64,000 nucleotides of DNA from Methylophilus methylotrophus DSM 46235 = ATCC 53528. Its GTDB lineage: Bacteria; Pseudomonadota; Gammaproteobacteria; Burkholderiales; Methylophilaceae. The stretch is from contig NZ_KB905141.1 in assembly GCF_000378225.1 (NCBI RefSeq), positions 1,069,326 to 1,133,325 of the forward strand. Reading direction: 5' to 3'. Positions within the stretch are counted from its first letter, which is position 1; each line of letters begins with the position of its first letter. The position numbers and the translations under genes were made by a program. This document shows, one piece after another, positions 1 through 64,000 of this stretch. The notes below the pieces were generated by a model. It saw nothing but the letters and a program-made list of their open reading frames with translations, was not told the DNA's origin and ran no database searches.

Positions 1-78
1 TTCAGCATGCAGGACTGCTGGCATATTCAGGCCAATGAGTGCCGCCAGTACGGTGGTTTTAAGCGTGTTATTTTGCAT
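1..78 (-). CDS. TonB-dependent receptor, N-terminal fragment (probable)
   Basis: Only the first 26 codons lie in the window; the gene runs off the left edge. The peptide begins MQNNTLKTTVLAALIGLN and ends with a Sec cleavage-like LHA-E, so it is a signal peptide of an exported protein. Its position just downstream of an ECF sigma/FecR pair on the same strand is the usual place for the TonB-dependent receptor that such a pair controls (FecIRA arrangement). The receptor identity is inferred from context alone, because no mature sequence is visible. Confidence 0.55.
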   Translation of the reverse strand, partial: MQNNTLKTTVLAALIGLNMPAVLHAE

Positions 79-169
79 GGGTCGTCCGTCAATTACAGGT
101 CTTGTTAAACATGTAACTGGCGGGCGGGCAAAATGCCTGATATACGTGACTTAAAAGAAATGTAAAGTA

Positions 170-1159
170 CTACCGTTTAGGCTCGATCTGCAGTGCATTG
201 TCTTTTCGCTTCAAGCTCACCGGGAGTGATTGCGGCAAGGTTTGAATAAAGCTTTCAACCTCAGCGACTTTAACGACCGCATTGACTTTAGGCGTTTGAT
301 CGCCAAAGAACATGGCCTTGACGGTTGGGTTACGGTAACGCGACAAGGTATCGGCGACTTCAAACATATCGGCACGGTCAAAAATGATGCGGCCACTGGT
401 AAAGCTGAAGCTATCCGCCGCATTGCGGTTGACCTTGTGCGGTGCGCTCATTGGCTCAATCTCGGCCACCTCACCATTATGCAGGATGACTGCTTGCTCG
501 CTGCCATCTGCACGGGCTACCTGTACGCGGCCATGGTCGACACTGATACGTACTTTTTTACTGAGCTGGTTGACGGCAAAACGCGTGCCCAATACGGTGA
601 CTTTGGCTTGCGGAGTTTCAACCACAAATGGGCGGTCTGGGTCTTTGGTGACCTCAAAAATGGCTTCACCACGGCTGAGTTTCACCAGGCGCTGATGGCG
701 GTAGAACACAATCTCCATGGCGCTATTGGCGTTGGCCGTGACGACCGAGCCATCATCAAGCGTGCGTTTAAGCATTTGTGCGACAGCGGTGGTTTGCACC
801 TCGCTGGAGAGTGGCGCAGCCTGCCACTGCATATATTGCGTGCGGCCTAATAGGCCCAAGCCTGCACAGACAAGCATCACGGCCAGGCCAGAGCCCAGTT
901 TGGAGATTTTTTTGCGGCGGGCTGTTTGCTCAAAATAGAGTTTTTGCGAGAGCGCATTAGAGAGCTCTTTGAGCCTGGCGGTAGAGCTAAAGTCTTCCAT
1001 CGTGGCTTCAACCATCTGGTAGGCCGCCTGATGCCTGCGGTCTGACAGCAACCAGACTTCAAAGGTCGTCCGCTCGGGGGAGTCTGGCGCGACTTCACGC
1101 ATACGCACATACCAACGCGCCGCCGCTTGCCTGATCATGTCCTCGTGCTTGTGGCTCAT
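170..1159 (-). CDS. FecR-family anti-sigma / sigma regulator
   Basis: 329 aa. An N-terminal cytoplasmic FecR_N (DUF4880) region has the ARWYVRMRE motif at about residues 14-22. One membrane segment lies near residues 90-107 and is followed by a periplasmic FecR domain rich in the family motif (LDDGSVVTANANS, FEVTKDPDRPFVVETP, VTVLGTRFAV). The family relays a signal from the N-terminal domain of an outer-membrane receptor to its ECF sigma factor. The ATG at 1159 overlaps the sigma stop by one base (TGATG); a GTG at 1162 is a possible alternative, 8 bases after GAGG. It is clearly paralogous to the FecR at 26628-27653, so this is a second copy of the same regulatory module. The receptor it serves should be the gene cut off at the left edge. 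Confidence 0.93.
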   Translation of the reverse strand: MSHKHEDMIRQAAARWYVRMREVAPDSPERTTFEVWLLSDRRHQAAYQMVEATMEDFSSTARLKELSNALSQKLYFEQTARRKKISKLGSGLAVMLVCAGLGLLGRTQYMQWQAAPLSSEVQTTAVAQMLKRTLDDGSVVTANANSAMEIVFYRHQRLVKLSRGEAIFEVTKDPDRPFVVETPQAKVTVLGTRFAVNQLSKKVRISVDHGRVQVARADGSEQAVILHNGEVAEIEPMSAPHKVNRNAADSFSFTSGRIIFDRADMFEVADTLSRYRNPTVKAMFFGDQTPKVNAVVKVAEVESFIQTLPQSLPVSLKRKDNALQIEPKR

Positions 1160-1680
1160 CACACGTTTGCCTCTATGAGCTCGCGTGCACTGCTTAAATC
1201 AATGATGGCACGCATCACGTGACGCTCGACCATGTTTTTGCTAATGCCCAGCGCCGCCGCAATCTCGGTTTGAGTATGCCCTTCTACGCGGTACATCCAG
1301 AACACCTGGCGGCAACGTGGTGGTAGTTGTTCCAGAATCTGCTGGATCATCTCCAGCCGCTGCTTGATGTCACTGAGCTGCTCCACGGACAAGGTTGGCG
1401 TATCCAGCCATTCGCGGTTAAGACCTATTTCAGCTTCCAGGGAAACAAACCGTTGTGCGTGATGATAGCTGTCCACAATCAGGTTTTTGGCAATGCTACG
1501 CATGTAGGCATGCGGCTCGGCATCCTTGTTGGCACTGCCGGAAATGGTATAGCGGATCAAGGCATCATGCAGGATATCTTTGGCCAGGTGCGGACACGCA
1601 ACCTTAAAGCGTATATAACTGAGCAAATCGGTATACGCCCATTGCAGATTAATGCCACACCAAACCATTGTTTTATCCAT
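1159..1680 (-). CDS. ECF sigma-70 factor, FecI-like
   Basis: 173 aa with sigma region 2 (about 10-80, including AKDILHDALIRY) and region 4 (about 110-165, LPPRCRQVFWMYRVEGHTQT followed by the helix-turn-helix EIAAALGISKNMVERHVMRA). It directs RNA polymerase to the receptor promoter when released by its FecR partner. The start at MDKT aligns exactly with the paralogous sigma at 27660-28160 (MSET before AWCGIDLKW). However, an AAGGAG lies only one base before this ATG, and an in-frame GTG at 1719 would add 13 residues, so the start is uncertain. It is translationally coupled to the downstream fecR. A Fur-like palindrome sits about 70 bases upstream. Confidence 0.92.
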   Translation of the reverse strand: MDKTMVWCGINLQWAYTDLLSYIRFKVACPHLAKDILHDALIRYTISGSANKDAEPHAYMRSIAKNLIVDSYHHAQRFVSLEAEIGLNREWLDTPTLSVEQLSDIKQRLEMIQQILEQLPPRCRQVFWMYRVEGHTQTEIAAALGISKNMVERHVMRAIIDLSSARELIEANV

Positions 1681-1749
1681 GCTCCTTATTGGCAAAATGT
1701 GTGCCACCAAATCATGCACGCTTTTACTTGCTATGCGCGAACCTGCATC

Positions 1750-1768
1750 TGATATTGATGCTTATCAA
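1750..1768 (-). promoter_or_regulatory. candidate Fur box upstream of the FecI-like sigma
   Basis: The stretch TGATATTGATGCTTATCA is an imperfect palindrome (TGATA...TATCA). It matches about 13 of 19 positions of the classical Fur consensus by eye. It sits between the TonB terminator and the sigma gene, where an iron-starvation promoter would be expected. The match is visual only and not statistically tested. Confidence 0.4.
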
Positions 1769-1805
1769 CCACCAACATGGCTGATATCAACCATATCCAG
1801 CATGT

Positions 1806-1856
1806 AAAAAAATCCCCCATGTTTTGCCGGAGGAAAGAATGGCAAACCACAGGGGG
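1806..1856 (-). terminator. Rho-independent terminator after tonB
   Basis: On the minus strand five C residues and GGTTTGCC pair with GGCAAAAC and five G residues through a small internal loop. The hairpin is followed by A and seven T residues. It lies 80 bases beyond the TonB stop and separates the exbB-exbD-tonB transcript from the downstream sigma/FecR/receptor unit. Confidence 0.85.
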
Positions 1857-1937
1857 TAGAGAACAGACGTTACCGTTGAGCGAAAGTGAGGGATATACTT
1901 TCTAAATAACGCCTGGCTTCGGGAAACCGCGAACGGA

Positions 1938-2747
1938 TCACTCCAGCTTGAAAGCGACTGGTATTGTTATTTTGAAGCTTTTCTTTTTTAAACTGTCTTT
2001 CACGCCAAGTTGGGCAATCGCCTTTTTCACCATGCGCATGGCTTCTTCATCCAGCGGCACATGCTTGCTGCTATCTGCCAGTGACACATTCACCAACTCA
2101 CCTTTTACAAACTGCGCGACCACAGTCGCTTCACCTTCGAGATGACGGCGGATGGCGATCGGCGGATATTGTTTGCTTTTATTCACCAGCGAGCGCAACT
2201 GCTCGCCATAGTCACCCCAGGCATCATTGTCACTCGCACTGAGTTCGTCTGTTTCTGCAGTGGAAGTGGCCACCGGAGCCGCCGTTGGTTTGGCTTCTTT
2301 GGCAGTGCTTTCACTGCTTGTCGCTGATGTATGCGGCGCAGTGTCGGCTGTATTGCTGGTAGCAGGGGCCGGGGCAGGCTCAACCTTGGCTGGCGGCTGC
2401 ACAGGCTGCTCCTGCACACGGTAATCCGAGTCATTGTGACTAGGCGTCGCCAGCACCGGCTTGGGTGTTTCCACGGGTGTCACTGGCTTTACCACGGACT
2501 TGGGTTCCGCTTTTGGTGGTTCCGCAGGTTTGGGAGTCTCCACCGGCGGCGAAACCTGTTGTACTGCAGGCGCAGGGGCTTTGATCGAAAAAAACTCGAT
2601 TTCCATGCGCTCGGGGATAGCTGGCAATGTAATCTGGCTCAATTTTGGATAAATCATCGCCACCAGCAGATGCAACCCCAGCGACACTGCCACTGCTCGC
2701 CAAAGCAGTGAGTCATTGTGTGCTTGAGGATAAATCAGGGTGGTCAT
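1938..2747 (-). CDS. tonB: TonB energy-transducing protein
   Basis: 269 aa. An N-terminal membrane anchor (about residues 15-35, RAVAVSLGLHLLVAMIY, with the SxxxH-type helix) is followed by a long Pro/Lys/Glu/Ala-rich periplasmic spacer (about 55-170). The C-terminal TonB domain (about 180-265) contains YPPIAIRRHLEGEATVVAQF and VAFKLE. TonB spans the periplasm and transmits proton-motive force from ExbB-ExbD to outer-membrane receptors. It starts 6 bases after the exbD stop and is the last gene of the exbB-exbD-tonB unit. Placement between a T2SS operon and a sigma/FecR/receptor unit suggests a dedicated TonB, as HasB is for the Has system. Confidence 0.93.
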   Translation of the reverse strand: MTTLIYPQAHNDSLLWRAVAVSLGLHLLVAMIYPKLSQITLPAIPERMEIEFFSIKAPAPAVQQVSPPVETPKPAEPPKAEPKSVVKPVTPVETPKPVLATPSHNDSDYRVQEQPVQPPAKVEPAPAPATSNTADTAPHTSATSSESTAKEAKPTAAPVATSTAETDELSASDNDAWGDYGEQLRSLVNKSKQYPPIAIRRHLEGEATVVAQFVKGELVNVSLADSSKHVPLDEEAMRMVKKAIAQLGVKDSLKKKSFKITIPVAFKLE

Positions 2748-2753
2748 GCCAAT

Positions 2754-3167
2754 TTATTTCCGGGACTCTGGCGACATGACAAAACTGAACTTGCTGATGC
2801 CTGCTCGCTGTATCGCTGCCAGCACTTTTGCCACCATGCCATACTGCGCATGTTCATCGGCATAAATTTCTACCGCCGGATCATGCTTTTGCTTTAACGT
2901 CCCCAACTCTGTAGTCAGGCTATCAAGCGGCATATTTTTCTGGTCCAGGAACACATCCCCGGTATCTGTCACACTGATATGCGCGGTTTTGGGCACCGTC
3001 ACCGCCACCTCGGCACTGGCCTGCGGCAGCTTGACCTTGACGGCATTCATCAGCAACGGCGCTGTGACGATAAACACAGTCAGCAATACCAGCATCACAT
3101 CGACCAGCGGCGTCACGTTGATTTCGCTCACTAAGTCTTCACTCTCACTTTCACTAAACATGGCCAT
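2754..3167 (-). CDS. exbD: ExbD/TolR-family biopolymer transport protein
   Basis: 137 aa. A short cytoplasmic N-terminus carries the family signature EINVTPLVDVMLVLL at about residues 15-29. This contains the conserved membrane-embedded Asp needed for proton coupling (LVDVMLVLLTVFIVTAPLL), and a periplasmic domain follows. It begins 4 bases after the exbB stop and is followed by tonB. Together the three genes encode the inner-membrane proton-driven motor for TonB-dependent transport. ExbD rather than TolR is favoured because the partner downstream is TonB, not TolA. Confidence 0.93.
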   Translation of the reverse strand: MAMFSESESEDLVSEINVTPLVDVMLVLLTVFIVTAPLLMNAVKVKLPQASAEVAVTVPKTAHISVTDTGDVFLDQKNMPLDSLTTELGTLKQKHDPAVEIYADEHAQYGMVAKVLAAIQRAGISKFSFVMSPESRK

Positions 3168-3171
3168 GGTA

Positions 3172-3810
3172 TTAACCCTCCGCGCCAGATTGTGTCAGCA
3201 GCGATTGAAAACGGCTGGCGACCTGCTCCATCTCAGCCCTGAGCACCTTCTGCTTGCGCATAAAGTAGTTGTACGCCAGCACGGCGGGGACTGCAGTGGC
3301 AATGCCAATGGCTGTAGCAATCAAAGCTTCCCCAATCGGCCCAGCCACCACATCCAGGCCAGCAGAACCGGTCGCTGTAATGGTACGCAGCGCGTTCATA
3401 ATGCCCCACACAGTACCGAACAAGCCGATAAAGGGCGCAGTAGAACCGATGCTGGCCAAGATGGCCACGCCACCATCCATGCGCTTTTGCTCCAGGTAGG
3501 CTTGCTGCTTGAGTGAGAGCAAAATCACTTCCTGGCGCTCATTTCTGCGAAGTACAGAGTTGGCCATCGCCTCGTTCATGGCCCGCATACCTGCATCACA
3601 CAACCGCGCAAAGCTGCTGTTGCTGTGCGCAATCAATTTGGGCAACTCGTAAATGGTTTTAACATGCTGCCACTCGGTGAGGAATTGATTAGACTCGCCC
3701 CCTGACCTGTACCAAGCCCAACCCTTAAACAGAATGATGGACCATACTAGGACTGATAACCCGCCCAGCAAATACAACACAACATCTACAATATCCGGTA
3801 CCAAATCCAC
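3172..3810 (-). CDS. exbB: ExbB/TolQ/MotA-family proton channel protein
   Basis: 212 aa with three membrane segments (about 10-30, 105-130 and 150-175) and the MotA/TolQ/ExbB signature (ASIGSTAPFIGLFGTVWGIM, then IGEALIATAIGIATAVPAVLAYN). It forms the pentameric channel that, with ExbD, powers TonB. The start is a GTG at 3810 preceded by CGGAG at 6-nt spacing. It is the first gene of exbB-exbD-tonB. About 200 bases separate it from the upstream T2SS operon with no convincing terminator between them, so it may have its own promoter or be read through. Confidence 0.93.
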   Translation of the reverse strand: MDLVPDIVDVVLYLLGGLSVLVWSIILFKGWAWYRSGGESNQFLTEWQHVKTIYELPKLIAHSNSSFARLCDAGMRAMNEAMANSVLRRNERQEVILLSLKQQAYLEQKRMDGGVAILASIGSTAPFIGLFGTVWGIMNALRTITATGSAGLDVVAGPIGEALIATAIGIATAVPAVLAYNYFMRKQKVLRAEMEQVASRFQSLLTQSGAEG

Positions 3811-4011
3811 AATTCACTCCGTCAGTCACGTTCAACCCGGGCATTTTTAAACACAAGGAAAATAACCCGAAAAATTAGGGAAAGTTTCCTATTCACTCCC
3901 TCTCAATTGTTTAATCGTTGGGAGAGCTAAAAGCCTGATGTCATTAACATAACTTTACACATATGCCTAAAAAAGAAGCTAAAAGCAGTGAATTAGCGAT
4001 AAAAAAGGAAA
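3811..4011. other. intergenic leader of exbB
   Basis: 201 A/T-rich bases between the last pseudopilin gene and exbB. I see no strong terminator (only a weak CTCTC/GAGAG pairing) and no clear operator. It presumably holds the exbB promoter and leader. Confidence 0.4.
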
Positions 4012-4506
4012 CTACATGCTTGCGGCGTTACTGCTGATGGGTGGTGGCACATAGACAAAATACCACTCGCCGTAATAGCGCTTGTTATTCAAATGCTCAA
4101 GGTTGCCGCGATAGCCTTTGGTTTTAAAAGGCGGCTTGTCTGACAAGCTGTAAATGCCCATGATGCCGCCACTGGGGGCTTCTACAATGCCCCAACCTTC
4201 GCGTTGCGTGATGGGGTCCAGATACATCTTGCGCAAATGACGGCGTGCCGTGGGGAAGCGCGTATCTTCGTGCAGGGCTTCCAGCGTAGGCGGGTAGGTT
4301 TTGACTACGCCAGGCGTCTGGTTGTAGTAGCGGCCAATAGCGTCACGATAAGCCAGTCCAACCTTAATCAGCTCTTGCTCACGTTCACGTAGCACCTGGG
4401 TTTGCCAGCGCATGCTGGCTTGCGCCATCACCAGACCACTGAGCATGATCATCATAAACATGCCGATCAATACAAAGCCACTGCAGAAAGGCTTACCACA
4501 ACGCAT
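4012..4506 (-). CDS. T2SS minor pseudopilin, GspK-like tip type lacking Glu5
   Basis: 164 aa. A prepilin-like N-terminus (CSG-FVLIGMFMMIML) is followed by a hydrophobic helix and an amphipathic segment (LREREQELIKVGLAYRDAI). The rest resembles a betaproteobacterial T2SS-associated family (YYNQTPG, YPPTLEALHED, RRHLRKMYLDPIT). The fifth mature residue is Gly, not the Glu found in most pseudopilins. Among known pseudopilins that absence is typical of GspK, the tip subunit, but otherwise this protein is smaller than GspK. The chosen start (MRCGKPF) puts the prepilin motif at a normal distance and overlaps the previous gene by 14 bases. It is the last gene of the T2SS operon. The specific tip role is inference. 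Confidence 0.78.
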   Translation of the reverse strand: MRCGKPFCSGFVLIGMFMMIMLSGLVMAQASMRWQTQVLREREQELIKVGLAYRDAIGRYYNQTPGVVKTYPPTLEALHEDTRFPTARRHLRKMYLDPITQREGWGIVEAPSGGIMGIYSLSDKPPFKTKGYRGNLEHLNNKRYYGEWYFVYVPPPISSNAASM

Positions 4507-4864
4507 ACGGCGTCCCGTCCTCGGACAGTAATGCCGAGCCACTGTGCACATCAAACACACTGCCCTGCTCGTCTATATTAGGTGGCAGTGTAATCACCCA
4601 GGTGTCTGTGCGCTCGGTGATGGGGTCGGGCGGAATGGCTTTGAGGTATTGCCGTTCGACCAGCTCATCCAGCGTGTCGGGGTAACGGTTTTTATCGCTA
4701 TAAAACTTGTCGATGGCATCGCGCATGGTCAGCAGGTCATGACGCAGGCTGGTTTCCTTGGAACGTTGCAGCATATGCATAAACTTGGGCGTGACGATGG
4801 TCAGCAGCATGGCCAGGATCGCTAGTACGACCAGCATTTCAATCAGGGTGAATCCGCGTTTCAT
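4493..4864 (-). CDS. T2SS pseudopilin (GspH/GspG-like)
   Basis: 123 aa. The start MKRGFTLIEMLVVLAILAML is a complete class III prepilin signal: short basic leader, Gly cleavage site, FTLIE with Glu5, then a hydrophobic helix. It continues with a globular domain (AIDKFYSDKNRYPDTLDELV, AIPPDPITE). A prepilin peptidase would cleave after Gly4. The ATG lies 4 bases after the stop of the preceding pseudopilin gene, and a longer in-frame extension upstream is only a shadow of that gene. It probably assembles into the periplasmic pseudopilus together with the neighbouring pseudopilins. Confidence 0.85.
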   Translation of the reverse strand: MKRGFTLIEMLVVLAILAMLLTIVTPKFMHMLQRSKETSLRHDLLTMRDAIDKFYSDKNRYPDTLDELVERQYLKAIPPDPITERTDTWVITLPPNIDEQGSVFDVHSGSALLSEDGTPYALW

Positions 4865-4868
4865 CAAC

Positions 4869-5342
4869 TTACCACTCACTATAAGGTTGCTGGTTGATGC
4901 CGATGGCTGGCGAACGCGAGGACACGTCATAGACATCTTTGGCCATCTCGTCGATGGCACCATCATAGGCACGGATACGCCAGGTCTCGGCATTGCTTTG
5001 GCCCACGTCGGCCGCAAACGGGTCGCGCGGGATACGCCGCAAAAAAAACAGTTTTTTCTTTTTGGGATCCTGGGCATTTTCAACACCGCTGACCAGGATT
5101 ACCAGACTAGGCGGATAACCACTGCCATCGGCTGTTTTCTTGATCAACCCCTGGTCCGCCGCGTCTTTATAGGCATCCAGTGCATCGCGGATTTGCCACA
5201 AGGCACGCTTGAGCTCACGCTCTTTTTCGCGCTTGGTATTGAGTTGCACGACTGGACTGGCTGAGGTCACCAGCAAGGCGAGCAAGGCCAGTGTTACCAA
5301 TAACTCGACCAGAGTGAACCCTCGAGTGTAGCGTTTCCCCAT
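4869..5342 (-). CDS. T2SS pseudopilin
   Basis: 157 aa. The N-terminus MGKRYTRGFTLVELLVTLAL is a typical prepilin signal with Glu5. It is followed by a charged amphipathic region (NTKREKERELKRALWQIRDA) and a globular domain containing the insert DPKKKKLFFLRRIPRDPF. The ATG at 5342 has an AGG at 8-nt spacing; a TTG two codons earlier is an alternative. It follows the secretin gene by about 20 bases and precedes two further pseudopilin genes. Processing would need a prepilin peptidase encoded elsewhere. Confidence 0.86.
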   Translation of the reverse strand: MGKRYTRGFTLVELLVTLALLALLVTSASPVVQLNTKREKERELKRALWQIRDALDAYKDAADQGLIKKTADGSGYPPSLVILVSGVENAQDPKKKKLFFLRRIPRDPFAADVGQSNAETWRIRAYDGAIDEMAKDVYDVSSRSPAIGINQQPYSEW

Positions 5343-5363
5343 CACCAATACCTGCCTGCCACG

Positions 5364-7331
5364 CTATGGTTGTACCGCACCGGGATCGGTCCCATTCATC
5401 ATCTGGTCGGCAAACCCGCTGTCGTTACGCAAATTATTGCTTTGCGTGGTTTGCGGCGTCACTGCAGGCGCTGCAGGCACAGGTTCATTGGCCTGAACCG
5501 TCCGTGCGCCACCAGCACCCAACGGATTGGCCGTGGCAGCAATCCCTGATGGAATCAGGCTGTAGACCGAACTGGCCGGACTCAGGTTATGCATGATGCG
5601 TGGCGTGATCAGCAACACAATTTCGTTCTTGCGCTTATCCTGGTTGTTGTTGCTGAACAACCTGCCGATCAGGGGCAGGTTGGCCAAACCGGGCACTTTA
5701 CGCCGGGTTTTCTGCTCATCGTCACGGAACAGGCCAGCCAGTATCTGCGTTTCATTATTGCGCAGCTGGAGGGTGGTATTGGCATTGCGACTGCCTATGG
5801 TGTAAGCCAGCACGCCCGAGCTGGTGGTGACCTGGTCAGTGATATTGCTGACCTCCATGCCCACCTTGATGCTGACCTGGTCCTGCATCTGGATCACCGG
5901 TTCCACATCCAGCTTGATGCCGACCTCAATATAATTCACGTTCTGGCTGACAAAGCCCTGCGCACTGGCGACACTGGTCAAGACCGGAATTTTGTCACCG
6001 ACATGAATCTTGGCGCGGTCACGGTTCTTGACGCGGATTTTGGGGCTGGCCAGCAGGTTGGTATCGGTATCCTGATGCAGCAAATTCAGTACCAGGGCGG
6101 GATCATTGATGGTAAATACGCCCAGGTTGCCATTGAAGTTACGTAACTCGGTCAGGGTCAGCTTGCCGGCTTGAGGTTGGGTGCCGTTACTGCTACCTGC
6201 CGCATTACCCTGTACCCCTACGCCGATCTGGCTTGGATACTGGATGCCCAGGTTTTCCAGGTTACGGCGGTTAATCTCCATGACCTCCACTTCGAGCATG
6301 ACTTCAGGTTCATTAAGGTCCTGCGAGGCAATGAGCTTTTCCGCCACTTTGATGCGGTCCATGGTGTCACGGATCACCAGCGTATTGAGCTTTTCATCAA
6401 TATAGACATCGCTAGCCCGCAACACGGTTTTCATCATATTGAGCGCACGCTTGGCATGCATATGCGTCAGGTAAAAACTGCGCACAAACAACTCCTCGTA
6501 CTGGGCTGCACGAGCTTGCGGGTAAATCAGCAGCGTGTTGCTGTTCAATATTTTCTTGCCGAGTTGATGGCTGGTCAGGATCACCTCCAGCGCCTGTTCT
6601 ATCGGTGTATCGCGCAACAATACATTGACGCGTATGCCTTCATTGAGCTCCTGGTCAAACGAAAAATTCAGGTTGCCCGCCTTACCAATATATTCAAATG
6701 CCTGTTTGACCGGGGTGTTTTTCAGTTCCAGCGTCACTTTCTTTTTGAGCGAAGACTGTAATGGCCGTACCACGCTACTTTTTTCGTTCTTCTTTTGTTC
6801 CAGTTGCTCGAACAATTGCCGCGCCTCGACATGCGCAGACTGCTCGGCCAGGATACTGCGCAAGCCAAACTCGGCACCGGCCCAGTCTTCAGCGGCAATC
6901 GCCATTTTCACCTGTTCAATCTGTGCTGAATGCTGACGTGCTGACTGCACCTTTTGCACGCCATCACTGGCGGCACGGTTATTCGGCGCCTCTTGCAACA
7001 CCTGCAGATACATGGCGCTGGCCGCATCGTATTGTTGCGAGGCGAGCAAACTATCGGCTTGTTGCAGCTGCTTTTGCAGTTTTTTCTCCTGCAACAGGCT
7101 GAGCCAGTTTTTATATTGCGGCTGCCGCGGGTTGGCTTCTACCAAAGGCTGCAAAAGCCTGATCGCTTCCTCATCCTGGCCGCGTGCCGCATAAATCCTG
7201 GCCTGTTCCAGGGTGGCATCGCCAGCCGGGTTTTCAGGCCCCAATCCGGCAGGGCTGAAGCTACTGCAACTGACCAGCCAGGGCAGTGCGCAGGCCCATA
7301 CCCAATGTTTATGATTGACTTTTTTATTCAA
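5364..7331 (-). CDS. secretin, outer-membrane channel of the T2SS (GspD/MshL-like lipoprotein)
   Basis: 655 aa. A signal peptide with lipobox LVSC (Cys22) is followed by a TPR-like helical region (about 35-160), secretin N domains (about 195-350, VTLELKNTPVKQAFEYIG, LLRDTPIEQALEVI) and the C-terminal secretin domain (about 350-590). The C-terminal domain carries the hallmark VPGLANLPLIGRLF. A Pro/Ala-rich tail ends the protein. Secretins form the gated outer-membrane pore. The N-terminal TPR fused to a single-lipobox secretin is closer to MshL/PilQ-like variants than to classical GspD and may remove the need for a separate pilotin. It overlaps the gspC-like gene by 4 bases (ATGA). Confidence 0.92.
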   Translation of the reverse strand: MNKKVNHKHWVWACALPWLVSCSSFSPAGLGPENPAGDATLEQARIYAARGQDEEAIRLLQPLVEANPRQPQYKNWLSLLQEKKLQKQLQQADSLLASQQYDAASAMYLQVLQEAPNNRAASDGVQKVQSARQHSAQIEQVKMAIAAEDWAGAEFGLRSILAEQSAHVEARQLFEQLEQKKNEKSSVVRPLQSSLKKKVTLELKNTPVKQAFEYIGKAGNLNFSFDQELNEGIRVNVLLRDTPIEQALEVILTSHQLGKKILNSNTLLIYPQARAAQYEELFVRSFYLTHMHAKRALNMMKTVLRASDVYIDEKLNTLVIRDTMDRIKVAEKLIASQDLNEPEVMLEVEVMEINRRNLENLGIQYPSQIGVGVQGNAAGSSNGTQPQAGKLTLTELRNFNGNLGVFTINDPALVLNLLHQDTDTNLLASPKIRVKNRDRAKIHVGDKIPVLTSVASAQGFVSQNVNYIEVGIKLDVEPVIQMQDQVSIKVGMEVSNITDQVTTSSGVLAYTIGSRNANTTLQLRNNETQILAGLFRDDEQKTRRKVPGLANLPLIGRLFSNNNQDKRKNEIVLLITPRIMHNLSPASSVYSLIPSGIAATANPLGAGGARTVQANEPVPAAPAVTPQTTQSNNLRNDSGFADQMMNGTDPGAVQP

Positions 7332-7822
7332 AACACCACCCCATTATCCAGCCTGATTTCAAAGCGCTCGGCTGCATGTTGCAGCACGACTTTCTGTTGG
7401 TCTAGCACCGCCACCCGCCAGCCTTCGGCAAAGTGGTCACCCTCATGCACGACATATTGTTGTTGGCCATCGGTCAAAAAAACCACCCAGCGCCCCTCTT
7501 CCTGCAAGCGGCCGGCATAGGTGTATGGATTCACCGCTTCTGGCGCCACTGACTCCGCAGCGATGTCCGGAGGCATCTCCAGCACAGCAAACAAATCCAC
7601 ACCAGGATCCTCTGCCAGCGCTAATCGCGTGTCAGGGTTGACCGCTGGGGCTTCTGCGACCTTGAGTGCAGGCATGACCTGGGCCAAAGGCATACGGCGT
7701 TTCACAGCATGCGCCGGACTGTCCGTTGCCACCACCTGCTCAGGCTGCTCGGCCTGCTCCACCCACCAGCAGGCCAGCAAAGTGCCTGCAAGCGCCGCCC
7801 AAATCCACCAGCGTTGTGTCAT
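7328..7822 (-). CDS. GspC-like inner-membrane T2SS protein
   Basis: 164 aa. There is a single N-terminal membrane segment (about 5-20, WIWAALAGTLLACWWV) and an Ala/Pro/Glu-rich linker. A C-terminal domain (about 100-164) contains PYTYAGRLQEEGRWVVFLT, VHEGDHFAEGWRV and FEIRLDNGVVF, resembling the homology region of GspC/PilP, which bridges the inner-membrane platform to the secretin. There is no PDZ domain, so it is shorter than classical GspC. ATGA overlaps couple it to both neighbours. The assignment rests on weak domain resemblance and on position. Confidence 0.7.
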   Translation of the reverse strand: MTQRWWIWAALAGTLLACWWVEQAEQPEQVVATDSPAHAVKRRMPLAQVMPALKVAEAPAVNPDTRLALAEDPGVDLFAVLEMPPDIAAESVAPEAVNPYTYAGRLQEEGRWVVFLTDGQQQYVVHEGDHFAEGWRVAVLDQQKVVLQHAAERFEIRLDNGVVF

Positions 7823-8382
7823 GGCTGGCCTCCCTTGCGGGTATACAAACTGAACTCTATGTGCGCCTCTATGACTGGCTGCATGACATCTGTGCGCTGC
7901 AATTTGAACTGGCTGAGTGCCAGGCTGGGATAGCGTTGCAACACCTGGCGCAAAAACTGCCGCACCTGCAAATACTCGCCCTTGAGCGGCAATTTAATGC
8001 GTTGCACCTGCAAACGGGCATGCGCCACCGGGAGTGACTGGAACTCTGCCCGTTCGAAGATCATGCCCATGGCATCTGCCTCGCTCAGGATGTCGGCACT
8101 GATGCTTTCAGCTTCGGCTTCGCCAGGCCAGTCTGGCAAGATGACGGTTGAATTGGACTGATACGTTTGCACAGGCTTGGCTGTATCGGCTGACATCAAG
8201 ACTGGCGCAGGCAATGATTGCAACCGCTGCTGCAATGACTGCTGTTGCCACCAGGCTTGCAGCACCAGGCCGGTGAGTAATACCACCAGCAATACCATTC
8301 CTGTCAGCCAGCGGTGACGCAACACAAGTTGCTGGCTGGCAAACCACAGCCGTTGCCACGCGGTTAACGCTAATATTTCCAT
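7819..8382 (-). CDS. GspM/PilO-like inner-membrane assembly protein
   Basis: 187 aa. A cytoplasmic N-terminus of about 24 residues precedes one membrane helix (about 25-45, WLTGMVLLVVLLTGLVLQAW), a coiled-coil-like Gln-rich stretch and a ferredoxin-like periplasmic domain (about 110-187, LPLKGEYLQVRQFLRQVLQ, LSQFKLQR, EAHIEFSLYT). That topology fits GspM/PilO, which organises the cytoplasmic platform around GspL/PilN. It overlaps the preceding PilN-like gene by 13 bases and the next gene by 4. Family assignment is by topology and position. Confidence 0.75.
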   Translation of the reverse strand: MEILALTAWQRLWFASQQLVLRHRWLTGMVLLVVLLTGLVLQAWWQQQSLQQRLQSLPAPVLMSADTAKPVQTYQSNSTVILPDWPGEAEAESISADILSEADAMGMIFERAEFQSLPVAHARLQVQRIKLPLKGEYLQVRQFLRQVLQRYPSLALSQFKLQRTDVMQPVIEAHIEFSLYTRKGGQP

Positions 8383-8882
8383 GTGGCCTCCAGATGCAAG
8401 GTCGTCATGTGCAAGCCGTTCACCTCGCTGGCTTCACTGGCATTGAGCTTGACATCAGCCAGACCAGGCTGCTTTTTCAGGCGCTCCACCAGTGCCCACC
8501 CCTGTTGACGCTGATGTGCCAACACGGTCATGCGCAGGTGCTTGCGTTTGGCATCCGGGGCCAGTTGCAGCCAGTACAATTGGCTTTGCTGGGCCTGTTC
8601 GAGATCGCGCAACAAGGGTAACCAGGGCGTTTGGATATGCAATTGCGCCTCAGCCATTTCAGCCGCCAGTGCAGGATCCACCACCTGTTTTTTGACCGTT
8701 TGCCTGGCAGCCAATGTGGACTGGCGTGCCTGCCATTGTTGCTGCAAGGCGGCATTCTCAAGCGCAAAGCGGTGATAAGTGGCAGCCAACAAGGCCAGTA
8801 CAACTGCCAGCATGACTCCCAGCAATAAGGGCACAGGCCCTGGCAGGCGGCCCTGTGCATAATTAAACTGCAGGGCTTGCAT
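8370..8882 (-). CDS. PilN / GspL C-terminal-like inner-membrane protein
   Basis: 170 aa starting MQALQFNYAQGRLPGPVPLL. It has a membrane helix at about 20-42, a coiled coil (NAALQQQWQARQSTLAARQT) and a periplasmic ferredoxin-like domain. This is the bitopic half that in classical T2SS is fused to the cytoplasmic GspL domain; here it is separate, as in PilM/PilN. The start is supported by AGGAGA at about 7-nt spacing and overlaps the upstream gene by 20 bases. A longer in-frame reading upstream merely shadows that gene. Confidence 0.75.
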   Translation of the reverse strand: MQALQFNYAQGRLPGPVPLLLGVMLAVVLALLAATYHRFALENAALQQQWQARQSTLAARQTVKKQVVDPALAAEMAEAQLHIQTPWLPLLRDLEQAQQSQLYWLQLAPDAKRKHLRMTVLAHQRQQGWALVERLKKQPGLADVKLNASEASEVNGLHMTTLHLEATWKY

Positions 8883-9777
8883 CAGCCATTCTCCTGCGCA
8901 TGGATTGATTGAACGCTTCACCGAGCCCGTGTGCAGGCAGGATATCCAGCACCTCAAAAGGAGCCAGGGAAGCCTGCATCAAACCATTGAGCTTGGGCAG
9001 GTACACCGGCAAGCCTGCATGCTCAGGATGTACCACCAGTTCGCGTTGCAGTAACTGCACCAGACTTTGCTGCCACTGCTGCCCGACAGGCAGCTGGCGA
9101 ACCTGTTGCCACGCCCCTTGCATCAGGCAGCCTATGGTTAACAGGCCAGACTCCCGGCAAACGATCCAGCCATCTGCCGAGCGTCTCTGCTGGCGTTGGC
9201 TATACAAAGCCTGGTTGACCGACAACACCCAGGCCGGGACGATCACGCCGGGCGATAAATGATGTTCTGCCAGTACCGCCTGCACCTTTTCGCTCAGGGC
9301 GGCTGGCAGAGCATTCACCAGCGTTGCCTGGCCATAACCACCTGTCTGCGCGCGCACCTGCCAGTCCTGCATATCGCTGGCAAAGGCCTGCTGCAGGCCA
9401 TGAAGATAATAAGCCTCCCTGTCTGCCTGTGAGCGGAGCTCCGCCTGCCACGGCAGCACCAGCCAACGCGCATACTGGTTGGACACTACCACCACCACGT
9501 GCCAGTACACGCCTGCCAATGGCGACAGCACAGTATCCAACGTTTGCCACAAGGCCTCTGGTGGCAGCATGTCCTGACCGTTGCCAGGCAAAGCATAGCG
9601 CTGGTGATCCAGTAATTCCCTGGTGAAATTGGGTAGTCCTTGCCGCGTAAACCAGAATACTTCGAGTTCATCACAACTGATGACCAGCCGTAACTCGGGT
9701 GCAGTCAGCGCCTGCCACCAGCGCTGGCTATCACGCCAGCGGCAATCCACACCTGGATCAGGATAATGATGTAACAC
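8863..9777 (-). CDS. GspL/PilM-like cytoplasmic assembly protein
   Basis: 304 aa from a GTG at 9777, which has AGGAGA at 7-nt spacing and overlaps the gspE end by 20 bases. An upstream in-frame extension shadows gspE. No membrane segment is visible. The sequence has actin-fold/GspL-like features (RLVISCDELEVFWFTRQG, WHVVVVVSNQYARWLVLPW, GGYGQATLVNALP, DGWIVCRESGLLTIGC). It probably couples the GspE ATPase to the membrane protein encoded next. Splitting GspL into two genes resembles MSHA and type IV pilus systems. The exact family is uncertain. Confidence 0.68.
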   Translation of the reverse strand: MLHHYPDPGVDCRWRDSQRWWQALTAPELRLVISCDELEVFWFTRQGLPNFTRELLDHQRYALPGNGQDMLPPEALWQTLDTVLSPLAGVYWHVVVVVSNQYARWLVLPWQAELRSQADREAYYLHGLQQAFASDMQDWQVRAQTGGYGQATLVNALPAALSEKVQAVLAEHHLSPGVIVPAWVLSVNQALYSQRQQRRSADGWIVCRESGLLTIGCLMQGAWQQVRQLPVGQQWQQSLVQLLQRELVVHPEHAGLPVYLPKLNGLMQASLAPFEVLDILPAHGLGEAFNQSMRRRMADASPAV

Positions 9778-11458
9778 GGTTGATCTCCTGCAAGGTGGTT
9801 TCGCCCGCCGCGACCAGCGCCAGCCCGGCCTCACGCATGGAACGCGTGCCTGTAGTGGCTGCCAGTGCCTTGATCTGGCTGATGGGGGCCCTGGACACAA
9901 TCAGTTCACGCATACGGTCATCAAACAGCAACAGCTCGGCAATGCCTTTGCGGCCCTTGTAACCGCTGCCATGGCACTGGCCGCAACCCTGTCCCTTTTT
10001 AAAGCGGTAATGCGCAGTGGTCTCAGCGCTCAAACCGGACTTGAGCAGCAAGGCCTCATCAGGCTGGTCATCTGCCTTGCAAAACGGGCAGATCACGCGC
10101 ACCAGCCGTTGCGCCAGGATCACATTGACGGCAGAGACAAAACTGTAAGCATCCACGCCCATATTGGTAAACCGGCCAATCACATCAAACACATTATTGG
10201 CATGCACCGTCGTCAACACCAGGTGGCCGGTGAGCGCCGACTGAACGGCAATCTGCGCCGTTTCGCCATCGCGGATTTCACCCACCATGATCTTGTCCGG
10301 GTCGTGCCGCAAAATCGAACGCAGGCCGCGCGCAAAAGTCAGGCCTTTTTTCTCGTTGACGGGGATTTGCAGTACGCCAGGCAGCTGGTACTCGACCGGG
10401 TCTTCAATGGTGACTATCTTGTCCTGTCCCTGGTTGATCTCGGAAATCATGCCGTACAAGGTGGTGGTTTTACCGCTGCCCGTCGGTCCGGTCACCAGCA
10501 GCATGCCGTAAGGCGCTTCTGCCTGGGCACGGATTTGTGCCAGCAAATGCGGCGCAAAGCCCAGCACCTCCAGGCTGATACCCTGTGCCTCACTGAGGGC
10601 CTTGCGGTCCAGCACACGCAACACGGCATCTTCGCCCACCACACTGGGCATGATAGACACGCGCAAGTCTATCTCGCGGCCCAGCGCATGCACCTTGCAG
10701 CGGCCATCCTGCGGGATACGGCGCTCGGCAATATCAAGTTCGGACATGACCTTGAGCCGGGAAATGGCCTGCTCGGCCTGCATCACGCCACTGAGACCGC
10801 CCACTTCATTGAGCACGCCATCGATGCGGTACTTGACGCGCAGGCCCTGCATGGTGGATTCGAGGTGGATATCACTGGCCCCGGCTTTGAGGGCATCGTA
10901 TAAGGTAGAGCGCACAAAACGCACCACCGGGCTGCTGTCTTCACTGATGGATTTCAGTGACAGCTCTTCCACCGGCGCTTCCTCTTCGTTATTTGTCGCG
11001 TCGCTGGGATGCACCTGGTCGAGTGCACGCATCTGTGCCTCATGAAACTGCAGGCAGGCCGCAATATCGTTGCGGTGTGCCAGGCACCATTGCACCGGTA
11101 ACCGCACCTTATTCTGCAACCGTATTTGCAAGGGCTCATCAAACGGGTCAGCAATCACCATATGCAGTGACTGGTCGTCTTTTTGCATGAGCACGGCATG
11201 CTGGCTACTGGCGTCGGCAAAGCGCAACAGCTCAAACATAGGCTGCATGGCGTGCAAGTCGAGTGCTGTCAGCGTCGGGTAATGCATCGTTTGCCCCAGT
11301 GCCAGCACAAATACATCGGGCGCCAGGCCGGATAGCTCTTCCAGCACCTCCATCAGCGGCCGCCCACTCTGCATGGACAACTGCCGTGCCTGCGGCAGCC
11401 ACTCCGCAGCCAGCGGTGGCACGTCGTTACCAGGTAATGGCAAGTCCTGCATATTCAT
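9758..11458 (-). CDS. gspE: GspE-family T2SS assembly ATPase
   Basis: 566 aa. The N-terminal domain (about 1-150) resembles the T2SSE_N/MshEN fold. The C-terminal ATPase core has Walker A GPTGSGKTTTLYG, an Asp box, a Walker B region (DPDKIMVGEIRDGETA) and a His box (LTTVHANN). A tetracysteine zinc module (CPFC...CGQC) lies at about residues 460-505. It is a hexameric cytoplasmic motor that powers pseudopilus assembly. The ATG at 11458 has AAGGA at 8-nt spacing. About 100 bases separate it from gspF, and its 3' end overlaps the GspL/PilM-like gene. Confidence 0.95.
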   Translation of the reverse strand: MNMQDLPLPGNDVPPLAAEWLPQARQLSMQSGRPLMEVLEELSGLAPDVFVLALGQTMHYPTLTALDLHAMQPMFELLRFADASSQHAVLMQKDDQSLHMVIADPFDEPLQIRLQNKVRLPVQWCLAHRNDIAACLQFHEAQMRALDQVHPSDATNNEEEAPVEELSLKSISEDSSPVVRFVRSTLYDALKAGASDIHLESTMQGLRVKYRIDGVLNEVGGLSGVMQAEQAISRLKVMSELDIAERRIPQDGRCKVHALGREIDLRVSIMPSVVGEDAVLRVLDRKALSEAQGISLEVLGFAPHLLAQIRAQAEAPYGMLLVTGPTGSGKTTTLYGMISEINQGQDKIVTIEDPVEYQLPGVLQIPVNEKKGLTFARGLRSILRHDPDKIMVGEIRDGETAQIAVQSALTGHLVLTTVHANNVFDVIGRFTNMGVDAYSFVSAVNVILAQRLVRVICPFCKADDQPDEALLLKSGLSAETTAHYRFKKGQGCGQCHGSGYKGRKGIAELLLFDDRMRELIVSRAPISQIKALAATTGTRSMREAGLALVAAGETTLQEINRVTSLS

Positions 11459-11559
11459 GCGCCAGTCCTTTTCACGTCACAACCTCTTTCATGGAATGCA
11501 CGTTCACTTCCGTCTTTGAGCAGTGATTACTCAATTGCAACTTATCTCTTGGGGCGCGC

Positions 11560-12753
11560 TTACTCAATCGCGCCCGCCAATTCAAAAATCGGCATATACA
11601 TCAATACGACGACCAGGCCCACAATCAGGCCTATCAATACCATCAGTGCAGGCTCCAGCAGCTTGCTTAACCACTCCACCCGTCGCGCCGTTTCCTCGTC
11701 GTAAAACACACCAATGCGCCCCAGCATTTCGTCCAGCTGCCCGCTACGCTCGCCCACGCGCAACATGCGGTTGGCGATCGAGGTGGTGAGTCCATGCATC
11801 TCCATGGCCCCAGACAGTGGTTTGCCTTCGCGTACGTCGGTGATCACGCGTTGCAAGGCCAGCTGCAATTCTTGCGGTAACAGAGACTGCACCATCCCCA
11901 GGGCAGTCAGCAAGGGAATTCCTCCCTGTAACAACATGCCCAGCGTGCGGTAGAACCTGGCCAGCTGGTAAATACGTAACGCTTCTCCCAGGCTGGGGAT
12001 TTGCCATACACGCCGCATGACCCAGGCCTTGCTGGCGGGGCGCGAAAATACCAGCCACAGGGATAGGCCTATCCCTAATGTGCCCAGCAACACCCACTCG
12101 CCATGCCCCTGTAGCAATTGCCCCCAGCGCAACAGCATCTGGCTGGCCCATGGCAGCTTGTCCCCACCACTTTCATAAATGCTGCTAAAGCGTGGCACCA
12201 CATATCCCAGCAGGAACAGCACCACCAGCCCGCCCACGGCTATGAGCAATACCGGGTAAATCGAGGCCGAAATGATTTTTTTACGGATCGCATCGACCTG
12301 TGCCTGGTAAGCCACATGACGGCGCAGCGCCTGCACCATGTCACCGGTACGCTCACTGGCACGGATCAGAGCGATATACAGCTGGCTGAATACCGAGGGC
12401 TGCAATGCCAGCGCCTGCGACAAAGGCAAGCCTTCATAGAGTGCAGTACGCAACCTTGCCAGTACCGCACGCGCATGGTCCTGCTGCTCTTTTTCGGCCA
12501 GGCCTTCAATGGCTTCAATCAGGCTGAGGCCAGACTCCAGCAGCGCCAACAACTCCTGGCTAAACAAGCTGAGGTTAAAGCTCTGGGCCTTGAGCGGCCA
12601 TTGTGGCCACCAATTGCCTGCGCGCGCAGCACGTACCTGCAACACGCCATACCCTTGCGCCTGCACCTGGTGCAGCGCTGACTGCCGGTCAGTCGCTTCT
12701 ACTGACAACCAGCTCACCTGTGTGCCCTGCAATACTTTCAGCTCAAACTTCAT
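11560..12753 (-). CDS. gspF: GspF-family T2SS inner-membrane platform protein
   Basis: 397 aa with two repeated GspF domains (about 65-190 and 265-390). The signature stretches are FSQELLALLESGLSLIEAIE and FYRTLGMLLQGGIPLLTAL, and there are three membrane segments (about 165-190, 215-235 and 370-390). It forms the polytopic platform that works with GspE. It starts 22 bases after the gspG stop and is followed by gspE. The length matches ordinary GspF (about 400 aa). Confidence 0.95.
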   Translation of the reverse strand: MKFELKVLQGTQVSWLSVEATDRQSALHQVQAQGYGVLQVRAARAGNWWPQWPLKAQSFNLSLFSQELLALLESGLSLIEAIEGLAEKEQQDHARAVLARLRTALYEGLPLSQALALQPSVFSQLYIALIRASERTGDMVQALRRHVAYQAQVDAIRKKIISASIYPVLLIAVGGLVVLFLLGYVVPRFSSIYESGGDKLPWASQMLLRWGQLLQGHGEWVLLGTLGIGLSLWLVFSRPASKAWVMRRVWQIPSLGEALRIYQLARFYRTLGMLLQGGIPLLTALGMVQSLLPQELQLALQRVITDVREGKPLSGAMEMHGLTTSIANRMLRVGERSGQLDEMLGRIGVFYDEETARRVEWLSKLLEPALMVLIGLIVGLVVVLMYMPIFELAGAIE

Positions 12754-12775
12754 CGTACCGGCTCACGAAAGTGGG

Positions 12776-13201
12776 TTACCAGTTACCCACATCACTGTCC
12801 GCATCCTGGCCGCCCGCGGCGCCATCACTGCCCAGTGACCACACATCGTAATCGCCATGCTCGCCTGGATAACGGTACAAATAAGGCCGCCCCCATGGGT
12901 CTGCAGGCACCCCTTTGGCCAGGTAAGGGCCCTGCCACTTGGCCTCGCCATCGGGTTGGCGGTTAAGCGCGGCCAAGCCTTGCTCAGTGGTCGGGTAATG
13001 CCCTGTATCCAGCCGATAGGTGTCCAGTGCACGTGACAAAGCCTCAATTTGCGCCTTGGCGGTTTTGGTTTCCGATTTGCCGATCTGGGCAAAATACTTG
13101 GGGCCGACATAGCCGGCCAGCAAGCCGATAATCACCATCACCACCAGTAACTCAAGCAAGGTAAACCCGGCCTGCTTGCACTTTATACACACTGATTTCA
13201 T
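12776..13201 (-). CDS. gspG: GspG major pseudopilin
   Basis: 141 aa. A short leader MKSVCIKCKQAG precedes FTLLELLVVMVIIGLL (Glu5 present). The canonical GspG body includes DTGHYPTTEQGLAAL, GPYLAKGVPADPWGRPYLY and the C-terminal calcium-site motif (SLGSDGAAGGQDADSDVGNW). This strongly identifies a true T2SS rather than a pilus. AAGGTGA at about 8 nt supports the start. It directly follows the T1SS tolC-like gene by 25 bases on the same strand, so the T1SS and T2SS gene sets are physically and probably transcriptionally joined. Confidence 0.96.
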   Translation of the reverse strand: MKSVCIKCKQAGFTLLELLVVMVIIGLLAGYVGPKYFAQIGKSETKTAKAQIEALSRALDTYRLDTGHYPTTEQGLAALNRQPDGEAKWQGPYLAKGVPADPWGRPYLYRYPGEHGDYDVWSLGSDGAAGGQDADSDVGNW

Positions 13202-13226
13202 GTTATAGATCACCTTTTCAACCCCT

Positions 13227-14570
13227 CTATTTTTTTGACACAAACACCTGGCTGACACGATTGAGTGCCTCCAGCGACAGCAAACCACTACTGAACTGCA
13301 AATTGACCCAGTCACTGATCAGGCTGTAATAGGCCTTGGTCAATAACAGCCGGTTGGAAAACAGTTTTTGCTGGGCATCCAGCACCTCATGGTTGGTCTT
13401 GAACCCGGCCAGAAAACCTTTTTGTGTGCCATCGAGTGCCACCGTGGCTGATTGCACCGCCTGCTGGTAAGCCGAGATGGATTGTTGCTGCGCCTGCAGG
13501 CTTTGGTAATACTTGCGCACATTGAACTCAATCTCACGTGATTTGGCCGTCATGGTTTCTTCACTGGCAGTAAGGCGGCTGGCACTCTGGCGCACATTGG
13601 CGCTGACATACCCACCGGCAAACAAGGGCACATTCATCTGCAGGGCAATGGTGGTCGTATCAAAACGCGACCCCAAGGTGTTATTGCTGTCATTCTGGCT
13701 ATAGGAACGCACGCCTACCAAATCCAGCGTGGGGTAGTGCCCGGCCTGTTTCTTCTCGATGTCTTTTCTCGCCACATCCACCTCCAACGTGGCAGCAGCC
13801 AACTCCGGGTGATTCTGCCGCGCCAGGTCCAGCCAGCGCTCAATCGGATATTCCGCGCCAGTAAACCGGTTCAAGCCATCCACCACCAATTCAACAGAGA
13901 GTGGCTGAGCGACGCCCGTCAGGATTTGCAGGCTTTGCTGATTGGAAAGCAGATCATTTTCTGCCTGGATCTGCTCTGCCTTGGCCACATCCAGGTTAGC
14001 TTGTGCCTCGCTGACCTCGACCACCGTGCCGCTACCGCGCTGATAGCGCTGCTCGGCCTGACGCAACTGCTGGCTCACGGCGTCCACCTTGCTTTGCTGC
14101 AAGCGCACACGCTCCTGCCCATACAGGGTTTCCAGGTAGACTGACACCAGCTTGAGAATCAGTTTGGCGTTTTCCTGTTCCAGCAAAGACTCCTGCGCGC
14201 TGACATAGGACTTGGCACCGCCGTAAATCGCCATGGTTTCTTTATTGAACAATGGCTGTTTGACGCTAAAACTGTAATTCTCCAGCTCATAGTTAAGGTT
14301 GCTGTTGAAGGAACCCAAATTGGTTTGCGTTGTGCGGTCAGTCACACCGCGGCCCCGCATCAGGCCAAGATTCACCTTGGGATAAAACAAGGCCTTGGCC
14401 TTGGTCAGCTCTTCGCGCTCGGCCTCGGTATTGGCCAATGCTGCGCGGTAATCGGCATTATGGTTAATCGCCAGCTGGTATAGGCCATTGAGGTCTTCGA
14501 GGGCATGTGCAGAAGCACAGCCAATCATCATCGCTATCAGGCATATTTTGAAGAAAGGATGCAAACGCAT
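13227..14570 (-). CDS. TolC-family outer-membrane channel of the T1SS
   Basis: 447 aa. A signal peptide (MRLHPFFKICLIAMMIGC, cleavage near SAHA-L) is followed by two outer-membrane efflux repeats. They contain NHNADYRAALANTEAEREE, LETLYGQERVRLQQSKVDAV, RGSGTVVEVSEAQANLDVA and NHPELAAATLEVDVARKDIE. It forms the trimeric exit duct for type I secretion. An upstream in-frame extension runs through a repeat element and is not part of the gene. It lies downstream of the HlyD adaptor and upstream of gspG. Family resemblance is closest to PrtF/AprF/TolC-type T1SS channels. Confidence 0.93.
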   Translation of the reverse strand: MRLHPFFKICLIAMMIGCASAHALEDLNGLYQLAINHNADYRAALANTEAEREELTKAKALFYPKVNLGLMRGRGVTDRTTQTNLGSFNSNLNYELENYSFSVKQPLFNKETMAIYGGAKSYVSAQESLLEQENAKLILKLVSVYLETLYGQERVRLQQSKVDAVSQQLRQAEQRYQRGSGTVVEVSEAQANLDVAKAEQIQAENDLLSNQQSLQILTGVAQPLSVELVVDGLNRFTGAEYPIERWLDLARQNHPELAAATLEVDVARKDIEKKQAGHYPTLDLVGVRSYSQNDSNNTLGSRFDTTTIALQMNVPLFAGGYVSANVRQSASRLTASEETMTAKSREIEFNVRKYYQSLQAQQQSISAYQQAVQSATVALDGTQKGFLAGFKTNHEVLDAQQKLFSNRLLLTKAYYSLISDWVNLQFSSGLLSLEALNRVSQVFVSKK

Positions 14571-14585
14571 AAGGAAGCCCTGAAG

Positions 14586-14702
14586 CAGTGAGCGAGCAGG
14601 AGAAAGTGCAAGGCGCACGGAGCGGAGGAACCGGAATGTACGTAGTTGTACATGAGGATTACGAGTACCGCGCAACGCAGTAATTTGCCTGCGTAGCCAC
14701 TG
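14586..14702. repeat. dispersed imperfect palindrome, copy 1
   Basis: 117 bp between the hlyD-like and tolC-like genes. The outer arms CAGTGAGCGAGCAGG (14586-14600) and CCTGCGTAGCCACTG (14688-14702) pair with few mismatches, and the centre has ATGTAC-6nt-GTACAT (14636-14653). It shares GCGCCTTGCACT (minus strand, 14605-14616) and CTGCGTTGC (minus strand, 14672-14680) with the copy after groEL, while the rest differs but remains palindromic. Confidence 0.75.
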
Positions 14703-14716
14703 AGAACGTGTTTCCA

Positions 14717-16066
14717 TTACTCTTCCTTCATCGATGCCGCCAACCGCTTGCTCAACGGATGCATCCAGTAATCCCACAGCGTGCGCTCGCCGGTTTTAAT
14801 CACCACCTGCACTGGCATGCCAGGCTGCAACTGGCGGCCCTGCAAGGCTTGCATGCCTTTATCGGTCAACACGATCCTGGCCAGGTAATAGCTCTGGCTG
14901 CCTTCCACGGTCGCCGCCGGTTTAGTCAGCAAGTCACTGGAAACCGACTTCAAGCGGCCTTCGGCCAGTAATTGCGGACTATTGGAAAAGGTCGAGAAGC
15001 GGACATCGGCCGCCTGGCCGGCGTGGATTTTGTCGATGAGGTGTGGCGGAATCTGCGCATCAATAATCAGCGATTCACCAGAGGGTACAATATCCATGAG
15101 CTTTTGCCCGGGCTGGATCACAGCGCCCACGGTATGCACCTGCAAACCAACCACTTGCCCAGAAGCTGGTGAGCGGATCTCGGTACGACCCAGCTCATCG
15201 CGCAAGGCCACCAGTTTTTGCGCATCGGCCTCCACTTGCAACTTGACCTGCGCCATCTCGGCATCCATTTCCTTACGTTCCAGCTGGTTGCGCTGGTTGA
15301 TCTGCTGCTGCAACTCAAGAATGGTACGCTGCGCACGGATGATATTGGCCTGGGTATTGGCGCGCTCACCATGCAAAGCAGCCACCCGCTGCTCCAGATC
15401 ATTTTGCTGGTTACGCGGGGCATAACCTTCCCCCGTCAGGGCACGAATACCTTGCAGTTGTTCCTCCAACAAAGTCAGCTGTGATTCATGGCTGGCCAGC
15501 ATGCCCTGATAGCCCTGGATCATGGCCTGGTAGCCAGCAATCGACTCCTGTTTACCGGCAATATCGGCGGCCAGGGCTGACGTTCTCGCCGCCAGTAACT
15601 GACTCTGGTTGCGCATTTGTTGCTGGATCAACGGGTCGTTTTGCAGCTTGAGCAGGTCCGGGTGAAAATCAATCACCGTGCGGTGTAACTGCTCGGCACG
15701 CAAGCGGTCTTCTTGCGCACGCAAGCCAGCATAGCGCTGGCGCACTTCTTCATAGCGCGCCTTGCTGGCTTGTTCATCTAACTTAAACAACAGATCGCCC
15801 GCTTTCACCTGCTGCCCTTCATGCACCAGCAAACTGCTCACGATGCCACCGCTCAAATGTTGCACCACCTTGTGATTGCTTTCGACGCTGATCTGCCCCT
15901 CGGTAGGCACGCCTTCGTCCAACGGGGCATACGCTGCCCACAGCACAAACCCGATCACCCCGGCCAGGACAATGAATGCCCCCTTGCGGGTATGGCCGGT
16001 GTGATGCGCATACGCTTCAATCGCGTGCACATTATCGGGAACAGGTTGAGGCAGGGTTAAGGACAT
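14717..16066 (-). CDS. HlyD-family T1SS periplasmic adaptor
   Basis: 449 aa. One N-terminal membrane helix (about 30-50, GAFIVLAGVIGFVLWAAYAP) is followed by a split lipoyl domain (VESNHKVVQHLSGGIVSSLL), a long helical hairpin (about 95-290, with QEDRLRAEQL and LEQRVAALHGERANTQANI) and a beta-barrel domain (AQIPPHLIDKIHAGQAADVR). It is of the PrtE/AprE/HlyD type and connects the ABC exporter to the TolC duct. It overlaps the preceding ABC gene by 10 bases. The palindromic repeat lies in the 146-base gap after it. Confidence 0.94.
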   Translation of the reverse strand: MSLTLPQPVPDNVHAIEAYAHHTGHTRKGAFIVLAGVIGFVLWAAYAPLDEGVPTEGQISVESNHKVVQHLSGGIVSSLLVHEGQQVKAGDLLFKLDEQASKARYEEVRQRYAGLRAQEDRLRAEQLHRTVIDFHPDLLKLQNDPLIQQQMRNQSQLLAARTSALAADIAGKQESIAGYQAMIQGYQGMLASHESQLTLLEEQLQGIRALTGEGYAPRNQQNDLEQRVAALHGERANTQANIIRAQRTILELQQQINQRNQLERKEMDAEMAQVKLQVEADAQKLVALRDELGRTEIRSPASGQVVGLQVHTVGAVIQPGQKLMDIVPSGESLIIDAQIPPHLIDKIHAGQAADVRFSTFSNSPQLLAEGRLKSVSSDLLTKPAATVEGSQSYYLARIVLTDKGMQALQGRQLQPGMPVQVVIKTGERTLWDYWMHPLSKRLAASMKEE

Positions 16067-17775
16067 GGAGACTCCGTGGTGACGCTTGTTGCAGTGGCAT
16101 TCAGTTGGTTCAGGTAGACAATGCCAGCGTCTCGCGGGCCGTGATGCACCACCTCGCCACGCTTGAGCACCAGCAAGTCATCGGTGACCTTGAGCACCCC
16201 AGAACGGTGTGAGACCACGACAATGGTCTTCTGCTTTTCTTTGAGGGCTTGCAGCAACTGCATCAACCTGGCTTCGCCAAACTCGTCCAGGCTAGCATTC
16301 GGTTCATCAAGCACCAGCAAGGCAGGCTCTTGATAAATGGCGCGTGCCAGCCCCAGCAACTGGCGCTGCCCGCCAGACAAGGGCAATCCCTGTTCATCGA
16401 GGCGGGTATCGTAACCTTGTGGCAAACGTAAAATCGCTTCATGCAAGCCTACGCGCTGGCAGGCCTCAATAATATGCTGGCTGTTGAGTTCACCAAACCG
16501 GGCGACATTTTCGGCAATAGTGCCTTCAAGCAGTGACACCTGCTGCGGCAAATAACCCACGCTAGTCATGGCAGCACGGGCATTGCCAGCATGGATCACC
16601 GTCTGGTTGACTTGATACCCGCCTTGCGTGGGAAACACTGCACCCACGAGCAGCCGCGCCAGCGTGCTTTTACCGGAACCGGAGGGGCCCATAATGCACA
16701 GCAATCGACCAGGCGGAATCGTTAAATCCAGCGCATGCAGAATACGGCGTGACTGCAGCGTCACGCCCATGCCTTTGAGCCGGAGGGTGTAAGGACCTTG
16801 CAATGCCTGGGTGGGCACATGGGCTGCATCCGTTTGCCTGGCGCTGGTGAGCAATGCCTGCAAATCACTTGCTGCATCATTGGCTTGCAACCACTGCCGC
16901 CAGCTATGCACAATGACATCAAACGGTTGCAAGGCTCGGGCAATCAATACATTGGAAGCCACCATGGAACCGACACTGATATCCCCTTTAATCGTCAACC
17001 AGGCCGCCACTGCCAGCATCAGCGACTGCATGGTATAGCGCACCCATTTATTCACAAACTGGCTACGGTCACTGGCGGACAGCCATATGCGCTCCGCGCT
17101 GGATTGTTCGGCGAGCAATGCCTGCCAGCGCTGGCGCAAGGTGTGCGACATCCCCAGCACATGGCTGGTTTGCAAGTGGCTAATTTTTTTCTGGATGAAG
17201 TTTTCGGTGGTTTGCTTGGCCGATTGCGCCTGTTGTGCTGGCTCTGCAATGACGGACTGGTTCCATACAGCCACCCCAAACTGGATCAGGCAGAACACCA
17301 CCGCCGTCAGCCCTAGCAGCGGATGCAAGGTCAACAGCACAGCGATATAGACCACGCTCCAGGGCAGGTCCAGCATGGCAAACAGCCCTTGCCCGGTTAG
17401 AAACTGCCTGATCGTGGTCAACTGCTGCAAGGATTGCACTGGCGATTGCTGCGGCGGCGTGCGCGGATTGAATGCCGCAGAAAATACCTGCTTGCCGTAG
17501 CTCAGATCTAGTTGCACGCCTGTTTTGATCGCATACAGGTTACGCAGCCAATCGGCCCCTGCCATCAGCAGCAGCAAGCCTGCCGTGAGCAGGGTAATGG
17601 CCACCAGTGTCATGGTGTTCCTGCTCATCATCACCCTGTCGTAGAGTTGCAGCATGTACAACGTGGGGACGAGCATGAGTACATTGGTGAGTAAACTGAG
17701 CCAGGCCATATGGATAAACTGCTGGCGGAACGCTTTGACCAGCGGCCATAATGCGATTTTCTGCAAAACACTCAT
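16057..17775 (-). CDS. type I secretion ABC transporter permease/ATPase (second of two)
   Basis: 572 aa of the PrtD type. The transmembrane domain (about 15-310) begins LWPLVKAFRQQFIHMAWLSL. The nucleotide-binding domain (about 330-560) has Walker A GPSGSGKST, signature LSGGQRQLLGLARAIY, Walker B ALLVLDEPNASLD and switch His (VVSHRSG). All catalytic motifs are intact. There is no N-terminal C39-like domain. The ATG overlaps the stop of the other ABC gene (ATGA), so the two are coupled. The pair is expected to export the neighbouring RTX protein, possibly as a heterodimer as reported for RtxB/RtxE of Vibrio MARTX systems. Confidence 0.93.
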   Translation of the reverse strand: MSVLQKIALWPLVKAFRQQFIHMAWLSLLTNVLMLVPTLYMLQLYDRVMMSRNTMTLVAITLLTAGLLLLMAGADWLRNLYAIKTGVQLDLSYGKQVFSAAFNPRTPPQQSPVQSLQQLTTIRQFLTGQGLFAMLDLPWSVVYIAVLLTLHPLLGLTAVVFCLIQFGVAVWNQSVIAEPAQQAQSAKQTTENFIQKKISHLQTSHVLGMSHTLRQRWQALLAEQSSAERIWLSASDRSQFVNKWVRYTMQSLMLAVAAWLTIKGDISVGSMVASNVLIARALQPFDVIVHSWRQWLQANDAASDLQALLTSARQTDAAHVPTQALQGPYTLRLKGMGVTLQSRRILHALDLTIPPGRLLCIMGPSGSGKSTLARLLVGAVFPTQGGYQVNQTVIHAGNARAAMTSVGYLPQQVSLLEGTIAENVARFGELNSQHIIEACQRVGLHEAILRLPQGYDTRLDEQGLPLSGGQRQLLGLARAIYQEPALLVLDEPNASLDEFGEARLMQLLQALKEKQKTIVVVSHRSGVLKVTDDLLVLKRGEVVHHGPRDAGIVYLNQLNATATSVTTESPCP

Positions 17776-19535
17776 GTTTGGGCCACCTTTGCCGCTGGCA
17801 CCGGAGCGATTGGTGCTTGAGACATGGCCTCTTTGGCCGCAGGGGCCTGGAAACTCGCCAGCACATCAGCCGGTTTGCCATAACGGATCATCTGGCCCTG
17901 TACCATCACCAGCATCCAGTCAGCAATAGTCAGGATATGCTGCAAGTGGCTCACAATCACAAATGTGGTGCCTTGCTGCTTGAGGCGGGCAATGGCCTGT
18001 TGCAACAGTCGCTCCGCGCCTGTGTCCAGGTTGGCATTTGGCTCATCGAGCACCACAATGCGCGGCTTGCCGTAAAAGGCGCGTGCCAGACCGATGAGCT
18101 GGCGCTCACCGCCTGAGAGCATCATGCCGGCTTGACCAATATGTGTGTTCAACCCTTCTGGCAGCTGCTGTACCCAATCCGACAAACCCAGCAACTCCAG
18201 CACTTCCGTGAGCGCCGCCGGATCAGGTGCCTGGAATCGGCAAATGTTATCTATCAGGCGGCCGTCATACAGCTCGACCTCTTGCGCCAGGTAACCAATA
18301 TGCGGGCCCAGCCTGGTTTTATCCCAACTGTAGACATCCACCCCGTCATAGCGCACGCGGCCACTGCTGGGCGGCAACAATCCCACCAGCAATTTGGCGA
18401 GTGTACTTTTGCCAGAGGCGGAAGCGCCGGCCACAATCAGCACATTTCCGGCAGGCAGTTTGAAATGCACCTGGCGGATAAAAGCATCAGCCTGTGCCTT
18501 GCCTGACTTCGGGATCGCATAAGCCAGTTGCTCCACCGTCACTTCACCTGTTGGTGGGGGCAATACCAAGCCGTCTGCTTTTGCCGCAGCCCCGGCAAAC
18601 AAGCTGTCTATGCGCTGATAGGCGGTCCAGGCCTGCTCATAGGTTTTCCAGTGACCCACACATTGCACCAGCGGTGCCAGCACTCTGGAGGCCAGAATAG
18701 AGGCCACAATCATCATGGCGCCGCCATTAAACAGTTCACCGGCAATAAACAGGTAGCAGGCCAAGCCCAGGATCAGGCTGGTTTGCAAGGTTTGCAACCA
18801 GCGGGAAACGGCTGAATTCTTGCCAGCCAATTCAGAGGCCAGTGTCTGCTGCCACAAGAAACCATGCTGGCTTTTTAACCAGCGCTGCTCCACCGGTACC
18901 ATCATGTGCATGGCCTGCATGACATCGCCATGACGGCTGATGCTGGCAAAATAACGCTGGGATTCCAGTGCATGCACATTGGCCTGTTTCATCATGGGTG
19001 CTACGCGTGCCTGGTTCTGCACGGTGAGTACCAGTTGTATCAATAGCCCGAGTAAGGTCAACACACCCAGCGCCGGGTGAATCAGGAATACGGCCACTAA
19101 AAAAATCAGGCAAAAAGGCGCATCCATCAGGTTTAAAAACGCTGAAGAATGCAATGTACTTTTAAGGGTAGAAAAATCGGAAAAGACTTGTTGTGCCGGA
19201 AATTCCGGCATCGCCAATTTAGCGGTAAACACACGCTCGAACAGGCGTTGCTGCAACTCGGTTTCAAAGTGGCTTGAAGCAGCCTGCAATAAATGTCGGC
19301 GTTGCCATTCCAGCCCTTCCATCACCAAATAGGCGAAGGTAGCCAGTAGCGTTAGCATCAGCAATGTAGACACATTGCGGCTGTTAATCACGCGGTCGTA
19401 CACTTCCAGCATGTACCAGGAAGGCACCAGGATCAGCAAATGCGTCACGATGCCAAACATCCATACTTTGCGCCATGCGGGCCAAAGTTCGGACATGACT
19501 TGCTTAATGCTCTCAGATTGCGACAACTTACTCAC
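17772..19535 (-). CDS. type I secretion ABC transporter permease/ATPase (first of two)
   Basis: 587 aa from a GTG at 19535; an ATG at 19496 (MSELWPAWRK) is a good alternative. The PrtD-like membrane domain (about 20-320, WYMLEVYDRVINSRN) is followed by a nucleotide-binding domain with Walker A GASASGKST, signature LSGGERQLIGLARAFY, Walker B IVVLDEPNANLD and switch His (VSHLQH). It is paralogous to the downstream ABC protein. An in-frame TTG upstream lies inside the terminator hairpin and was rejected as a start. It is the first T1SS gene after the RTX gene, separated from it by that attenuating hairpin. Confidence 0.92.
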   Translation of the reverse strand: MSKLSQSESIKQVMSELWPAWRKVWMFGIVTHLLILVPSWYMLEVYDRVINSRNVSTLLMLTLLATFAYLVMEGLEWQRRHLLQAASSHFETELQQRLFERVFTAKLAMPEFPAQQVFSDFSTLKSTLHSSAFLNLMDAPFCLIFLVAVFLIHPALGVLTLLGLLIQLVLTVQNQARVAPMMKQANVHALESQRYFASISRHGDVMQAMHMMVPVEQRWLKSQHGFLWQQTLASELAGKNSAVSRWLQTLQTSLILGLACYLFIAGELFNGGAMMIVASILASRVLAPLVQCVGHWKTYEQAWTAYQRIDSLFAGAAAKADGLVLPPPTGEVTVEQLAYAIPKSGKAQADAFIRQVHFKLPAGNVLIVAGASASGKSTLAKLLVGLLPPSSGRVRYDGVDVYSWDKTRLGPHIGYLAQEVELYDGRLIDNICRFQAPDPAALTEVLELLGLSDWVQQLPEGLNTHIGQAGMMLSGGERQLIGLARAFYGKPRIVVLDEPNANLDTGAERLLQQAIARLKQQGTTFVIVSHLQHILTIADWMLVMVQGQMIRYGKPADVLASFQAPAAKEAMSQAPIAPVPAAKVAQT

Positions 19536-19550
19536 CCAAAGACTTCTCTT

Positions 19551-19585
19551 ATTAAAAGACTGCAAGCAGGGAGCCCTGCTTGCAG
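19551..19585 (-). terminator. hairpin terminator/attenuator between the RTX gene and the T1SS genes
   Basis: On the minus strand the 12-bp arms CTGCAAGCAGGG and CCCTGCTTGCAG pair perfectly around a 2-base loop and are followed by TCTTTTAAT. Placed 9 bases after the RTX stop, it should end most transcripts and let a fraction read into the exporter genes, giving abundant substrate and less exporter. Confidence 0.78.
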
Positions 19586-19594
19586 TTATCGCAA

Positions 19595-21763
19595 TTAAAC
19601 GATGATGAAGTCCGAAGTGGACAATGTGTTCACACCGGTCAGGATCGCGATGTCTACCTTGGCACCGCTACCATTGCCGTCAGCGTCATAGCTGAGGGTT
19701 TTAGTAGTAGTGTTGTAAACCAGGTAGTCATTGGCGTCTTGTGCTGTGCCTGTGCTGTTTACACGCAACATGCTGCTGTTAAACCCTGCCAACATGCTGT
19801 ACTGATCCAGGTGCAACTCGATTTTGTCGGTGCCACGGGTAAAGTCAGTAATGGTGTCTACCCCGGTCAGGTTAAACGCCGTGTTGGTATAGGTTTGCAC
19901 AGTGGTTGAAGAGCCTGTGACCACTTGCTCATACACTTTGCCGAAGACAAAGGTATCAGCACCGCCGCCGCCAGTCAGCGTATCGTTACCACCATTGCCG
20001 ACAAACACGTCAGCTTTAGTGGTACCAATAAAGGTCTGCTGGTTGGCATTGCCTTCAAAACGCAGGCCGTTTGCAGTCACGCCGGATGCATCCACCACCA
20101 CATTGTTGATGGTGCCGCCATTGTTACCCAAGGTGTTAGAGAGGTCAGCCACAGTGCCATTGGCCTTGAAGTAGTAATGATCGTTGAGCAACTGCAAATC
20201 GGTGTTTTCAACGTTCAAACGCCCCACTGTGCCACCCACTTGCACCACTTCCATAGACTGGAAGTTAGCATCATTCAGCACCACAGTACCATTGGCTTTG
20301 GTGTTGGCACCAATGCCTGTTGTGATCCGCAGAGTATCCACGCCATCACCACCTACGATCACATCGTGTTTAGCGCCAGTCGCGATCCACTCTTTGTTAC
20401 CGTCATCAGCCTTGGAAGTCGTGCCTTGCACACCACTACCAAAACCGCCGATCACAAAAATGTCATCGCCTTCACCACCGTCCAGGTAATCCGCACCGCC
20501 ATGACCGATCAACAGGTCATTGCCACCGTTACCGTATACAGTGTCATCACCCAAACGCATGGTCGCGTAGTCAACGCCTTCGCTACCCAATACGATCTCG
20601 TGTGCATCGCTGCCTTCGTTAGCACCATCAATACGGGTGAAGCTACCAGCTTCGCCTTCTGAAGCATCGTAGGTGACATCAACATTGAAGTAGAGGTGAG
20701 CAACGGAGAAATCATCCACCTCAAATACTGCTTTATCGTAGCTAACCGGAGTGGCACCTACAATGCTAGCAGCTGGTTCAAACTCTTCTTCTTCAAACTC
20801 AAGCTCGACAGTAACGTTTTCGACGGGACCACCAGCAACACCGTGGATTTGGTAGCCAGGGTTTAATTCACCCAAGCTCAGAGATTCGCCATTTTCTTCT
20901 AGCTGTTCGGCTTCTAGGGTGATGCTTACACCACTTGCTAACTCAATGCGCTCAATGCCAGAAAATTGAATACCTTCAAACTCTCCAGATTGAGTGAACT
21001 CTAGGGTATCCACTGCGTTATAACCCGCAACTGTCGTGGCGAACGTGCTTATTGCAGAAGAGCCTGGACGAGTAACAATGTTCAGACGAACATCGGTTTC
21101 TGCTTGCTCAGACATTTCTTCGTCATCGATTTCTACCACCAAGCCTGTTGTGGTATCAATTGCCACAAGCGGCGCATCTTCATCCACCTCACTGGACTCT
21201 TCAAGGTCTACATACCGCGCCTCATTACCTGAATTGTCCAAATCTGAAACACCAGCTTCGATAATTACACCCTCAGCATCCTCTTGACTGGTGATAACGA
21301 ATGTATCGTTACCCTCACCACCGATAATGGCATCATCGGAAGTGACAAAGTAAATGTTGCCATCAACACTCTCATCACCCGCAGTACTATCATCCCCTTG
21401 GAGATAATCAGCACCCTCTCCGCCGAACAATATATCATCGCCATCACCACCTAAAATGGTATCGTTTCCAGCACCACCAGCAAGAATGTCATCATCCTCA
21501 CCACCGAAGATACTATCGTCGCCATCACCACCATCTACATAATTATTGCCGTTACCTGCATCAATGATGTCATTACCAGCACCTCCAAAAATAACATCAT
21601 TACCTGTGCCGCCAATAATAACGTCGTCTCCGGCCCCACCAAAAACTACATTATTACCTTCACCAGTGTTAATAAAATTATTTAAAGCATTGCCGACTAT
21701 CAAATCAGAGTCAGCAGTCCCTGTGTACTCAACTTCAGTTGAGTTGAAAATCTTTACAGCCAT
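19595..21763 (-). CDS. RTX calcium-binding protein, probable T1SS substrate
   Basis: 722 aa, strongly acidic, with no cysteine and no Sec signal. An N-terminal RTX block (about residues 23-125) has roughly eleven GGxGxDxxx nonapeptides such as GGAGDDVII and GGTGNDVIF. Shorter blocks occur at about 405-435 and 585-607. The C-terminus (about 635-722) resembles the serralysin-type export region (DTITDFTRGTDKIEL, LSYDADGNGSG) and ends DFIIV, typical of uncleaved T1SS signals. No enzymatic domain was recognised. The start MAVKIFNSTE is set by AAGGAGA at 6 nt. Immediately upstream of the two-ABC T1SS, it is probably its cargo. It could be a surface-layer, adhesive or ligand-binding protein. Confidence 0.9.
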   Translation of the reverse strand: MAVKIFNSTEVEYTGTADSDLIVGNALNNFINTGEGNNVVFGGAGDDVIIGGTGNDVIFGGAGNDIIDAGNGNNYVDGGDGDDSIFGGEDDDILAGGAGNDTILGGDGDDILFGGEGADYLQGDDSTAGDESVDGNIYFVTSDDAIIGGEGNDTFVITSQEDAEGVIIEAGVSDLDNSGNEARYVDLEESSEVDEDAPLVAIDTTTGLVVEIDDEEMSEQAETDVRLNIVTRPGSSAISTFATTVAGYNAVDTLEFTQSGEFEGIQFSGIERIELASGVSITLEAEQLEENGESLSLGELNPGYQIHGVAGGPVENVTVELEFEEEEFEPAASIVGATPVSYDKAVFEVDDFSVAHLYFNVDVTYDASEGEAGSFTRIDGANEGSDAHEIVLGSEGVDYATMRLGDDTVYGNGGNDLLIGHGGADYLDGGEGDDIFVIGGFGSGVQGTTSKADDGNKEWIATGAKHDVIVGGDGVDTLRITTGIGANTKANGTVVLNDANFQSMEVVQVGGTVGRLNVENTDLQLLNDHYYFKANGTVADLSNTLGNNGGTINNVVVDASGVTANGLRFEGNANQQTFIGTTKADVFVGNGGNDTLTGGGGADTFVFGKVYEQVVTGSSTTVQTYTNTAFNLTGVDTITDFTRGTDKIELHLDQYSMLAGFNSSMLRVNSTGTAQDANDYLVYNTTTKTLSYDADGNGSGAKVDIAILTGVNTLSTSDFIIV

Positions 21764-21782
21764 GAGAAATCTCCTTAGCTCA

Positions 21783-21809
21783 TCACGAGTTGCTATTAGC
21801 AACTCGTGA
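21783..21809. promoter_or_regulatory. perfect 12-bp stem in the leader of the RTX gene
   Basis: TCACGAGTTGCT and AGCAACTCGTGA pair perfectly around a 3-base loop about 20 bases before the RTX start codon, just upstream of its Shine-Dalgarno. No T run follows it in the direction of transcription, so it is more likely an mRNA-stabilising, processing or translation-control element than a terminator. Confidence 0.55.
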
Positions 21810-21833
21810 ATTCATATTAAAAAAACCGACAAA

Positions 21834-22775
21834 TTATGGTGTACCAATGGCATAACCATCCATCAGGATTTCTTTAAATGTTGCATTTTCCTGAGCGGTT
21901 TGGCGTAACCGAATCGCATTGGTTTGCACAGTTGGATTGGCCGTGCATGAAGCTTGGATATACGTAAATGCAGTAACTGGATTCAAGCCGCCATCATCAT
22001 CCTGAAAGCCAGTGTCCAACGTAAAATCGACATAATTGTCATTGACCACAGCATCTTGCGTAGCAGCAGTTGTCGTCGCAGTAGTGCCAGCTGCGATTGG
22101 CGTGTTTTCACCAGAAATATTTGCAGTCACACTAGTTTTTGTTGGCAAGTCCAAATAGTTAGTCCCATTGAGTGCCTTATTCGCTGTAGTGTCGTACTTC
22201 AATGCTCTGTGCTGTACGGAGGTGAATGTTCTGCCAGCGCGGTAAACCGGTGAAGCATTGGATGCGAACAAGGTGTAAGCCACATTTACGGTACCTAAAC
22301 CTGAGAAACCACCTCTGGTTACATCGTTGATTTCAAAGATTTGAGTCCCGGCGCTTGAAAGATCATGATCAGCATTAATCATGGTCGCCCGCGTACCGAT
22401 AATGCACATGTTGGTGGAAGCATTTCTCCACGCATAGTCAACCAATGTACCAATATTGCCACCTGCACCTGTAGATGTTGGAATCTGTACAGAGCGACTG
22501 CCTACAAGAGTGTATCCAGACAGTGGGGAGGTTAACTCTGTAGAAGGTTTTGCAACCCAGCATGTGTTATTCACGGTTGTGCTAGGCGATGTGAATGGAC
22601 TATATGAGCCAAAATTGCCCTTTGGATCGGCAGCTGTGCGGCCATCGTTAAAACAATTGGTATAAGCAGATGAAGCAAAACCAGTAGCAGGCAAACCCAC
22701 AAAACCTGTTGCAAATGCATGGCTTGAGAATGTTAACGCACTTAAAACTGCCATTTTCAATAATGAGATTTTCAT
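21834..22775 (-). CDS. Sec-exported 313-aa protein of unknown function
   Basis: I do not recognise a family. A clear signal peptide (MKISLLKMAVLSALTFSS, cleavage near AFA-T) is followed by a Ser/Thr/Asn/Gly-rich, probably beta-rich body with a few spaced cysteines (TNCFND, NNTCWVA, NMCIIG, QASCTAN) that could form disulphides. There is no lipobox, no C-terminal sorting tag and no membrane segment. AGGAG precedes the ATG at about 6 nt. It sits between the large TonB-dependent receptor and the RTX gene in the secretion/uptake locus. As the only Sec-dependent soluble product there, it is the best local candidate for a T2SS substrate or a ligand-binding partner of the receptor; both ideas are inference. 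Confidence 0.85.
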   Translation of the reverse strand: MKISLLKMAVLSALTFSSHAFATGFVGLPATGFASSAYTNCFNDGRTAADPKGNFGSYSPFTSPSTTVNNTCWVAKPSTELTSPLSGYTLVGSRSVQIPTSTGAGGNIGTLVDYAWRNASTNMCIIGTRATMINADHDLSSAGTQIFEINDVTRGGFSGLGTVNVAYTLFASNASPVYRAGRTFTSVQHRALKYDTTANKALNGTNYLDLPTKTSVTANISGENTPIAAGTTATTTAATQDAVVNDNYVDFTLDTGFQDDDGGLNPVTAFTYIQASCTANPTVQTNAIRLRQTAQENATFKEILMDGYAIGTP

Positions 22776-22962
22776 TACGCGCTCCTAAAGAGTTACAATA
22801 AGCAGGCATTTGTGGCTGCCTGCATCACCAATTCACCACAACCTCTTAGCTCTTGGTAAGTTCTAAATACGTTGCGGTTGAACACTTTATGGGCCGACCA
22901 CAAATGCCCATTATTCTTTCAAAATTAAGCTATAGCCCTTCAGGGAATTTCTCCCGAAATTG
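22776..22962 (-). promoter_or_regulatory. leader of the 313-aa gene with a long-range inverted repeat
   Basis: 187 bases between the receptor stop and the orphan secreted protein. GGCATTTGTGG at 22805-22815 is perfectly complementary to CCACAAATGCC at 22898-22908, and a local stem (GCAGGCA/TGCCTGC, 22802-22823) competes with it. Mutually exclusive pairings of this sort suggest a structured leader. A weak GGGA/TCCC hairpin follows the receptor stop. Confidence 0.45.
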
Positions 22963-25900
22963 TTAATTAGGCTCAAAATGCCAGTTCAGACTAAACCACA
23001 CTCCTCGCGGTGCGCCAGGCGCAATGAAATTTGTAGTTAACCAATCTCCGGAATTGTGGTTGTATCCGTCTGGCCCAACTGCTCCCAGGATACTTGGCGA
23101 AAATGGATTAAGCCCCAAACGCCCCGCACTGAAATACTCTTTGTCGAACAGATTGTTAACCACCATCGTCGCAGTCCACTCTTTGTTAAGTTTGTAACTG
23201 GTTTGAAAGTTAAAAGTCGCATAGCCGTCTACTTTGCCAGGATTGGTTGTGGGTTGCCGGTAGACGGTAGTAGGACCTTGACCAGGAATATTTACAAAAA
23301 TGGGCCGTGGTACCCCTGCACGATGTTCATTATTTTCATTTCCACGTAAATAACTGTCTGAATGAGCAACCATATTCAAACCCACTGTCCACTTGTCTGT
23401 CACGTCGTAACTGACGCTGGCGTTCAAGTTTTGTAGTGGAACACCTGGCATCCGATCACCGGGCTTTACCTGAATAACCCCATCCCCATAGCCACTCAGC
23501 GTAAACGCACTACTGTTAGAGTCGCTGAACATATAGAACTTGTCTTGGAAGGTGGCTTCAGTGAGGGAGTAGTTCACGCTAAAACGAAGCTTGTCTTTTT
23601 TACCAGACAGCCCAGCTTCTAAACCTCTACGGCGGGTTTTACCCACATTGTCAAAAAAACCTTGACCAGGAGAACCCACGGCGATGAAGTAGATATCGTT
23701 CCTAAGGTCTGTTTGATAGGCACCTACATTCCATTGCATATCCTCACCAATGGTGCCGCGCAAACCAATATCGTAAGTTGTGGCTCTAATCTGCTTGAGA
23801 TATGGATCGCCCGATAGAGTGGTGGGCAAAGAGCAAAAGCGGTTTTCTACAATACTGCGCGGTCCCATAACACCCGTGCTGCTGGGCACAGGGGTATCAT
23901 CAAATGCGCAACCCAACTCAATCACGCTAGGTGTACGAGTTCCCTGTGCAATATTGGCAAAAAAATTTAAATTCCCCTTGGCCTGCCAAGACATACCTAA
24001 TGAAGGATTAAAAGAGTAATAGGTGAATTTTTCTGTTTCAGGATTATCAAGAGAATTGAAGATGTCTGGTTGAAGGTAATTGGTTTCAACACCAGTGCAA
24101 TCACCATTCGGGCAAACATTGTAGTTATCTGGTACAGCGACCACATCACCAATCTGATACGCCCCGATACCATAACGGGCAGCGATTGTGTTTCTTACCT
24201 TGGTCTGGTTGTATCGTCCAGCAGCTGTAAAATGCAAAGTATCCACGGGCGTCCACGTGTCACTAAAATACAAGCTCTTGGTGACGCTAGTGCCATCAAA
24301 GTTATTATTGCTGATTGGCTGGAATGCGCCGGCAAATTGCGGGTTCGCCTGAGATGGATCAATGTAGACCTCCCTGTTTGCATTGATAAAAGCTAATTGC
24401 TGGGAGTTCCGATAATCGGCTCTTGCCGAGTCCAGGGACATGCCCACCATCAATTTATGCGTATCCAAGTTCCAGTTAAACTGGAGCGAAAAACCATCGA
24501 CAATTTGGTCAATCTGGTTATTAGTAATAATCCCTGTAGGTGTTCCATTCACCACACCAGATTGACCAGTACCGACACCATCAACTGTTGTCGGTAGCCC
24601 TGTTGCAGGATCTAAATAGGTATAGGCATTGCCTCCGTTATTACTACCACCGGATGCATTGGTAGCCTGAGTACTTGCGCAATTTTCAAGATTTGTTGGG
24701 GCCAGAGGAAGTATCAGATAACGAGTAATCGTGCCGCCTACTTGTTGTTGATAGTAATTATCAATTGTCAAAATGACGCCGCCTAAGTTACCTGTATACG
24801 CTCCTTCTTGCCAAACACTTGACGCTGCATTGTATGAAATATCGTCACCATAATCATAAGTTACTGTAGGGCCAGCCGTTACCGGCTCAACCGCTCCTCG
24901 ATCATAAACCGCTGTCACATAAGGGTTTTTCCAGTATGCAATAACATCTTGGAGTGATTTTGCATAATCTGCCGGCAGGGCTGTGTTTTTAAATGAATCG
25001 TAATTACCGTCCAATACGCCGTTATCAAACAAATCATTAAAAAATGAAGAACTTGATAAGTCAAACCCACCGGTTGTCGGGTCGATATCAAGTGGAATCG
25101 CATAATAATCTGGCACCCCATAAGAGTTTGTACTATTAAATAAGCAGGTATATTGTTCTGGGGTACCTGTTGTGCCATTGATACCCGGCCTACGTCGCGC
25201 TAAAAGCTCTTGGTCATAATCAGTGAAGACATCCCCGCTTTTCTGCTTACGTTTACTATTACGATGGTATGCTTGGCCTGTAATAGTAAATTTATCGTTG
25301 ACAAAATAACTGCCAGATAACTGAAACTGAGCTAATTGATTTTTTGTCACATCCGGGCTGGTATAAACGCCATCCCTGTTTTGTTCATACTCATTTGTTG
25401 GAATCAATCCATTCCCAGTCAGATCAGTCTTTACGAGTAATGTACTGAGATTAAGGTCTAAGTTATCTCCTCGATAACTGCCCTTGGTAAACAATTGATT
25501 AACCCTACTTGGAGAGTTTTTTCTCCAGCCATCCTCCAAAAATAAGTTACCTGCCGCGAACAATCCCACTGTGCCGTTGTTCCAGCCACCCTCCAGTTGC
25601 AGTTGCTTACGACCAAATGATCCTGTCAGTATGTCAACATCTGCGCCAGCATTATTAAAGCCATCCTTGGTTTTAAGTGAGAATGCCCCACCCAGAGTAT
25701 TCAAACCAAAAATAGGATTTGAGCCAGGAAACACGTCTACACTTGCCAAGGCATTCATGGGCAACATGTCCCAGTTCACCACATCACCAAATGGCTCGTT
25801 CACACGAATACCATCAATAAACACTGACAAACCTTGCGGGGTACCAATCTGTGGCCCTGCGGTAAAACCACGATACTGCACATCCATCTGGAACGGATTG

Positions 25901-26481
25901 CCCTGATAATCATTCACTGTGACCGATTGCAGCTTGCGGTTCATCAAGTCTGTAATACTCAATGAGTGTGCTTCTTTAATCTCTTTGGCAGAGATACTTT
26001 GGACATTGCCAGGGATTTCTTCTTTGGTTAGCCCTAGACCAGGCAGTGGGCCGACTTCATAAAAGCGTTTGGCGCGGACTTCAACCTTGTCGAGCTGCAC
26101 GCTCTTATTATCTTCTTTAGGTGCCTTTTGAATAATGACATTACTGCCTTCAACTTTAGGCACAAGCCCGCTCTCGCCCAACACGCGTTGCAGTGCTTCT
26201 TTGCGCGTCATACGGCCGCGCACTTCGGGTGCGGTTTTGCCGGAAACCACGTCGTTGGGGAATGAAATATTCATGCCCGTGGCCTTGCCAAGGTCATGCA
26301 ATGAGTTAGCCAACGGCTGCGCTGGAATATCAACGTTAACGGGCACACTAAAAGTTTCCTCCTGCTGTTTAGGCAACTGGGTATTTAATGCTTCTGCCCA
26401 CACTGGTTGCGATGCCATCACGCTCAAAGCAGCTAACGCAGTGTGTATTCCTCTTCTGTTTAATTTTTTATATGTACTCAC
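22963..26481 (-). CDS. TonB-dependent outer-membrane receptor with STN signalling domain
   Basis: 1172 aa from a GTG at 26481, supported by AGGAG at about 6 nt. The signal peptide ends VWA-E. An STN domain (about 45-125, VDIPAQPLANSLHDLG) serves transmembrane signalling to FecR. A plug (about 145-275, with VFIDGIRVNEPFG and NTLGGAFSLKTKDG) and a beta barrel ending in a C-terminal aromatic-rich strand (WFSLNWHFEPN) follow. Receptors of this type usually have 700-900 residues; the excess is a large Asn/Ser/Gly-rich insertion at about 430-660, probably an extracellular loop. It is preceded by a sigma/FecR pair and followed by secreted-protein genes. Its base composition is visibly more A/T-rich than that of the T2SS genes. 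The substrate is unknown. Confidence 0.94.
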   Translation of the reverse strand: MSTYKKLNRRGIHTALAALSVMASQPVWAEALNTQLPKQQEETFSVPVNVDIPAQPLANSLHDLGKATGMNISFPNDVVSGKTAPEVRGRMTRKEALQRVLGESGLVPKVEGSNVIIQKAPKEDNKSVQLDKVEVRAKRFYEVGPLPGLGLTKEEIPGNVQSISAKEIKEAHSLSITDLMNRKLQSVTVNDYQGNPFQMDVQYRGFTAGPQIGTPQGLSVFIDGIRVNEPFGDVVNWDMLPMNALASVDVFPGSNPIFGLNTLGGAFSLKTKDGFNNAGADVDILTGSFGRKQLQLEGGWNNGTVGLFAAGNLFLEDGWRKNSPSRVNQLFTKGSYRGDNLDLNLSTLLVKTDLTGNGLIPTNEYEQNRDGVYTSPDVTKNQLAQFQLSGSYFVNDKFTITGQAYHRNSKRKQKSGDVFTDYDQELLARRRPGINGTTGTPEQYTCLFNSTNSYGVPDYYAIPLDIDPTTGGFDLSSSSFFNDLFDNGVLDGNYDSFKNTALPADYAKSLQDVIAYWKNPYVTAVYDRGAVEPVTAGPTVTYDYGDDISYNAASSVWQEGAYTGNLGGVILTIDNYYQQQVGGTITRYLILPLAPTNLENCASTQATNASGGSNNGGNAYTYLDPATGLPTTVDGVGTGQSGVVNGTPTGIITNNQIDQIVDGFSLQFNWNLDTHKLMVGMSLDSARADYRNSQQLAFINANREVYIDPSQANPQFAGAFQPISNNNFDGTSVTKSLYFSDTWTPVDTLHFTAAGRYNQTKVRNTIAARYGIGAYQIGDVVAVPDNYNVCPNGDCTGVETNYLQPDIFNSLDNPETEKFTYYSFNPSLGMSWQAKGNLNFFANIAQGTRTPSVIELGCAFDDTPVPSSTGVMGPRSIVENRFCSLPTTLSGDPYLKQIRATTYDIGLRGTIGEDMQWNVGAYQTDLRNDIYFIAVGSPGQGFFDNVGKTRRRGLEAGLSGKKDKLRFSVNYSLTEATFQDKFYMFSDSNSSAFTLSGYGDGVIQVKPGDRMPGVPLQNLNASVSYDVTDKWTVGLNMVAHSDSYLRGNENNEHRAGVPRPIFVNIPGQGPTTVYRQPTTNPGKVDGYATFNFQTSYKLNKEWTATMVVNNLFDKEYFSAGRLGLNPFSPSILGAVGPDGYNHNSGDWLTTNFIAPGAPRGVWFSLNWHFEPN

Positions 26482-26524
26482 AGACTTCTCCTGTCTATGA
26501 CTCATCTGTGAGTGAGGCAAAAAC

Positions 26525-26560
26525 CTGACGTCGATAACTTAAATTTACATTTATCGACAG
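26525..26560. promoter_or_regulatory. inverted repeat upstream of the TonB receptor
   Basis: GTCGATAA (26530-26537) and TTATCGAC (26551-26558) form a perfect 8-bp inverted repeat with a 13-base A/T-rich spacer, extended by outer CTG/CAG. It lies 44 bases upstream of the receptor start, after the fecR terminator, within the only space available for the receptor promoter. It may be an operator or a leader hairpin. Confidence 0.5.
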
Positions 26561-26593
26561 AAAAGATTTATCCCAAGACAAGAAAAAGAGAAT

Positions 26594-26620
26594 AAAAAAG
26601 CGCCATGAATGGCGCTTTTT
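26594..26620 (-). terminator. Rho-independent terminator after fecR
   Basis: On the minus strand AAAAAGCGCC pairs with GGCGCTTTTT around a 6-base loop and ends in a run of six T residues. It separates the sigma/FecR transcript from the receptor gene, which therefore needs its own promoter, presumably read by the ECF sigma factor. The symmetrical sequence could also act in the other direction. Confidence 0.88.
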
Positions 26621-26627
26621 GTTGGGA

Positions 26628-27653
26628 TTATTGCTGGGAATTCAGCAGCGTATACTGCGGGCTTTCTTGCAGTCTGACCGGGGCAATATTGGGCAAACCA
26701 CGCAAGAACTGGTCTATATCCTGGATATTGATATCCGCAGAAATATTGCGTACCTGCTTGCCTTGGGAGTGCACCGGTTTAAGGCGGTAGCGGGAGACGG
26801 TATAGGCGATCTCACTGGTATCGGCGCGGTCAAATACCAGCCTGCCATTGAGGAAGGCAAAGGCATCCGAAGCCGGGCGGTTGACCAGGACCATGGCATG
26901 GTTGGGGTAGACCTCGACCACTTGTCCATTAGTAATTTCGCGTGAAATATCCAGTGGATTGCCAGCATTGCCTGATGTGCTTTCCAACTTGGGCTCTACT
27001 TTTACCCGGCCGTGATCCACACTGACACGCACCACCTGCTCCAGGCGGTTGACGGCGAAGCGTGTCCCCAGCACGGTGACTTTGGCGGTATCGGTTTCAA
27101 CGACAAAAGGACGGTCAGCGTCTTTGGTTACTTCAAACACAGCCTCGCCTTCTTTGAGCAACACGTGCCGTTCGTGGCGGTAATAGGTGACTTCCATATC
27201 GCTCTTGGCGCTCAGGGTGACTTTGGTGCCGTCATCCAGCGTTTTAATGGCGATTTGCCCGACCGGGTTTTGCGCGGCCATCTGCATGACGGGTTTGGCC
27301 TGCCAGACCTGGTACTGCTGGTGGGTGAAATAACCGGCCACACAGATAAAACAGACCACCATCACTTGCGCCAGGCGACGTTGCTTGGCTTTGCGGCGTG
27401 CCTCATTGGCAAGGAAAGCATGCTGCTCTGCTGCCTCTGCCAATTTAGAGAGGCCTTCAGTGGAATCCAGCTGGCCCATGGCGCGCGCGATACTATCGTA
27501 TTCGGCACCATGACGCGGGTCATCGGCTAGCCACTGCTCAAAGGCATGGTGTTCGGCATGACGCTGGTTGTGCCCATGCTCACGCATGCGCAGGTACCAG
27601 CGCGCAGCCATTTCACTGAGGGTCAGCGACTTTGAGTTAAGCGGCTTGGACAT
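26628..27653 (-). CDS. FecR-family sigma regulator
   Basis: 341 aa. The cytoplasmic N-terminus has ARWYLRMREHG and a FecR_N motif (FEQWLADDPRHGAEY). A membrane helix at about 92-110 (LAQVMVVCFICVAGYFTHQQ) precedes the periplasmic FecR domain (KTLDDGTKVTLSAKSD, FEVTKDADRPFVVET, VTVLGTRFAVNRL) and a C-terminal STN-interaction part. It holds or activates the ECF sigma encoded 6 bases upstream in response to the STN domain of the receptor encoded next. It is paralogous to the FecR at 170-1159, with near-identical central motifs. Confidence 0.95.
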   Translation of the reverse strand: MSKPLNSKSLTLSEMAARWYLRMREHGHNQRHAEHHAFEQWLADDPRHGAEYDSIARAMGQLDSTEGLSKLAEAAEQHAFLANEARRKAKQRRLAQVMVVCFICVAGYFTHQQYQVWQAKPVMQMAAQNPVGQIAIKTLDDGTKVTLSAKSDMEVTYYRHERHVLLKEGEAVFEVTKDADRPFVVETDTAKVTVLGTRFAVNRLEQVVRVSVDHGRVKVEPKLESTSGNAGNPLDISREITNGQVVEVYPNHAMVLVNRPASDAFAFLNGRLVFDRADTSEIAYTVSRYRLKPVHSQGKQVRNISADINIQDIDQFLRGLPNIAPVRLQESPQYTLLNSQQ

Positions 27654-27659
27654 GATGGC

Positions 27660-28160
27660 TTAATTGATGGCCTGTTGAAACGCGCGGATATCAAGCATGG
27701 CGCGGATCAGGTGTTTCTCGACCATATTGACGCTGATGTCCAGCTGCATGGCAATCTCGCGCTGCTTCATTTCGTCCACATGGTATAACCAGAATACCTG
27801 TCGGCATTTTTCCGGCAGCAGATCCACCACACGTTGCAGGTGATAGAGTTTTTGGCGGGTTTCGTATAGCTGCTCTGGCGTGCACTCGAGAATGAGTGCC
27901 GTTTCGTCTATCTGCTCTTCATCGACAAAACGCGTCCTGTAGCGGAACTCATCAACCAGCAAATGGTTGACGATGCCATTGAGGTAAGCTTGCGGGGACT
28001 CTTCGCGTGCCGGGTGACTGGAAACCGCAAAGAATACCAGCGCGTCATGCAGGATATCCTTGGCACGTTGCACACAGGCCGTACGACGCCCAATGCGTCG
28101 CAAGACATCGCTATATGCCCATTTCAAGTCTATGCCACACCAGGCTAATGTTTCGCTCAT
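27660..28160 (-). CDS. ECF sigma-70 factor, FecI-like
   Basis: 166 aa starting MSETLAWCGIDLKWAYSD. Region 2 is at about 10-80 (AKDILHDALVFFAV) and region 4 at about 105-160 (LLPEKCRQVFWLYHVDEMKQ, then the helix-turn-helix REIAMQLDISVNMVEKHLIR). The ATG at 28160 has GGGAG at about 7 nt; an upstream in-frame extension has no such support. It should drive transcription of the receptor and perhaps the whole secretion locus. A good Fur-like site lies about 70 bases upstream, suggesting iron control of the regulator itself. Confidence 0.93.
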   Translation of the reverse strand: MSETLAWCGIDLKWAYSDVLRRIGRRTACVQRAKDILHDALVFFAVSSHPAREESPQAYLNGIVNHLLVDEFRYRTRFVDEEQIDETALILECTPEQLYETRQKLYHLQRVVDLLPEKCRQVFWLYHVDEMKQREIAMQLDISVNMVEKHLIRAMLDIRAFQQAIN

Positions 28161-28228
28161 CTCAGACTCCCTGCCATATCCTTTTTTATATTGATTGCAA
28201 AACACATGCCAGCATGTCTCTTTGACAT

Positions 28229-28249
28229 AAGAGACTGATTCTCAATTAA
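28229..28249 (-). promoter_or_regulatory. candidate Fur box upstream of the ECF sigma gene
   Basis: On the minus strand the stretch reads AATTGAGAATCAGTCTCTTA. The TGAGAATCA core closely matches known Fur-box halves and is followed by a partly symmetric TCTC arm. It is positioned about 70-90 bases before the sigma start codon. The identification is by eye. Confidence 0.5.
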
Positions 28250-28496
28250 AAAAAATTAAGTGGATAAATTTATGGTTAATCAATACGGCTCATTACAACC
28301 ATTTTTTGAATAATTGGCTGTTTTAAACCATTTTCTTTGCAATAAAAAACGTACAATCACGGCCGGGGGATGCAGATGTGGTAAAACCTGTCGGCAACAG
28401 GCTTTACAGGGTGATAGCATTCACAAACTCACTGGCTTACCAAAGCCACAATTGGAAAGTGAATCGCTTTTTATTCAGCAGATAGAAACACCATGG

Positions 28497-28518
28497 GGCT
28501 GCTTAAGATTAAGCAGCC
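28497..28518. promoter_or_regulatory. perfect 10-bp inverted repeat upstream of the GGDEF-EAL gene
   Basis: GGCTGCTTAA and TTAAGCAGCC are perfect reverse complements around a 2-base spacer, 28 bases before the GGDEF-EAL start. A run of A rather than T follows on the plus strand, so it does not look like a terminator for either direction. It could be an operator or a leader hairpin occluding initiation. Confidence 0.5.
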
Positions 28519-28545
28519 TTAAAAAAATAATAACTTAACGTCGCA

Positions 28546-30453
28546 ATGCTATTTTTTAGAACAACCAGCCATGAATTGCTGCGTGCGCGCTATAACAGCC
28601 TGCTGAAAGATGTGCCTGTTGCCATCTTCATGGCGATGAGTGCGCTCTCCATACAAATGCTCGTCTTAAAAGACAGCGTGGACTGGAAACTGGCCATTGC
28701 GGGACCGGCATTCAGGATGCTGATCTGTGCTGGCATGCTTCTATACTGGTTCCGGCATCGCAACGAACATCCTCCCACGCATGCCATCCACAGGCGGTTG
28801 GATATTGGCTCCTGCATCCTCATCTTTGCTGGCCTAGTCACTTTCTGGCGCAGTCTCTACATTTACCCGCTTACCGATAACTTCGGACACTATTACCTGA
28901 TCTTCCATAACACGCTGTATGGCTTCTGCTTTGCTTTTATTCTCAGGAAAATCGGGACTGCCGCTTATCTCTATAACCTGGTGATGATCACCTCGGCGAT
29001 TGCCTGTGTGTTTATCGGCCACATAGAACATGCCTATCTGATTGCCTTGCTGATCGTGGTATTTGAAGTCGGCATGCTACTGGCCATGCGTTCCAGCAGC
29101 ACGATATTTGATCAATGGGTCAATGCCACTTATGAAACGCAGGCTTTACTCAAAGATAACCAGCGCCTTGCCAACCAGGATGTACTGACGCAACTACCGA
29201 ATCGTCGCCAGTTTTTTGTGCAGGTTGAGCAGGAGCTGATCCTGGCCAGGCAAACCAGCCAGTGCTTTGCCGTAGGCATCCTGGATCTCGATAATTTCAA
29301 ACCGGTTAATGATGTACATGGCCATCATATCGGTGACCTGGTACTGGTGGAAGTAGGCAAACGCCTGGCACAGATCAGGCCGGATGAAGTGCGTTTTTAC
29401 CGCCTGGGAGGTGATGAGTTTGCGTTCCACCTGGTCACGGATGATGAGCATGCGTCACTCACGCAGATTGCTTATGAAATCAACCAGGCCATTTCGCAAC
29501 CGATTAGCATTGATGGCCTGCGGATGGTCATCAAAGCCTCTATGGGGGCCTGTATTGTCTGTGACCAGCAGACCTCGGCACAAACCCTGTATGAGCATGC
29601 CGACTTTGCCCTGTATCACGTCAAGCGTACCGAGCGCGGCAACTTGGAAATCTATTCCGATACGCTGGAAAAAGAGCGCCAGCAATTAAACCGGATAGAC
29701 CAGGCACTACGGGCAGCAGATATCCACGCAGAATTATTTCCGGTATTCCAGCCGATTATCGACATTGATACCGGTGAGGTGGGTGCTTTCGAAAGCCTGG
29801 CACGCTGGCGCAGCCCGACACTGGGCGATGTTTCCCCTGCCCTGTTTATCCCCGTGGCGGAAAGCCTGGGCATGATCGCCGACATCACCAAACTGATGTT
29901 TCGCCGCGCCATTCGCTCCATGGCTCACTGGCCAGAAGATATGCGCCTGTCTTTCAATTTATCGGCCTACGATGTCACCAACCAGGCGGTGATTGAAGAC
30001 TTGATCAGCATTATGCAAACCAGCCATCTAAGGCCTGGCAGGTTTGTCTTTGAAATCACCGAAACTGCCTTGCTGCAGGATTTTGAAACAGCCAGGGAAA
30101 ACATAAAGCGGTTACGCCAGGCAGGCGCCAAAGTCGCGCTGGATGACTTTGGCACGGGTTACTCGAGTTTAAGCCATGTACAGCACCTGCCCCTGGATAA
30201 ACTGAAGATAGATCGCAGTTTCATCAAGGACATTGAAACCAATACCACCAGCCAAACCATCGTGCGTTCAATTCTGGCTTTGTGCCAGGGCATGCATATG
30301 GAATGCGTGGCCGAAGGGGCAGAAACCGAAAGCCAGGTCAGATTCCTGCAAGCGATGGGTTGCCAGTGGGTCCAAGGCTATTATTTTGCAAAACCCATGC
30401 TTGAAGCAGAGATCCAGGCCTATCTTGGTCACGCCCCCACTCCTATTTCATAA
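28546..30453 (+). CDS. membrane GGDEF-EAL protein (c-di-GMP turnover)
   Basis: 635 aa. The N-terminal region has about six membrane helices (about 20-185). A GGDEF domain (about 205-375) has an intact LGGDEF at about residues 286-291 and no RxxD inhibitory site in front of it. The EAL domain (about 395-630) has FESLARW (the EAL triad reads ESL), DDFGTGYSS, KIDRSF and EGAET, so the metal-binding and catalytic residues appear present. It may both make and degrade c-di-GMP, with the membrane part sensing an unknown signal. It is paralogous to the protein at 31836-33758, including the N-terminal LLRARY motif. There is no clear Shine-Dalgarno. Confidence 0.93.
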   Translation: MLFFRTTSHELLRARYNSLLKDVPVAIFMAMSALSIQMLVLKDSVDWKLAIAGPAFRMLICAGMLLYWFRHRNEHPPTHAIHRRLDIGSCILIFAGLVTFWRSLYIYPLTDNFGHYYLIFHNTLYGFCFAFILRKIGTAAYLYNLVMITSAIACVFIGHIEHAYLIALLIVVFEVGMLLAMRSSSTIFDQWVNATYETQALLKDNQRLANQDVLTQLPNRRQFFVQVEQELILARQTSQCFAVGILDLDNFKPVNDVHGHHIGDLVLVEVGKRLAQIRPDEVRFYRLGGDEFAFHLVTDDEHASLTQIAYEINQAISQPISIDGLRMVIKASMGACIVCDQQTSAQTLYEHADFALYHVKRTERGNLEIYSDTLEKERQQLNRIDQALRAADIHAELFPVFQPIIDIDTGEVGAFESLARWRSPTLGDVSPALFIPVAESLGMIADITKLMFRRAIRSMAHWPEDMRLSFNLSAYDVTNQAVIEDLISIMQTSHLRPGRFVFEITETALLQDFETARENIKRLRQAGAKVALDDFGTGYSSLSHVQHLPLDKLKIDRSFIKDIETNTTSQTIVRSILALCQGMHMECVAEGAETESQVRFLQAMGCQWVQGYYFAKPMLEAEIQAYLGHAPTPIS

Positions 30454-30654
30454 TGAGCAATTGAGTTTCAACATAGATGACTGTTTGGGTAGCCAATCCC
30501 GCGACACATCATGTCAGCATGAACGACTTTTCGATTGAACACCCACTAAGACTATACAGTTTTCGCAAAAATACATTAATATCAATATTGCTAGCATTTT
30601 AATTAGGGATGTCTATCCAGCGATGGTTAATCGCTAAAAAACGGAGGTTGCTGT

Positions 30655-31839
30655 ATGCGTGCAAGTACTCTTTTAATACTGGATGATGATGGAAATGATG
30701 CCGAAATTATTGCCAGTGAAGCTCAGACCCAGGGGTTTGAAGTCAGAATATTTGATGATGCCAACCTTTTTATGGCAGCATTCCTGGCAGAAAGACCCTC
30801 CCATCTGGCAATCGACATCCTGATGCCCGGCGTGCATGGCGTGAGCCTGCTGCAAACGCTGGCGCAACATCAGTGCCAGTCTTCGATTATTTTAACCAGT
30901 GGCATAGGCACAGCCGCCCTACCTGCCGTACAACTCGCTGCCATCCAATATCAACTCAATATACGCGGCATTTTGCACTACCCTTTTCACCAGCATATCC
31001 TCAGAAACATGCTCTCTGACCAGGCCTCTGTAGACTTGCATGCGCATACCGGCAACGGCCTCAGTACACAACCTCTGATTGTGGACGCCAGGACGATAGA
31101 CGAAGCCATCCGCAATCATGAATTTACGGTGTTTTATCAACCACAGATAGACTTAGTGAATGGCAATGTGATCGGATTTGAGGGATTATTACGCTGGAAC
31201 CACCCGCTGCTTGGCATCAAACTACCCGACCTGTTTATCCCGATTGCCGAAAAGACAGGCCAAATTACCCAGCTGACTCAGATCGTCATAGAAACAGGCT
31301 TTCATTTCATCCGCTCGCTTGGAACCACCCTGTCGTTTTCCATGAACATTTCGGCCAATAGCTTTAGAGACCAGTCGCTGACAAATGTATTGGTCAGTGC
31401 ATGCCAAGCCTGCGATTTACCTCCTGAAAGAGTCATCCTTGAGCTCACGGAAACCGCCACCCTGGAAGACCCGGAACAAGCAAAAAAAATCCTTTCACGG
31501 CTCCGCACAGAAGGTTTTAAATTAAGTCTTGATGACTTTGGTAACAATAACGCTTCGATGACGCTGCTGGCAAACCTGCCTTTTACCGAGCTTAAGATAG
31601 ATAAGTCCTTGGTTAGTACCCTGGAAGCATCCTCAAAATCAAGAAAGGTAATTGCCTCCACCCTCAAGCTGGCCGAAAGCCTGAAGATAGAAACCATTGC
31701 CGAAGGCATTGAAAACACGCTGGCAGCCATCGGCCTGCGTGAGTTGGGCTGCCGTTATGGCCAAGGCTATTACTTTGCAAGACCTATGGACCAGGGAACC
31801 GCGCTGCATTGGCTGCAAGGCTGGAACCGCCAGTTTTAG
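30655..31839 (+). CDS. REC-EAL response regulator with degenerate motifs
   Basis: 394 aa. The receiver domain (1-125) has acidic residues LDDDGND and a phosphoacceptor Asp54 (AIDILMPG), but the usual Lys before Pro is Tyr109 (HYPF). The EAL domain (about 145-390) has FEGLLRW (Glu176), LTETATLED and KIDKSL. Its loop-6 motif is DDFGNNNAS instead of DDFGTGYSS, though both Asp (293, 294) remain. It is a VieA/PvrR-like architecture without a DNA-binding domain. GGAGG at 7 nt fixes the start. The 3' end overlaps the convergent GGDEF-EAL gene by 4 bases. It could be a weak phosphodiesterase or a c-di-GMP binder. Confidence 0.9.
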   Translation: MRASTLLILDDDGNDAEIIASEAQTQGFEVRIFDDANLFMAAFLAERPSHLAIDILMPGVHGVSLLQTLAQHQCQSSIILTSGIGTAALPAVQLAAIQYQLNIRGILHYPFHQHILRNMLSDQASVDLHAHTGNGLSTQPLIVDARTIDEAIRNHEFTVFYQPQIDLVNGNVIGFEGLLRWNHPLLGIKLPDLFIPIAEKTGQITQLTQIVIETGFHFIRSLGTTLSFSMNISANSFRDQSLTNVLVSACQACDLPPERVILELTETATLEDPEQAKKILSRLRTEGFKLSLDDFGNNNASMTLLANLPFTELKIDKSLVSTLEASSKSRKVIASTLKLAESLKIETIAEGIENTLAAIGLRELGCRYGQGYYFARPMDQGTALHWLQGWNRQF

Positions 31840-33758
31840 CGGGTTGCCCTTGTAGTTGCCAGGAACGCTGGGATCGCCTGTGCGTTCATGGGCTGGGCGT
31901 AATAAAACCCCTGGATGATATGGCAGCCCATGGCCTGTAAAAGCTCAATCTGGCTTTTTGACTCTGCCCCCTCCACCACACAATCAATGCCTATGCCCCG
32001 GCATAAAACCAAAATCGAACTGACAATCATTTTACTCTTAGGGTTGGTTTCAATATCGTGCACAAAGCTTCGGTCGACCTTGATTTTATTCAAGGGCAAG
32101 CCTTGCACATGGCTTAAGCTGGAATAACCTGTGCCAAAGTCATCCAGCGCCAAGGCCACACCTGCCTGACGCAACAGCTCGATATTGTTCCTGGTCGAAA
32201 GATAATCTTGCAGCAAGGCGGTTTCCGTCAGCTCGAAAGTAAAACGTTTTGCATCTACGCCACAGTCGGCAATCATCCGGATCAGGTCATGGATCATTTT
32301 ATCGTTAGTAATATCGTTGGCCGACAAATTGAATGACAAACCGACCTGTTCCGGCCAGTCACGCATGGCCTGTATTGCTTTTTCGAACAGCACCAATGTG
32401 ATATTTGAAATCAGGCCGATACTTTCTGCGACAGGAATAAATTCATTAGGCGTGACCTCTCCGATGACAGGGCTATGCCAGCGGGCGAGACATTCAAACG
32501 CCACTGGGTGATTGGCTGTCGTATTGACGATGGGCTGGAATACCGTGGAAAACTCCTGCCTGATATTCGCAGCGCGTAACGCCCGTTCGGTTTGAGTCCT
32601 GGCCTGCAAACTGCCAAGATGCTGTGGCGAGAAGAGTTCGGGATGCCCACGGCCACTATTTTTAGCCTGGTAGAGCGCATAGTCTGCGTATTCGTACAGC
32701 TTTTCGGTTGAATCGTCCACGTCGGGGAACACAGCGATCCCGGCAGATGCGCTGAGGTGGAATACCAGGCCCTCAACCGACACCGGTTGTTCAATCAGTG
32801 CAATCAGTGCTTGCCCCAAGCTTTTCAAGCCAGCTTCATCGCCACCAAAATGCTTGTGAAAAGCAAATTCATCCCCGCCCAGACGATAAAAACTGACCGG
32901 CTGGTGACAGCCATCATACTCACTGAGTCGTCGTGCAATTTCTATCAACACCAGATCACCCACCCTGTGGCCATGCGAATCATTGACCAACTTGAATCTA
33001 TCCAGGTCAATAATACCTATGGCAAAGCGCATCCCTGTCGTTTTTAAATGATCTAGCGATTGAGCCTTAATTGCTGCAAAAAACTGGCGGCGATTAGGCA
33101 ACCCCGTCAGGATATCAACGTTGGCCAGGCGCGCATTTTCTTTTGCCAGCTGCTGCGCGTGGAGTGAGCTGAATACCAGCGAGTCAAAGCCTTTATTGCG
33201 CCGGTGCATGGCCGCGAGCATCCCGGCCTCAAAAACCAGGATCATAAAGGCAAAGGGCTGGGCGTATTCGACATCGGCATACAACAGGTAAAACACCGTG
33301 GTCGTAATTAGCATCAGGTTGTAGATATAGGCCGGGCGTCCCAGGCTCACCAGCAAAAATGGAAAGCAGATCCCATATAAGGTCATTTGTACAATCAGGA
33401 AATAGCGGCTGTAGCCGGCAGAATGTTGCAAAAGATGCAAATCACAAATAATGGTCGTGATGCCGGCCACCACCAGCAAACTGGCAAAAAATTGCAAGCG
33501 ACGCCTGACGATGGCAATGTCTGGCTGCTCCTTGCGGTGAAAAAACCAGTACACAAACACCCCCGCCGACACCACGGTCAGCAGGCCTGGAATCACGAAT
33601 GACCACAAGAATGGCTCAGTGGAATGAAACACGGAAATCTGCGTGAGCATGGCCACCACCGCCGCCACAATCACCACAGGCACATAAGGCAAGAGGGAGA
33701 AGTACCTGGCCCGGAGAAGGTCTTCATCGAAATTATTGTAATACCGTATGCTGATCAT
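31836..33758 (-). CDS. membrane GGDEF-EAL protein, paralogue
   Basis: 640 aa with the same layout as the protein at 28546-30453: about six membrane helices (about 20-190), GGDEF (about 210-385, LGGDEFAFH at about 292, no RxxD site) and EAL (about 400-635). The EAL domain has FECLARW (triad ECL), DDFGTGYSSLSH, KVDRSFVHD and EGAESKSQIELLQAMG. Both enzymatic halves look intact. The N-terminal DLLRARYFSLLPYVPV aligns with LLRARYNSLLKDVPV of the paralogue, so the pair arose by duplication of the whole protein, including the sensor region. Confidence 0.93.
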   Translation of the reverse strand: MISIRYYNNFDEDLLRARYFSLLPYVPVVIVAAVVAMLTQISVFHSTEPFLWSFVIPGLLTVVSAGVFVYWFFHRKEQPDIAIVRRRLQFFASLLVVAGITTIICDLHLLQHSAGYSRYFLIVQMTLYGICFPFLLVSLGRPAYIYNLMLITTTVFYLLYADVEYAQPFAFMILVFEAGMLAAMHRRNKGFDSLVFSSLHAQQLAKENARLANVDILTGLPNRRQFFAAIKAQSLDHLKTTGMRFAIGIIDLDRFKLVNDSHGHRVGDLVLIEIARRLSEYDGCHQPVSFYRLGGDEFAFHKHFGGDEAGLKSLGQALIALIEQPVSVEGLVFHLSASAGIAVFPDVDDSTEKLYEYADYALYQAKNSGRGHPELFSPQHLGSLQARTQTERALRAANIRQEFSTVFQPIVNTTANHPVAFECLARWHSPVIGEVTPNEFIPVAESIGLISNITLVLFEKAIQAMRDWPEQVGLSFNLSANDITNDKMIHDLIRMIADCGVDAKRFTFELTETALLQDYLSTRNNIELLRQAGVALALDDFGTGYSSLSHVQGLPLNKIKVDRSFVHDIETNPKSKMIVSSILVLCRGIGIDCVVEGAESKSQIELLQAMGCHIIQGFYYAQPMNAQAIPAFLATTRATR

Positions 33759-34268
33759 CTTTCAAACAATCTCTGAACATTCATGACGCAATGACATACC
33801 GTCATCACTAAAAAAACGAGAGGCGCGCAAGTGCAGCCAATCCACCAGGGTTATAAAAGGTGTTTACTACAAGCAGCACTTTCCAAGCAGGCAATATTGA
33901 GATCAACACGCGTTGATAAAGAAGGGACAGGCTCTGTGAACAGACTATCGAATCATCGAAGACATCACTGGGTGTGACATGTCCGAGCAGTTTATGGGAC
34001 GTTGAAGCTTTGTATGCAATCATCAAGCTTCTTTTTATGAAACAAACCCTTATTTATGCTGGGCATTATAAAACCTGCAGGCATTTTTCTTGATAGCCCA
34101 ATCGGACTAATAAAGAATATGAGGACTTTTCAGGCTTGGGAATTTCACCCTGCAAGGTCAATCAGACATCCTCAAGGCATCATGAGGATCAATATGTAGC
34201 CTTCTGTAAAGGTAATCTACCCCGAGGGCTCTAGACACAACGAGGTCAAGCCATCTTCTCTACCCGCG
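33759..34268. other. 510-base non-coding region
   Basis: This lies between two minus-strand c-di-GMP genes. A 72-codon reading at 33808-34026 has no family resemblance or Shine-Dalgarno and is not called. A 16-bp palindrome (ATCAAC-ACGC-GTTGAT, 33902-33917) and a CCTGCAGG site stand out. Nothing else is recognisable, and it presumably contains the promoter of the GGDEF-EAL gene. Confidence 0.4.
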
Positions 34269-35339
34269 TCATTCTGACGGGTCGGCATGTTCTTCAAAAA
34301 TATCCCTGAAACGCTCAGAAAGTTTTTTAAAGGCGTCAAGAATCATGGGGTCAAAATGAAGAGGCTGTGTACGGCCATCTCCTTCCATAATGATTTTAAC
34401 CGCGTGCTCGTGTGTAAACGCCGGTTTATATGGGCGCTTGCTGCGTAGCGCATCATAGACATCACTCATCATCATAATACGCGCAGACAGCGGAATCTCT
34501 TCCCCTTTCAGGCCATGCGGGTAACCACTGCCATCCCACCGTTCATGATGATTCAAGGCAATCTCTGCCCCCATCATCATAAAAGGGGAAGTGCCTTTGC
34601 CGTGACCGAGGATACTGTCGCCCAACGCGGAATGTGTTTTCATGATGGCCCACTCCTCTGCCGTATGCGGGCCGGGTTTGAGCAGGATATGGTCAGGAAT
34701 CCCAATTTTGCCCACATCATGCAGCGGGCTGGCATGATAAATCGTATCAATAAAGTCTGCAGGCATGCCTAAATCGGCGGCCAGCTCTTTGCAGAAGAAT
34801 GCAATGCGGTGAATATGGGCGCCTGTTTCCTCATCGCGAAACTCTGCAGCACGCATAATGCTGAACATGGAATCAAAGTAACTGGCCACCAGTTGTGCGG
34901 TCCGCTCTTCTACCTGCTCTTCCAGCGTATGACTGTAATCCGCCAGGAAGTCATTATATTCCTTGAGGCGTAGCAGGTTACGGACCCTGATCCAGAGTTC
35001 TGCCCGGTCGACAGGCTTGGTCACAAACTCCTCAACACCGCATTGCAAGGCGCGCATTTTGGATTCTCTATCTGCCAGGGCCGTGAGCATAATGATAGGA
35101 ATAATTTTGGTGGTTTCATTGTTCTTTAATTTTTCAGCCAACTCGAAACCATCGAGGACAGGCATCATGGCATCCAGCAGGATCAGGTCAGGCCGATGGG
35201 CCAGTATCATGTCATAGGCCATTTTTCCATCTTGTGCCTGCAAAGTGACATACCCTTCAGAGGTGAGCAGTGTCTCCAGATAGGCGCGATTAGTTGCTTC
35301 ATCATCGACGATGAGAATGGTCTTGCGTGTGACTTTCAT
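34269..35339 (-). CDS. REC-HD-GYP response regulator (RpfG-like c-di-GMP phosphodiesterase)
   Basis: 356 aa. The receiver domain (about 5-125) has a DDE acidic pocket, phosphoacceptor Asp56 (LLDAMMPVLDG) and the Lys of TKPVD. A short coiled coil (about 140-160) leads to an HD-GYP domain with intact HD (SPLHDVGKIGIPD) and GYP (HHERWDGSGYPHGLKG) motifs. It likely hydrolyses c-di-GMP when phosphorylated. ATG at 35339 is chosen; a TTG two codons earlier lies closer to the G-rich Shine-Dalgarno. It follows the receiver and hybrid-kinase genes on the same strand and is probably their output. Confidence 0.94.
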   Translation of the reverse strand: MKVTRKTILIVDDEATNRAYLETLLTSEGYVTLQAQDGKMAYDMILAHRPDLILLDAMMPVLDGFELAEKLKNNETTKIIPIIMLTALADRESKMRALQCGVEEFVTKPVDRAELWIRVRNLLRLKEYNDFLADYSHTLEEQVEERTAQLVASYFDSMFSIMRAAEFRDEETGAHIHRIAFFCKELAADLGMPADFIDTIYHASPLHDVGKIGIPDHILLKPGPHTAEEWAIMKTHSALGDSILGHGKGTSPFMMMGAEIALNHHERWDGSGYPHGLKGEEIPLSARIMMMSDVYDALRSKRPYKPAFTHEHAVKIIMEGDGRTQPLHFDPMILDAFKKLSERFRDIFEEHADPSE

Positions 35340-35375
35340 GTCCAATGTACACCCCCTTCCTGCGTATTGTTTTGA

Positions 35376-35735
35376 TTAGAGCAAGGCTCCAATTGTTTCC
35401 AGAAACTCTTTATAACGGATAGGTTTAGCGATGTAACCATCACACCCTGCCGCCCGCATTTTTTCTTTATCCCCTTTCATGGCAAAAGCCGTCAACGCAA
35501 CAATCTTGATATGCCGGGTGTCTGCATCTTTTTTAAGCAACTGGGTAGCGGTCAGACCATCCATGCCTGGCAACTGGATATCCATCAATATCATCGCTGG
35601 AGACTGGCTACGGGCAATCTCCATGCCATCCTGTGCATTGACCGCTTGTAACACTTCATGGCCCGCGGTTTCCAGAATCAATTGCGCCAGCCGCATATTC
35701 ATGGGGTTATCCTCAATGATCAGTATGCTTGCCAT
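35376..35735 (-). CDS. single-domain response regulator, DivK-like
   Basis: 119 aa, receiver only: acidic pair (IIEDN), phosphoacceptor Asp in ILMDIQLPGMDG (about residue 53), Thr in ALTAFAM and Lys in IAKPI. It begins inside the 3' end of the hybrid kinase gene (23-base overlap) with AAAGG upstream, so the two are translationally coupled. It probably shuttles phosphate between the kinase and the HD-GYP regulator encoded next. Confidence 0.92.
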   Translation of the reverse strand: MASILIIEDNPMNMRLAQLILETAGHEVLQAVNAQDGMEIARSQSPAMILMDIQLPGMDGLTATQLLKKDADTRHIKIVALTAFAMKGDKEKMRAAGCDGYIAKPIRYKEFLETIGALL

Positions 35736-38700
35736 GCTTGCCTTTACTTTTTCGTGGTGACTGGCGGCCTTGCTTACCCGCTAATGCACGATGGACTTCA
35801 CTGATGAAATTGCCATGATTGAATTCGGATTTTTCCAGCACCGCCAACACCTGTCCTTTAAGCATATAGTGTTCTTCAGGCGTCAAGAACTTGGAAGTGA
35901 CGATGATGATGGGTATCCTTGCCGTCCGTTTATCCAGTTTTAAGTCTTCAACCACTTCAAAACCGCTGATTTCCGGCATCATTAAATCAAGCACAATCAA
36001 ATCTGGCGTTTGCGATTTTGCAATGTCAATGGCTTCACTGCCGCTATAGGCACGCAACACCGCGTGGTTTGCATGCTCAAGATAGGTGGAAATAATTTCG
36101 ACAGCCTTGGGGTCGTCATCCACCACCAGCACCTTTAAACCAGGCTGTTGCGTGCCAGGATTGGCAAAACCAAGCTTGCATAAAGCCGTTTGCAAGTCGT
36201 CCGCAGAAACCGGTTTTTGTAGCACCTGTGCAGCGCCAAGTGATAAACCGCGATTGCTATCTGCCACAATCGAAATAATCACGACCGGGATATGGGCAAG
36301 TTTTTTATTTGCTTTCAGCTTGCTCAGGAATCCCCAGCCATCCATGCCAGGCAAAAGAATATCCAGCGTAATCAGATCTGGTGGCGTACCCTCCGCCAGA
36401 ATCGCCAGGGCAATTTCAGCAGTGGCTGCACGCGTCACTTTACAATGATCTGCCTCAAGTTGTAGCCGAATCAGGTCAGCGGCACGGTCATCATCTTCGA
36501 GCACCAGCACATGCGGTGGCTCACTGCTTGGCGGTGGCCGCATGCCTTCAGTCGGGGCCAGGGTGCGAGCCGCAGTTTCGGCTAAACTGGCCTTGTATTG
36601 CAGCCAAACGGTAAATGTACTGCCCTTGCCGGGGGTGCTGGTCAAGGCCACACCACCACCATGCAGTTCAGCCAGTTTGCGCACCAGCGCCAACCCCAGG
36701 CCGGTGCCTTCAAAGCGTCGGGATAAAGTGCTCTCTACCTGAACAAAAGGCTGGAAGATACGCTGGATATCCTGTGCTTCAATCCCAATTCCCGTATCCG
36801 TAATGGCGATCTCAATGAATGGGTGATCGGTGCCCAAGCCTGAGGTATGGCTACCCGCCATCTGTCTTGTTTTAGCCAGGATCTCGTCGCGCTCAACCAG
36901 CTGCGCCTGTAAAGTGATATGCCCTCCCTCGGGCGTGAATTTGATCGCATTCGACAACAGGTTATAAACGATCTGTTTCACCTTGCGCACATCCAGCAAG
37001 CCAGTGCCCAACGCTTCCGACACCTGCGTGTGTAACTGGACACGCTGGGAGACTGCTTTTTCCTTGATGATGGAAAGACAGTTTTGCAGCAACCCCCTGA
37101 CATCGATAATCTCCAGCTCCAGCGTCATCCGCCCGGCTTCTATCTTGGATAAATCAAGCACATCGTTAATCAGTGAAAGCAAGTGTTGACCGCTTTCAAA
37201 AATATCATTGACGTAAACCTTCTGTTTATCCGCCAATTGCCCAATCAAGCCATCCCTGAGAATCTCGGAAAAGCCGATAATGGCATTTAAAGGCGTGCGT
37301 AACTCATGCGACATGGTGGCAAGGAACTCAGACTTCATCCTGTCGGCTTCCAATAATTGCTCGTTCTTTAAGCCAATTTCCTCGCTACGCAGGCGTAGCT
37401 GTTCGGCCAGGAGTTTAAGGTCACCATACTGCTGGATATTATGAAGTGCGACCCCCAGTTGCGCCGATAAACGCTCGATAAAGGTTTGATCACGCTCAGC
37501 CAGCGTTTTACTTGCGGCCAGCACCAGCACAGCTTGGCGTTTTTCCTGGTAAGTCACCGGGCAGATAATGATGCTTTTGGGTTTGAATGACAGTAATCCG
37601 GTTTCAATCGTTAAGGAAGGCAATTCATCCAGCTCGCTCAGGATGAGGGTTTGATTGTTCTGAATGGCTTCACCAATCAAGCCGTGGCCCAGCTTGAATT
37701 CATTGAGAATATCTACGGGGGCAGCATGTGCGGTTTCCAAGCGGTAAAACCCGCTCCATTCGTCATATCCATAAATGGCCGAGACCGGAAAAGCATGAGA
37801 CTTGGCTAAAATATCCAGCATGTTTGAAAGGATGTTAGCGCGGTCATAGTTGGCATTAAAAAGTCTTAACACTTCACTATGCGTTTGATCATACATGGCA
37901 GCATTGGTGAGGTCATATTGAATCTGCTTGAAATCGCTCACATTGCGTGCCACGGTGGATAAATGAGTAGGCACACCATCGGCATCATGATGGACAACAA
38001 TTACCTGCGAAACCGGAACCTCTATGCCGGCACGTGTGATATAGGCCGTTTCACCACTCCAGACACCCGTACTCAATGCTGTCGGTATCGCCTTGTTGTA
38101 GATTAATTCAATCGCCCAAGCGGGGCGCATGCGGGAAATGGGTTGCGAGGTGATATCTTCATGCTCGCCTATTCCCAGCAACTTACGCCCACCACTGTTG
38201 AGGTAAAAATAATCTCCTTGCAGGCTCGCATTGGCGATGAGGTCAGGCGAGGCATCCAGGATAGCCGTTAATCGATTTTGTTCAATTGAAGCTTGCTTAC
38301 GTATATTGAGGTCCCGTTGAATACGCCAGATCAGAAGCGGGAAAAAAATAAGGATAGCAACAGACATCACCGCAAAAAGAATCAGCAAGTCTTTCGCATG
38401 GTCCTGCTCTGATTGGGTACGCTCTGCGAGTAAGCCCTGCTCTTCCAGCGACATAGCATTGAACACACTACGAATTTCGAGCATATCTTCCTTGCGGATA
38501 AGGTCCTTGCGCAAAAGCGCCTGTAGCTTTTCGGCAGAGCTTGCACGTGCTATATCGTTAATCTGGTGAAAATAAACAACACGCCTGTCAATCAGACGCC
38601 GTAACAGCATGATTTGCTGCTGCTGGAAATTGTTATCCTTGGTCAGTACGGCGAGTTGCGAAATCTCGTTCTGCAAATCAGCCAAGGCACTATCCCGGCG

Positions 38701-38952
38701 GGTAATAGAACTATCATCCCCGGTCAGCAGAAAACCCCGCTGGGCAACTTCCAGCTGGTTGAAAAAATTCAACCCGTGGTCCAGTTTGGAGATCACGGCG
38801 TGGGTGTGCGTCACCCACTGGCTGTTTTCAGAAAAGCGCTGCAGATAAATCATGCTAGTGATTCCCAGCAGGACGAGCAGCACAAAAAAACTGATAAATC
38901 CATAAATAATCATGGATTCCAACGCCCAGAACTCGTGTTTTCTAGGCTTCAC
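35713..38952 (-). CDS. hybrid sensor histidine kinase (CHASE3-PAS-GAF-HisKA-HATPase-REC-REC)
   Basis: 1079 aa. An N-terminal membrane helix (about 12-35), a periplasmic CHASE3 sensor (about 40-175, LEVAQRGFLLTGDD) and a second helix (about 185-205) are followed by PAS (about 225-345) and GAF (about 370-510). HisKA has MSHELRTPLNAIIGF (His about 547). The ATPase has N, G1 and G2 boxes (NLLSNAIKFTPEGGH, DTGIGIEAQD, GTGLGLAL). Two receivers follow (about 810-930 and 945-1065), each with a phosphoacceptor Asp (LDILLPGMDG, LDLMMPEISG). It is a phosphorelay sensor feeding the DivK-like and HD-GYP regulators downstream. The signal is unknown. Confidence 0.94.
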   Translation of the reverse strand: MKPRKHEFWALESMIIYGFISFFVLLVLLGITSMIYLQRFSENSQWVTHTHAVISKLDHGLNFFNQLEVAQRGFLLTGDDSSITRRDSALADLQNEISQLAVLTKDNNFQQQQIMLLRRLIDRRVVYFHQINDIARASSAEKLQALLRKDLIRKEDMLEIRSVFNAMSLEEQGLLAERTQSEQDHAKDLLILFAVMSVAILIFFPLLIWRIQRDLNIRKQASIEQNRLTAILDASPDLIANASLQGDYFYLNSGGRKLLGIGEHEDITSQPISRMRPAWAIELIYNKAIPTALSTGVWSGETAYITRAGIEVPVSQVIVVHHDADGVPTHLSTVARNVSDFKQIQYDLTNAAMYDQTHSEVLRLFNANYDRANILSNMLDILAKSHAFPVSAIYGYDEWSGFYRLETAHAAPVDILNEFKLGHGLIGEAIQNNQTLILSELDELPSLTIETGLLSFKPKSIIICPVTYQEKRQAVLVLAASKTLAERDQTFIERLSAQLGVALHNIQQYGDLKLLAEQLRLRSEEIGLKNEQLLEADRMKSEFLATMSHELRTPLNAIIGFSEILRDGLIGQLADKQKVYVNDIFESGQHLLSLINDVLDLSKIEAGRMTLELEIIDVRGLLQNCLSIIKEKAVSQRVQLHTQVSEALGTGLLDVRKVKQIVYNLLSNAIKFTPEGGHITLQAQLVERDEILAKTRQMAGSHTSGLGTDHPFIEIAITDTGIGIEAQDIQRIFQPFVQVESTLSRRFEGTGLGLALVRKLAELHGGGVALTSTPGKGSTFTVWLQYKASLAETAARTLAPTEGMRPPPSSEPPHVLVLEDDDRAADLIRLQLEADHCKVTRAATAEIALAILAEGTPPDLITLDILLPGMDGWGFLSKLKANKKLAHIPVVIISIVADSNRGLSLGAAQVLQKPVSADDLQTALCKLGFANPGTQQPGLKVLVVDDDPKAVEIISTYLEHANHAVLRAYSGSEAIDIAKSQTPDLIVLDLMMPEISGFEVVEDLKLDKRTARIPIIIVTSKFLTPEEHYMLKGQVLAVLEKSEFNHGNFISEVHRALAGKQGRQSPRKSKGKHGKHTDH

Positions 38953-39213
38953 AAACGACTCCTGCCACTCGCATACCGATTACCCCCTCTGTTCGAGAAC
39001 ACCCAGGATTGATCCGTTGACGCTGCTTCCCCAGCCTCTTTTTAATTTTATAAAAGAGGCAATAGTATTTATAGTAATACATTTACAGAACGGTTTGTGA
39101 CGAAATCAACAAGCAGCGTGTATGAATCGGCCAGCCATGCCAGTCGCTTTAAAAAATTTGCAGTGTGAGTCGTTGGCCAAGGCAAGCTTGGCCTTTTCCA
39201 GTCGGCTGTCGGC
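38953..39213. other. intergenic region between the hybrid kinase and MocR genes
   Basis: 261 bases. It contains a perfect stem GCCTCTTTT/AAAAGAGGC (39034-39042 with 39052-39060) and a GGCCAAG/CTTGGCC stem near 39171-39190 followed by TTTT on the plus strand. Neither has the T run expected of a minus-strand terminator. The kinase promoter should lie here. Confidence 0.4.
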
Positions 39214-40650
39214 TTAATTTCTGCCTGAAGCGTCTGCTGCAACCATTTCACAAGCCAGTGCGCCCACATCACGCACGGCTTGCTCAATCGCCAGTGTCCA
39301 CAAGTGACTGAAATTCAGGCGGATGTAGTGGGTCAGCTCTTTTTTGCGCGAAAAAATGGTCCCAGGCGCAACAGTAATGCCATTGTCGATGGCCTTGCGG
39401 TACAGCTCAAGCGCATCCAGTGCCGGAGACAGTTTTACCCAGATCACATAGCCGCCCTGGGGCACAGACAGCTGCGTCCCGGCAGGAAAGGTTTGCTCAA
39501 TCACATTGCGCATCAATACATAGTTTGAGCGCAATGTGTGCCGCAACTGTTTCAGATGCTGCTCAAAACTGTCGCGCTGCATAAATTTGGCAATGGCGAT
39601 CTGCGGAGCAGAAGTCAGCGACAGGCTATTCAGGAACATCAGGCGCTCCACCTCCTGGCGGTAGCGTCCAGCAGTCGTCCAGCCCACTCGGTAACCGGGC
39701 GCGAGGGATTTGGAAAACGAGGAGCAATGTAGCACGATGCCGGCCTGATCAAAAGCTTTGGCCGGTAAAGGTGGTGCATCACTGAAATACAGTTCGCCAT
39801 ACACATCATCTTCAATCAGCGGGATATTTTGCTCAGAGAGAAACGCCACCAAGGCCCTTTTCTTGTCATCGGGCATGACAAACCCAAGCGGATTCTGGAA
39901 GTTAGTGGTGAGGATCACCGCGGCAATCCGCACATTATCCGTGACCGCACGCAGTGCATCCAGATCAATGCCAGACGCGGGATCGGTACGGATTTCTGCC
40001 ACCTTCATGCCCAGACGCTCTACCGTGTGGGCCAGCGCATAATATCCGGGCGACTCCAGTGCAATCGTATCGCCGGCCTTGGCCACTGCCTGCAGGCACA
40101 GCGTAATCGCCTCGGTCGCACCATGGGTGATCACAATATCATCCGGCGATACATCCATGCCATTTGCCAGGTAGCGCCGCGCAATCTGCTGGCGCAAGAA
40201 TTCATTGCCTGGCGGCAAGTCGCTGAGTACACCCCACTCTCCTTCATCATCGGTGAGTGCTTTTTCATACTGGTGGATACGCTTGAGTGGGAACAGTTGT
40301 GGATCCGGAAACGGTGAACCCAGCGGCACCGTGCCAAATTCACGGATGGATTTGAGTGTGGTCAGCACCAGTTTGCTGGCATCAATCTCGGACAGGTTGA
40401 TATCTTTAGCTAGCGGGGAAGCTTGCTTTTGCTGCAAGCGCTTGCGCGGCGTGACGTAATAACCGGATTGCGGATGGCTGCTGATGACGCCTTCCTGTTC
40501 GAGCAACAGATAGGCGCGTAGTACGGTGCTGATACTGAGCTCATATTTCTGGCTGGCTTGGCGCACCGAGAAAATCCGTTCACCGGGCCGTAGCACGCCT
40601 TCGTCAATCATGGCGCGGATGCGGGCGGCGAACGAGACATAAAGCTTCAT
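39214..40650 (-). CDS. MocR/PdxR-family GntR-type regulator with aminotransferase domain
   Basis: 478 aa. The N-terminal GntR winged helix (about 1-70) contains PGERIFSVRQASQKYELSIS and GVISSHPQSGYYV. A fold-type I aminotransferase-like domain (about 95-470) has the PLP lysine motif SFSKSLAPGYRVGW. MocR proteins bind PLP and regulate genes for amino-acid, taurine, GABA or vitamin B6 metabolism. No pdxST or transaminase operon is adjacent, so the target cannot be named. It is transcribed toward the hybrid kinase gene and is probably monocistronic. Confidence 0.93.
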   Translation of the reverse strand: MKLYVSFAARIRAMIDEGVLRPGERIFSVRQASQKYELSISTVLRAYLLLEQEGVISSHPQSGYYVTPRKRLQQKQASPLAKDINLSEIDASKLVLTTLKSIREFGTVPLGSPFPDPQLFPLKRIHQYEKALTDDEGEWGVLSDLPPGNEFLRQQIARRYLANGMDVSPDDIVITHGATEAITLCLQAVAKAGDTIALESPGYYALAHTVERLGMKVAEIRTDPASGIDLDALRAVTDNVRIAAVILTTNFQNPLGFVMPDDKKRALVAFLSEQNIPLIEDDVYGELYFSDAPPLPAKAFDQAGIVLHCSSFSKSLAPGYRVGWTTAGRYRQEVERLMFLNSLSLTSAPQIAIAKFMQRDSFEQHLKQLRHTLRSNYVLMRNVIEQTFPAGTQLSVPQGGYVIWVKLSPALDALELYRKAIDNGITVAPGTIFSRKKELTHYIRLNFSHLWTLAIEQAVRDVGALACEMVAADASGRN

Positions 40651-40745
40651 GAAGGCAAGCAGGCAGGAGTTTTGATGCCTGATTATACTCCAGCCATCGC
40701 CATGGCTAGCGTTTCAATACGCTGTGATTAAACGGCAGTGGTGGA

Positions 40746-41093
40746 TTAAGCAGCCTGTAGCGCCAGCGAAACTTCTTCACCACCTTGTGTCAGGCTGGCA
40801 ACAAGGCGCTCTTTTTGCGTAAACACTTCCACCAATGCCTGTTCACTAAGCGCGGTCATCAAGCGTTGCAGGGTACTCATGCGGACGCCCAGCCGTTTGC
40901 AGATGACGGCCAGGGACACAGCCGCCCTGCCCTGTGCATGTTCAGCATGCAGCAACTCCAGAATACCCAGCATCAATACCGTACTGTGATCCAGCGGTAC
41001 ATATTCGGAAAGGAAGCCTTCCTCGACAGAAGTTTCTATCTGGGCAGATGCTTCTAATGCCTGCTCTGGATAGGCATCATACTCACGCAGCAT
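40746..41093 (-). CDS. small winged-helix-like protein coupled to the FdhF/YdeP gene
   Basis: 115 aa. The central and C-terminal part looks like a winged helix-turn-helix (VSLAVICKRLGVRMSTLQRL, then MTALSEQALVEVFTQKERLV), while the N-terminus is acidic with no recognised domain. It overlaps the end of the oxidoreductase gene by 11 bases, so translation is coupled. It is either a regulator of that gene or an accessory factor. I cannot name a family with confidence. Confidence 0.8.
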   Translation of the reverse strand: MLREYDAYPEQALEASAQIETSVEEGFLSEYVPLDHSTVLMLGILELLHAEHAQGRAAVSLAVICKRLGVRMSTLQRLMTALSEQALVEVFTQKERLVASLTQGGEEVSLALQAA

Positions 41094-43407
41094 TGGCTAC
41101 CTCGGCTACTGTGGTTTTCTCAATAATGACCGGGATAGATTTTGAGGTTGGCGTACGTGATTGGTCAGCCACACTTTCTAAAGACACCAGGTTATTGGTT
41201 TCGGGGTAGTAGCCGCTCAGGCAGCCCTGCGGAATGTCGTAAGACACCACCAGGAAATTATTTGCGCGGCGAGTAATGCCATCCTGCCAGACACTGACCA
41301 GGTTAACCCAATCGCCTGCCTGCAACCCCATGCGTTCAATATCTGCCGGGTTCATAAACACCACACGGCGCTGGCCAAACACGCCGCGGTAACGGTCATC
41401 CATGCCATAAATCGTAGTGTTGTATTGGTCATGTGAGCGCGTCGTCATCAACACAAACAACTGGTCGCCATATTGCTCACGCGCCTGGTGGATAGGCGAG
41501 TTTTGCGGAATGGCCTGCAAGGTGAACTCGGCCTTGCCAGACGGTGTATTCCAGATGCGTTCGCTGGAAGGTACCGGCATGCGGAATCCACCCGGCACCT
41601 TGATGCGTTCGTTGTAATCCTTGAAAGCCACCGGCATGGTCTGCTCAATGGCATCACGGATTTTGCTGTAATCCTTGATATATTCCAGCCAGGGCGTTTT
41701 GCTGTGCTTGAGCGTGGCATGGGCCAGGCGCGCAACGATGGCAGGCTCAGACAGCAAATGCGGCGACGCTGGCTTGTTCATGCCGTAAGAGATATGCACC
41801 ATGCTCATGGAGTCTTCCACGGTCACCCCTTGCGGGCCGCTTTCCTGGGTATCAATCTCGGTACGGCCCAGGCATGGCAGGATCAGGGCTTCTTTACCGT
41901 GCACCAGATGGCTGCGGTTCAGTTTGGTGGTCACATGCGCGGTCAAATCGCAGTTGCGCATGCCTTCCCAGGTACGGTCAGTGTCGGGCGTGGCAATGGA
42001 AAAATTACCGCCCAGGCCAAAGAACACCTTAGCCTTACCGTCTATCATGGCCTGTATGGCACCCACCGCATCATAACCCGGTGTTCTGGGCACTTTGATA
42101 TCAAACACGCGTTCCAGGCTTTCGAGGAATTCTGCTGGCATCTTTTCGTAAATGCCTACCGTGCGGTTGCCCTGCACATTGCTATGACCGCGCACCGGGC
42201 ACAGGCCAGCCCCTTCCTTGCCGATATTGCCGCGCAACAGCATTAAATTGACCAGGGTCTTGATCGTGGCCACCCCATGCTTGTGCTGGGTAATGCCCAT
42301 CCCCCAGGTAGAGATCACGCGGTCACCGGTGGCATAAATGCGTGCGATTTCCTCAATCTGCGCCAAGGGGACGCCAGACTCTTCCACAATCACCGCCCAG
42401 CTTTCCTGGCGGGCATCTTCGGCAATCGCCTCAAAGTTGTTGGTGTGCTGCTCGATAAAATCCACGTCAACCACACGCTCTGTGCCAAGCCTGAGGGCTT
42501 CGTCATCCCACTGGATGACAAATTTGATCATGCCCTTGATGAGCGCCAAATCGCCGCCCAGCTTAGGCTGGATAAACAGGTCACTGATTTTGCTGCCCTT
42601 GAACGACAACATGTCAAACGGACTTTGCGGGTCAGCAAACCGCTCCAGGCCGCGCTCTTTCAATGGGTTGATCGCCACGATACGCGCACCGCGCTTGGCG
42701 GCCTCGCGCAATTCGCCCAGCATACGGGGATGATTGGTGGCCGGGTTCTGGCCAAAAATCAGGATAGTGTCCGCATGCTCAAAATCATGCAATGTGACTG
42801 AACCCTTGCCTATACCAACCGTAGCAGGCAAAGCAATGCTGGTGGATTCATGGCAAAGGTTGGAGCAATCAGGGAAGTTGTTGGTGCCAAACTCACGCAC
42901 AAACAATTGATAAAGAAAAGCCGCCTCATTGCCGGCACGGCCTGAGGTATAAAAAATCGCCTCATTCGGATCCGCCAAGGCATTCAGGTGCGAGGCGATC
43001 AATGCGAATGCGTCGTCCCAGGAAACTTCTTCATACTTGTCCGTGGCCGCGTTATAACGCATCGGGTGTGTTAACCGGCCTTCATTTTCCAGTTCAAAAT
43101 CGCCCCACCCCATCAACTCGGTGACGGTGTGTTTAGCAAAAAACGCTGGTGGTACGCGCTTGGCAGTCGCTTCTGCAGCCACCGCCTTCACGCCATTTTC
43201 ACAAAACTCAAAGGTAGAGGTATGTTCTTTATCCGGCCAGGCACACCCCGGGCAGTCAAATCCATCCGGCTGGTTTTGCGCCAGCAGGGTCATCACACCC
43301 TTCACAGGGATTTTTTGCAGCGCGAGTTGCGCAGCCACTTGTTTTAACGCCCCCCAACCGGCAGCCGGGTGGTGATATGGTTTAATGGTAGCTTTTGGTT
43401 GTGACAT
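41083..43407 (-). CDS. FdhF/YdeP-family molybdopterin oxidoreductase
   Basis: 774 aa, the usual length for YdeP-type formate-dehydrogenase-like proteins. N-terminal cysteines in DCPGCAWPDK (Cys52, Cys55) are followed by molybdopterin-binding domains (about 110-600, with FYTSGRAGNEAAFLYQLFVR, FGQNPATNHPRM, WGMGITQHKHGVATI and CPVRGHSNVQGNRT). A C-terminal molydopterin dinucleotide-binding domain follows (about 640-760, VLMTTRSHDQYNTTIYG). No Tat or Sec signal is visible, so it is probably cytoplasmic. The substrate of this family is not settled (formate-like or acid-resistance roles have been proposed). No fdhD or other subunit is adjacent. Confidence 0.93.
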   Translation of the reverse strand: MSQPKATIKPYHHPAAGWGALKQVAAQLALQKIPVKGVMTLLAQNQPDGFDCPGCAWPDKEHTSTFEFCENGVKAVAAEATAKRVPPAFFAKHTVTELMGWGDFELENEGRLTHPMRYNAATDKYEEVSWDDAFALIASHLNALADPNEAIFYTSGRAGNEAAFLYQLFVREFGTNNFPDCSNLCHESTSIALPATVGIGKGSVTLHDFEHADTILIFGQNPATNHPRMLGELREAAKRGARIVAINPLKERGLERFADPQSPFDMLSFKGSKISDLFIQPKLGGDLALIKGMIKFVIQWDDEALRLGTERVVDVDFIEQHTNNFEAIAEDARQESWAVIVEESGVPLAQIEEIARIYATGDRVISTWGMGITQHKHGVATIKTLVNLMLLRGNIGKEGAGLCPVRGHSNVQGNRTVGIYEKMPAEFLESLERVFDIKVPRTPGYDAVGAIQAMIDGKAKVFFGLGGNFSIATPDTDRTWEGMRNCDLTAHVTTKLNRSHLVHGKEALILPCLGRTEIDTQESGPQGVTVEDSMSMVHISYGMNKPASPHLLSEPAIVARLAHATLKHSKTPWLEYIKDYSKIRDAIEQTMPVAFKDYNERIKVPGGFRMPVPSSERIWNTPSGKAEFTLQAIPQNSPIHQAREQYGDQLFVLMTTRSHDQYNTTIYGMDDRYRGVFGQRRVVFMNPADIERMGLQAGDWVNLVSVWQDGITRRANNFLVVSYDIPQGCLSGYYPETNNLVSLESVADQSRTPTSKSIPVIIEKTTVAEVANAA

Positions 43408-43692
43408 ATGTCCTACTATGGTGTCAGAGGATAGACTGACATTGGTTTACCTTTGCCAGCCTAATCCCTGAGGAATTTTGATGAATGCCATCGTAAGGCA
43501 GGCCGGGCAAGGAAACCAGATACAGACAGGCTTAATTTTTAGGGTACAGTCAGGCCATCAAAGACACAAAGTGCAGGCTGGAGTCTCCCTCACAGAAGGG
43601 ACGAGCATCGGGCTCCACGAATCGGATGATGCGCTGCCGCCGTCTCTTGCACACGGCGGTAGCAATACGAACGCTCCCTAACAGGGATGGTG
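43408..43692 (-). promoter_or_regulatory. structured leader upstream of the oxidoreductase gene (candidate)
   Basis: 285 bases between the DUF2490 stop and the oxidoreductase start. There is a strong stem CTGCCGCCGT/ACGGCGGTAG (about 43636-43664) and smaller pairings (CCCT..AGGG, GCATC..GATGC, TGTCAG/CTGACA near 43422-43440). I compared it from memory with the Moco riboswitch and see no clear match. None of the stems has a T run, so they are not obvious terminators. Confidence 0.35.
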
Positions 43693-44409
43693 CTAGAAGT
43701 TAAAGCGGATGGCTGTCATGAGCACATGATTTTCGCGGTCAACTGTTTTGGTATTGATGTATTGGTTCAGGTAGCCAATATCCGCATTGCTAAAATCGCT
43801 GAATTTCCAGTTGACCCCCAGAAACAAACGGTTCTGGTCGAAGCCTTTGCGCACACCCCAATTGGTGTCATTAAAATTGATAAACAGCTCGTCATACACC
43901 ACCCAGGATAAATGCGGATTGAGTGTAGAAGGCATGCTGGCACGCACCATCTGTCGCCAACGATAGGCATGCTCGCTAAAGTCTTCACGATCCCTGTTTT
44001 CCAGGCGGGATCGGCTACTCCAACTCACGCTGGCAACCGGGTCAAACTGGTATAAGAACTGTTGCCACAGGCGGTTTTCCTTATAGGAAGAAGCGCCCGC
44101 AGGATGGTTAATGACCGTATCGTACCCTAGCCAGAGACTGGCTTTTGGCGTCACCTTGTAGAAAATGGCAGGACGCAGAATCAGCGTATCGAAATGTTTA
44201 CCCTCATCGCGCCAACGCGGGTGGGTATCCATGCTCCAGTACAGGTTTTCCACCGGCAACTTGCCTTGTGCATAAATATTGAGCCAGTACCGCCCATCTT
44301 CTTCGACGTCGGCCATGGCGAGGTTGCCCAGCATACACAAGGGCAGCGCGACTGCCGTTTGCAGCCAGGGTTTAAGATTAAATGGCAGTCTATTTAATAG
44401 GGATTTCAT
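43693..44409 (-). CDS. DUF2490-family protein, probable outer-membrane beta barrel
   Basis: 238 aa. A signal peptide (cleavage near AMA-D after a hydrophobic stretch at about 16-32) precedes an aromatic-rich repeated-strand body ([60 protein letters not shown]) and a terminal Phe (AIRFNF). That pattern fits the DUF2490 family, presumed outer-membrane barrels. Its ATG overlaps the cheB stop by 4 bases, making it the last gene of the chemotaxis operon, an unusual position for an envelope protein. Function is unknown. Confidence 0.85.
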
Positions 44410-45482
44410 TTCTTATTCCAGTAATTCATAATTTCGAGAGGGATTTTGCTAAGCGCCACTTCTTTAGGGGTCGCCCCCAGTTTGTGTGCTTCTTTGGGCA
44501 TGCCATAAACAACACAGCTTCGTTCATCTTGCCCCAGGGTTTCTGCGCCGGCGTCCAGCATTTCTTTTAATCCTTGCGCACCGTCATCACCCATGCCCGT
44601 CATGATGATTCCCAGGGCGTTTTTACCGGCCTGTTGCGCTACCGAACGGAATAGCACGTTGACCGAGGGGCGGTGACGGCTGACCAATGGGCCATCGATG
44701 ATATCAACATGGTATTGAGCGCCACTGCGTTTAAGCAGCATATGCTTGCCGCCAGGGGCAATCAGGGCGCGGCCGGGAATCACGCGGTCACCATGCGCAG
44801 CCTCTTTCACCTCAATCTCACACAAATCATTGAGCCGCTTGGCAAACGCTGCGGTAAAATTCTCTGGCATATGCTGCACAATCACCATACCGGGAGATAC
44901 GCGAGGCAGGCTTGTCAGCACGGCTTCCAGCGCCTGTGTGCCACCGGTAGAGGTGCCAATCGCAACAATACTTTCTGTCGTTTGTGCCATGGCTCGAGTG
45001 CTGGGCGCAGCCAGTACCGCATCCGCAGTCAGTTTGGGCTGTATTTTGGCCACCGGCTCCATCTGCACCATGCGTTTCAGGTTGGCTTTGGCCGCAATCT
45101 TAATCACGTTGATAATGTCGTTGGCATCATCTTCTAAAAAATCTTTTAACCCTGCTTTGGGCTTGGTCACAATGCTGACTGCCCCGGCGGCCAGTGCTTG
45201 AATGGTAGTCTCGGCACCTTTCTCGGTGAGGGTAGAACAGATAATGACCGGTGTCGGACGTTGCGCCATGATTTTCTTGAGAAAAGTAATACCGTCCATC
45301 CTCGGCATTTCTACATCCAGGATCACAACATCCGGCCAATCCTTGACCATTTTATCCATGGCAAAAATAGGGTCTGAGGCCGAGGCAATCACCTCGATCT
45401 CAGACGATTTGGCGATTTTTTCAGTGAGCACTTTTCTGACCACGGCTGAATCGTCCACAATCATAATTCTTATTTTTTTCAT
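44406..45482 (-). CDS. cheB: CheB chemotaxis methylesterase/glutamine deamidase
   Basis: 358 aa. The receiver domain (about 1-125) has DDS, phosphoacceptor Asp in [11 protein letters not shown] and Lys in VTKPKAG. After a linker the C-terminal methylesterase (about 165-350) has the catalytic Ser in [13 protein letters not shown], His in [15 protein letters not shown] and Asp in GMGDDGAQG. It removes methyl groups from MCPs to reset sensitivity when phosphorylated by CheA. It lies between cheD and the DUF2490 gene, 14 bases after cheD. Confidence 0.96.
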
Positions 45483-45496
45483 GTTTCCCCTTCGCG

Positions 45497-46024
45497 TTAA
45501 GCCTTGATTTTCACCCAGGCAAATCCACTCCAGATATCAAAAATGATATAGCGTGAATCCTTGCCCCCGGAGTGATTGGCACTTACCTGAAAGCCATTGC
45601 CTGCGAGATGCTTTAACACTGCATGTAGATTTCTGTCGCCAATATTGTGTTTGTGGTTGATATGCAATTTCGGAAACATATTACTACCGCCAAACACCTT
45701 GACCTGACAATCATTAGGGCGAACTTTAATCTTGGTCATTTCATACATCATCAAGGTGATCGCCTCGTCTGCATATTTGGCCGATTTCTCTGCAATCGCC
45801 TGATTCTTATGAGCTTCGCAACGTTGTGGCAGGATAATATGGCACATACCACCCACCTGCTTTTCAGGATGCCAGATGGTCACTGCTACGCAGGACCCCA
45901 ATATGGTCCTGATCCGGGTGTCTGCGTCTCCCCAGTAAAATTCACCAGGTTGTAAAAAGACCTCAAAAACCTCCTCAGGCTTTTTGTCTAATGATCCAAC
46001 ATTCAAAGCAGGCTGCGTACGCAT
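45497..46024 (-). CDS. cheD: CheD chemoreceptor glutamine deamidase
   Basis: 175 aa. The CheD core has [20 protein letters not shown] with the catalytic Cys, the His in GGMCHIILP, and a late motif ([22 protein letters not shown]). It deamidates or demethylates MCP residues; in many bacteria it also binds CheC, but no cheC is present here. The ATG at 46024 is used rather than a TTG one codon earlier. It is between cheR and cheB, the common order R-D-B. Confidence 0.95.
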
Positions 46025-46039
46025 CAATATATCTAAAAG

Positions 46040-46852
46040 TTAGGCGCTTTTTTTGTAAATGGACGGCACTTCGGAAACAAATTTTTCGGTGACACCATTC
46101 AGGCTCTCGGAGTGGCTGATCATAAAATAGCCGTCCTTTTTCAAGAGAGGCAGCATTTGGTTGGTAATCATGCGCTTGGTCTCAACATCAAAATAAATCA
46201 TGACGTTGCGCAAAAAAATCACATCAAACTGGCCAAGGTCCGGGTAAGGTTTGGTCAGGTTGACCTGTAAGAATTTAATTCGCTGCCTCAGCTCTTTAAC
46301 GATGAGCAAATCACCTTCATGATCACCCGTGCCTTTTAAACAATATTTGGTCAAATATTGCCTTGGAATTTCTGACGCACGCTGCATCTTGTAGCAACCG
46401 TTTTGTGCCTGCTGCAATACTTTGGTGCTTAAGTCCGAGGCGACGATTTCCCATGGCTCCTTGCCCAAGTGTTCATCGAGCATCATGGCAATGGTGTAAG
46501 GCTCCTCGCCAGAAGAGCAGGCTGCACTCCACACGCGGAAAGGCCTGCCCTTGCTGCGTTTGGGCAGAATGACATCTTTAAAGAAATCGAAATGCTTGGG
46601 TTCCCTGAAAAAATGTGTTTCGTTGGTCGTAAGCAAATCAATCGCAATCTGTTTCTCGGTCGCATTGGCAGGATCATTGATCAATTTGTAATACTGTGTG
46701 AATGAATTCAATCTATGAAAATGCAGGCGTTTGGTGAGTCTACCGCTGACCAGCGGTTTTTTTACATCCGATAATGCAATCCCGGCCTGCGAATAAATAA
46801 AACTCTTGAATAAGCCGAACTCTTTGGCCGTCAGCGATTCAATTTGGTCCAT
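46040..46852 (-). CDS. cheR: CheR chemoreceptor methyltransferase
   Basis: 270 aa. An N-terminal helical CheR_N domain (about 1-75, FIYSQAGIALSDVKKPLVSG and RLTKRLHFHRLNSF) is followed by a SAM-dependent methyltransferase domain (ETHFFREPKHFDF, RVWSAACSSGEEPYTIAMML, ASDLSTKVLQQAQNG, DVIFLRNVMIYFD). It methylates glutamates on MCPs. The ATG at 46852 has AAGGG at about 8 nt; a GTG three codons upstream lies inside that Shine-Dalgarno region. The adjacent cheW relic lies just upstream. Confidence 0.95.
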   Translation of the reverse strand: MDQIESLTAKEFGLFKSFIYSQAGIALSDVKKPLVSGRLTKRLHFHRLNSFTQYYKLINDPANATEKQIAIDLLTTNETHFFREPKHFDFFKDVILPKRSKGRPFRVWSAACSSGEEPYTIAMMLDEHLGKEPWEIVASDLSTKVLQQAQNGCYKMQRASEIPRQYLTKYCLKGTGDHEGDLLIVKELRQRIKFLQVNLTKPYPDLGQFDVIFLRNVMIYFDVETKRMITNQMLPLLKKDGYFMISHSESLNGVTEKFVSEVPSIYKKSA

Positions 46853-46924
46853 CTCTACCACCCTTAACGTTTAACTTAAATAACCCTAATTTGCCAAACT
46901 GGTACCGGTGACCAGACTGGAAAT

Positions 46925-47010
46925 TTAATCGACAGAAAGGACCTTGTTGACGTGGAACAAAATAATGAATTTGCCTTTAATCTTGTCCATGCTTCAATAA
47001 AATCGATGGT
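46925..47010 (-). pseudogene. decayed second cheW, 3' fragment
   Basis: This stretch, in the gap between cheR and cheW, translates on the minus strand as IDFIE, then after one missing base as MDKIKGKFIILFHVNKVLSV and a stop. It matches the end of the intact CheW (ADFIEGMGKIDGKFVIILNV, then NNVLSMD) in residue order and in bases (GATTTTATTGAAG against GACTTTATCGAAGG). The single-base deletion and lack of any upstream frame show a tandem cheW duplicate in decay. Similarity fades upstream of about 47010. Confidence 0.82.
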
Positions 47011-47101
47011 CTTGTGAATCGACCTTCATTACCATTCCCAATAGCCTCTCAATACACTTGTCGTGAAACTTAGACTACTGGGTCACTGCTTTTCTAACTC
47101 G

Positions 47102-47629
47102 TTATTGCACAATGCTTCCAGCCAAGGCAGCTACTTCATCCATAGACAATACGTTATTGACATTCAGGATAATAACGAACTTGCCATCGATTTTTCCCAT
47201 GCCTTCGATAAAGTCGGCACGGATGTTAGCGCCAAAACTAGGCGCTGGCTCTATATTGCCTGACTCGATTTCTACCACTTCATTCACGGCATCAACCATG
47301 ACGCCCACGACTTGCGTACCGCCTGTATGCGCAACTTCAATAATCACGATGCAGGTTTTACGCGTGATTTGTGCACTGGGTTTGTCAAAACGTGCCGCCA
47401 TGTCGATCACGGGGACAACGGCGCCGCGCAAATTAATAACGCCTCTGATAAAGACTGGCATCTTGGGGACCTCAGTCAATTGCCCGTATTCAATAATCTC
47501 TTTCACATTGAGAATATTGAGGGCAAATATTTCTCGACCGAGGACAAAGGTCAGGTATTGCTGGATCACATTTTCTTTCACCGCTTGCGGAGTTCTTGGT
47601 GGCTGTGCCACAATGAGTTCACTCATCAT
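47102..47629 (-). CDS. cheW: CheW chemotaxis adaptor
   Basis: 175 aa. A single CheW/SH3-like domain (about 20-160) has YLTFVLGREIFALNILNVKE, PVFIRGVINLRGAVVPVIDM, VVGVMVDAVNEVVEI and KFVIILNVNNVLSMDE. It links MCPs to CheA. AAGGA precedes the ATG at 47629, with a second ATG one codon later. It follows the membrane MCP gene, and a decayed partial copy of its 3' end lies 90 bases downstream. Confidence 0.95.
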   Translation of the reverse strand: MMSELIVAQPPRTPQAVKENVIQQYLTFVLGREIFALNILNVKEIIEYGQLTEVPKMPVFIRGVINLRGAVVPVIDMAARFDKPSAQITRKTCIVIIEVAHTGGTQVVGVMVDAVNEVVEIESGNIEPAPSFGANIRADFIEGMGKIDGKFVIILNVNNVLSMDEVAALAGSIVQ

Positions 47630-47703
47630 TTTTCCTTTCGCAGATGCAGTCAGGCCTATCGGTAAGCCACGCGCTGGCTACCGATACCCTGGCCACACAC
47701 CTA

Positions 47704-49329
47704 TTAGAATTTTACAAACTGAGCTTCATCGATTTGCGCCTCATAGTCATGATGAGACGGGTTCGCCGCAACTTTAGAAGTCAGGGGCTTAGATACTTTT
47801 TGTATCACTTTTTTTGTGGCTGAAGACACAGGCATGTCATCGAGGCTAACTTTAAAAAAGCCGATCAGGTGCTGTAACTGCTCAGCCTGGCCGCTCATCT
47901 CTTCTGCCGTCGCTGCCAGTTCCTCGCTCGAACTGGCGTTTTGCTGTGTGGCCTGGCTTAATTGGTTCATAGCAGCTGTAATCTGCAATGCGCCACTGCT
48001 TTGCTCCTCACTCGCGGCATAAATCTCTTGCACCAGGTCACTGGTTTTATTGATGCTAGGGACGATCTCGTCCAGCAGGTCACCAGCACGCTCAGCCAAA
48101 CCGACAGAGTTCTTGGCTACTTCGCCAATCTCTTGTGCAGCGATTTGGCTGCGCTCGGCCAGCTTGCGCACCTCGGCTGCCACCACGGCAAAGCCTTTGC
48201 CATGCTCACCCGCTCGTGCCGCTTCAATCGCCGCGTTCAAAGCCAGCAAGTTAGTCTGGTAGGCAATGTCGTCAATAATGCTGATTTTGTCAGCAATACT
48301 CTTCATGGCAGACACTGTGTCTTTAACCGCTGCACCGCCTTCGTTGGCATCTGTCGCCGCTTTACCAGCAATGCCATCAGTCACCTTGGAGTTTTCAGCG
48401 TTCTGGTTAATCGACGCACTCATCTGTTCAACAGAGGCAGACGTCTCTTCGACTGAAGCGGCTTGCTCATTGGTGGCCTGGCTGATGCTTTGTGCTGTGG
48501 CACTGACTTGTTCAGAAGCACTCGCAATGTTGTCAGCAGAAGATTTGATTTCATGAATCACATTGCTGATTTTTTCAGACATCATCTTCATTGAGGCCAT
48601 CATCTGCCCGATTTCATCTTTTGAATTCACTTCCACACGTTGGGTGAGATCGCCGCTAGCCATCGCATTGGCAGATTTGACCGCGCTATTCAATGGACGG
48701 GTTATTGAGCGGATAGTAAAAAATGCTAATCCAAACACCACTAATGAAAGCACGCCGCCGACTAATAAACCTATGGTTATTGCAGACGATTTAATGGCCT
48801 TCGCACTTTCAGCGGAGGCTTGGGCCAGCGTCTGGTTATACACTATATGTTCATCAATGGCCGTATTCAGTTCTTCTGCCAGCTTGGCATTTGCTGTAAG
48901 AATAGCCAATGCTTCCTTTTGTTTACCTTCTCTGGATAGCTTGATCACTTCTGTCATGCCTGGCACGTAAGCGTCCAGGCCTTTGCGCACTTTTTGCAAC
49001 AACGCCTTGTCCTGGGCATCTGCAATGTATTGATTGTTATATTTGACGAGCGCATCTTCGAGACCTTTTCTTGCTTCATTAATGGCCTCTTCGATCTGGG
49101 TCATATTGTTCTGGTCGGTATTTAGCACATGGCGATACACCCTGACACGCAATTGACCAAATTTCTTCATACTCTCATTGAGTGTATTAATGCTTGGGAT
49201 GCTATTGACGTTAGCACTGTTTGTGGCTTCAAATACCTTTTCAATGCTGCTATAGCTAAGACCGATCAAACTGAATAACCCAATGACTGCAATGGCAATC
49301 ATGAGTGATATTTTGTGTGAGACTTTCAT
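47704..49329 (-). CDS. membrane methyl-accepting chemotaxis protein
   Basis: 541 aa. A membrane helix at about 9-28 precedes a periplasmic four-helix-bundle (4HB_MCP-type) sensor (about 30-185), a second helix (about 187-212), HAMP (about 212-265) and the cytoplasmic signalling domain with tip [20 protein letters not shown] followed by [20 protein letters not shown] 49329 is chosen because AGG lies 8 bases upstream. The C-terminus ends AQFVKF, which resembles a degenerate aromatic CheR/CheD-binding pentapeptide. It is in the che operon between cheA and cheW, so it is probably a principal receptor of this pathway. The ligand is unknown. Confidence 0.94.
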
Positions 49330-49387
49330 TACAAACCTGCTTTCTTTAATCAATAAATTGTGGCTAAACTGCTCGCAAAGTGATGAT

Positions 49388-51571
49388 TCAACTCTCGACG
49401 AGCGCCTGTTCTTTTATGCTTTCCATATTGGCCAGTTGCATCATGCGCGGCACATCCAGCACCAATGCCACACTGCCTGAGCCTAGAATGGTGAAGCCGC
49501 CAATACCTTTCACATGCTCAAACACCTTGCCTAGGGGTTTAATCACGGTCTGGAATTCACCAATTAACTTATCCACCACTAATCCTATTTTTTGATTTGC
49601 GTACTGCATGACGACGATGTTTTGCCGTATGGGGGGTTCCCCTTTACATTCGAACTCATCCCTGAGCTTGAGGTAAGGCAATACCTCGCCCCTCAGGTTA
49701 ATAAAGTTACGTTTATCGCTGACTGAAGACGCGTAATCTTCAGCCGACAATTCGATACATTCCACCACCATGTCCAATGGCACCACATAGGAGGAATCTG
49801 CGACTCCTACCAGGAAGCCGTCAATAATCGCCAACGTTAGCGGCAGGCGGATGCTCATGGTGCATCCCAGCCCTGGCGTGGATTGAATGTCTATGGTGCC
49901 GCGTAAGGCTTGGATATTGCGCTTGACCACATCCATGCCCACGCCGCGGCCGGACAGGTTACTCACGGCATCTGCCGTTGAAAAACCTGCTTCAAAAATC
50001 AGGTTATAAATCTCTTTATCGCTGAGTGACTGTTCTGCAGATACCAAGCCTTTGTCTATGGCTTTGGCCAGGATCTTGTCGCGATTAAGGCCTGCGCCAT
50101 CATCACTGACCTCAATCACAATACTGCCTGAATCGTGGAAAGCGTTAAGCTTGAGCGTGCCATAAGCGGGCTTGCCTTTAGGGACACGCACTTCGGCGGA
50201 TTCAATACCGTGATCCATAGAGTTACGCACCAGATGGGTTAACGGATCACTGATTTTTTCCACCACGGTTTTATCGAGTTCGGTTTCTTCGCCACTGATT
50301 TCCAGCCGGATATCTTTCCCCAACTCCTTGCTCACATCCCGAACGACACGGTTAAAGCGACTAAACGTGGCACCAATTTGCACCATACGTAGCGCCAGCG
50401 CTGAGTCACGCACTTGTTCTACCAGTGTAGAAATATTGGAAGTGGCCTCGTTCATGGCACCGTCACCTAATTTGTCGGCGATCAGGGTAGCACCAGCCCC
50501 TGCGATAATCAGCTCACCCACCAGATTAATCAGTTCATCAAGCTTGTTGGCATCTATGCGAATATAGTTGGACTCTGAATTTTTGCTTTCTTTGACCTGG
50601 CGTTGTTTTTCAAGCGCAGCATTCACCACCGCTGGCTGTACCAACTGCGCATTAATGAGCGTTTGACCAATAGGTTGTTTATCAACCGTGGCAACATCAG
50701 CCTGTTGAACAAGTGCCGCTTCAAGCTCCGTTGGGGTCAGAGTGCCACACTTGACCAAGATCTCCCCAAGCTTCATTTCTTCATTCGAGAGGCGGTCAAT
50801 CAGGTCAATATAATGCTGAACCTGGCTGTGCGGTGGCAGGATATGAATGTCACAATCGTCACGAACAAAATCAAAAATACTTTCGATTTCAACTTTACTT
50901 GCCTGGCTTTCATAGCTGATTTCAAAACCCAGGTAACAACTCTCTGCATCCATTTCTTCCAGAGATGGCAGTGCCTGGGTGATGGTCGCGACATGCACAA
51001 TCTTGCCCATGGTGTTCATATAGCGCAGGAAACTGAAAGGATCCATGCCGCTGCGGAAAGTGTCAGGCCCAAATCTTAATGAGATATGCCAGCAACTGGT
51101 CTCTACACCATCCAAGCTTTCCACCACACCTGAAGCCTCATTCTGTGAGGCAACAGGCAATGCAGCTGCAGTTGCACGAGGCGCACCCAAATAGACATTC
51201 AGGCGGTTAATCAGGCCATCATTCACCACCATGGTATCGGCGTCAGGGGTGGTCCCCTCGGCGACATGATCAATCAGCTTGCAGATAAAGTCACCTACCT
51301 CCAGGAACAGCGCGACAATTTCTTCGGTCACCGGGACTTGGCCATTACGGACTTTATCGAGCACGCTTTCGGCCACGTGGGTAAAGCTGATAATAAAATC
51401 GAGGCCAAACAATCCTGCCGACCCTTTGATGGTGTGCGCGGCACGGAAAATGGCATTAATCTTTTCCTCGTCTTCCGGATTCTGCTCCAGTGTGAGCAAA
51501 GCCTCTTCCATTTGCTGCAACAAATCGCGGCTTTCAATGATATAAATCTGCAGGGACTCATCTAGTTGCAT
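49388..51571 (-). CDS. cheA: CheA chemotaxis histidine kinase with MshEN-like insert
   Basis: 727 aa. P1 has the phosphorylated His46 ([12 protein letters not shown]). In place of a normal P2, two 24-residue repeats stand at 267-290 ([14 protein letters not shown]...) and 300-323 ([14 protein letters not shown]...), each ending in Gln. P3 dimerisation (about 335-400), the P4 ATPase ([36 protein letters not shown]) and the P5 CheW-like domain (about 585-725) follow. It phosphorylates CheY and CheB. The repeats resemble the LGxxL...Q pattern of MshEN modules but lack the usual first Arg. Confidence 0.95.
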
Positions 51572-51596
51572 GGTGTTTTATCCTCGTATATTGGTC

Positions 51597-51920
51597 TCAA
51601 GCGGCGATATCAGTAAACACTTGGGTGACGCCAAAAAAACCGGCCATGTCCGAAAGCTCAATCAATGCCATGACCGCTTCATTGGGATTTTCAAGCTGGA
51701 AAGCCAGGCCATGGGAAAGGGTGTGTAAGCGGATAGCCATCAATATCTGCAAGCCAGCCGCGTCAGCTTCATCCACCGCGGCCAAATCCACATGAATGGG
51801 CAATGTGTTGCTCATTTCAGCCTTAATCTGTGACAGTGTCTCGGCCGCGTTGTAAATATTCAGCTCGCCGCTGAAGGTCAGCACACAACGCGCTTCATTG
51901 GTATTGATCATGACTGGCAT
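51597..51920 (-). CDS. STAS-domain protein of the chemotaxis operon
   Basis: 107 aa, one STAS domain (CVLTFSGELNIYNAAETLSQ, HVDLAAVDEADAAGLQILMA). The usual phosphorylatable Ser of anti-sigma-factor antagonists (DSSG-type motif) is replaced here: the loop reads DEADAAG. It probably acts as a protein-interaction module rather than a phospho-switch. It lies between cheY and cheA, a position seen in some betaproteobacterial che operons. Its biochemical role is unknown to me. Confidence 0.88.
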   Translation of the reverse strand: MPVMINTNEARCVLTFSGELNIYNAAETLSQIKAEMSNTLPIHVDLAAVDEADAAGLQILMAIRLHTLSHGLAFQLENPNEAVMALIELSDMAGFFGVTQVFTDIAA

Positions 51921-51972
51921 AGGAATACTCCGTGAGAGATAAGATTGGCCGACAACACTGATTTGTTAACCG

Positions 51973-52341
51973 TTATGGCAGCACTAATTTGGAGACTGCG
52001 TTTAATAATTGTGGTGGTTGAAACGGTTTCACCATCCAGGCCTTGGCACCACCTGCCTGACCTTGCATTTTTTTATCTTCTGCACTTTCTGTCGTCAGCA
52101 TGATGACAGGGGTAAATTTGTAGGCCGGAATTTGTTTGCTGGCCTTGAGGAACTCAATGCCATTCATGTTAGGCATGTTCACATCGCTAATAATCAGGTG
52201 AATTTTTTGCCCGTTTAACTTGGTGAGTGCGTCCTTACCGTCCTCGGCTTCAATCACATCGTAGCCTGCCCCTTTAAGGGCAGTGCCAACCACGGATCGT
52301 AAAGAGGAAGAGTCGTCTACAATAAGTATGGTTTTTGCCAT
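51973..52341 (-). CDS. cheY: CheY chemotaxis response regulator
   Basis: 122 aa, receiver only: DDSSSLR acidic pocket, phosphoacceptor Asp in IISDVNMPNMNG (about residue 54), Thr in MLTTESA and Lys in WMVKPFQPPQL. The sequence fits the CheY subgroup encoded beside CheA. Phospho-CheY acts on the flagellar switch or on another output; no flagellar genes are in the window. It is coupled to the upstream soluble MCP gene and followed by the STAS gene. Confidence 0.95.
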   Translation of the reverse strand: MAKTILIVDDSSSLRSVVGTALKGAGYDVIEAEDGKDALTKLNGQKIHLIISDVNMPNMNGIEFLKASKQIPAYKFTPVIMLTTESAEDKKMQGQAGGAKAWMVKPFQPPQLLNAVSKLVLP

Positions 52342-52367
52342 GGCGATATCCTTGTTATCAAAAGCAT

Positions 52368-53384
52368 TTAAAAGAAAGTGATGTCATCTGCATCGTTGCT
52401 GGTGCTGGCTGGCGGGGGAGTGCTGGCACCGAAAGTTTTTTTTCCGAATCTAGAAGCGGGCTTAGCACGCTTTTCATGAATCTGGGTTTGCTCGCGCATG
52501 GTATAAGTGGATTTAAGCTCCCTTAACCACTCATCGACACTGCCCAGGCCATTGACATCGTCGACCCTGTGATTCAGTTTTTCGATATCCTGTTGCACGT
52601 GGCTAAGCATTTGGCTGACACGATCTTGGAATTGCAAGGCGTAAAGTACCTGGTCAATTTCATTAGCCACATGCTGGCTTTCATTCATCATCTGCTGACT
52701 GGCCTGGATAACTGCGTTAGCGGTATGTCCAAATTTATCTACGACAGAGTTCACAATCTGCTCGGCCTCCACCAGCGTTTTGGCATCTTTTGCTTCAAAC
52801 TCTTTAGAGACCTGGGAAACATTTTTAATGGCTTCTGACACGTTTTTAACGGTTTCGGAAATATGAGAGCCAGTTGTCCCGGCATCTGTAGACAATCTTC
52901 TAACCGCTTCCGCCACCACAGCAAAGCCTCGTCCGCGGTCACCCACGCGCGCAGCCTCAATCGCAGCATTGACTGCCACCATCCCGGTTTCTTTGGCAAT
53001 TCTGGTAACCACATCTGCCATGTCCAGCAAGTTCTTGGTATACCCAGACAACGTGGAAACAGCCTGTAGCAAAGTTTGTTTTTCTTCGATGCTATTTTTG
53101 AGCAACACAATCACCGTAGCTAATTGGTCCTGGCTAAGGTTGAGTAATTCAAGCAACTGTTGGTTACTTTGTGACTGCTCCTGGCTGGTCACTGCCCTCA
53201 CACTTTGTGACAGCCCTGAAAATTTCGCACTCAACTCATCAATAGAACTGCTGGTCAGCGTCTTGGCAGCATGAATCTGGTCAGCCCACACTGGAAGCAG
53301 TGACGCACATAATTGTTGCAGCAGTTCCTCTCGAAACTCCGGCACATCATTTGTATTGATATTTTGAACATAATGGTTCTGCAT
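52368..53384 (-). CDS. soluble MCP-like protein with CheZ-type DxxxQ motif and CheY-binding-like tail
   Basis: 338 aa with no membrane segment. A helical N-terminus (1-110) leads to an MCP signalling tip (about 125-165, [20 protein letters not shown] followed by FAVVAEAVRRLS), then a long helix containing LQFQDRVSQML (Asp254, Gln258) and a Pro/Ser-rich linker ending in DADDITFF. The D-x-x-x-Q helix resembles the catalytic Asp/Gln of CheZ (DFQDLTGQ), and the acidic, aromatic C-terminus resembles the CheY-binding peptide of CheZ. It is the first gene of the che operon, directly before cheY, and the operon has no cheZ, cheC or cheX. A receptor-phosphatase hybrid is a reasonable inference. Confidence 0.88.
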   Translation of the reverse strand: MQNHYVQNINTNDVPEFREELLQQLCASLLPVWADQIHAAKTLTSSSIDELSAKFSGLSQSVRAVTSQEQSQSNQQLLELLNLSQDQLATVIVLLKNSIEEKQTLLQAVSTLSGYTKNLLDMADVVTRIAKETGMVAVNAAIEAARVGDRGRGFAVVAEAVRRLSTDAGTTGSHISETVKNVSEAIKNVSQVSKEFEAKDAKTLVEAEQIVNSVVDKFGHTANAVIQASQQMMNESQHVANEIDQVLYALQFQDRVSQMLSHVQQDIEKLNHRVDDVNGLGSVDEWLRELKSTYTMREQTQIHEKRAKPASRFGKKTFGASTPPPASTSNDADDITFF

Positions 53385-53932
53385 GCATTCGATCCTTAAA
53401 ATTTAACCAGGCGGCCAGCCAAAATTTATTTGAAATAAATATAAATGATTTAAATTAATTTGATTAATCAATAAGAATGCACTTTCCTGTTCAAATTTTG
53501 GTACGGGAAAACTGCCTAGATGCCGAGACGCTTTTGATTGGTAGAATATTCAGAAATCAAGATAACAAAAACATAATATATAAAAATAATTAAGCGTAAG
53601 TGAGCACTCACAAAAAATGACTTTAATGGTTATCGTGCCATCATTTTTCATGAAAATTTCCTGGAAAATGACGTGACTAAGCTTAAGTCAAATAAATGAC
53701 ACAAGCCCTCATGTTTAACCTTTATTTTTGTGTAAAAAAATCAATTTGATATAAATAAAATTAACAACAAATGGAGAAATATGGAGTGATGCCACTGCAA
53801 CTGACTTCTTTCATCAGACGCATCCTCTCCCGTCATCTCAATACTTTTTATTCGGAGCATACAGAATGAAATTCTATTTTGACTGTCATATCATCATGTT
53901 TAATGATCACAACATGTGATGGATTTAATCCC
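53385..53932. other. divergent A/T-rich intergenic region
   Basis: 548 bases separating the minus-strand chemotaxis operon from the plus-strand DNA-repair cassette. It is strongly A/T-rich between about 53430 and 53780 and presumably holds both promoters. I looked for a sigma-28 (TAAA-N15-GCCGATAA) and a sigma-54 promoter and found no good match. No gene is supported here. Confidence 0.5.
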
Positions 53933-55009
53933 ATGGAGTTAGTGGTAGCCCGCCCGGAAGGCTTGTATTGCCCGCCGGGCGATTTTTATATCGACCCCTG
54001 GCGGCAGGTGGATCGTGCCGTGATCACGCATGGGCATGGCGACCATGCGCGTACCGGCCACGGACATTACCTGGCAGCGGCAGCCGGTGCAGGTATTTTG
54101 CGCAAGCGGCTGGGTGAAGACATCCATCTGCAAACGCTGGCATATGGCGAAAGCATCAATCATCATGGCGTCAAGCTGAGCCTGCACCCTGCCGGACATG
54201 TCCTGGGCTCTGCTCAGGTACGCCTGGAATACAAGGGAGAAGTATGGGTGGCCTCGGGCGATTATAAAGTGGAGCCGGACGGGACCTGCGCCCCTTTTGA
54301 AAGCGTGCGTTGCCATACCTTTATCACCGAATCCACCTTTGGCCTGCCGATTTATAAATGGCAGCCGCAAAGCGAAGTCTTTGCCGACATCAACCAGTGG
54401 TGGCACAGCAATGCCAATCAAAACCGCACCAGCGTCCTGTTTTGCTACGCCTTTGGTAAAGCCCAACGGATATTATCCGGGCTCAACCCGCACATAGGCC
54501 CCATCCTGGTCCATGGGGCAGTAGAGCCATTGAACAAGGTTTATCGCGAAGGCGGTGTTCGCCTGCCGGAGACACAATATGTGAGCGAGATGCAGGACAA
54601 ATCACAGATAGGAAAAAGTATTGTACTGGCGCCACCCTCGGCGCAAGGCACGCCGTGGATGAAACGCTTTGGGGATTATTCGGATGCGTTTGCCAGCGGC
54701 TGGATGCAGTTACGTGGCACGCGCAGGCGGCGTGGGGTGGATCGCGGCTTTATTATGTCCGATCATGCAGACTGGCCGGGGTTGCAGTCCGCCATACAGG
54801 CGACAGGCGCGCAACGTGTGTTTGTCACGCATGGGCAGGTTCATCCCATGGTTCGCTGGTTGTGTGAGCAAGGGCTGGATGCGCAGGGATTTGCCACCGA
54901 ATACGGTGAAGAAGCAGCTGAAGCGGAAACGGACTTGCCACCAGAAGCAACACTGCCGCCTGAGGCTGATGGCAGTGATCATATGACCATGGCAAAGGCA
55001 ACGGTTTGA
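53933..55009 (+). CDS. ligase-associated DNA exonuclease (metallo-beta-lactamase/beta-CASP)
   Basis: 358 aa. The metallo-beta-lactamase motif HGHGDH (ITHGHGDHARTGHGHY) binds two metals. Further conserved stretches are HPAGHVLGSAQVRLEY, ASGDYKVEPDGTC, FITESTFGLP and a late His (MSDHADWPGL, FVTHGQVHPM). The family is the bacterial exonuclease associated with ATP-dependent DNA ligases. The start MELVVARPEGLYCPPGDFYI is the family start; an in-frame extension upstream is not conserved. Its TGA overlaps the TTG start of the ligase gene. It is the first of four cassette genes. Confidence 0.93.
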   Translation: MELVVARPEGLYCPPGDFYIDPWRQVDRAVITHGHGDHARTGHGHYLAAAAGAGILRKRLGEDIHLQTLAYGESINHHGVKLSLHPAGHVLGSAQVRLEYKGEVWVASGDYKVEPDGTCAPFESVRCHTFITESTFGLPIYKWQPQSEVFADINQWWHSNANQNRTSVLFCYAFGKAQRILSGLNPHIGPILVHGAVEPLNKVYREGGVRLPETQYVSEMQDKSQIGKSIVLAPPSAQGTPWMKRFGDYSDAFASGWMQLRGTRRRRGVDRGFIMSDHADWPGLQSAIQATGAQRVFVTHGQVHPMVRWLCEQGLDAQGFATEYGEEAAEAETDLPPEATLPPEADGSDHMTMAKATV

Positions 55010-56760
55010 AAGCATTTGCCGATCTCTACAACCGGCTGGACGCTACCACAAGCAGCAACGCCAAACTGGCTGCGCTGCGTGATTTCTTTTCTGCAGCCGC
55101 CCCCGAAGATGCCGCATGGGCGGTGTATTTCCTGGCCGGTGGGCGGCCACGGCAATTGGTCCCGACCAAATTACTGCGCGAACTGACACTGAGTGTCGCC
55201 GGCCTGCCGGAATGGCTGTTTGAAGAAAGCTACCATGCCGTGGGCGACCTGGCGGAAACCATGGCGCTGCTGCTGCCTGAATCTTCCCATACCTCGGACG
55301 AAGGGCTGGCAACATGGGTAGAACACAAATTATTACCCTTGCGCGGCCTGGCACCCCAAGTGTTGACGCTGCAACTGATCCCGTTATTGCAGCAGTTGGA
55401 CCAGCGCAGCAAGATGGTGTGTATCAAGCTGATTACCGGCAGTTTCCGCGTCGGGGTTTCCAAACTGCTGGTGACACGTGCCCTGGCTGCCGTGGCAGAC
55501 ATAGATGCCAAACGCATTGCCCAGCGCCTGGTTGGCTACACCGACCTTTCGGCAAGGCCGACTGCTGCGCATTACCAGAAGCTGATCGCAGCGGTCAATC
55601 AAGAGTGTGAAGAACGCAGTGAAGGCCAGCCCTACCCGTTTTTCCTGGCGCATCCTTTGCAATTGCCGACTGACGAGTTTGCAGCAGCGATTGGCAGCCC
55701 TGAGCAATGGCAGGTGGAATGGAAATGGGATGGCATACGCGCCCAGCTGGTCAAACGCGACGGTCAGCTGTGGGTATGGTCACGTGGCGAAGAACTGGTG
55801 ACCGACCATTTTCCCGAATTACAGGTGCTGGCTAGCCAACTGCCGGATGGCACGGTAATTGATGGCGAACTGGTGGTGTGGAAACATGCGCCTGCGCCGG
55901 GGACTGAAGTTGATCCTGAACAGATCAAACATCAGACCAATGTCCAATCCCAAGCCTCCCAAAGCCAGGGGCAAGTCCAACCGTTTGCCTTGCTACAACA
56001 ACGCATAGGCCGCAAAACCTTAAACGCTAAAATCCTGGAAAACCTGCCCGTCGTGATACTGGCTTACGATCTGCTCGAATGGCAGGGCGAAGACTGGCGC
56101 GAACAAGCGCAATCCATCCGGCGCGAACAACTGGAAAAAATCGTAGCGACCTGCATGCAGCCACAGCTGCAAATATCTCCGTTGATCACAGGTGGCAGCT
56201 GGCAGGACCTGGACCGCCAGCGCCAGGCATCGCGTAGCCTGGGTGTGGAAGGCTTTATGCTCAAGCGCAAGGATGCGCGCTACGGCGTCGGCAGAACCAA
56301 GGATGTCGGTGTCTGGTGGAAATGGAAGATTGACCCGTACACGGCCGATGCTGTGCTGATTTATGCCCAGACCGGGCACGGACGCCGCGCCAGCCTGTAT
56401 ACCGACTACACCTTTGCGGTGTGGGATAGCCCTGAGGATAATCCCGACCGCAAACTGGTGCCGTTTGCCAAAGCGTATTCTGGCCTCACCGATGCCGAAA
56501 TGCGTGAGGTGGATGCAATTATCCGCAAAACCACGGTTGAGAAATTTGGTCCGGTACGCAGCGTCACGCCGACCATGGTGTTTGAGTTAGGCTTTGAAGG
56601 GATTTCTTTAAGCAGCCGCCATAAAAGTGGCATTGCCGTGCGCTTTCCGCGCATGCTGCGCTGGCGGCAGGATAAACCGGTAGCCGAAGCCGATACACTG
56701 CAAACCTTACAGGCATTGTTACCAGAGGCTTCGCGCCCCGACAGCAAGGATGCGGCTTAG
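55006..56760 (+). CDS. ATP-dependent DNA ligase
   Basis: 584 aa. The N-terminal DNA-binding helical domain (about 1-205) precedes a nucleotidyltransferase domain with the adenylated Lys240 in [11 protein letters not shown], then [20 protein letters not shown] and [20 protein letters not shown]. An OB domain (about 480-575) has [32 protein letters not shown] and RFPRM. It seals nicks using ATP in repair. The TTG start overlaps the exonuclease stop (TTGA) and has AAAGG at 7 nt; the methionine-initiated alternatives would truncate the conserved N-terminus. Confidence 0.95.
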
Positions 56761-56762
56761 CC

Positions 56763-59507
56763 ATGATTTTGCAAACTGCTACAGCGCTAACCCAACCGGA
56801 TGTGGCTGCTGACACAGTAGGCCACAGTGATTTCCCGTTAAGCTGCCAATGGTTTGCTGCCCATCAATGGCAACCTTTCCCGTTCCAGCTGCAGGTCTGG
56901 CAGGCGGTGACGCATGGCCAGTCCGGCATGCTGCATGCGACCACCGGTGCCGGTAAAACCTATGCCGTATGGATGGCAGCGATTGAGCGCTTTGCTTTAA
57001 AAAAAACAGGTAAATCGGATCCTGAAAAAGCGCCAAAATCAGCCAGGCGCAAAGCCATCACGCAACCGCTGACGGTGTTATGGATCACCCCCATGCGTGC
57101 CCTGGCCGCAGATACCGAGCGCGCACTCATCGCCCCGGTTGAGGCGTTAAATTTGGACTGGAGTATCGGGCTACGCACCGGCGATACCAATAGTGCCGAG
57201 CGTTCGCGACAATCCAAACGCCTGCCGACCGCGCTGATTACCACGCCGGAAAGCTTGACGTTGCTCTTGACCAGACAAGACGCCGCCGAAACTTTCGACA
57301 GCCTGAAAATGGTCGTCGTTGATGAATGGCACGAGCTGATCGGCAACAAACGCGGCGTGCAGCTGCAACTGGCGCTCGCACGGCTGCGGCGCTGGCAGCC
57401 CCAGCTGATCACGTGGGGCTTGTCGGCGACGCTGGGAAATTTGCAGCATGCCATGGACGTGCTGATCCCCAATGCGTCCAATGCGTTACTGGTACAGGGC
57501 AAACTGGCAAAAAATCTCATCATAGATACCCTGTTACCGCCTGGCATAGAACGCTTCCCATGGGCCGGCCACCTGGGTTTGCGCATGCTGCCGCAAGTGG
57601 TGGAGGAAATCGAATCCAGCCCCAACAGCCTGATTTTCACCAACACCCGTTCGCAATGCGAAATCTGGTACCAGGCCCTGCTGGAAGCCCGGCCTGACTG
57701 GGCGGGATTGATCGCTCTGCATCACGGCTCGCTGGACAGGAATGTCCGTGAATGGGTAGAAAATGGCCTGAAAGAAGGCACGCTAAAAGCGGTTGTCTGC
57801 ACCTCTAGCCTGGACCTCGGAGTCGACTTTTTGCCGGTGGAACGCGTATTGCAGATAGGTTCGCCTAAAGGCGTTGCACGTCTGATGCAACGTGCGGGCC
57901 GTTCCGGCCATGCGCCTGGCCGCGCTTCCCGGCTGACGGTCGTGCCCACGCACAGCCTGGAACTGATTGAATCAGTGGCTGCGCAGGATGCGATTGCCGC
58001 ACGCAATGTCGAACCGCGCGAATCACCGCAAAAACCGCTGGATGTATTAGTACAGCATTTGGTAACAATCGCCTTAGGTGGAGGATTTTCTGCGGACGAC
58101 TTGCTGGCAGAAGTACGCAGCTGTTATGCCTACCGACAGTTAACCGATGACGAGTGGCACTGGGCGCTGGCGTTTGTACGACATGGCGGCGAATCACTGA
58201 CCGCCTATCCGGATTACCGTCGTGCGATTCCTGATGAACACGGTGTGTGGCATGTGCCGGATGCACACCTGGCACGACGCCACCGTATGAGCGTAGGTAC
58301 CATCGTCAGCGATGCCAGCATGCTGGTGAAATTCTGGGCCAAGGGTGCATCGGGTAAAAGCTTGGGTTCGGTAGAAGAAAACTTTATCGCACGACTCAAA
58401 CCCGGTGATCACTTTTTATTTGGCGGACGCCTGCTAGAGCTGGTACGTGTGCATGAAATGACCGCATTTGTGCGTAAAGCCACTGGCAAAAAAGCGGCTG
58501 TCCCGCGCTGGAATGGTGGCCGTTTGCCGCTTTCTACCGAGCTCGCCAATGCCATGGTCGCACGCATGGACTCGGCTGCACACGGACATTTTGACGGCCC
58601 GGAAATGCATATGATCAAACCGCTCTTACAGGTGCAGAGCGATTGGTCTGCACTTCCCACGAACAGCAACCTGCTGGCAGAGTGCATGCAATCGCGTGAA
58701 GGCTGGCATCTGTTTCTCTACCCTTATGCCGGGCGTAGTGTGCATCTGGGCCTGGCCAGCTTGATTGCGTGGCGTGCAGGCAAGCATCAGCCTAATACCT
58801 TTTCCATCGCTGTGAACGACTATGGGCTTGAACTGCTTTCTGCCACACCGGTGGATTGGGAAACGATGTTCAAACAGGATATTTTCAGCACCGACCACCT
58901 GCTAATTGATGTGATCGGCAGCCTGAATGCCGGTGAGTTGGCACAAAGACGCTTTAGGGAAATCGCGCGGATTTCAGGGCTGGTGTTTGCCGGATTTCCC
59001 GGTGCGCACAAAAGTGCACGTCAAGTGCAAGCATCCTCCAGCCTGTTTTTTGATGTGTTCCGTAAATATGACCCCAACAATTTACTGCTAAGCCAAGCGC
59101 AGCAAGAAGTGCTGCAACAGGAGCTTGAAATTGATCGATTATCAACCACTTTGCAACATCTGCAAAGCAAGCAATTACAACTGATGCACATCAAAAGGCC
59201 GACGCCATTTGCTTTCCCATTACTGGTAGAACGCTTTCGCGAGAGCAGTAGTTCTGAAAAGCTCGCCGACCGCATTGCGCGCATGGTGGCAGATCTGGAA
59301 AAAGCGGCAGGCGGCGGTGCTTATATGCCACAAGAAAGCGTGACTCAACAGGCGAAATTCAATATGCAGGAAAAAGTATATAAAAAGCGGGAACGTGTTC
59401 GTAAAACGGGCTTACCCAGCGGGGTTGCGCATAGCGACAGTTCACAAGAAAATACAACACCCCGGCGCACCAGAATCATTCCGCCCAAACCACGTCACGG
59501 ATTTTAA
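56763..59507 (+). CDS. Lhr-like ligase-associated DEAD/H-box DNA helicase
   Basis: 914 aa. Motif I is [12 protein letters not shown], motif Ia [10 protein letters not shown], motif [17 protein letters not shown], motif [11 protein letters not shown], and the C-terminal helicase domain has [14 protein letters not shown] and [15 protein letters not shown] winged-helix and Lhr C-terminal region (about 440-800) follows, then a basic tail. Lhr-family helicases are ATP-driven 3'-5' translocases linked to DNA repair. It starts 2 bases after the ligase stop, so it is co-transcribed. The length is typical of the ligase-associated Lhr-Core subgroup. Confidence 0.94.
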
Positions 59508-59580
59508 TGAACCTGCGTATTGATTTGGCCGCTACGTACCACAATCATAAAAAGTAGTCGTAAGCTCGATATATAGCGTC

Positions 59581-60252
59581 ATGAACTCCGAACAAAAACT
59601 CACCATTCAGTCGCAGGATCTTCTGTTATTAGCCGACAAAGCGATCTACTGGCCAGAACAACGTACACTATTGATTGCAGATGCGCACTTCGGCAAAGCG
59701 GCTACTTACAGAGCCTTGGGCCAGCCCGTCCCCCAAGGGACCACCAGCCACAATTTGCAACGTCTCAATGCCTTATTATCTAACTACCCGACAGAACAAA
59801 TGATTTTTTTAGGCGACTTTTTACACGCTCCCAAGTCTCATGCACCTGCCACCCTCGCCGCATTAGGTCACTGGCGAGCGCGTCACACTCAGCTGCACTG
59901 CATTCTGGTGCGCGGCAATCATGACAAACATGCAGGCGACCCACCAGTCAATTTAAACATCAAAACAGTAGATGAGCCTTATCTGATTGGCAACTTTGCC
60001 TTGCAACACATGCCCACACCCCACCCCACTCACCATGTCCTAGCTGGCCATATTCATCCAGCTTTTCGCTTGCAAGGAAAAGGCAGGCAACGCCTGGTGT
60101 TACCGTGTTTTCACCACCAGAACAATATGACCCTGCTCCCTTCATTTGGCGATTTTACCGGTGGCTGTGTCATAGAGCATACACCAGGCTCTTTTATATA
60201 CGTTACTAACGGTGAATATATCTGGCCTATCACGGCCTTATCGTTGAGATAA
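59581..60252 (+). CDS. pdeM: ligase-associated DNA damage response endonuclease PdeM
   Basis: 223 aa, a calcineurin-like metallophosphoesterase with DAHFGK, LGDFLHAPKSH, VRGNHDKH and AGHIHPAF metal-binding motifs in the standard order. PdeM proteins accompany Lhr helicase and ATP-dependent ligase and act as single-strand endonucleases in repair. It completes the four-gene cassette after a 73-base gap with no terminator visible. The length matches the family (about 210-230 aa). Confidence 0.93.
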   Translation: MNSEQKLTIQSQDLLLLADKAIYWPEQRTLLIADAHFGKAATYRALGQPVPQGTTSHNLQRLNALLSNYPTEQMIFLGDFLHAPKSHAPATLAALGHWRARHTQLHCILVRGNHDKHAGDPPVNLNIKTVDEPYLIGNFALQHMPTPHPTHHVLAGHIHPAFRLQGKGRQRLVLPCFHHQNNMTLLPSFGDFTGGCVIEHTPGSFIYVTNGEYIWPITALSLR

Positions 60253-60590
60253 GGCAACTGTTCAACCACTCATTTAATTTAAACTCATATGTCTGCCTTC
60301 TACAATTTAACCAAAAAATAACAAATTTGGTCTAATGCTTTCCTGCCTGACATTTATGAATATATTTGAGAATGGGACTCTAGAGTTGAATTAAAAAATC
60401 TCAAGTTGAATTACAAACGACAACACCACAACACAAATCCTTAAAAATTTTGCGTGTTTGCTCTTGAAATCAAAAAATCCCACCCCAATTAGCAATCAAG
60501 GTGCGTGAGTGCTAAAATGCGTACCGCTTTTATTGTTTTAGTTTTAACGTTATCCCTATAACACTTTAGGAAACCTCCAAGGAGAATCTA
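60253..60590 (+). promoter_or_regulatory. groESL promoter region
   Basis: 338 non-coding bases upstream of groES, A/T-rich in the first 230. It contains the CIRCE operator at 60489-60515 and a Shine-Dalgarno AAGGAGA 7 bases before the groES ATG. Apart from CIRCE I see no further operator. The pdeM transcript must end somewhere here, but no clear terminator is visible. Confidence 0.6.
60489..60515 (+). promoter_or_regulatory. CIRCE operator (HrcA binding site)
   Basis: TTAGCAATC-N9-GAGTGCTAA. The second arm matches the CIRCE consensus perfectly and the first differs by one base (consensus TTAGCACTC); the 9-base spacer is exact. This predicts repression of groESL by HrcA in addition to any sigma-32 control. 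Confidence 0.93.
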
Positions 60591-60878
60591 ATGAACATTC
60601 GTCCGTTGCACGACCGTGTAATTGTTAAACGCGCTGCTGAAGAGCGCACCACTGCTTCTGGCATTGTGATCCCTGACAGTGCGACTGAGAAACCAGATCA
60701 AGGTGTGGTTCAGGCAGTTGGCAATGGCAAAAAAGATGAAAACGGCAAAGCAATTGCCTTGGACGTGAAAGTCGGCGACAAGGTATTGTTCGGCAAATAC
60801 TCCGGTCAAACAGTGAAAGTCAACGGCGAAGAGCTGTTGGTGATGCGCGAAGAAGACATTATGGCGATTGTTGAGTAA
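60591..60878 (+). CDS. groES: GroES co-chaperonin
   Basis: 95 aa, full length. It starts [20 protein letters not shown] and has the mobile loop ([19 protein letters not shown]) and the terminal EEDIMAIVE. The heptameric lid closes the GroEL chamber. It is preceded by AAGGAGA and CIRCE and followed by groEL after 46 bases. Confidence 0.98.
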
Positions 60879-60924
60879 CTCACTCGCAACTGATCCCACA
60901 CATTTGAAATTTAGGAGAATTTAA

Positions 60925-62562
<1,638 letters not shown>

Positions 62563-62670
62563 TTTCAACGTCGCTAAAGCGGGGATTGCTGCGTTGCTTT
62601 ATCCTTGCCGTACTTAATTGTACTGTCTGCGGATAAAGCGCCTTGCACTCCCCGCTTTATCTTGTTGAAA
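62563..62670. repeat. dispersed imperfect palindrome, copy 2
   Basis: 108 bp starting at the base after the groEL stop. The outer arms TTTCAAC...TAAAGCGGGGA (62563-62585) and TCCCCGCTTTA...GTTGAAA (62649-62670) pair, as do the inner arms GCTTTATCC and GGATAAAGC, around GTAC-6nt-GTAC. It shares CTGCGTTGC (62589-62597) and GCGCCTTGCACT (62638-62649) with copy 1 at 14586-14702. Confidence 0.75.
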
Positions 62671-62690
62671 TGCGCTCATTAGCATCTCAT

Positions 62691-62726
62691 ATAAAACAAA
62701 ACCCGCTTTGGCGGGTTTTGTTTTAT
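62691..62726 (+). terminator. Rho-independent terminator after groEL
   Basis: ATAAAACAAAACCCGC pairs with GCGGGTTTTGTTTTAT around a short TTTG loop; the T-rich right arm completes a strong terminator. The symmetry allows function in both directions. It lies about 130 bases after groEL, beyond the palindromic repeat. Confidence 0.92.
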
Positions 62727-62801
62727 CTGGCGTTCTCGGCCATAATGACGGATTGCGCCATTTAAACGCAATCTATTCAAATTACGAAAGAACTTACCAT
62801 T

Positions 62802-63428
62802 ATGGCAAATCAGTTAGATACTTTAATCCAGCGCTTGAGTTATATCGTTGGTGAAAACATGGCGCACCAGCTTAGAAACGACGGCCTGGATATTGATCCA
62901 ACGGCGTTGGCGCTGGCGATTTCCGATGTGATGTCAGGCACCCCTTCACGTTTATCTGATGCTGATAAACGCAGTACGATCGAAGAGGTACAAAAATATA
63001 GCCAGGAAAAACAGCGCGCCGCCCATGCTGAAAAATCAGCTAAAAACCAGGCTGAAGGCGCCGCGTACCTGGCAGAGAATGCTAAAAAAGAAGGGGTGAG
63101 CACGACAGCAAGTGGCTTGCAGTACAAGCAACTGGTGGCAGGCAATGGGGCCAAACCCACCACTCAAGACCGCGTTAAAGTCCATTACCACGGCACCCTG
63201 ACAGACGGTACCGTGTTTGACAGTTCTTACGAGCGTGGCGAGCCTATCGTGTTCCCGGTAACAGGCGTGATTGCAGGCTGGGTAGAAGGCTTACAGTTGA
63301 TGAATGTAGGCAGCAAATTTGAATTGACCATTCCATCCAACCTGGCTTACGGCGTGAATGGCAGCGGTCCGGTGATTGGCCCGGATGCCACCCTGGTGTT
63401 TCAAGTTGAGTTATTGGCGATTGAATAA
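62802..63428 (+). CDS. FKBP-type peptidyl-prolyl cis-trans isomerase (FklB/FkpA-like)
   Basis: 208 aa. The N-terminal helical dimerisation domain (about 1-95, YIVGENMAHQLRNDGLDIDP, charged coiled part SQEKQRAAHAEKSA) precedes an FKBP domain (about 105-208, VKVHYHGTLTDGTVFDSSYE, PVTGVIAGWVEGLQLM, GSKFELTIPSNLAYGV). There is no signal peptide, so it is probably cytoplasmic like FklB. It catalyses prolyl isomerisation and may act as a chaperone. It is monocistronic, between two terminators. Confidence 0.94.
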   Translation: MANQLDTLIQRLSYIVGENMAHQLRNDGLDIDPTALALAISDVMSGTPSRLSDADKRSTIEEVQKYSQEKQRAAHAEKSAKNQAEGAAYLAENAKKEGVSTTASGLQYKQLVAGNGAKPTTQDRVKVHYHGTLTDGTVFDSSYERGEPIVFPVTGVIAGWVEGLQLMNVGSKFELTIPSNLAYGVNGSGPVIGPDATLVFQVELLAIE

Positions 63429-63455
63429 GGCTGAAACTCTATTCAGCAATACCAA

Positions 63456-63483
63456 TAAAAACCCGCTTCGGCGGGTTTCTTGT
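63456..63483. terminator. shared convergent Rho-independent terminator
   Basis: AAAACCCGC-TTCG-GCGGGTTT with A-rich left and T-rich right flanks. It serves the FKBP gene on the plus strand and, with TTTTTATTGG in the reverse direction, the SdiA-regulated-family gene on the minus strand. Confidence 0.9.
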
Positions 63484-63486
63484 TAT

Positions 63487-64000
63487 TTAAACTGGTCGCT
63501 TGGACTGCGGCTTGAACACATAAAAGAGGTTGGGCTCGCTGACGACGTAAATATTTCCTGCGTCATCCAAAGTGACGCCTTCAGGTTGCGGTATGCTCTT
63601 ATGCAGTCCATGAAACCCTTGCCACAACGCCAGCGACCCCATAGGCTGGCCTGATTCGTCAAACTGCTTTAGCAGTTTTGATTCGTCACTGAGCAGAAAC
63701 AGGTGCCCTGACTGTGCGTGGTGCGACACTTCTGACAAGTCACGCAGCACCCATTTGATCGCCTGATCATACTGAGGCATGCGTTCAACCACGACCCTAT
63801 TCAGCTGCGCTTGATCCGGATGATACAGGCCACTGACTGAAATAACGTATTTTGGATCCCGCTCTTTGACGACAATCAGGCGATGATGCAAGCTATCCCA
63901 GGACACGCCTTCAAAATTCTTATTTCCCCGTTCGTTCAGCCCCAAGCGAAATAATTTGGCATTGTTGATCGACACTTCCCTCGTTTCCGGGCCAAGCTGC
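63487..64000 (-). CDS. SdiA-regulated-family protein, C-terminal part
   Basis: The frame is open to the right edge, so the N-terminus lies outside; about 170 residues are visible. It has the YncE/SdiA-regulated beta-propeller character (FEGVSWDSLHHRLIVVKERD, LRDLSEVSHHAQSGHLFLLS, QPEGVTLDDAGNIYVVSEPN, LFYVFKP). A GTG at 63975 (VSINN) is not the real start, because in-frame codons (GPETRE) continue upstream. Proteins of this family are usually exported; function is unknown. It converges on the FKBP gene. Confidence 0.85.
   Translation of the reverse strand, partial: QLGPETREVSINNAKLFRLGLNERGNKNFEGVSWDSLHHRLIVVKERDPKYVISVSGLYHPDQAQLNRVVVERMPQYDQAIKWVLRDLSEVSHHAQSGHLFLLSDESKLLKQFDESGQPMGSLALWQGFHGLHKSIPQPEGVTLDDAGNIYVVSEPNLFYVFKPQSKRPV

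Follow-up and report, generated by a model that had tools for sequence, protein, structure and literature searches.

A Methylophilaceae locus joining a TonB-dependent receptor and a co-varying exported protein to a type II-like secretion machine

In SusC-SusD systems the gene for the partner lies directly downstream of that for the receptor, SusD being a surface lipoprotein of Bacteroidota. Three further systems are partial precedents for the locus reported here. The Has locus runs hasI-hasS-hasR-hasA-hasD-hasE-hasB (PMC9249621). In Caulobacter, ElpS (cc0170) is an exported lipoprotein, induced by phosphate starvation, whose release is reported to depend on a type II secretion system (T2SS); receptor, exported protein and T2SS are already described together there (PMC2996285). 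P. aeruginosa PUMA3 comprises vreA-vreI-vreR, the hxc T2SS, a two-partner secretion (TPS) system and exbBD, and the combination of ECF regulation, T2SS, second exporter and exbBD is likewise already described in the available part of its source (PMC2729926).

The window analysed is a stretch of 64,000 nucleotides from Methylophilus methylotrophus; positions below refer to it, and all features given lie on its minus strand. Gene calls and profile scans place 25 genes on this one strand at 170-28205, in the order sigma factor, FecR, STN receptor, 313-aa protein, RTX protein, two PrtD-type ABC exporters, HlyD, TolC, T2SS, exbB-exbD-tonB, sigma factor and FecR. The gene calls recovered every gene named in the original prediction, on the minus strand and in the order claimed, and the spacing between tolC and gspG, put there at 25 bases, measures 25 bases. 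The predicted closing set of sigma factor, FecR and receptor is present in part: sigma factor 2 (1159..1719; Sigma70_r4_2 6.1e-17 on 1159-1683) and FecR-type regulator 2 (170..1162; named from sequence and position) are inside the window, but the second receptor, of 1240 aa, begins at about 78 (1..78) and lies mostly beyond it (L108:7682-11404). Genes for c-di-GMP adjoin the locus.

The row opens with ECF sigma factor 1 (27660..28160, start inferred; Sigma70_r4_2 1.6e-13), FecR-type anti-sigma regulator 1 (26628..27653; NF007296 FecR 7.5e-26, under its cut-off) and a TonB-dependent receptor (22963..26520, start codon uncertain; PF00593 2.4e-36, PF07715 6.2e-16), whose STN-type N-terminal domain matches PF07660 (E 2.6e-05) at 24.4 bits, below the cut-off of 28.4. 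A receptor gene adjoining fecR and ECF sigma genes is the arrangement of a surface-signalling transducer. Upstream of sigma factor 1 is a Fur-box-like site (28230..28244), conserved in the alignment of 8/8 Methylophilus genomes; in shuffled controls the best score in 250 bp reaches at least 12 in 0.4%, and genome-wide there are 11 such places against 3 for a reversed control. In other genera, the search upstream of the sigma genes gave no Fur-like site scoring at least 11.

Directly after the receptor gene comes that of a 313-aa exported protein with four cysteines (21834..22775), the proposed receptor partner and T2SS cargo, which matched no family in profile scans, Pfam included. Its position and proposed surface role are like those of the partner in SusC-SusD, a likeness of arrangement. 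The 722-aa RTX protein (19595..21763; PF00353 3.8e-40), proposed cargo of the type I secretion system (T1SS), has no cysteine in the translation read from residue 2, and PF00353 is its sole Pfam match. It is followed by two ABC exporters (17772..19565 and 16057..17775), both with TIGR01842 PrtD as top-scoring model (515.8 bits, over the cut-off of 510.15, and 508.9 bits, 1.3 under it), a HlyD-type adaptor (14717..16066; PF13437 5.3e-15) and a TolC-type outer membrane factor (13227..14570, start inferred; PF02321 8.8e-60), adjacent genes that together identify a PrtD-type T1SS. Since the genome holds three further open reading frames with RTX repeats, this cannot be claimed as the single-cargo T1SS first proposed. 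HasA has its own Pfam family, and in Pfam neither candidate was of the HasA hemophore type, the RTX protein matching PF00353 alone and the 313-aa protein nothing.

The likeness to Has, as far as the available account of that system goes, lies in the same order of sigma factor, anti-sigma factor, signalling receptor, exported partner, exporter and TonB, in Fur sites, and in an exported partner that in Has acts on its own receptor, as is proposed here (PMC9249621). Unlike in Has, the proposed partner is a four-cysteine protein associated with an inserted T2SS, the candidate T1SS cargo is an RTX protein with no other Pfam match, and nothing found points to heme.

Downstream of tolC, one gene row holds GspG, the major pseudopilin (12776..13201; PF08334 1.4e-42), GspF (11560..12753; PF00482 1.8e-53), the GspE ATPase (9758..11458; PF00437 8.9e-126), a secretin with N-terminal TPR (5364..7331; PF00263 4.5e-39, STN 1.3e-08, TPR_19 1.1e-06), lipoprotein-like by eye at its N-terminus, and further pseudopilins (4869..5342, N_methyl 4.1e-08; 4493..4864, start inferred, N_methyl 1.1e-08), as expected of a T2SS; a third pseudopilin-like frame (4012..4506, start inferred) has no Pfam match and a conserved position. 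The predicted split GspL, GspM-like and GspC-like genes have reading frames in place, but with sub-threshold Pfam matches or none, and are named by position: a GspL-like first half (8863..9900, start uncertain; no Pfam match, order conserved), a GspL/PilN-like second half (8370..8882, start inferred; no Pfam match, order conserved in some loci), a GspM/PilO-like protein (7819..8382; PilO E 0.096 alone) and a GspC/GspB-like protein (7328..7822; T2SSB E 0.011 alone). The NCBIfam equivalogs for GspD, GspE and GspF score 167, 496 and 278 bits against cut-offs of 351, 630 and 424, none being reached, and type IV pilus models score slightly higher, all still under cut-off (PilQ 171 against GspD 167, PilB 504 against GspE 496). 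The machine from gspG onward is taken as a divergent T2SS, though by these scores it may instead be pilus-like.

The Ton motor consists of ExbB (3172..3810; PF01618 1e-33), ExbD (2754..3167; named from sequence and position) and TonB (1938..2747; PF03544 (TonB_C) 8.6e-10). Gaps of 201 bases ahead of exbB and 218 ahead of sigma factor 2, together with a complete sigma/FecR/receptor set preceding exbB in four relatives, suggest that exbBD-tonB is a unit separate from the rest of the locus.

We surveyed 187 Methylophilaceae genomes, which yielded 37 readable loci. The 39/187 genomes with an orthologue of the secretin are exactly those in which the 313-aa protein is strongly matched; the secretin search also matched 40 further genomes, with weaker, mostly paralogous secretins, and these have no strong 313-aa match, although the 313-aa profile derives from these same loci, which favours their recovery. 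The 313-aa gene is upstream of gspG in 37/37 readable loci, and the core, this gene and then gspG onward, is found in all 36 of the relatives' readable loci, a conservation that exceeds chance. A receptor lies upstream in 35/37, at most 800 bp before the 313-aa gene in 33; the two loci with no same-strand receptor upstream are in G116 and in G348, where the contig ends. The synteny first predicted is thus conserved for 313-aa protein, T2SS and receptor, but is partial for the RTX protein (24/37, missing from 13), the T1SS (22/37, missing from 15) and exbBD (19/37, exbBD-tonB elsewhere having moved or lying outside the sequence read). Twenty-six genomes have the RTX orthologue; in 24 it sits in a readable locus, and in the other two (G375, G420) the contig that carries it is broken inside the locus. 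The T1SS is separable from the locus, G191 carrying it elsewhere and G470 carrying it without this T2SS, and is gained or lost four times on the secretin tree; where present, its genes diverge in step with the T2SS (r 0.92-0.97, n=22).

The constant core is therefore the 313-aa protein plus the T2SS, with the RTX protein and T1SS accessory. Separation of the blocks in most relatives, which would have told against the original prediction, was looked for and not found, and the data support the view that receptor, T2SS and, where present, T1SS are one long-inherited locus, not chance neighbours. The proposal of an enlarged Has analogue gains from this common inheritance, the Has-like order and the Fur-like site, but loses by the accessory status of the RTX protein and T1SS; as the hemophore-like part, the 313-aa protein is a likelier candidate than the RTX protein.

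What, then, of the RTX protein as main product? On this explanation, receptor, FecR and sigma factor form a sensor that, on receiving a signal, activates T1SS and T2SS to build a coat or adhesion structure, with no import. PUMA3 offers the model, a single locus that brings ECF surface signalling and exbBD together with the Hxc T2SS and a further exporter, the latter serving a large surface protein (PMC2729926); c-di-GMP genes lie beside our locus, and residues 241-660 of the RTX protein are 76-91% identical by 60-residue windows in 22 genomes. Unlike VreA, however, the receptor here has a barrel as well as a plug, T1SS genes take the place of TPS, and the PUMA3 T2SS exports alkaline phosphatase where we propose the 313-aa protein (PMC2729926); neither a barrel-less VreA receptor nor a TPS exoprotein, the marks of PUMA3, was found. 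The coat explanation also fits poorly with the absences of RTX protein and T1SS when set against the near-constant receptor and 313-aa protein, and with exbBD in 19/37 loci, and we consider it unlikely.

The strongest variation falls elsewhere. Within Methylophilus, identity is 83-85% for those T2SS proteins that were compared, 56% for the receptor and 40% for the 313-aa protein, and receptor identity is 93% in STN and 91% in TonB-box/plug, against only 29% in residues 430-640. Receptor and 313-aa protein co-vary given GspE (partial Mantel r 0.60, n=29; 0.71, n=11), whereas the second, equally variable receptor of the locus does not co-vary with the 313-aa protein (-0.085 vs 0.695, n=9). The 313-aa protein tracks receptor residues 420-660 (0.69) and 661-1185 (0.65) more than STN plus plug (0.25; n=22), although in six Methylophilus genomes alone STN plus plug also reaches 0.65 (p 0.07). 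The receptor further tracks the secretin across all genomes (0.205, p 0.013, n=29) and, weakly, the RTX protein in Methylophilus (0.335, p 0.016, n=10).

In 29 loci a distance of 43-411 bp separates the receptor frame from the 313-aa frame, so joint recombination could yield part or all of the correlation. This proximity, the confinement of high variability to the receptor barrel and the 313-aa protein, and a 313-aa copy number of 1 to 3 would suit an arms race in which receptor loops and 313-aa protein are phage or bacteriocin targets, swapped together as neighbours without need of contact. Several observations argue against it. Where a genome carries at least two 313-aa copies (n=19), the one closest upstream of gspG still co-varies with the receptor (0.60), and in six of those genomes T1SS genes stand between them; the RTX protein, flanking the partner's other side, tracks the receptor little (0.18, p 0.077, n=12); distant homologues keep the receptor pairing; and the co-occurrence of 313-aa protein and T2SS is left unexplained. 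An arms race seems to us rather improbable.

Our best explanation, to which we give an even chance, is a single uptake apparatus, under iron control and with surface signalling, whose centre is a matched pair, the TonB-dependent receptor/transducer and its 313-aa exported partner. Fur would control sigma factor 1, to which the ligand-bound receptor's STN domain and FecR1 would signal. The 313-aa protein would pass Sec and fold in the periplasm, probably with disulfides; the adjacent dedicated T2SS would then place it on the surface, as co-occurrence, position and a signal-peptide-like start seen by eye suggest. There, to judge from the co-variation, it may capture the ligand or present it to its own receptor, at the variable part of the latter, in the manner of a hemophore or SusD lid, with transport driven by the ExbBD-TonB of the locus or another. 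The T1SS, where present, would export the RTX protein as a constant coat or scaffold, not as the specificity part.

A more specific version, possible but doubtful, is a receptor-lid machine in which the receptor of each species has a matched partner, placed on the surface by a dedicated T2SS, and the two are swapped as a cassette, with a T1SS-exported RTX protein as constant surface scaffold. If so, ligand specificity would change without any change to the motor, the signalling and the export parts, and the locus would be a proteobacterial counterpart of receptor-lid uptake. The cargo of T2SSs is usually regarded as enzymes, and one reserved for a TonB-dependent receptor's partner would widen the role of these systems. 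In Caulobacter, too, a TonB receptor (cc0171) and an exported protein lie directly upstream of a T2SS, an arrangement reported in several species; ElpS is likened to the 313-aa protein by gene arrangement, the order there is gspC-N, and T1SS, exbBD-tonB and sigma/FecR go unmentioned in the available part of the report (PMC2996285). With some thirty receptor-partner pairs, set against a background that varies much less, the locus also provides a natural experiment suited to swaps.

That other enzymes are the T2SS cargo, and the 313-aa protein a periplasmic or unrelated exported bystander, is in our view quite improbable. On two plasmids the T2SS type of this locus does adjoin a peptidase or phosphodiesterase gene, and a single strong 313-aa match, in G348 (C1:85908, within a 1149-aa frame), stands apart from the T2SS; against this stands the coincidence of 313-aa protein and secretin among the 187 genomes, and the lack of strong matches where the secretin is weaker. 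In 9/13 loci read, a distant 313-aa homologue follows a homologous receptor in the same orientation, with no T2SS beside it in the stretch read. Receptor pairing is therefore separable from the T2SS link, although occurrence without a nearby T2SS also suits the bystander explanation. PEP-CTERM tails, a point against our best explanation, occur on four of the eight distant homologues that were scanned.

In the host genome (2.86 Mb in 13 contigs), 25 minus-strand genes fill positions 170-28205 of the window, which bears out the original prediction of a long row of genes on one strand. Most gene names are backed by profile matches in a scan of the locus proteins; those of L, L', M, C and the third pseudopilin reflect position together with weak matches, and ExbD and FecR2 are named from sequence only. 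From the TonB-dependent receptor (22963..26520), through the 313-aa protein (21834..22775), the RTX protein (19595..21763) and the T1SS genes to the third pseudopilin gene of the T2SS, intergenic gaps do not exceed 187 bases and overlaps are frequent, with some starts provisional. On the same provisional starts, gaps of 201 and 218 bases lie ahead of exbB and sigma 2 respectively, and four relatives have a sigma/FecR/receptor set ahead of exbB. The exbB-exbD-tonB genes had been placed in the same row; they are indeed present and on the same strand, but because of these gaps and the arrangement in the four relatives we take them as a neighbouring unit and not as the tail of one operon. The machine encoded from gspG onward we call a putative divergent T2SS, on account of GspG (PF08334) and the gene row; its secretin (5364..7331) and ATPase score slightly higher against type IV pilus models than against GspD and GspE models, all scores being below cut-off. 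A HasA-like cargo in the locus was rejected on the basis of profile scans. Adjoining the locus, at 28546-38952 of the window, are genes for three EAL-domain proteins, of which two also carry GGDEF, along with a large hybrid kinase and a response regulator that has an HD domain.

We searched 187 Methylophilaceae genomes for the same components. The secretin has matches in 79, of which 39 carry an orthologue (E below 1e-190, the next match being 1e-145), and strong profile matches to the 313-aa protein occur in exactly the same 39 genomes; an extra genome with a weak match (G371, 2.9e-7) was left uncounted. The T1SS ABC exporter is found at 50% identity or more in 25 genomes, 24 of them within the secretin-orthologue set (the G375 copy is a fragment, and G333, G424 (41%) and weaker matches were left out), and the RTX protein in 27, of which 26 are within that set (G418, which has no orthologous secretin, was left out). 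Fisher p values for the overlap of these genome sets ignore kinship. We fetched 38 related loci, with extra flank for 13; setting aside two that are broken over contigs (G375 and G420), 36 were readable, making 37 with the window. Synteny among relatives, proposed as a check on the original prediction, proved to be conserved: the T2SS and the 313-aa protein are present in 37/37 loci, a receptor lies upstream in 35 (within 800 bp in 33), and the RTX protein and a complete T1SS are found in 24 and 22 respectively. Stretches end, several of them soon after the receptor, so counts for the remaining genes are lower bounds: exbBD in at least 19 of the 37, tonB in at least 21, and an upstream sigma and FecR in at least 17 and 18. 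The order is near-fixed. The receptor comes first and is followed by one to three 313-aa genes, then by RTX and the T1SS in those loci that have them; a further 313-aa gene often precedes gspG and the T2SS genes after it. This conservation of order and content across the 37 loci leads us to reject chance adjacency of the parts.

The T1SS genes have diverged in parallel with the T2SS (r 0.92-0.97 against GspE and GspD in 22 genomes, values inflated by two main clades), and four T1SS gains or losses are needed on the secretin tree. From this we read the two systems as probably having a long shared history with losses. Three observations count against a strict unit: in G191 an orthologous T1SS is located elsewhere with its own RTX gene, G470 has an orthologous T1SS without this T2SS, and G348 carries a second strong 313-aa match (contig C1:85908-86864) away from the T2SS, in a 1149-aa open frame that is possibly a fused form of the protein. 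Additional genes also occur within the locus. Six genomes (L090:11002-13191; G399, G474, G476, G477 and G191) have a TPR protein of 720-770 aa between a 313-aa gene and gspG; the one scanned has a weak glycosyltransferase-9 (GT9) match, and a cargo-modifying enzyme is possible. In G465 (L161:3043-6639) and G466, a gene of 1199 aa separates the receptor from the 313-aa gene; its product is an autotransporter by profile in G465, the one scanned, and represents a third type of export module here.

Against this background, the receptor and the 313-aa protein, its proposed partner, are highly variable. Mean pairwise identity within Methylophilus (11 to 14 of 15 carriers, depending on the protein) is 83-85% for GspD, E and F, 87% for ExbB and 80% for RTX; for the receptor it is 56% and for the partner 40%. 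Variation in the receptor is uneven (up to 8 genomes), with 93% identity in STN, 91% in the TonB-box/plug and only 29% in residues 430-640. Given GspE distance, receptor and partner distances are correlated (Mantel 0.60 in 29 genomes, 0.71 in 11 Methylophilus; these sets omit G465 and G466, where the receptor is 3.7 kb away, and six genomes with no receptor frame picked). Among the controls, partner and RTX give 0.18 (p 0.077, 12 genomes; RTX distances are within-genus values only), partner and secretin -0.07 in Methylophilus, and receptor and ExbB a negative value. One possible cause of the correlation is co-transfer of two adjacent genes. The last partner copy before gspG also correlates with the receptor (0.60, 19 genomes), T1SS genes lying between the two in six, and in the same 9 genomes the partner gives -0.085 with the second receptor, which is equally variable, versus 0.695 with the first. 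Across 22 genomes, the partner correlates at 0.69 with the receptor loop region, 0.65 with the rest of the barrel and 0.25 with STN plus plug; in 6 Methylophilus genomes the value for the plug is also 0.65 (p 0.07). Counting against a matched receptor-partner pair, the receptor is also correlated with RTX (0.335, p 0.016, in 10 genomes) and, over all 29 genomes, with the secretin (0.205, p 0.013). The RTX protein itself has an unusually conserved half: in the 22 genomes, spanning several genera, whose RTX frames exceed 650 aa, residues 241-660 are 76-91% identical, and the N-terminal repeats 55-60%.

What can be said of the 313-aa protein? It begins with a signal peptide, as judged by eye, and its four cysteines are the usual number for its family, apart from a few proteins with either two or more than four. 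Neither Pfam nor NCBIfam yields a match to it, and the family has none among PDB sequences; scattered Pfam matches of single members (best E 0.0042) we take as chance. Queries with this protein or a distant homologue found no relative in the plasmid collection. Among 399 genomes drawn from the order, there are no strong matches outside Methylophilaceae and weak ones in ten genomes, for seven of which loci were fetched (G490, G518 and G567 being left out); within the family, three of twelve weak second places were fetched. The distant loci read number 13, ten in other families and three second loci in Methylophilaceae. A homologous receptor lies upstream on the same strand in nine of the 13, with one intervening PEP-CTERM gene in two of these, and no T2SS block occurs in the stretches read. 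Pairing with a receptor is therefore wider than the link to a T2SS. Since four of eight distant homologues scanned carry a PEP-CTERM motif (L144, L142, L151 and L152; all but L142 downstream of TonB-dependent receptors), the partner may elsewhere be sorted by another route, and these four are possible exosortase-dependent receptor partners. The idea that a PEP-CTERM route was replaced by the T2SS was dropped, as G072 and G358 carry both kinds.

On the observed gene content, order, co-occurrence, parallel divergence and co-variation, the best reading is that receptor and partner work as a matched pair at the cell surface, governed by surface signalling linked to iron: the partner would be exported to the surface by the T2SS and contact its own receptor, through which a ligand would be bound and imported, while the T1SS and RTX protein would supply a constant accessory coat. 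Lanthanide or copper uptake is not supported; among plasmid relatives of the receptor, one adjoins a gene for a PQQ-dependent dehydrogenase and a second has an MbnP-type gene in its vicinity, but at about 36% identity both are too distant to be informative.

Known systems each provide part of the arrangement. The has locus follows the same gene logic, its cargo being T1SS-exported (PMC9249621); Caulobacter ElpS likewise combines a receptor, an exported protein and a T2SS (PMC2996285); and PUMA3 has in common ECF control, a T2SS, a second exporter and exbBD (PMC2729926). We found no description, in titles and abstracts of the open-licence literature, of the union of these features, of the 313-aa family, or of matched receptor-partner diversification on a little-changing export background.

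A Fur-box-like site lies ahead of sigma 1 in all eight Methylophilus genomes aligned, out of 15 carriers (score 12 in seven and 11 in the eighth). Genome-wide, at two mismatches, there are eleven such places versus three for a reversed control. Four of the other ten directly precede genes for feoA (with feoB next), a TonB-dependent receptor, a bacterioferritin-associated ferredoxin and another FecI-like sigma factor, named by reading translations (the receptor also has a barrel match); no neighbour of that kind was recognised at the rest. In other genera no site scoring 11 or more lies ahead of the sigma genes, and Fur control outside Methylophilus is not supported.

Burkholderiales plasmids also carry a T2SS of the type found in this locus; in the five looked at, the genes lie in nearly the same order around a TPR/STN secretin, and varied candidate-cargo genes are close by, for an M4 peptidase, for a phosphodiesterase (encoded on the opposite strand) and for unknown proteins. 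Elsewhere in the host genome, a paralogous second T2SS has its genes in the same order (L109:3580-12934, on contig C2), and its secretin is about 41% identical to that in the window. A PEP-CTERM-type ORF, recognised by eye, lies 2 kb beyond this paralogous system, and at C2:32138-38147 two further RTX-repeat ORFs and a 563-aa ExbB-family ORF are found within about 6 kb.
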